Made by a program: the position numbers and the translations under genes. From positions 1 to 21,893 of IMG/VR virus record IMGVR_UViG_3300017741_000064: a stretch of DNA of 21,893 nucleotides; one strand, given 5' to 3'. Under the pieces are notes generated by a model. It was given only the letters and a program-made list of their open reading frames with translations, made no database searches and was not told where the DNA came from. Shown piece by piece: positions 1 through 21,893 of the stretch. Position 1 is the first letter of the stretch; each line of letters starts with the position of its first letter. The stretch is from a virus.

Positions 1-256
1 GGTCTACACGATCGATCCGGGAGCGGCTACCGCTCGGACCGTCTCTGGATTCTTCATCAAGTGCGGAAGCGGGACCGTCACGGCAACCCTGAAGAACGGA
101 TCCGATACCGTCAAGGCAGCGAGCGTCTCGACGTCGAGCGGTGATCAGTCGAGCCTTGCGAATACCTCCGTCTCGGCGAACGGCGTGATCTCGATCACGC
201 TCTCTTCGAACTCGTCTGCGACCGACGTTATCTTCGCCGTGGAATTTACCGAATGA
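1..256 (+). CDS. Partial virion fibre-like protein (C-terminal 84 residues)
   Basis: An open frame enters from the left edge, reads from base 2 and ends at the TGA at 254-256. The visible part is Thr/Ser/Gly/Val-rich with alternating hydrophobic residues (GFFIKCGSGTVTATLKNG, then NGVISITLSSNSSATD), typical of a beta-sandwich at the C-terminus of phage tail- or head-fibre proteins. No catalytic motif is visible. The stop overlaps the ATG of the next gene (ATGA), so the two are probably translated together. Its place before the terminase block suggests the end of another virion-protein operon. The N-terminus lies outside the window, so exact function cannot be given; the structural-protein assignment is by composition and fold style only. 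Confidence 0.6.
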   Translation, partial: VYTIDPGAATARTVSGFFIKCGSGTVTATLKNGSDTVKAASVSTSSGDQSSLANTSVSANGVISITLSSNSSATDVIFAVEFTE

Positions 257-717
257 GTCCGCCGTCTCGATGGCTCTTCTTCCCTGCTCCGGTTTCCAGC
301 GGAGGAGCGAAACTCGTCATCACCGGAACGGCGACGGCGGATCTCTCTGCTCGGACATCGACCGGCGTCTCTTCATGGGCGAAGTCCGGAGACGACGCGG
401 CGGACTTCCTCGAATATCCGCATACGGCGGTTCGGGCTGGCGCCGCGTATATGGAAATCCTCTTCAAGGTCGATACCGGAGAGACGTACTCGAACGCCGG
501 AGACTTCGAGTCGGCGGTGACGATGGTCTCCGGCACAAGTTCCTTCGAGGTCGGCGGTAACACGTTCCCGCATACGAGCGTGACGCATACGCACGGCTCG
601 GACTCTGGAACGATCATCCGCGTGCGATTCAATGCGGCCTCGTCTGCCGTGACAACTTTCCGAAACCTCCTCGCGGCAGGAGATGCCATCGAGATCACAA
701 TGAACTGGACCACCTGA
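253..717 (+). CDS. Putative small virion structural protein, unknown
   Basis: This 154-residue protein starts at an ATG that overlaps the previous stop by 4 nt. The sequence is rich in Ser, Thr, Gly, Ala and Val with short beta-strand-like stretches (GAKLVITGTATADL, FLEYPHTAVRAGAAYMEILF, IIRVRF, DAIEITMNW). It carries a His/Thr patch (HTSVTHTHG) at about residues 107-115. No signal peptide, membrane segment or known enzymatic motif is seen. I do not recognise the family. Composition and coupling to a fibre-like gene upstream suggest a small appendage or decoration protein. The codon use matches neighbouring real genes, which is why this frame is preferred to overlapping minus-strand frames. 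Confidence 0.6.
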   Translation: MSPPSRWLFFPAPVSSGGAKLVITGTATADLSARTSTGVSSWAKSGDDAADFLEYPHTAVRAGAAYMEILFKVDTGETYSNAGDFESAVTMVSGTSSFEVGGNTFPHTSVTHTHGSDSGTIIRVRFNAASSAVTTFRNLLAAGDAIEITMNWTT

Positions 718-718
718 C

Positions 719-934
719 ATGAACACGATTCACCAATTCGCTGCCATCACGAAGAACCTGAGCGGCGTGTCTGCGAACCTCGTCGATCTTGCGTTCAACT
801 ACAAGGAGATCGCCCCTCGGACGGATCTCGACGTCGCACACATCGACCTCCTGGTCGCACAGGCTCAAGCGATGATCGATGCCGCCGAAGGACTGAAGGC
901 GATTGCGTACGAACCGACCGAGGGTGGCGACTGA
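719..934 (+). CDS. Small helical protein, unknown
   Basis: This 71-residue protein begins one base after the preceding TGA. It appears mostly alpha-helical (LVDLAFNYKEI, DVAHIDLLVAQAQAMIDAAEG) with an acidic, flexible end. The size and helicity recall small phage accessory proteins, but no family is recognised. It lies between two virion-like genes and in the same frame as the dockerin gene that follows, separated by the TGA at 932-934 and 30 nt without an alternative start. A readthrough fusion is therefore formally possible but unlikely, because the next gene has its own G-rich ribosome binding site. Function is unknown. Confidence 0.55.
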   Translation: MNTIHQFAAITKNLSGVSANLVDLAFNYKEIAPRTDLDVAHIDLLVAQAQAMIDAAEGLKAIAYEPTEGGD

Positions 935-964
935 CTCGAACGACGTTCGGGAATCGGGGGAACC

Positions 965-1489
965 ATGGAGGACTGCCCGCCTGTGCTGGTGCCGTTCGTC
1001 GTCGATCGTCAACTCGTCGATGGTCTGCTCTTCTCTTCGGGGAGCGTGCAGACCGACACGAGGAGGGTCGACGTCGAGTACGTCGACAATCGGTTCTCGC
1101 TCGGTCCGACTCTCTGGATCGATGGACTTGCGACCCTGAAGAACCGTCGAGACGTTCAAGCGTTGGTGAAATATCGAAACGCGGTTCCTCTCGATCCTTC
1201 GTTCGTCGTCGAGATCCCGATCGACTCCCCCGCCTGCCTCGAAGGAGATCGCATCGTCGGGTACTGGGAAGCCTCGATCCCTGCTGGAGACTCGGTCTCG
1301 ATCTCGATCTCGTGGTCGGTTCTGGTCTTCGACCTTGCGGACCTGAATCGTGACGGATACGTTGACGCCATCGACCTCGGATTCTTCTTGGTCGAGTGGG
1401 GAGATCCGGACTCGATAGCCGACTTCAACTTCGACGGCGTCGTCGACGGTATCGACCTCGGACTCTTCTTCGAAAGGTGGACCGGATGA
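965..1489 (+). CDS. Dockerin-type repeat protein
   Basis: This 174-residue protein has an N-terminal region of about 120 residues that I do not recognise and a C-terminal pair of dockerin type I-like calcium-loop repeats. Repeat 1 runs from D126 (DLNRDGYVDAID, ligands D126, N128, D130, D137) and repeat 2 from D153 (DFNFDGVVDGID, ligands D153, N155, D157, D164). Both are followed by the LG(F/L)F...W pattern. Type I dockerins bind cohesins, and this exact style is common at the ends of extracellular Planctomycetota proteins. There is no signal peptide, so a virion-attached role fits better than secretion. A GGGGGA motif sits a few bases before the ATG. The stop overlaps the ParB gene start (ATGA). 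It could be a virion adhesin that docks on host cohesin-like surface proteins, or cargo acquired from the host. Confidence 0.75.
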   Translation: MEDCPPVLVPFVVDRQLVDGLLFSSGSVQTDTRRVDVEYVDNRFSLGPTLWIDGLATLKNRRDVQALVKYRNAVPLDPSFVVEIPIDSPACLEGDRIVGYWEASIPAGDSVSISISWSVLVFDLADLNRDGYVDAIDLGFFLVEWGDPDSIADFNFDGVVDGIDLGLFFERWTG

Positions 1490-2247
1490 GAACCGAGACC
1501 GTACCGATCGACGAGCCGACTCCCGATCCGGCCAACGCAAGGAAGCACGACGAACGGAACCTCGAAGCAATCCGCGACAGTCTCCGTGCCTTCGGTCAGC
1601 AGAAACCGATTGTGATGGATTCTCGAGGGATCGTCGTCGCAGGTAACGGCACCCTGGAAGCAGCGAAGCGACTCGGATGGACCGAGATCGCAGTCGTTCG
1701 AACCGATCTCGATCCGACGCAGGCTACGGCGTTCGGCATCGCAGACAATCGGACCGCCGAACTAGCCGAGTGGGACGACGACGTCCTGCGGTCTCTGCTC
1801 GACTCGATGGACGAGGAGACTCGAGACCTGCTTCACTTCAGCGAAGACGATCTCGACGACCTCGTCGAGCAGGCAAGCAGGACCGAGGGAGCCGACGGAA
1901 CGTATACGACGAAGATCGAGGCGCCGATCTACGAGATCACCGGGGAAAAGCCGGAGGTATCCGCCCTGGTCGACCGAACGAAGGCGGACCAGTTGCTCGA
2001 GGAGATCGAACGTGCCGGACTTCCGGAGGACGTCTCGAAATTCCTGCGGGTTGCTGCGGAACGTCATGCCGTCTTCGACTTCCGTCGCATCGCAGAGTTC
2101 TACGCTCATGCCGACGAACCGACGCAGGGACTCATGGAGAGATCCGCCCTCGTGATCATCGACTTCGACAAGGCAATCGAAAACGGGTTCGTGCGAGTCT
2201 CGGATCAAATCGCCGACTTCGTCGAGATGGAGCGCGACGATGCGTGA
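1486..2247 (+). CDS. ParB/Srx-fold nuclease-like protein, phage modification type
   Basis: This is a 253-residue protein. Residues about 5-90 form a ParB/sulfiredoxin-like N-terminal domain: NARKHDERNLEAIRDSLRAF is followed by the motif GNGT (53-56), replacing the classical GERR box, then LEAAKRLGW. The central part is acidic. The C-terminal part (about 150-253) contains a helical region ending ALVIIDFDKAIENGF, which I remember from phage ParB-domain proteins encoded next to terminases. The ParB fold binds CTP/ATP or cuts DNA in various family members; the phage members are repeatedly found with DNA base-modification genes. The ATG at 1486 was chosen because it overlaps the previous stop (ATGA); a longer in-frame reading would run inside the dockerin gene. 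It overlaps the glycosyltransferase gene by 8 nt. Exact activity is not shown by the sequence. Confidence 0.82.
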   Translation: MRTETVPIDEPTPDPANARKHDERNLEAIRDSLRAFGQQKPIVMDSRGIVVAGNGTLEAAKRLGWTEIAVVRTDLDPTQATAFGIADNRTAELAEWDDDVLRSLLDSMDEETRDLLHFSEDDLDDLVEQASRTEGADGTYTTKIEAPIYEITGEKPEVSALVDRTKADQLLEEIERAGLPEDVSKFLRVAAERHAVFDFRRIAEFYAHADEPTQGLMERSALVIIDFDKAIENGFVRVSDQIADFVEMERDDA

Positions 2248-3106
2248 CGACTTCGTGGCGTTGATCCTTAGTCACGGCCGACCTGACCGAGTCGAGACCT
2301 ACAAGGCGATGCGAGCGGCTGGCTATACAGGACCGATCCGCATCCTGGTCGACGACGAAGACGAAACGGTCGACGAGTACCACAAGCGATATCCGGGAGA
2401 GGTCGTCGTCTTCTCGAAGAAGGAGATCGAGCCGACGTTCGATACCGGCGACAACTTTCAGAACAAGCGGGGCGTGATCGTCTACGCGAGGAACGCGTCG
2501 AGAGCAGTCGTGAAAGAACTCGGCTTCCGTTACTTCATCCAACTGGACGACGACTACACCGGATTCTACTATCGATACTCGCGGTCCCTCGAATATGGCT
2601 CGTATGGAATCCGGCGGACGATGGATCTCCTTCTCGAGTCCATGGTCGAATTCCTCTCGACGACGCCAAGCCGGACGGTCGCAATCAGTCAAGGCGGCGA
2701 TCACATCGGCGGGCAAAAGAAGAAATTCGGACTCAAGCGGAAGGCGATGAACACGTTCGTGCTCGACGTCGAACGGCCGCTCGACTTCTTCGGTCGCATC
2801 AACGAGGACGTGAATACCTACGTGACCGATGGACGGAGAGGGGAACTCTTCTTCACGATCGAGAATGCGCAGATCCGTCAACTCGTAACGCAGTCGAATG
2901 CGGCAGGCATGACCGACGTATACGTCGAGGGTGGTACCTACCTGAAGACCTTCTATTCGGTTCTCTATGCTCCGTCCGCCGTCAAGGTCTCGACGCTCTC
3001 CGACCCTCGGTCTCCTCGGCTTCGCATTCACCACTCGATCAACTGGAACGCGACCGCCCCGAAGATCATCCGACAATCAGTTCGCAAGCCTCGGACTGCT
3101 CCGTGA
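2240..3106 (+). CDS. TAGT-like DNA glycosyltransferase (TET/JBP-associated family)
   Basis: This 288-residue protein has the layout of the phage TET-associated glycosyltransferase family, which is related to the C-terminal part of GREB1. An N-terminal Rossmann-like strand carries LSHGRP (10-15). ILVDDEDE follows at 35-42, then a DxD-type nucleotide-sugar/metal motif LDDDYTGFYYR (102-112), AISQGGDHIGG (148-158), KRKAMNTF (166-173), GRINEDVNTY (185-194) and TQSNAAGMTD (217-226). Comparative genomics of phage base hypermodification places such enzymes after TET/JBP dioxygenases, adding sugars to hydroxymethylated pyrimidines. No dioxygenase, cytosine methyltransferase or hydroxymethylase lies in this window, so the substrate base and sugar are unknown. 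It overlaps ParB by 8 nt and the terminase by 4 nt, which implies co-translation with the packaging motor. Confidence 0.82.
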   Translation: MRDDFVALILSHGRPDRVETYKAMRAAGYTGPIRILVDDEDETVDEYHKRYPGEVVVFSKKEIEPTFDTGDNFQNKRGVIVYARNASRAVVKELGFRYFIQLDDDYTGFYYRYSRSLEYGSYGIRRTMDLLLESMVEFLSTTPSRTVAISQGGDHIGGQKKKFGLKRKAMNTFVLDVERPLDFFGRINEDVNTYVTDGRRGELFFTIENAQIRQLVTQSNAAGMTDVYVEGGTYLKTFYSVLYAPSAVKVSTLSDPRSPRLRIHHSINWNATAPKIIRQSVRKPRTAP

Positions 3107-4287
3107 TCCTTCAGATCGAACCGATCGAGGACGCCTTGCACGAAGGTCAACTCCTCGTGCTGCGGGCTGCGGCTCGGTTCAACGTGTTGGAGTGCGGACG
3201 TCGATTCGGAAAGACGCATCTCGGGATACAACTAGCAATCGACCGAGCAGTCGACGGAGCCGAGGTCGGGTGGTTCGCTCCGACCTACCGCTACCTGGCA
3301 GATCCGTGGAGAGCAATCGAGAAGGCTCTCGCCCCTGCAATCCTCCGAGCCGACAAGGTCGAGCGTCGATTCGAACTGGTCACCGGAGGGTCTATAGATT
3401 TCTGGTCGCTCGACTCGGTCGATGCCGGTCGCGGTCGGCGGTACGACCGGATCGTGATCGATGAAGCGGGGATCGTTCGAGACCTCGGACCTGCGTGGCA
3501 GGAAACGCTGCGGGCCACCCTGGCCGATCGTCGGGGCGATGCGTGGTTCCTCGGAACTCCGAAGGGGCGATCGTTCTTTCATCGCTGCTTCGAAAAGGGA
3601 CAGATCGGCGAAGGAGGATGGAAGTCGTGGAGGCTCCCGACGACCTCCAATCCGACGATATCTCCCGAGGAGATCGAGTCGGCTAGGCAGGAACTACCGG
3701 CGATGGTCTTTGAGCAGGAGTTTCTAGGGATCCCCGCGGATGACGGAGGGAACCCGTTCGGACTCGACTCGATCTCGGCTTGCGTTGGGGAGATGTCGAC
3801 CGATCCGGTAGTCGCCTATGGCATCGACCTTGCCAAAAGCGTCGACTGGACGGTCGTCTGCGGTCTTGACAAGGACGGGAGGGTCGCTCGTCTCGAGAGG
3901 TGGCAGGGTCCGTGGTCGGAGACCTCGAGGCGAATCGAAGCGATGACGGACGACGTGCCGACCCTGATCGATTCGACCGGAGTAGGCGACCCGATTGTTG
4001 AGTCCTTGCAAAGGAAGCGACCGAGGGTCGAGGGATTCAAGTTCTCGGCGACCTCAAAACAGCAACTGATGGAGGGACTCGCCTCGGGATTTCAGACCAG
4101 ACGCGTCACGATTCCCGACGGATGGCTACGTGTCGAGTGCGACACATTCGAATATACCTACACGCGGACCGGCGTTCGATACGAAGCGCCGTCCGGCATG
4201 CACGACGATGGCGTCTGCGCCCTGGCACTCGCCGTTCGTTGCCTGGATGTGAACTCCCGGACCGACTTCGACTTCCGGATCCTCTGA
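3103..4287 (+). CDS. terL: Terminase large subunit
   Basis: This 394-residue protein is the ATPase-nuclease that packages phage DNA into the prohead. The ATPase half shows a Q-like HEGQ (13-16), Walker A CGRRFGKTHL (31-40), Walker B IVIDEAG (117-123) with catalytic E121, and the coupling motif LGTPKG (150-155). The RNase H-like nuclease half shows YGIDLAKSVDW (239-249, D242), LIDSTGVGD (288-296, D290) and a final HDD (367-369), the expected acidic triad. Length is normal for compact terminases. The GTG at 3103 was chosen because it overlaps the upstream TGA (GTGA), a device used repeatedly here. The portal gene follows after 3 nt. No small terminase is recognisable nearby. Confidence 0.95.
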   Translation: MILQIEPIEDALHEGQLLVLRAAARFNVLECGRRFGKTHLGIQLAIDRAVDGAEVGWFAPTYRYLADPWRAIEKALAPAILRADKVERRFELVTGGSIDFWSLDSVDAGRGRRYDRIVIDEAGIVRDLGPAWQETLRATLADRRGDAWFLGTPKGRSFFHRCFEKGQIGEGGWKSWRLPTTSNPTISPEEIESARQELPAMVFEQEFLGIPADDGGNPFGLDSISACVGEMSTDPVVAYGIDLAKSVDWTVVCGLDKDGRVARLERWQGPWSETSRRIEAMTDDVPTLIDSTGVGDPIVESLQRKRPRVEGFKFSATSKQQLMEGLASGFQTRRVTIPDGWLRVECDTFEYTYTRTGVRYEAPSGMHDDGVCALALAVRCLDVNSRTDFDFRIL

Positions 4288-4290
4288 CCT

Positions 4291-7200
4291 ATGCCGATTT
4301 CCGACCTCTTCGGATTGCTCCAAAAGCAGCAGACGACGCCCGACAAGTATCTCGCCTCGAGCGTGAACGTCGTAGCAACTGGACAGCACGGAGCCGCCCG
4401 TGCTCCGTTCTCGCAGGATCGAGGTATCCGGGCGTTCCGATCGTGGGTCTACGCTGCCTCGACGATCAACGCCAACGCAGTCGCGTCCCTCCCTCTCCGT
4501 CTCTATGCGAAGAAGGATGAGACGTCGAGCCGGACTCGGTCAATCCCTCGGCATCGAAAAGCGTACCTCCTCGGAGATCAGACGAACGACGTCCGACCGT
4601 CCTCGACCGTCATTCGCAAGGCGGTCAACTATGGAAACGAGATGGAGGAGGTCGTCGGATCTCATCCGGTCACCGATCTTCTCTCGACTGCGAATCCGTT
4701 CCTCAACGGCTTCGACTTGACAGTCCTGCGAATCCTCTATGGCGAACTGACCGGCAACGCATATCTCCACCCGGTCGTCGACGAGGCTTCCGGTCTACCT
4801 GGAGAACTGTGGCCGCTGGCTCCGCAGTACGTCGAGGTGATTCCCGACGAAGAGGAGTTCATCGCGGGATATTTGTACGGGATCGATGCGCAGAAAAAGC
4901 AGGTGTTCGAGACCGACGAGGTGATCCACTTCCGTCGACCGAATCCGGCGAATCTCTTTTACGGTCTAGGAAAGGTCGAAGCAGCGTTCGGATCGATTCA
5001 GGCGAACCAAGCGCTGCACGAGATGGATCTATCGACGTTCGAGAACTCCGCTCGACCAGACTACGCAGTGGTTGTGAAGGGGAACTCGAGCGGCGATCAG
5101 TTGGATCGATTCCAGCAGCAGGTGGAGAACCGACTGCGGGGAACTCGGAAGGATGGATCCTTCATCACCGTCACCGGCGACGTGCAATTCACACCGCTCA
5201 ACTTCCCGCCGAAGGATCTCGCCGGTCGAGAGGAGATCGTCGAGGAGATCGCAGCAGTGTTCGGCGTGCCGGTGACCATGCTCAAGGCTAACGATCCGAA
5301 CCTCGCGTCCGCCTCGACCGGCTTCGCTCAATGGAGGGAAGGGACGATCCTTCCTCTCTGTCGCATGGACGAGGAGGAACTGAATCAGTCGCTCCTACCG
5401 CTCTTCGGTCTCGAGGATACGCACTGTCTGGCGTACGATAATCCCGTGCCGTCGGACAAGGCTTTCGAACTCTCCGAGCGTCAGACCGCCGTGGCTGGCG
5501 GCTGGCGGACTCCGAACGAGGCAAGGATGGAAGAGGGGCGGGAGCCGGTCGAAGAGGACATGGCGGATCGCCTGCTCGTCAACGGTCAACCGCTCGGAGG
5601 TATGGACCCTCTCGCCGGAGGACTCGGAGCCGACATCGATTCGGATATCGAGATCAGCAGTCCGGAGCCTGACCCGATCCGCGAAGCCGCGTCCCTCCTG
5701 GAATCCACGAAGGCTCTCGAAAGGTTGATCGTCGAGACCGGCGACCATCTCGAGACCGTGAAGGATCTACAGAGTCTCGGACTCTCTCGAAAGGATGCCG
5801 ATCGACTGGCAAAGAAGAGAGGCGGAAAGAACGTCGTAGTGCGAAGGTCCGACGACCTGTACGACACGAAGGAAGAGGCGGAGGCGGTTGCGACTGCGAT
5901 CGGCTGCTCGGGATCCCATACGCACGAAGTCGACGGACAGACGCGGTTCATGCCTTGCGAACGCATGGAGGACTACTCGACGATCACCGGCGAGAGGCAT
6001 CGAGACGACGAGGATCTCGACCTCGTAGCAGACAAGGCGATCGCCGATGTCGACCTGCAACCTACGGAAGGGATGGCAGCGCTTGCCGAACGAGGTCTCC
6101 GCCTGCGAGAAGAATACGGACGAGGCGGGACCGAGGTAGGCGTCGCCCGTGCTCGAGATATAAAGAATCGAGAGAACCTCTCCCCGGAGACGGTCGGGAG
6201 AATGGCGAACTTTTTCTCGAGGCATCGCGTCGACCTGGACGCTCCAGCAGCAAAGCCGAACCACGAAGAGTACCCGTCCGCAGGCGTTGTCGCGTGGCTC
6301 CTGTGGGGAGGAGACCCCGCGAATCCAGACGAAGCCGGTGTCGCCTGGTCGGCTCGAAAACTCGAGGAGATCGAGAGGGCGAGAGAGAAGGCGAAGGACG
6401 ATCCCTCGACTCCTGCAAAGCCGAGCGAGAGGATCGAGGGATCCGACGAGAATCCAGAAGGGTCGGCGTCGGGAACTCGAGGCGGTATCGAGATCAGCGA
6501 CGAGACCGAAAAGGGTCTCCGCAACAAGGTCGACGAACACAACGAGGAACACGGAGACAAGAAGGGAAAGAAAGTCAACCTCGGCATGCTCAAGGCGGTG
6601 TTCCGTCGAGGAGCCGGAGCGTTCTCGTCGTCGCATCGCCCTGGTATGACTCGGCAGCAGTGGAGCATGGGAAGAGTGAACGCCTTCCTGTATCTGGTCC
6701 GGAACGGTCGACCGGAGAATGCGAAGTATGTGGGCGACAATGACCTGCTGCCGAAGGACCATCCGAAGTATGCGGAGAAGGAGAAGGAGTCGAAGTCCTG
6801 CTCCTGCTGCGAGACAAAGTCAATCGGAGACCCGAAGGCGTACCACTGGCCGGAGGAAACGAAGTGGTATCGACTCTCGATCGAAGGTCTGCTCGACGAC
6901 TACGACCGACTGCGACCGAAGTCGAAGGACGGGAAGCCGGACGCCGACGACGATATCCGGAGCGGGGAGAGGAAGACTCCTGCGATGGCGATTGCTTCCC
7001 TCTCGGAGAAAATGCTCGACGCAGTCAGGGAAGAGATCGAGAAGAGCCTGAAGGGACAACGCAAGAAGGCGTTCGATCGCGACGGAGAGATCCGGGCGAT
7101 CCTCGAAGGACTCGCCGAAGGTCGCAAGACTTTCATGGCGGGATTGATTAGAGAGTACGAACGTGCTGCAATCGGAGGAGGATCCACCGGCGCTGCTCGT

Positions 7201-7728
7201 CTGAACGAGATACTGGAGCAGGCAGGGCGAGAACTGATCTCGGCTCCCGGAACGTCGAAGCGTCTCGACGCCATGCTCGCAAAGAGAGCCGCAGCGATGG
7301 CGGAGTCGGTCGTCGTCGATACGGTCACGAACTTCCTCAAGGACATACCGGAAGACGAGGCGTTCGATCTCGGTGCCGAGATCAATCGACTCGAGAGCAG
7401 TCTAGGAGTGACGCGGAAGAGAGCCGAGACGATCGCAAGAACTGAATCGGCCAACGCGTACCACGAAGGTCAGATCGACGTCTGGAAAGAGACCGGCGGG
7501 GTCCAGCAGAAAAAGTTCCTGGTCGCCCCTGGAGCGTGCGAATTCTGCAAGGCAGTAGACAAGAAGTACGGAGCAGAGGGAACCGCCATCGGCATTGATG
7601 AGCCGATGGTGAAGGCGGGTCAGGTCATCCGGGGAACCGACGGCGGTTCATTCAAGCCGGGGAAGACTTCGCAAGGCATCGTTCACCCGAACTGCCGGTG
7701 CGACTTCGTGCCGGTCCTGGAATTGTGA
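4291..7728 (+). CDS. Portal protein fused to MuF-like minor head domain, with extra linker domains
   Basis: At 1145 residues this is about two to three times a normal portal. Residues 1 to about 440 form an HK97-type portal (WVYAASTINANAVASLPLRLY, GELTGNAYLHP, FGVPVTMLKANDPN). The C-terminus (about 1030-1145) is a MuF-like head-morphogenesis domain: ARTESANAYHEGQ from 1049, a CxxC at C1083/C1086 and the closing HPNCRC at 1132-1137, a zinc-type pattern. Between them lie three compact segments that I recognise as recurring phage domains of unknown function: a His/Cys segment at about 510-565 (CSGSHTHEVDG, then FMPC); a segment at about 591-697 with LSPETVGRMANFFSRH and AWLLWGGDP; and a segment at about 738-828 with LRNKVDEHNEEHGD, VFRRGAGAF and NDLLPKDHP. 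A Cys cluster CSCC is at 837-840. The terminal A of its stop begins the protease ATG. Confidence 0.88.
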   Translation: MPISDLFGLLQKQQTTPDKYLASSVNVVATGQHGAARAPFSQDRGIRAFRSWVYAASTINANAVASLPLRLYAKKDETSSRTRSIPRHRKAYLLGDQTNDVRPSSTVIRKAVNYGNEMEEVVGSHPVTDLLSTANPFLNGFDLTVLRILYGELTGNAYLHPVVDEASGLPGELWPLAPQYVEVIPDEEEFIAGYLYGIDAQKKQVFETDEVIHFRRPNPANLFYGLGKVEAAFGSIQANQALHEMDLSTFENSARPDYAVVVKGNSSGDQLDRFQQQVENRLRGTRKDGSFITVTGDVQFTPLNFPPKDLAGREEIVEEIAAVFGVPVTMLKANDPNLASASTGFAQWREGTILPLCRMDEEELNQSLLPLFGLEDTHCLAYDNPVPSDKAFELSERQTAVAGGWRTPNEARMEEGREPVEEDMADRLLVNGQPLGGMDPLAGGLGADIDSDIEISSPEPDPIREAASLLESTKALERLIVETGDHLETVKDLQSLGLSRKDADRLAKKRGGKNVVVRRSDDLYDTKEEAEAVATAIGCSGSHTHEVDGQTRFMPCERMEDYSTITGERHRDDEDLDLVADKAIADVDLQPTEGMAALAERGLRLREEYGRGGTEVGVARARDIKNRENLSPETVGRMANFFSRHRVDLDAPAAKPNHEEYPSAGVVAWLLWGGDPANPDEAGVAWSARKLEEIERAREKAKDDPSTPAKPSERIEGSDENPEGSASGTRGGIEISDETEKGLRNKVDEHNEEHGDKKGKKVNLGMLKAVFRRGAGAFSSSHRPGMTRQQWSMGRVNAFLYLVRNGRPENAKYVGDNDLLPKDHPKYAEKEKESKSCSCCETKSIGDPKAYHWPEETKWYRLSIEGLLDDYDRLRPKSKDGKPDADDDIRSGERKTPAMAIASLSEKMLDAVREEIEKSLKGQRKKAFDRDGEIRAILEGLAEGRKTFMAGLIREYERAAIGGGSTGAARLNEILEQAGRELISAPGTSKRLDAMLAKRAAAMAESVVVDTVTNFLKDIPEDEAFDLGAEINRLESSLGVTRKRAETIARTESANAYHEGQIDVWKETGGVQQKKFLVAPGACEFCKAVDKKYGAEGTAIGIDEPMVKAGQVIRGTDGGSFKPGKTSQGIVHPNCRCDFVPVLEL

Positions 7729-8348
7729 TGAGCAACGAGACACGCAGCAAAACTCTGGCGGCAACCGTCGAGAAGAACGGTCCATCGATCGAGGCAACGA
7801 TCACCACGGAGACCATCGACCGAGACGGCGAGGTGCTGATCTCCGACGGCATGAACGCAAGCGAGTTCGAGAAGAATCCGGTGGTGTTCTATAACCACGA
7901 TTATGCGCAGCCGGTCGGCAAGATCGCAGACCTGCGTAGGTCGAAGGGGAAGATCGACGCGACGATCGAGTTCGCGCAACGCCCGGAAGGGTTCGAGGGT
8001 CCGTACTTTCCTGAATTCGTGGAGTCCCTTGTCGAGCAGGGAATCGTGAAGGGAATCTCGGTCGGATTCGTTCCGATGCCGGGAGGAGTCCGGAAGGCAT
8101 CGACGAAGGATCGGGAGGACTACGGCGACGACGTCCGACAGGTCTTCTCGAAATGGAAACTCCTAGAGGTCTCGATCGCTCCTCTTCCTGCGAACGGAAC
8201 TGCTCTCGTCTCTGCGGTACGGAAGGGGATCGTGAACTCTGGAGACGTCGTCCGATGGATCGATCCAGACTTCTACGAGAGGAACGTGATCGAGATCATC
8301 GTGCCGAAGCACGGCAGACTTTCGAGACTACTAGCGTCGAGATCCTGA
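7728..8348 (+). CDS. HK97-type prohead maturation protease
   Basis: This 206-residue serine protease of the U9/S78 (herpes assemblin-like) group processes the scaffold region of the capsid protein during head maturation. Family motifs are visible: TIDRDGEVL (29-37), VVFYNHDYAQPVGK (52-65) with catalytic H57, GISVGF (109-114) with nucleophile S111, and LLEVSIAPLP (144-153) with E146. The ATG at 7728 overlaps the portal stop (TGATG); an in-frame start 30 nt earlier lies inside the portal gene and is less likely. Its placement between portal and capsid is standard. Length is typical for a stand-alone protease. The C-terminal tail after about residue 165 is not conserved in memory and may be a linker to the prohead interior. 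Confidence 0.93.
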   Translation: MSNETRSKTLAATVEKNGPSIEATITTETIDRDGEVLISDGMNASEFEKNPVVFYNHDYAQPVGKIADLRRSKGKIDATIEFAQRPEGFEGPYFPEFVESLVEQGIVKGISVGFVPMPGGVRKASTKDREDYGDDVRQVFSKWKLLEVSIAPLPANGTALVSAVRKGIVNSGDVVRWIDPDFYERNVIEIIVPKHGRLSRLLASRS

Positions 8349-8436
8349 AGTCGGACGGATGGTCGCAAGGACCGAGCCGAGTGCGGACGGACATCGAGAC
8401 GGATTCACACATCACCTAATCAGAAAGGATTCGCCA

Positions 8437-9822
8437 ATGCGAATCGTGACTCTCAACGAGGTCGAAAAGGATCTCCAGAACCTCGCCGATCAGGTCGGCG
8501 AGGAAGGCTTCATCAAGGCAAAGGCTCTCTATCTCGAGAAGGTCGCCGTGACGAAGGAAGACGGTACGCCCCTGTCCGCCGATGACGTCGAAATCGTGCT
8601 CATGCCGAAGGCGGAAGAGGAAGAGGAAGAGAAGGCGGCCGACGACGACGAGAAGGAAGACAAGGCGGAAGACGACGACGACGAGAAGAACGTCGCCCCG
8701 AAGTCGATCCGGATCGAGACTCGCAAGAAGGCAGTCGCAACGGCTGCTCGGATGGCTCGACCTTCGATCGCAAAGCCTCGTCCGTTCTCTCGTCTGAAGA
8801 ACTTCCGAGACGACCACAACGGCGAAGCAGTCGAGAAGGCTCTGCGGTTCGGTCACTGGCTCATGGCGGGACGAGGCATTCGAAAGAGCCTCAACTATTG
8901 CGACCGTCACGGAATCGAAGTCAAGGCGCACACCGAAGGCGTCAACTCCGCCGGTGGCTTCCTGGTCCCGGATGAGTTCGAGACCGAACTGATCTCCCTG
9001 CGAGAGCAGCACGGCGTATTCCGTCGCAATGCTCGAGTCCGTCCGATGGCTAGCGATACCCTTCGCATCCCTCGTCGGTCTGCAACCCTGACCGCTTCCT
9101 TCGTCGGAGAGGCTTCGGCCGCAGCCGAGTCCACGCAGACCTTCGAGCAGGTGACCATGGTCGCCAAGAAGGTCGCCGTGCTCACGACCGTCTCGAACGA
9201 ACTCGCCGAGGATGCCTTCGTCAACCTGGCCGACGACGTCGCAGGAGAAATCGCCTACGCCTTCGCCAAGTTGGAAGACCAGTGCGGATTCATCGGGGAT
9301 GGCACCTCGACCTATGGCGGAATCGTGGGCGTCTCGAGTTCCGTCGGCGCTGCCGGTACGACCGATTCGGATTCCGGAGCGTTCGGTGCCTTGAGCGCTG
9401 CCGACCTCACGTCCTTCATGTCGAAGTTGCCTGCGTACGCCCATACGCCCAGCACCAAGTTCTACATGCACAAGACCGTGTTCCACGCGAACTTCGAAGA
9501 CTTGATGATCTCATCCGGTGGTGCGAACGCGACCGAGATCCGGAACGGTGGCCAGCCCACCATCATGGGATACCCGGTCGAGTTCGTGCAGGTCATGCCG
9601 TCGACCTATACGAACGGACAGGTGGAAGCGCTCTTCGGCGACCTCTCCCTGGCTGCTTCGTTCGGAGATCGTCGGTCGACTACGGTGCAAGTTTCCGATT
9701 CAGCGCTCAACGCGTTCGAGCAGGACGAACTCGCCATCCGTGGTACCGAGCGATTCGACATCAATGTCCACGACGCTGGCGATGGAGACAACGCCGGACC
9801 GATCGTGTCGCTCCTCTCCTGA
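8437..9822 (+). CDS. Major capsid protein, HK97 fold
   Basis: This 461-residue protein has an N-terminal delta/scaffold region (1 to about 165) followed by the HK97-type shell domain. The shell begins near VNSAGGFLVPDEFETEL (169-185) and continues with RNARVRPMASDTLRIPRR, the spine-strand-like VAVLTTVSNELAEDA and the E-loop/P-domain region. The scaffold region holds an extremely acidic stretch (59-84, mostly Glu, Asp and Lys) and then a basic patch. The protease encoded upstream probably removes it. The ATG at 8437 was chosen because AGAAAGGA lies 7 nt upstream; an ATG at 8359 in the same frame has no such site and would add 26 unlikely residues. The 88-nt gap before it holds no gene. A tetraloop hairpin follows the stop, as expected for a very highly expressed gene. 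Confidence 0.94.
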   Translation: MRIVTLNEVEKDLQNLADQVGEEGFIKAKALYLEKVAVTKEDGTPLSADDVEIVLMPKAEEEEEEKAADDDEKEDKAEDDDDEKNVAPKSIRIETRKKAVATAARMARPSIAKPRPFSRLKNFRDDHNGEAVEKALRFGHWLMAGRGIRKSLNYCDRHGIEVKAHTEGVNSAGGFLVPDEFETELISLREQHGVFRRNARVRPMASDTLRIPRRSATLTASFVGEASAAAESTQTFEQVTMVAKKVAVLTTVSNELAEDAFVNLADDVAGEIAYAFAKLEDQCGFIGDGTSTYGGIVGVSSSVGAAGTTDSDSGAFGALSAADLTSFMSKLPAYAHTPSTKFYMHKTVFHANFEDLMISSGGANATEIRNGGQPTIMGYPVEFVQVMPSTYTNGQVEALFGDLSLAASFGDRRSTTVQVSDSALNAFEQDELAIRGTERFDINVHDAGDGDNAGPIVSLLS

Positions 9823-9834
9823 CCCTTTGAACGA

Positions 9835-9866
9835 GTGGGGAGATCGGCTTCGGTCGGTCTCCCCGC
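9835..9866 (+). promoter_or_regulatory. Stem-loop with C(UUCG)G tetraloop after the capsid gene
   Basis: The left arm (9835-9848) and right arm (9853-9866) can pair over 14 bp with a few G-U wobbles, closed by C9848-G9853 around the loop TTCG at 9849-9852. UUCG is one of the most stable RNA tetraloops. The hairpin starts 12 nt after the capsid stop and ends just before the GAAAGAA ribosome site of the next gene. No T-run follows, so it is more likely an mRNA stabiliser, processing site or partial attenuator than a full intrinsic terminator. Confidence 0.75.
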
Positions 9867-9884
9867 ATTCGAAAGAACCCACAC

Positions 9885-10361
9885 ATGATTCATGCACAGA
9901 ATACGAAGATCGTTTCCCTCTTTCAGCCGGATGCGTACGCAGCCGACACAGCGCATGCCGTCGAGATCGATACCCTCGGCTTCGACTACTGCACCGTGAT
10001 CGTCTCCATGGGACTGAACGACGTGCAGGGACCGCTCGTCCTTTGTAGCCTGACCGAGGGCGACGCTTCCGGCTCGGTTACGGATGCCATCGCAGAGGCA
10101 ACGATCGCCAACGCTGCCTGCGTTGACGTCGAAGGCTCGGCAACTGCTCTCGCAAACATGGACGACGGCGACGCCCTGGTCTACCACGTCAACTGCGTAG
10201 GTCGCAAGCGGTTTCTCCGCCTCAACGCAACGCTTGCGGCATCGGCTGCGTCGACCTGCTCGGCGATCGCCATCATGTCGCGGAAGGGCGAAGCGGCTGG
10301 GAAGTTGAACGCCGACTTCGTGACTCCGTTGACCGGACTTGCGAAGGCGATCGTCATCTGA
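9885..10361 (+). CDS. Putative capsid decoration protein A
   Basis: This 158-residue protein follows the capsid gene, the usual place for head decoration proteins. It contains IDTLGFDYCTVIVSMG (about 27-42), LTEGDASGS, CVDVEGS, and near the C-terminal half VGRKRFLRLNATLA. The same order of motifs occurs in the gene at 10430, so the two are paralogues. The composition (Ala, Val, Asp, Gly, Thr, no catalytic motif) fits a beta-rich virion protein. GAAAGAA lies about 7 nt before the ATG. The pattern of a central RKR-F/Y-hydrophobic strand is familiar from small unannotated proteins after capsid genes, but I know no experimentally studied member, so the decoration role rests on position and composition. 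Confidence 0.65.
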   Translation: MIHAQNTKIVSLFQPDAYAADTAHAVEIDTLGFDYCTVIVSMGLNDVQGPLVLCSLTEGDASGSVTDAIAEATIANAACVDVEGSATALANMDDGDALVYHVNCVGRKRFLRLNATLAASAASTCSAIAIMSRKGEAAGKLNADFVTPLTGLAKAIVI

Positions 10362-10377
10362 CCGAACTTTCCTTTCG

Positions 10378-10409
10378 GAGGAGTCGTCGTCGAAAGGCGG
10401 CGGCTCCTC
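10378..10409 (+). promoter_or_regulatory. 14-bp stem-loop with GAAA tetraloop between decoration-like genes
   Basis: Arms 10378-10391 (GAGGAGTCGTCGTC) and 10396-10409 (GGCGGCGGCTCCTC) pair without mismatch over 14 bp, using three G-U pairs, around the GNRA loop GAAA at 10392-10395. It lies 16 nt after the stop of decoration gene A and 20 nt before the start of gene B. Only ATCCTT follows, not a T-run. It mirrors the hairpin after the capsid gene, which suggests a shared role in mRNA stability, processing or graded expression. Confidence 0.8.
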
Positions 10410-10429
10410 ATCCTTCGAGGCAGGACCAC

Positions 10430-10888
10430 ATGCGGCATTCTCAAACGCTCAAGTTTCAGCAGGTACTCGATCCGGTTCCCGGCGCTGCCGATCAAAGTTG
10501 CGAACCGATCGATACGAGAGGCTTTCAAACTCTCGCGATCATCGTCGGCAACAACAACGCCGACGCCATGTCGGACTTTCGGCTCACCGAGTCGGACAGC
10601 GTAAGCGGTTTCACAAATATCCCCGGCACCGTATACGGCACGGATGCGGTCGACGTCGAGGGGAACTCCTGCCCGCTCGCAACGACTGGCGACGACGACC
10701 ATCTCTTCGTGTTTCTGGTCGACCTGGTAGACCGCAAGCGATTCATTCGCCCGGAAATTACAACCGAAGGAACCGGCGATCGGACGTACTGCCTCGCAAT
10801 CGGATTCGAACCGGGCGAGCCTTCCCTCCTCACCAACGATTCGATGGCGATGTCCGCAGCCGATATCGGTCATGTCGTCATCGTCTGA
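10430..10888 (+). CDS. Putative capsid decoration protein B (paralogue of A)
   Basis: This 152-residue protein shares a motif order with the product of 9885-10361: IDTRGFQTLAIIVGNNN, a segment FRLTESDSVSGF, AVDVEGNSC, a strand DDHLFVFLVDLVDRKRFIRPEI, then a hydrophobic end. The resemblance is clear by eye around DVEG and RKRF-I/L-R, but overall identity appears low, so the duplication is old or the copies have diverged under different roles. GAGG and AGGA lie 9 and 4 nt before the ATG. No enzyme motif is seen. Position directly after the capsid cluster and before the connector supports a virion head role. Confidence 0.65.
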   Translation: MRHSQTLKFQQVLDPVPGAADQSCEPIDTRGFQTLAIIVGNNNADAMSDFRLTESDSVSGFTNIPGTVYGTDAVDVEGNSCPLATTGDDDHLFVFLVDLVDRKRFIRPEITTEGTGDRTYCLAIGFEPGEPSLLTNDSMAMSAADIGHVVIV

Positions 10889-10900
10889 CCGGAGTTCGAT

Positions 10901-11770
10901 ATGGCGGTCGGCACCTACGCCCTGACATCTCTGGCGAACCTCAAGGCATGGATCGGCATCACTGCGGATACGCATAACGCCGTCCTGGAATCTTCGATCG
11001 ATCGTTCGACGTCGATCATCGAATCGTATTGCGACCGTCTGCTGAAAACTCGCACGCACTATGAGTGGGTCATGCCTCGAGGTTCGCAGTCCTTCGTCGT
11101 CGACAATCCTCCGGTGACTTCGATCGAGACGGTCGCATTCGGTCGTCAGGATTCGTTCACCGTTACGAGTGACACGGCATCGACGGACGTTCTTGCGACG
11201 GTCAACTTCGACGGAGAGAGGCTCCGCCTGTATAAGGTCAACGCCTCCGGCTCGAAGACTCACGACACTCTCACGGCATCGTCGTACCCGACGACTTCGC
11301 AACTGGTCACGCAGATCAATTCCGGCGTGTCCGGATGGTCTGCCACCCTGGTCGAGAACGCCTACACGAAAAGCCTGTATCGATTCGGAGGAAGGGGAGT
11401 CAAGGACGCACCCTGTCACGTTCGGTTCCCTCGAGACAATGTCTCCGAATACGAAGTCGAATTCGATCGAGGACAAGTCCACCTCACGGTCGACCGCTTC
11501 CCCGGTATCCGTTCGGACGATGCCTCGCCGAACCGATTCCCTCGCGGATTCTTCCCTGTCTTCGTCGAGTACACGAGTGGATACGAGACGGTTCCTCCCG
11601 ACCTCGAGCAGGTCGCGGTGGAGATTGCTGCGGAACTCTATCGAGAACGACTGTCCGACCGGACCATGGCGTCGGAGTCTCTCGGCGACTACAACTACAG
11701 TCGCGCAAACGTCGCGGATCTCGTCGCGTCGAGGGCGGCGAAGTTGGATGCGTACCGGAGGATTCGGTGA
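10901..11770 (+). CDS. Head-tail connector (adaptor), gp6-like, with insertion
   Basis: This 289-residue adaptor is expected to form the ring under the portal. The N-terminal helical part (TSLANLKAWIGI, LESSIDRSTSIIESYCDRLL) and the C-terminal part (VPPDLEQVAVEIAAELY, then a basic tail) match the helical core of HK97 gp6/SPP1 gp15-type adaptors. Between them is a beta-rich insertion of about 110 residues (about 75-185), with LTASSYPTTSQLVTQINSG and GWSATL, a module seen in enlarged phage connectors. Standard members are near 100-110 residues, so this is an expanded form. GGAG lies 6 nt before the ATG. Its stop overlaps the next GTG start (GTGA). Confidence 0.85.
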   Translation: MAVGTYALTSLANLKAWIGITADTHNAVLESSIDRSTSIIESYCDRLLKTRTHYEWVMPRGSQSFVVDNPPVTSIETVAFGRQDSFTVTSDTASTDVLATVNFDGERLRLYKVNASGSKTHDTLTASSYPTTSQLVTQINSGVSGWSATLVENAYTKSLYRFGGRGVKDAPCHVRFPRDNVSEYEVEFDRGQVHLTVDRFPGIRSDDASPNRFPRGFFPVFVEYTSGYETVPPDLEQVAVEIAAELYRERLSDRTMASESLGDYNYSRANVADLVASRAAKLDAYRRIR

Positions 11771-12117
11771 GTATTGCAAGTATGATCGCCAACCACGGGC
11801 AGACGATCTCGATACAGACGAAGGGATCCGGCTCGACCGACTCTTCGGGAGGCATCATCGAAGCATGGTCGAGCGCTACGAACTCGACAGCGTTCGTGCA
11901 GGTCCGAGCAGGAGGAGAGGCAATCGAAGGCGGCGGCGAAAGGTACGCCCCGACGGCGACGATCTATATCGAGGGCGTTTCGTCGATCGGCATCAAGGAC
12001 CGGATCGCATACGACTCTCGAACCTGGAGCGTCTCCAGCGTTCGAACTCCGGACGAGAGATCGACCGGCGACTCTCTGGCGTACACGATCGTCGAAGCGA
12101 CGGAGGTTTTCGGATGA
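11767..12117 (+). CDS. Head closure / head-tail joining protein
   Basis: This 116-residue protein begins at a GTG overlapping the connector stop. It reads as a small beta-barrel protein: ISIQTKGSGSTDSSGGIIEAW, TAFVQVRAGGEA, ATIYIEGVSSIGIKDRIAY, TWSVSSVRTPDE, SLAYTIVEATEV. This strand order, with the central GIKDRI...W.V pattern, fits the SPP1 gp16 / HK97 gp-type joining proteins that close the head after packaging. An internal ATG 15 nt downstream is an alternative start. It is coupled by ATGA overlap to the following gene. No unusual feature is visible. Confidence 0.75.
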   Translation: MSIASMIANHGQTISIQTKGSGSTDSSGGIIEAWSSATNSTAFVQVRAGGEAIEGGGERYAPTATIYIEGVSSIGIKDRIAYDSRTWSVSSVRTPDERSTGDSLAYTIVEATEVFG

Positions 12118-12584
12118 GTCAGAAGAAGAACACGATCGAGTTCGACGCTCGGCACAACCTCGACGCCAAGAAACTCACGGCAATCCTCGAGCAGGAGGTC
12201 GCCAAGATTCTCAACACGTCGGCGGAGGCTATGGTCGGAGCATCGACCGGCACGAAGTCGATCGGCATCTCTTCAGTCTTCAAGAAGAAGTCGCCCCCGG
12301 CGTCACGCCCTGGTCAACCTCCCGGAGTCCGAACGGGAACTCTCCGGAGATCGTTTCGAACTCGAGCAGCGAAGAAGCAGGGGCGGACGTTCCGAGTCGC
12401 TGCGGGAACGAATGTGGTCTATGCGAGGGTGCTGGAGTTCGGAAGCGAAGACCTCACGATCTCTCGCCGACCATTCATGAAGAAGGGAATCGCCTCGGCG
12501 ACTCCGTTCATCCGCAAACTCACGAAGACCCTCGGTCCGAAGGTCCGGGCGAGGATTGCGGCAGAGATCGGAGAACCTAAGTGA
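12114..12584 (+). CDS. Tail completion / neck protein, HK97 gp10-like
   Basis: This 156-residue basic protein starts at the ATGA overlap with the head closure gene. It has a helical N-terminus (DAKKLTAILEQEVAKILN), a Pro/Gly-rich segment (RPGQPPGVRTGTLRRSF), and the typical GTNVVYARVLEFGS...SRRPFMKKGI region (about residues 99-130), which is the family signature of HK97 gp10 and related neck proteins. The C-terminal helix is Lys/Arg-rich. It acts at the junction of connector and tail tube. Next gene overlaps by GTGA. Order (connector, closure, gp10, terminator, tube) is exactly that of many siphophages. Confidence 0.85.
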   Translation: MSQKKNTIEFDARHNLDAKKLTAILEQEVAKILNTSAEAMVGASTGTKSIGISSVFKKKSPPASRPGQPPGVRTGTLRRSFRTRAAKKQGRTFRVAAGTNVVYARVLEFGSEDLTISRRPFMKKGIASATPFIRKLTKTLGPKVRARIAAEIGEPK

Positions 12585-13012
12585 GCGTTCGCATGCTCCG
12601 AGCCTTCTACGCTCGCCTGGTCGCAACGACCGACGGCGGTTCATCGAACCCGGTGAAAGACGCCGTCGGCTCTCGGATCCATGCTCTCGAGGCTCCTGCG
12701 TCGTCGGCTCTTCCCCTGATCGTTTTCGATATCGCGTCGACAAGCACCGAAGGATTTTTCGACGGGAATCAGAGAACCGAGGCAACCTTCGACGTGACGA
12801 TCTTTGCGAAGACTGAAGCGGGCATCGACTCGGTCGGTGTGATCGAGGAGAAGGTCTTCGAACTGCTGCACGATCAGAACCTCGTCGCAACCGGAGACCT
12901 CGACCGAGCATACGTTCGATGCGTATCTCGAGGCGTACCGCAGATCGAAGGCGAGTTCCTTCGAGTTGATTCCACTTTCCTAGTCGAGGGGAACGACTCC
13001 TCGACCATCTGA
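12581..13012 (+). CDS. Tail terminator-like protein
   Basis: This 143-residue protein occupies the tail-terminator slot between gp10-like and tail-tube genes. It has an N-terminal helix (MLRAFYARLVATTD), LPLIVFDIASTST, a strand TEATFDVTIFAKTEAG, a long helix (SVGVIEEKVFELLHDQNL) and C-terminal strands ending in an acidic loop, an alpha/beta arrangement like that of lambda gpU/SPP1 gp17 and DUF3168 proteins. The GTG at 12581 overlaps the preceding stop; an ATG at 12593 is the alternative. Its task would be to cap the tail tube when it reaches the length set by the tape measure. Assignment relies largely on gene order plus fold style. Confidence 0.7.
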   Translation: MSVRMLRAFYARLVATTDGGSSNPVKDAVGSRIHALEAPASSALPLIVFDIASTSTEGFFDGNQRTEATFDVTIFAKTEAGIDSVGVIEEKVFELLHDQNLVATGDLDRAYVRCVSRGVPQIEGEFLRVDSTFLVEGNDSSTI

Positions 13013-13025
13013 CTGGAGACCGACC

Positions 13026-13448
13026 GTGACCATGCTCATAGGATCCGACGGATCCGCTACCTTCCCCGATGGCTACGCCGCCAAGTTGAACACGTTTTCG
13101 ACGACTCTCACTCGCACGACGCAGGTCGTCACCGGCTTCGGAGATACCGGACAGAGGCGGCGAGCCTCCGGAGTTCTCGACATCACCGGATCCGCCGGCG
13201 GTACTCCGATCAAGGACGAGGCGAACGCTTCCCCTCTCGGTATCACCGGAGAAGGCGTATCCGGAACTGGAGCCGAGACCGTCGCGATCGTTCTGAAGTT
13301 CGCAGGCACCGCGGACTGTACGCTCGGGTTCAGCGCAGTCGTGAACTCCGTTGCGTTGGCAGTCACGCAGGACGGCGCGCAGACGGTGACATTCAACTTC
13401 GAGATGGACGACGCGAACGGTCCGGATGTCGCGTGGGATGAATCGTGA
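13026..13448 (+). CDS. Major tail (tube) protein
   Basis: This 140-residue protein is the probable tail tube subunit. It is beta-rich: SDGSATFPDGYAAKLNTFST, then TTQVVTGFGDTGQRRRASG, VLDITGSAGG, VAIVLKFAGTADCTLGFSAV, TVTFNFEMDDANG. The alternating pattern with a central Thr/Gly-rich loop fits tube proteins of small siphophages. The GTG at 13026 is preferred because GGAG sits 7 nt upstream; the ATG two codons later would be too far. It lies between the terminator and the tail chaperones, the expected site. Its stop overlaps the next GTG. Confidence 0.78.
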   Translation: MTMLIGSDGSATFPDGYAAKLNTFSTTLTRTTQVVTGFGDTGQRRRASGVLDITGSAGGTPIKDEANASPLGITGEGVSGTGAETVAIVLKFAGTADCTLGFSAVVNSVALAVTQDGAQTVTFNFEMDDANGPDVAWDES

Positions 13449-13702
13449 TCGCAACTCCGCAAAGCCTCGCAGCGAACGGGATCATCTCTCCGACTCGTAG
13501 GATCTGGCGTGTTCGACTTGTCTTCCTCGACGGATCGGAGCGGGTCGTTTGCGTCTCCCCTGGTCGGCTCGACGAGGAGGAAGCAGTCGCCCGTGCGAAG
13601 CGTCACGCCGGTGTCTTCGACTCCTCGATCCTTGACAGGGTCGAGGCGTCGGCGGTACACCGGGAACTCCAGTCGACGCCCTTCGGCGTTGTCCAGAAAT
13701 AG
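13445..13702 (+). CDS. Small protein between tail tube and chaperones, unknown
   Basis: This 85-residue protein starts at a GTG overlapping the tube gene stop (GTGA). It contains TRRIWRVRLVFLDGSERVV (a beta hairpin-like stretch), RLDEEEAVARAKRHAG and a C-terminal ELQSTPFGVVQK. No family is recognised. Codon use resembles its neighbours and the gene is coupled on the left and followed by a good ribosome site for the chaperone (GGAGAG starting on its stop codon), which supports that it is real. It could be a small tail-assembly accessory. Confidence in function is nil. Confidence 0.6.
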   Translation: MIATPQSLAANGIISPTRRIWRVRLVFLDGSERVVCVSPGRLDEEEAVARAKRHAGVFDSSILDRVEASAVHRELQSTPFGVVQK

Positions 13703-13712
13703 GAGAGCAACC

Positions 13713-14108
13713 GTGACGCCATACGTCTACGAGGGTCCGTCGGGGAGAGTCTCGATCCCCCGCCTCACCGTGAATCAGATCATCGAACTACAGGCGATCC
13801 ACTGGAAGTCCGAGAGGGCGTCTCTCGTCGCAGACATGGAGGAAGCAGGGATCGAACCCTCCGAACGGCTGGAACGCCTGAGAGAGGCTCGACAGGCCGC
13901 CGAGAGCATCATGGCGTTGATGCGTCTTCCCTTCTCGATTCGGTGGTGCAGAACGATCGTCGGACTCGCAATCGAAGGCGGCGAGGCACTGGTCGAGTCC
14001 ATGAATCCGGAAGAGGCATCGCGGGCGGCTCTCTGGTCTCTCGGGTACGACCTCGACGATCTGACGCCGAAGACCGGATCCGATCGGGGAGCCGAGGGAA
14101 ACGGATAG
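13713..14108 (+). CDS. Tail assembly chaperone, gpG-like (upstream product)
   Basis: This 131-residue, mostly helical acidic protein sits directly before the tape measure. It shows IPRLTVNQIIELQAIHW, ERASLVADMEEAGIEPSERL, SIMALMRLPFSIRWCRTIVG and a C-terminal EEASRAALWSLGYDLDDL, fitting gpG-type chaperones that coat the tape measure during tail assembly. The GTG at 13713 has GGAGAG 5 nt upstream. The codons just before its TAG stop (14106-14108) contain a canonical -1 slippery heptamer, so a fraction of ribosomes should make a longer gpGT-type protein of about 201 residues. Confidence 0.85.
   Translation: MTPYVYEGPSGRVSIPRLTVNQIIELQAIHWKSERASLVADMEEAGIEPSERLERLREARQAAESIMALMRLPFSIRWCRTIVGLAIEGGEALVESMNPEEASRAALWSLGYDLDDLTPKTGSDRGAEGNG
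14096..14102 (+). promoter_or_regulatory. -1 programmed ribosomal frameshift site GGGAAAC
   Basis: In the chaperone frame the bases read G-GGA-AAC, exactly the X-XXY-YYZ phase needed for tandem slippage to GGG-AAA. The heptamer lies two codons before the TAG stop, and the -1 frame opens into a 71-codon continuation. A possible stimulatory stem is formed by GCCGA (14108-14112) and TCGGC (14135-14139). The same arrangement, with a related heptamer GGGAAAG, is classical for lambda gpG/gpGT. Confidence 0.88.
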
Positions 14109-14317
14109 CCGAGGGGCGGGACTGGCACGGAGAGTCGGCACATATTGCTCACGCTCTCCCCGGTCTCGGGAATCCTCTCGATCTCCCGGTCGACGACTTC
14201 GACGAATTCGGGAGGCAAGTGATCGAGCATTATCGAAGGCAGTCCGGAACGTCCGCCGCTAGTTCGTCGGGTCACGACCACCGCTCATTCGTCGAGTCTC
14301 AAATGAGGAATTTGTGA
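14102..14317 (+). CDS. Tail assembly chaperone, gpT-like frameshift extension
   Basis: This -1 frame segment has no convincing independent start. It continues the chaperone through the slippery site. The added 71 residues begin RIAEGRDWHGESAHIAHALP and continue with NPLDLPVDDFDEFGRQVIEHYRR, protein-like in contrast to the Arg/Ser-rich reading of the same frame upstream of the slip site. The end is Ser/His-rich. In lambda the T part of gpGT recruits tail tube protein to the tape measure complex; the same is inferred here. Its TGA (14315-14317) touches the ATG of the tape measure with no spacing. Confidence 0.82.
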   Translation, partial: RIAEGRDWHGESAHIAHALPGLGNPLDLPVDDFDEFGRQVIEHYRRQSGTSAASSSGHDHRSFVESQMRNL

Positions 14318-15511
14318 ATGGCAGATTTCAACCTCGAAGTGGAGATGACCGCGAGGACGGAGGAACTCGATGCGGCGTTCAAGAAAGCGCAAGCCGGAGC
14401 GGACAAAACGTCGAAGGGACTGGACAAAGCCGGAACGTCTGGAAAGTCAGGACTCGGGAAGATCGCCGTCGCAGGCGCTGCCGTCATCGCAAGTATCGGC
14501 GCCCTGGAAATCGGTGTCGGTCTGGCCGGTGCTGCGATGTCCCTTTTCTCTGGCGACTCTGAGAAGGTCCGAGCCTCCCTCGAAGGTCTTCCGATCGTCG
14601 GCGGTCTCATCTCGAAGTTCTATCAGTTCGGCGAAGCGTTGGAATACGCATCGCAGGAGGCTCGAGACCAGCGAGAGTCCCTCGTCCTCCTGGAAAACGC
14701 GGCAAAGGATCTATCCACTGCGATGGGAATTCTGAGCGAGCAGATCGCCGACCTGGAAACGCTCGGCAAGTTAGACGGAAAGGGAGAACTCGAGATCGCC
14801 GTCGAGGTCTACGCCAAGAAAAGCGAACTCATCCGCAAGGAAAGAAAAGAACGAATCGAGGCAATCGAGGCGGACTACCTTGCAAGACGAACTGCCATCG
14901 AGGAGCAGAATCTAGGATCAGAACGGGAACTCGAACTCTTCGGAGAACTGCGAGACGCTCGGTACGCGGAACGAAACGAAGCAACCGCGGCGATGGAACG
15001 CGACCTAGAGATCCTAGAAAAGCAACTGACCGCAACGAAGGAGGCGCACGACGAGGCGGAGGAGTTGAAACTACAGGCAATCGAAGCAGCAGCCGACGCG
15101 CAGGAGGTAGCAGACCGAGAAGCCTTCAAGCAGCAGATGGAAGACGAGGCGTTGCGGCTCGCTGCACAGATGAGCGGAATAGCAAAGGCGGAGCAGGCAA
15201 GAAAAGAAGCAGCGAAGAAGGTTGCCGAAGAGGAGAAGGCAAGGCAGGAAGAACTCGCAGCAGCCGAAGCAGCAGCCGCCGAAAAAATGGCAGAGATCGA
15301 AAAGAAGATCAAGGAGGAAACCGCGTCCGCAGAGTCATCGGTGCAAGGCATGACCGGATCCTTCGGAACCGCTGGCGGATCATTTACGACCGGCGTGAAA
15401 GCGCAACTCGATAATTCTAAGATCCTCAACAAGTTGAGCGAGGAATCGCGGGACTTCCTTGCGACGATCGTGCAGAACACCGCAGCACTAGGGAGGATCG
15501 GTTTTGCCTGA
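14318..15511 (+). CDS. Tape measure protein (short)
   Basis: This 397-residue protein follows the chaperones, the defining position of the tape measure. The N-terminus (1-45) is helical and charged. A hydrophobic Gly/Ala segment (about 47-82, KIAVAGAAVIASIGALEIGV) could insert in the host membrane at injection. Residues about 95-345 are long Glu/Lys/Ala-rich coiled coil (for example ERKERIEAIEADYLARR, KKVAEEEKARQEELAAAEA). The C-terminus (FLATIVQNTAALGRIGFA) is typical of the family. GAGG is 9 nt before the ATG. Using about 0.15 nm per residue, the tail would be near 60 nm, short for a siphophage. It overlaps the next gene by 8 nt. Confidence 0.87.
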   Translation: MADFNLEVEMTARTEELDAAFKKAQAGADKTSKGLDKAGTSGKSGLGKIAVAGAAVIASIGALEIGVGLAGAAMSLFSGDSEKVRASLEGLPIVGGLISKFYQFGEALEYASQEARDQRESLVLLENAAKDLSTAMGILSEQIADLETLGKLDGKGELEIAVEVYAKKSELIRKERKERIEAIEADYLARRTAIEEQNLGSERELELFGELRDARYAERNEATAAMERDLEILEKQLTATKEAHDEAEELKLQAIEAAADAQEVADREAFKQQMEDEALRLAAQMSGIAKAEQARKEAAKKVAEEEKARQEELAAAEAAAAEKMAEIEKKIKEETASAESSVQGMTGSFGTAGGSFTTGVKAQLDNSKILNKLSEESRDFLATIVQNTAALGRIGFA

Positions 15512-16334
15512 ATGGATCGAACAACTCGAGAGTCGCTCGATCAACTCCAGCGGTGGGCGGGGTACGGGTTCCCGATCCTATGTCGCGTCCGGATACTCGA
15601 CGGTGAAATCCGTCTTTGATGCGTTCGGAAGAACGACCGACGTCGCCGGTCTCCTGGTACCTGCGAAGGGTTCCGGACACCCGGAGTTCAAGGGACTGGT
15701 CGCCAAAGACTTCACGGTCACGAAGGTATCCGGCCACTCCGACCTGTGGAAAATCGACTGGCAGTATGAGATGGTGACCGCGTCATACGATAGCGCGCCA
15801 GCGTTCCCGATCGAGGAACTTCCGAACGAGGTGGGATATACCGAACTTTCCTCGGAGATCCGAGCCGAGTTCGTCCTTGCGTTCCGAGAGGGAGCAACGA
15901 TCCCCGAAGGCGGCAACCCTGATAACAACGGAAGCGACCCGGAGCAGGACATCGGAGGAACGAAGGTCGACGCCGGAGGGAATCCGACATCGATCGTCCG
16001 CCGCATTCAGGAGTTGACCTTCACGGAAACCGTCAACGTGCCAGCGTTCGGAACCTATGGCACTTTCCGGTTCAAGCGAAACTCGAAACCGTTCGAAGGC
16101 GCCGTGGCTGGTAGCGTCCTCTATCGAGGAGCATCGGTCCGACGAACTGGTCTCGAAGTTTTCGTCGTTTCGCATTCGTTCGTGCAGGACGAGGATTTCC
16201 ATCTCCAGCAGCAGCCGGTGGTGGATCAGGATGGAAGACCGATCCCCGATGCGGACGGACACGCCGAGAAGGTGTATCACATACAACCGTTCAAAGACAC
16301 GGACGACTTCAACAACCTAAGCGAGAATTTCTGA
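15504..16334 (+). CDS. Tail tip / distal tail protein candidate
   Basis: This 276-residue protein begins at a TTG codon chosen because GGGAGG lies 7 nt upstream; no better start fits. It is beta-rich with FTVTKVSGHSDLWKIDWQYE (about 70-90), a Gly/Asn/Asp-rich linker (PEGGNPDNNGSDPEQD, about 133-148), a second beta region (IQELTFTETVNVPAFGTYGT) and a C-terminal LEVFVVSHSFVQDEDFHLQQ. The position right after the tape measure is that of distal tail or baseplate hub proteins, but I do not recognise a named family. The two beta regions joined by a linker suggest two domains. The stop is followed by the next ATG after one base. Confidence 0.6.
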   Translation: MPEWIEQLESRSINSSGGRGTGSRSYVASGYSTVKSVFDAFGRTTDVAGLLVPAKGSGHPEFKGLVAKDFTVTKVSGHSDLWKIDWQYEMVTASYDSAPAFPIEELPNEVGYTELSSEIRAEFVLAFREGATIPEGGNPDNNGSDPEQDIGGTKVDAGGNPTSIVRRIQELTFTETVNVPAFGTYGTFRFKRNSKPFEGAVAGSVLYRGASVRRTGLEVFVVSHSFVQDEDFHLQQQPVVDQDGRPIPDADGHAEKVYHIQPFKDTDDFNNLSENF

Positions 16335-16335
16335 C

Positions 16336-16716
16336 ATGGCGGACGAGATCACACTGAACGCGAGTCTCACGGTAAACGCGACGAACTTTGCGGAGTCGTT
16401 CTCCCCTGGTCGACTCTCGATCGACCTGGCCGACGTCAAGGGAGACGGAGGAGTGCAGGCGATCTCACATTCTGGAACGGCAGCGCAGGGAGAAGCCTTC
16501 GGAGTCACCGACGTCTCATCCGGAGGAGTCTTCTTCTTCCGCAACCTTGACGAGACGAACTTCGTGGAGATCGGCTTTCAGGTCTCCTCGACGTTTTATC
16601 CGTTCCTCAAACTGCTCGCCGGAGAGTATGCCGTCGGCAGGATCGGAACGGCCGCCCCGTTCGGTCGAGCCAACACGGCAGACGTGAATGTGCAATATCG
16701 GATCCTCTCCCCGTGA
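16336..16716 (+). CDS. Small tail-tip structural protein, unknown
   Basis: This 126-residue beta-rich protein starts one base after the preceding stop. Recognisable stretches are ITLNASLTVNATNFAESFSP, GVQAISHSGTAAQG, GGVFFFRNLDETNFVEIGFQ, FYPFLKLLAGEYAVGRIG and ADVNVQYRIL. The pattern of a Phe-rich strand followed by an N-D-E-T-N turn reminds me of single-domain beta-sandwich virion proteins found in phage tail-tip clusters. No catalytic residues stand out. Its GTGA overlap with the next gene suggests stoichiometric co-translation. Role is inferred from position. Confidence 0.6.
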   Translation: MADEITLNASLTVNATNFAESFSPGRLSIDLADVKGDGGVQAISHSGTAAQGEAFGVTDVSSGGVFFFRNLDETNFVEIGFQVSSTFYPFLKLLAGEYAVGRIGTAAPFGRANTADVNVQYRILSP

Positions 16717-17483
16717 GCGATCTTCCTCGGTTCTATCAAGGCTCCCTCGGTCGACTCGGCTTCGAGGATCTCAACGAGATCATGCGCCGACTTGATGCAC
16801 TGCGACCACTGGTCGAGAGCGCGTCAATCGAAGGCGATAGACCATTCGAGATCCGATCTCTCGTCTTTCCCGTCAAGGCGAAGAGACTGGAAGGAAGCGA
16901 GGCTCGGTACTCGTGGAACGAAGTTGTGATCGATACCGACGACCGACCGAAGACAGAAGACGACGAGGACTTCGAAGGCATCCTCGAAGCGTTCGACGTC
17001 TCGTTCCGGTCAGGCGGTCAACCTCCGGAAGACAAGGAAGACGACGTCGACGACTATGCGGTGCTGCTCGACTCGTTCGAAACCGGATTCGAAGAAGGAC
17101 TCGCGATCTGCTTCGCCATCCGCAGGGTCGACAAGGCAACGCGATACGTCCTCGTTCCCCTGGAGTCCGACGCAAAGCCTTCGCTCTTCATGGTCAGCGG
17201 TGGCGGATCGACGCAATCGGTCCAACTGGCGAAGGAAACCAGCGTCATGGCGGTAAAGTATTCAGGCAAGGCGTTCCGCTCCATCGGTGACGGCTGGGAG
17301 GAAGTCGGCGAAGCGGAACTCTTCGACTTCTCCGTGAACGTACTGAATGAACCGATCAGCAACACGGGCGCGACCTACGAATATCACACGCTCGAATCGG
17401 GAACGATCATCACGCCGACCTTCGCAACGGCTTCCAAAGCGTATCTCGGAACCCTTCCTCGCCTCGACTTTGAATGCAAGTGA
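16713..17483 (+). CDS. Tail-associated protein, unknown
   Basis: This 256-residue acidic protein starts at a GTG overlapping the previous TGA. The first 35 residues are helical (GFEDLNEIMRRLDALRPLVE), as in trimerising attachment helices of virion proteins. The middle is a very acidic segment (DTDDRPKTEDDEDFEGILEA and PPEDKEDDVDDYAVLLDSFE, about 75-125), then a beta-rich part (LAICFAIRRVDKATRYVLVP, LFMVSGGGSTQSVQLAKETS, YEYHTLESGTIITPTFA). The layout of N-terminal helix plus beta-rich C-terminus fits a tail fibre or baseplate-attached protein. No family is recognised. Confidence 0.6.
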   Translation: MSDLPRFYQGSLGRLGFEDLNEIMRRLDALRPLVESASIEGDRPFEIRSLVFPVKAKRLEGSEARYSWNEVVIDTDDRPKTEDDEDFEGILEAFDVSFRSGGQPPEDKEDDVDDYAVLLDSFETGFEEGLAICFAIRRVDKATRYVLVPLESDAKPSLFMVSGGGSTQSVQLAKETSVMAVKYSGKAFRSIGDGWEEVGEAELFDFSVNVLNEPISNTGATYEYHTLESGTIITPTFATASKAYLGTLPRLDFECK

Positions 17484-17489
17484 TCGCCC

Positions 17490-17831
17490 ATGCCATCGAA
17501 CCGATACACCAAAGGTCGACTCGCCGCATCCCTCGAGGAGATATTCCGAGCAGATCGCGAGTCGGTCGTGACTGCGATCGTCGTCTGCAATACCTCATCC
17601 TCGAATCGAACCTTTGAGATTCAACACGTACCGGCCGACGAGTCTGCGTCCGACGATCACTGCCTCTTTCACGACTCGATAATCCGAGCGAACGTCACGA
17701 CCATCATCGATACGCCTGTCTTCCTCTCCCCTGGTGACGCAATCTTCGCAGGCGCTTCGGCTGCTGCAGCGGTTGCGTTCTCGATCTACGTCCTCGACTA
17801 CGCCTCATACCTGAATGCGAGAGGAGCCTAG
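17490..17831 (+). CDS. Small beta-sandwich virion protein
   Basis: This 113-residue protein has a sequence style widely present in phage fibres and appendages: SVVTAIVVCNTSSSNRTFEI (about 25-44), then SIIRANVTTIIDTPVFLSPG, GDAIFAGASAAAAVAFSIYV. It fits a single jelly-roll-like domain in which strands alternate with Ser/Thr/Asn-rich turns. It is 6 nt after the previous gene. A weak ribosome site is visible. It probably forms part of the tail tip or a fibre, since genes on both sides are virion-like, but no specific receptor function can be read. Confidence 0.62.
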   Translation: MPSNRYTKGRLAASLEEIFRADRESVVTAIVVCNTSSSNRTFEIQHVPADESASDDHCLFHDSIIRANVTTIIDTPVFLSPGDAIFAGASAAAAVAFSIYVLDYASYLNARGA

Positions 17832-17833
17832 TC

Positions 17834-18901
17834 GTGGGCGAATACGCTGCGGTGTGCTGCTGCGGGGAAGAACCGCCGACCTGCGAATGCGATACCGCAA
17901 CCGACTGGCTGCGCCTTTCGGTCTTCTATCAGGGGAGGCGATCGAGTCAGGTCTACAACGAGACCTGCGAAGGACCGGGAACGTGCATCATCTCCGACAT
18001 GCCTCGCATCACTGCGAGCGGCGACCTGCGGACGAACTATATCGAGACCACGTTCTGGCTCAAGTGCGAAAACACGCAGTCGGTCGGACAGGCGTTCGTG
18101 CATAATTCGCAGACGGCAGACGCCGAGCATCCGACGACGCTCGACGTTTCAGAGATATGGCGCAACACCTATCATCGCCTCAACAAGGACCGAACCGGAT
18201 GCGATGGAGGAGTCTGCTACGCGTACGACTTCGCCCACTACCTCGGAGGTACGCAACGGACCATCGACTCGAACTCTCCGGACCCTGCGTACCCGAACGA
18301 AAGACCGGGGATCGATGCGCGGACCTATATCATCTCGCCAATCGGTGGAGTGATCTACTTCGACGAACGAATCCTCGAAGGCATCCGCGTCACCATTCCG
18401 GACTTCGAGCCGGATCCGTCGAAGCATTACCGCATCCTGGAAGTCCAGATATTTCCGGTCTGTCCGTTCCCGGTGAACGTCGTTGCGCAGACATATATCG
18501 GATGCGACTTCTTCAGCAGCCAAAACGATTTCTATGGAAACGGTCCGGAAGAGGTCACCGGATTGTATGGCGTCGTGGGCTGCTCGTCGCAGGCGGTATC
18601 GAATATCACCGAGGTCTACGAGTTGGAAGAGTGCGACGTCTACGAACAAGGCGAGAGGATCTGGAAGGGCGTGCAGAACTATATCGGTTTCCCTCCTGAC
18701 TGCTTCGACTCGAGTTCTCCGATCTATACGGCGCTCCCGTTTCAGTACGAAGAAAACGACCCGCCAGACCCGCCGACCTATTGCGGTTTCCTCCCGAGTT
18801 GCTGCGGGTTCGGTGGGCCTGGAGCGACCGTCACCGGCACGACATCGTCGGACGTCTACGAGATCAACGCAGGAGTCACATCGTGGCAGATCGAGAACTA
18901 G
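17834..18901 (+). CDS. Cys-rich tail-associated protein, unknown
   Basis: This 355-residue protein starts at a GTG 2 nt after the previous stop. It has 18 cysteines by my count, clustered at the ends: VCCCGEEPPTCEC near the start, ETCEGPGTC and GCDGGVC in the first third, and YCGFLPSCCGFGG near the C-terminus. Aromatic and Thr-rich beta strands make up most of the rest. So many cysteines are unusual in a phage structural protein made in a reducing cytoplasm; metal binding or disulfides formed after release are the two options. No catalytic motif was found. Its end overlaps the next gene by 19 nt. The location in the tail-tip cluster suggests a receptor-facing component. Confidence 0.6.
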   Translation: MGEYAAVCCCGEEPPTCECDTATDWLRLSVFYQGRRSSQVYNETCEGPGTCIISDMPRITASGDLRTNYIETTFWLKCENTQSVGQAFVHNSQTADAEHPTTLDVSEIWRNTYHRLNKDRTGCDGGVCYAYDFAHYLGGTQRTIDSNSPDPAYPNERPGIDARTYIISPIGGVIYFDERILEGIRVTIPDFEPDPSKHYRILEVQIFPVCPFPVNVVAQTYIGCDFFSSQNDFYGNGPEEVTGLYGVVGCSSQAVSNITEVYELEECDVYEQGERIWKGVQNYIGFPPDCFDSSSPIYTALPFQYEENDPPDPPTYCGFLPSCCGFGGPGATVTGTTSSDVYEINAGVTSWQIEN

Positions 18902-19143
18902 CGTGCATCTACTTCGATGCGGAGAGAGGTTGCGGACTGAAGGTCGTCGAGGGTATACCGACGGCTGCGGACTGCTCGAATTGTTCGAAGTATGACGGAC
19001 CCGCCCGAGGTCTCGGCGACCACGTTCATACTGTCGCGAAGACTCTCGGGATCGATCGAGTCGTGAAGAAGGTCACCCGAGGAAAATGCGGCTGCGAAGA
19101 ACGGCGAAACAGGATGAATCGACAGTATCCCTCGAAGGACTAA
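18883..19143 (+). CDS. Small Cys-motif phage protein (CxxC...CxC), probable metal binder
   Basis: This 86-residue protein starts at GTG 18883, with AGGAG 7 nt upstream inside the end of the previous gene. Cysteines are C8, C17, C31 and C34 (CSNC), and C69 and C71 (CGCEERRNRMN). The C-terminal CGC-x-x-RR-x-x-(M/L)N motif, preceded by IDRVVKKV, recurs in many small phage proteins and fits a zinc- or other metal-binding knuckle. It directly follows the large Cys-rich tail protein and overlaps it by 19 nt, so the two may be partners. No membrane or signal segment is present. Function of this motif is not established to my knowledge. Confidence 0.72.
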   Translation: MADRELACIYFDAERGCGLKVVEGIPTAADCSNCSKYDGPARGLGDHVHTVAKTLGIDRVVKKVTRGKCGCEERRNRMNRQYPSKD

Positions 19144-19146
19144 TCC

Positions 19147-20529
19147 ATGGCGATCGTATACAACACAATTTTCGGAAGGCTCGGTCGGCTCATGAAGCAC
19201 GCCGAAGTCGTTCGAACCTATCAAGCAACCCTCGACGCGCAGTACACGGATACCTCGGGAGAGTTCACAGGAGCCGACGCCGAGAAGATCGCCGTGGTCG
19301 CTCGCAACCTGGAAAGCCGCAAGGTTCAAGCGACCGCAACTTCGCAGGATCTTCAGGCGGCAGCCGTGAAGACCCTGATCGACATGGCGGATGCGGACTT
19401 CACGCTCGTCGACAAGACGCTCGAAGGCGCTCTTCGAGAACTCATCCGACAGATGGTCGCAGATTCGAAGACGGTCGACGGCAACTCGATCACGATCGGA
19501 TCGGTCGCGGCAGGAGGATCGAACGTAGGAAACGGAACTTTCCTCGTCTCGGTCGTCGCTCCGATCGTCGACAGATACGGGAACCGTCCTGGAAATCTCC
19601 AACTCCAGAACGTAAAGGACGAGACGCTCACGGCTCGATGCCAAAGGGACGCGACGTCGAGGATCATCGACGAGCAGGGAGAGCAGTTCACCGTGTTCGG
19701 TCAAAGGAAGGTGACGCAGTTTGACGAGGACTGGCCGACCGGATCGGGTACTCGAGCAACCGTCACCGCCGTCTCGTCGCAGAGAGACGGAGGGAGAGGA
19801 CCGACAGAGAACGTCACCTCGAATGGAGACTTTGAGGACTTCACTTCGAACGCTCCGAACCGATGGACGATCGAGTCGGGTATCGCAGGCACCCATATCT
19901 TCGCCGCCGGTTCCGGACACAACGGCTCGAACGCGCTCCGCCTGGTCGGAGACGGATCGACGACCATCCGCCTATATCAACGACTTCGCAACACCACGGA
20001 GACTATGGGACAGATCAATCCGGATCGCCCGTACTCGATTTCTTTCGCCATCAAATACGCGACGGCTGCTCCGACGGCAACGATCCGAGTCGCAGTCGAG
20101 GATGCGTCGGGAAACCGACTCAACGAATCCGTCGCGACTCGAGAGATGTCGGAGTCGGTGACGAGCGGAGACGTGACGACGTCGTACGTGGTCCATGCGA
20201 ATACCGGATTCAGTCCGACGAACATACCGAAGGGAAGTCGCATCGTCGTGGAGACGACGTCCAACCTTGCCAACACTTCGCAGGTCTTCATCGATGACGT
20301 GACGGTCGCAGAGATGCGTCGACTCGGTCCGGGATCTCCTGCGGTGCAGATCATTCCGGGGTCGACTGCCTTCAGGGTCGGCGACGAGTTCACGCGCACG
20401 ACTGCCAACGCCAACACCGGGGCGATTGCTCTCGAGTTCGATCGATTCTTCGACATGGAGGGTCGCGGACTGGCACTGCCTGCGAACGTAGCAGGCGGGG
20501 AGAACGTCGCGGACTCTCTCGTCTCATGA
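19147..20529 (+). CDS. Adhesin-like virion protein with carbohydrate-binding-type module
   Basis: This 460-residue protein has three parts. Residues 1 to about 215 contain helical stretches (FGRLGRLMKHAEVVRTYQAT, DLQAAAVKTLIDMADADFTL) and a beta region (SITIGSVAAGGSNVGNGTFL). Residues about 222-393 look like a CBM4/9-type galactose-binding jelly roll: it opens with SNGDFEDFTSNAPNRWTIES, contains GHNGSNALRLVGDGSTTIRL and closes with QVFIDDVTVAEM, the usual first and last strands. The C-terminal 65 residues are beta-rich. Such modules in tail proteins bind cell-surface glycans, so this is the best receptor-binding candidate here. AAGGA lies 7 nt before the ATG. The stop overlaps the next ATG (ATGA). 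Confidence 0.72.
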   Translation: MAIVYNTIFGRLGRLMKHAEVVRTYQATLDAQYTDTSGEFTGADAEKIAVVARNLESRKVQATATSQDLQAAAVKTLIDMADADFTLVDKTLEGALRELIRQMVADSKTVDGNSITIGSVAAGGSNVGNGTFLVSVVAPIVDRYGNRPGNLQLQNVKDETLTARCQRDATSRIIDEQGEQFTVFGQRKVTQFDEDWPTGSGTRATVTAVSSQRDGGRGPTENVTSNGDFEDFTSNAPNRWTIESGIAGTHIFAAGSGHNGSNALRLVGDGSTTIRLYQRLRNTTETMGQINPDRPYSISFAIKYATAAPTATIRVAVEDASGNRLNESVATREMSESVTSGDVTTSYVVHANTGFSPTNIPKGSRIVVETTSNLANTSQVFIDDVTVAEMRRLGPGSPAVQIIPGSTAFRVGDEFTRTTANANTGAIALEFDRFFDMEGRGLALPANVAGGENVADSLVS

Positions 20530-20927
20530 CGGATCGCAAAGCAATCCTCGGACGACGTCTCGGAAACGAGAAGGCGATCGAATACTGGGAGACCGGACGC
20601 AATCCCTACCAGCGTGCCGTGCCGGACATCGATTCGCCGGGAGACTCGGAGGTCGAGCAGATTTCTGCGGGCGTCCTGGTCGACCAGATCGAGGAGATCG
20701 ATCGTGACATCGCCATCGCTGGCGTCTTCTCTCCTCAAGGCGAAGTCCTGATCCAACTTCGACGCGGCATCGGCTCGTTTTATACGTTCCTGACTGGAGA
20801 GCGTCCGCCTCGACGTCCGTTCGCAGATGTCGCCAACGCTTTTCCGGAGGGGAGAGAAGAAAACCGCCCCCGCCAACTCGAGAGAGAAGGCGGGGGCGAC
20901 GAACGAAAGGCGAACGGATACGCCTAG
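20526..20927 (+). CDS. Last gene of the late cluster, unknown
   Basis: This 133-residue protein begins at an ATGA overlap with the adhesin-like gene. The middle shows ISAGVLVDQIEEIDRDIAIA (about 46-65), SPQGEVLIQLRRGIGSFYTF and then a polar, Arg/Glu/Gly-rich tail. The tail is encoded across a strong GC stem that serves the minus strand as a terminator, so the last 25 or so residues may reflect RNA constraints rather than protein needs. I recognise no family. Its TAG stop is separated from the stop of the convergent gene by one base. Confidence 0.6.
   Translation: MTDRKAILGRRLGNEKAIEYWETGRNPYQRAVPDIDSPGDSEVEQISAGVLVDQIEEIDRDIAIAGVFSPQGEVLIQLRRGIGSFYTFLTGERPPRRPFADVANAFPEGREENRPRQLEREGGGDERKANGYA
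20865..20898 (-). terminator. Rho-independent terminator for the minus-strand gene
   Basis: CGCCCCCGCC (20865-20874) pairs with GGCGGGGGCG (20889-20898) over 10 bp around a 14-nt loop. On the minus strand the stem is followed by GGTTTTCTTCTC, a suitable U-rich tract; on the plus strand it is followed by ACGAACG, without one. It lies about 30 nt past the minus-strand stop and inside the end of the convergent plus-strand gene. Confidence 0.85.
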
Positions 20928-20928
20928 T

Positions 20929-21333
20929 CTACTCCGAGTCGGTGTCGAGTGATGCGACGTCGATGTGCATCGATCCAGCGAGGCGGATGATCGAGTCGAG
21001 TATCTGCTTGTCGCCATGCCGAAAGGTACGGGCGACGAGCGGCTGGTCGACCAGACCAATACCGCTGGTCAGCATCTCTTCGCGAGTCTTCCGGAACTGC
21101 TTCACGATCTCTTTCTCGACGATGTCCCACCGTCGATAGGAGAGCGGGTCTCCGGCACATTCTCGATAGAGGCGGAACAACTCTCCGAGGGATCGGACGA
21201 CGACGGCGAACGAGTCTGCGACCTTCTCCTGCGCCTCGTCGAAATTGTCGACCATGGTATCTCGCTGGTGATCCGGATCCGGCTCGGATCGGTATGCGGC
21301 GGGGTCGACGTCGTCTTCGAAGTCTTCGGTCAC
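20929..21333 (-). CDS. Minus-strand helical protein, unknown, possibly regulatory
   Basis: This 134-residue protein is the only minus-strand gene. It starts at a GTG with AAAGGA about 5-6 nt upstream and ends one base from the convergent plus-strand stop. The N-terminus is acidic (TEDFEDDVDPAAYRSEPDPD); the rest is helical (NFDEAQEKVADSFAVVVRSL, RWDIVEKEIVKQFRKTREEM, DKQILDSIIRLAGSMHID). No helix-turn-helix signature was recognised. Having its own terminator and facing a control region suggests a separate transcript, perhaps expressed at another time than the virion genes. Codon use equals that of its neighbours. Confidence 0.7.
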   Translation of the reverse strand: MTEDFEDDVDPAAYRSEPDPDHQRDTMVDNFDEAQEKVADSFAVVVRSLGELFRLYRECAGDPLSYRRWDIVEKEIVKQFRKTREEMLTSGIGLVDQPLVARTFRHGDKQILDSIIRLAGSMHIDVASLDTDSE

Positions 21334-21358
21334 GGGTTTCCTTTCGTGCGAGTTTGAG

Positions 21359-21375
21359 TCGAGGACGTTCCTCGA
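21359..21375. repeat. Inverted repeat, candidate operator
   Basis: TCGAGGA (21359-21365) and TCCTCGA (21369-21375) form perfect 7-bp arms around CGT. The element ends 26 nt upstream of the minus-strand GTG start, a suitable place for an operator or a 5'-leader hairpin. Because TCGA is very common in this DNA, part of the symmetry could be chance. Confidence 0.4.
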
Positions 21376-21450
21376 TCCGATGACTGTATCGACAGATCCG
21401 CCAGCGTTCTACAGGAGGAACGAGGATCGCTCCTGCGGCGTTGCAGGAGA

Positions 21451-21475
21451 TCGGGAGGAAGATCGGTCCTCCCGA
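21451..21475. repeat. Inverted repeat with 9-bp arms, candidate operator or hairpin
   Basis: TCGGGAGGA (21451-21459) and TCCTCCCGA (21467-21475) are perfect 9-bp complementary arms separated by 7 nt. It lies in the middle of the divergent control region. No T-run follows on either strand, so a terminator is unlikely; a dimeric repressor site is a reasonable alternative. Confidence 0.5.
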
Positions 21476-21646
21476 CCCTGAGAACGCCCACGCGGACGCC
21501 CTGGTCGCTACCTGGTCGCCGAAAGTTTTCTGCCATTCTCCACGGTTTTCTCCTACGTTACCCCACGACGCATGCCGATCCTGTATATTCAACGGGTCGC
21601 AGGGACTTCCCCTCCGGCAGAAAATTCGAACGAAAGGACCGATCGA

Positions 21647-21893
21647 ATGAGCAACCAGAACCAGACCGACGAAGCCGAGACCCTCGAGACTCCCGGCTTT
21701 CTCCTCCGTCCGATCCGAGAAGAGAGGCAGATCGACGAACTCGTCGAAGGTCTCGAGTCCGTCGGATGGCTCTTCCACTTCGACGATGATCCGTTTGACA
21801 TCGTCTGGAACTGCTCCCCCGCTCCGACCGACGAGCAGAAAGACCAGATCCTTTCGAGAGTCGGAGAGGCTCTCTCCTACGACGAAACCAGAA
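21647..21893 (+). CDS. Partial plus-strand protein (N-terminal 82 residues), unknown
   Basis: This gene starts at the ATG at 21647 with AAAGGA 8 nt upstream and continues past the window edge. The visible part is acidic: SNQNQTDEAETLETPGFLLR, then IREERQIDELVEGLESVGWL, FHFDDDPFDIVWNCSPAPTD and a helix QKDQILSRVGEALSYDE. It is preceded by the control region, so it probably opens a new transcription unit outside the virion cluster. No family is recognised. The ribosome site resembles that of the divergent minus-strand gene (CGAAAGGA in both). Confidence 0.65.
   Translation, partial: MSNQNQTDEAETLETPGFLLRPIREERQIDELVEGLESVGWLFHFDDDPFDIVWNCSPAPTDEQKDQILSRVGEALSYDETR

Follow-up and report, generated by a model that had tools for sequence, protein, structure and literature searches.

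Elimination of the tetranucleotide AGCT from the genome of an uncultured tailed phage, and its recurrence among relatives

The stretch of DNA considered here, termed the window (21,893 bp, its full length), comes from the genome of a tailed phage, to judge by its predicted products, which include a ParB-like protein, TAGT (TET-associated glycosyltransferase), terminase, portal/MuF, prohead protease, HK97 capsid and connector protein. The genes located below all lie on the + strand. A dockerin-like protein with two repeats (965..1489; Pfam PF00404 at the cut-off score) is followed by the ParB-like protein (1486..2247, its start codon being inferred), the predicted TAGT (2240..3106; PF20691 E 3e-28, phrog_842 E 1e-56) and the terminase large subunit (3103..4287), one of the queries for relatives. 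Database matches then identify a portal protein fused to a MuF-like domain (4291..7728) and a prohead protease (7698..8348), with the HK97-type major capsid protein (8359..9822), on which the tree of relatives is based, downstream. A 19.5-kb contig from a second sample derives from the same phage (99.7% identity over 15.65 kb) and adds 3.9 kb upstream. There is no cultured relative, the best capsid matches among 50,697 phage records being less than 30% identical. No integrase or repressor was noticed in the resulting 25.8 kb of genome fragment, most of the early region lying outside it.

The slot between ParB and terminase (1486-4287), which holds TAGT in the window, is variable among relatives. 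Cytosine hypermodification involving TET/JBP and TAGT is known in phages (Burke et al. 2021, PNAS, as cited in PMC11347163), and the TAGT-family protein here resembles such systems in adjoining ParB and terminase. In contrast to those systems, neither a TET/JBP dioxygenase nor a C5-methylase could be recognised in the examined window proteins or the ORFs of the upstream extension (25.8 kb in all), and palindromes containing GpC are still avoided by the phage. In Escherichia and Salmonella phage records, TAGT homologues with about 50% identity lie at a place annotated as ParB-type plus hypothetical protein; these phages are possible laboratory models. The host of the present phage is probably a planctomycete, as suggested by the dockerin-like protein, with counterparts upstream of ParB or terminase in L007, L028, L191 and L194, and by capsid-profile matches in six Planctomycetota genomes. 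In the search for a host by way of prophages, the profile otherwise matched only MAG contigs of several phyla, and no host was assigned.

AGCT does not occur in the window, a count that covers both strands since the word is a palindrome; it is equally missing from the 19.5-kb contig of the second sample. The original prediction had claimed this absence, and had put the number to be expected from composition at about 80, for which calculation gives 79. A symmetrised trinucleotide (second-order) Markov model still expects 42.6 copies. When synonymous codons of the 29 predicted genes were shuffled 1,000 times with proteins and codon usage preserved, 62.4 +/- 5.7 copies resulted (z = -10.9) and never fewer than 46, so the absence is no by-product of amino acid content or codon bias. 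That minimum is far from the near-zero counts that the original prediction had named as speaking against selection, and the selective reading stands. A count of zero against 62.4 is the shortfall, relative to both composition and codon expectation, that is looked for in the elimination of a Type II site.

How the coding sequence achieves this is apparent from its codon choices, and here too the proposal that it actively avoids AGCT where Glu, Lys or Gln precedes Leu is borne out. Before CTN leucine codons, GAA, AAA and CAA are used 27, 7 and 14 times, and GAG, AAG and CAG never, i.e. all 48 such codons end in A, with G-ending forms being the commoner overall. The four instances originally offered, CAGTTG at 1990, AAGTTG at 9268, GAGTTGAAACTA at 15062 and AAGTTA at 14768, are all present and in frame with predicted genes. 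Similarly, GCT is used for none of the 114 Ala codons that follow an A-ending codon, compared with 97 of 578 elsewhere, and AGC never precedes T in the window genes while AGT does so five times.

The avoidance is specific to the word. Eleven of the 12 one-mismatch neighbours of AGCT are at or above codon-shuffle expectation, the exception being the mildly low CGCT (0.72), and AGCC, GGCT, AGCA, AGCG, AGGT and ACCT show no depletion in the window. AACT and AGTT are in excess (1.67 and 1.32 of expectation), as expected if these words absorb avoided AGCT. Avoidance of the broader CviJI-type RGCY was ruled out, with AGCC at 65 versus 64.8 expected (1.00) and GGCT at 82 versus 85.1 (0.96). GGCC is a second, incomplete target, depleted to 21 versus 107 by codon shuffle (0.20) and still present. 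AluI recognises AGCT and HaeIII GGCC, so the window's two depleted words are exactly the recognition sequences of systems of these types, a match by site only. By the same shuffle CGCG (79 versus 164; 0.48) and GCGC (48 versus 89; 0.54) are moderately low and still present; judged by a Markov measure, most close relatives are short of GCGC regardless of their AGCT state, and its depletion therefore looks like a background feature. Some other words are also scarce in the window: TTAA is absent (codon shuffling predicts 11.4, with never fewer than 2 in 1,000 shuffles), as are AGATCT and ACCGGT (about 10 expected of each), and CTNAG occurs nine times versus 77 from dinucleotide frequencies, partly because in-frame TAG is avoided.

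Loci of relatives, retrieved with capsid, TAGT and terminase as queries, show that AGCT state is lineage-specific and nearly all-or-none. Observed versus expected numbers are 0/67, 0/55, 0/50, 0/48, 0/46 and 0/42 in some and 69/72, 29/31 and 36/42 in others, a minority being depleted in part. The capsid tree of 65 rows comprises 15 AGCT-free, 9 low and 41 normal contigs and requires at least nine changes between free and not free, seven of them forced by well-supported branches; several losses of AGCT, or losses and regains, have thus occurred within the phage family. Recent recombination as the source of partial depletion in L017/L178 was rejected, the 13 AGCT sites being scattered over 17 kb.

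Comparison of close relatives reveals the purging site by site. In an alignment of L037 and L042 (84.6% identical over 12.6 kb), none of 22 aligned AGCT sites of the former is kept in the latter, while the control tetramers printed in the comparison are kept at 40-77% (TCGA 83/134, GATC 113/165, ACGT 43/61, CAGC 21/52, AGCA 33/43). From L012 to the window none of 25 aligned AGCT sites is kept, and only 3 of 45 GGCC sites are. In L042 the replacements are AGTT (7), AACT (4), AGAT (3), CGCT (2) and others, and the sites are lost through transitions and transversions alike with the proteins conserved, again as for elimination of Type II sites. A mutational process might be thought to have destroyed AGCT instead, e.g. 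GpC-context deamination of modified cytosine by the phage's TET/TAGT-type pathway, given that the window encodes TAGT and that G-to-A and C-to-T are the commonest AGCT replacements from relatives to the window. This is nevertheless highly improbable: 12 of the 29 changed positions between L037 and L042 are transversions, which argues against deamination alone, other GpC tetramers (AGCC, GGCT, AGCA) are at or above expectation, AGCT is at ordinary levels in most TAGT-bearing contigs, and other AGCT-free phages with a readable slot have Mom or an N6/N4-methylase and no TAGT. The aligned-site losses look like selection against the word, with no single mutational process at work.

With a word counted as eliminated when below 5% of expectation, 48 distinct contigs of the family yield elimination in 17 of 579 palindrome tests versus 3 of 4,770 tests of other tetramers (Fisher p 2.6e-14, a value that overstates the evidence because contigs are not phylogenetically independent); 12 of the 17 are AGCT. 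For comparison, 61 distinct viral contigs sampled through an arbitrary 14-mer (L340-L419) gave 17 of 795 versus 0 of 6,342, GATC being most often eliminated (7/59) and AGCT in 2 of 57. AGCT elimination is consequently over-represented in the family, at 12/46 versus 2/57 (p 0.001, overstated for the same reason). This bias towards palindromes, with near neighbours spared in the window, is what elimination of Type II sites entails. Individual words eliminated in relatives include CCGG in L079, AATT in L042, ACGT in L051 and L058, and GATC in L099.

That AGCT is intolerable for some reason other than restriction, e.g. because of a phage or host DNA-binding protein or a nuclease other than Type II, would fit with no restriction enzyme having been found in the methylase searches described below, and with a few family eliminations being non-palindromic (CCAG in L079 and L062, GCCC in L191). 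It is very unlikely when set against the strength of the palindrome bias and the loss of different palindromes (GATC, ACGT, GGCC, CCGG) by different contigs, as a variety of Type II enzymes would be expected to cause. There is good support for selection against AGCT as a restriction-type palindrome, in that the depletion survives codon-shuffled controls, is AGCT-specific, recurs in relatives, targets palindromes, and is accompanied by purging of aligned sites through mixed transitions and transversions. To this extent the original prediction of restriction pressure holds; its further part, a host lineage with an AGCT-specific system, did not find a counterpart, neither host nor system having been found.

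Some genomes nearly without AGCT do exist among the 392 of Planctomycetota surveyed by counting SSAGCTSS with SSTCGASS as control. In sampled DNA of G285 AGCT is depleted (0/27, 0/11 and 5/25) with most other 4-bp palindromes normal (L279, L295, L296), and this genome is well suited to a search for an AGCT-specific restriction system. In G062 and G185 (L247, L270, L277, L278) AGCT, GGCC, GATC, CATG and GTAC are nearly missing together; both are small planctomycete genomes with many DNA methylase genes. Methylase searches gave many candidates, none assignable to AGCT specificity, and no single methylase family common to AGCT-poor planctomycetes stood out. Positions 1-3417 of L308 (contig C68 of G285) have a C5-methylase match in two separated pieces flanking a nuclease-like ORF, followed by GIY-YIG-like and then Vsr-like ORFs (these three ORFs judged by eye), possibly a rearranged restriction locus.

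These genomes bear on the other explanation raised at the outset, that the host chromosome itself lacks AGCT, due to a long-lived restriction system or a genome-wide force, and that the phage has drifted to host composition. Several Planctomycetota genomes nearly without AGCT, and in particular G285, where most other palindromes are normal, are of the kind that this would require. However, the phage has exactly zero AGCT and the AGCT-poor genomes retain some in most samples; no sampled genome resembles the window in 4-mer profile, the nearest (G172 and G068) being only mildly low in AGCT; and drift to host composition would not single out one tetramer while sparing its neighbours. Such drift is accordingly rated improbable.

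The occupants of the ParB-terminase slot in relatives are also pertinent. In place of TAGT there is a C5-methylase (PF00145) in L007 and L017 and Mom (PF25680) in L030 and L184; the counterpart of the ParB-like gene is fused to an N6/N4 DNA methylase in L012, L018, L035 and L042, with L012 and L018 having this fusion in the slot region. An ATP-binding/acetyltransferase-like ORF was judged by eye to occupy the slot of L191. AGCT-free phages occur with TAGT, with Mom and with N6/N4-methylase. TAGT was discarded as a general cause, since among 20 TAGT loci AGCT is scarce only in the window's phage (L081), L090 and L096/L097. C5-methylase occurs in two close relatives that differ, L007 being AGCT-normal and L017 partly depleted, so that a role for this cassette as AGCT protector is suggestive only; of 78 contigs with this methylase family none has AGCT eliminated, to be read beside a random-sample rate of only 2/57 and with taxonomy as a confounder. 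A broader scheme, in which AGCT restriction is widespread in planctomycetes and has time and again compelled one phage family to purge AGCT altogether or else re-equip the slot (with C5-methylase, ParB-fused N6/N4-methylase, Mom or TAGT), some members combining both, is thinkable and rather doubtful. Were it true, the family would be a natural series of anti-restriction solutions.

For the window itself, elimination of AGCT through selection by an orthodox Type II restriction-modification system of AluI specificity is considered probable. The phage lineage would repeatedly infect cells with a system that cleaves unmethylated AGCT, each copy being a possible double-strand cut on entry, and genomes with fewer sites would survive better until none was left, synonymous codon choices taking up much of the change. 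A further pressure of HaeIII type would act, incompletely, on GGCC. A restriction enzyme is the likely agent behind the absence, its specificity for one site and for palindromes, its recurrence and the site-by-site purging. Bearing against this account are the searches for an AGCT-specific endonuclease or methylase and for a host, which turned up none, the predicted DNA-modifying glycosyltransferase in the window, and the few non-palindromic words, CCAG and GCCC, eliminated in relatives.

Elimination of orthodox Type II sites would be expected mainly in non-temperate phages. Roughly one viral genome in ten has eliminated such sites (Rusinov et al. 2018, PMC6286503), and in that study only slight avoidance of sites is seen in coliphages whose cytosine is hydroxymethylated. 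The present case is like those of Rusinov et al. 2018 in that a short palindrome is removed far beyond what composition dictates, with neighbours spared and in a lineage-specific manner. It is unlike them in the loss or regain of the same site several times within one phage family, in the co-occurrence with a predicted DNA-modifying enzyme, and in being known here from the phage sequence rather than from a host or enzyme. Literature searches turned up nothing on AGCT elimination in phages of planctomycetes. The strategy is one already known; it is unusually complete in the window's phage and recurrent among its relatives.

This uncultured phage group provides a very clean example of restriction-site purging, and the close pairs of AGCT-free and AGCT-bearing phages make the tempo and codon cost of purging measurable. 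An AGCT-specific defence not yet described, probably of planctomycetes, is indicated by the purging, and AGCT state may give a clue, from sequence alone, to the hosts of these phages.
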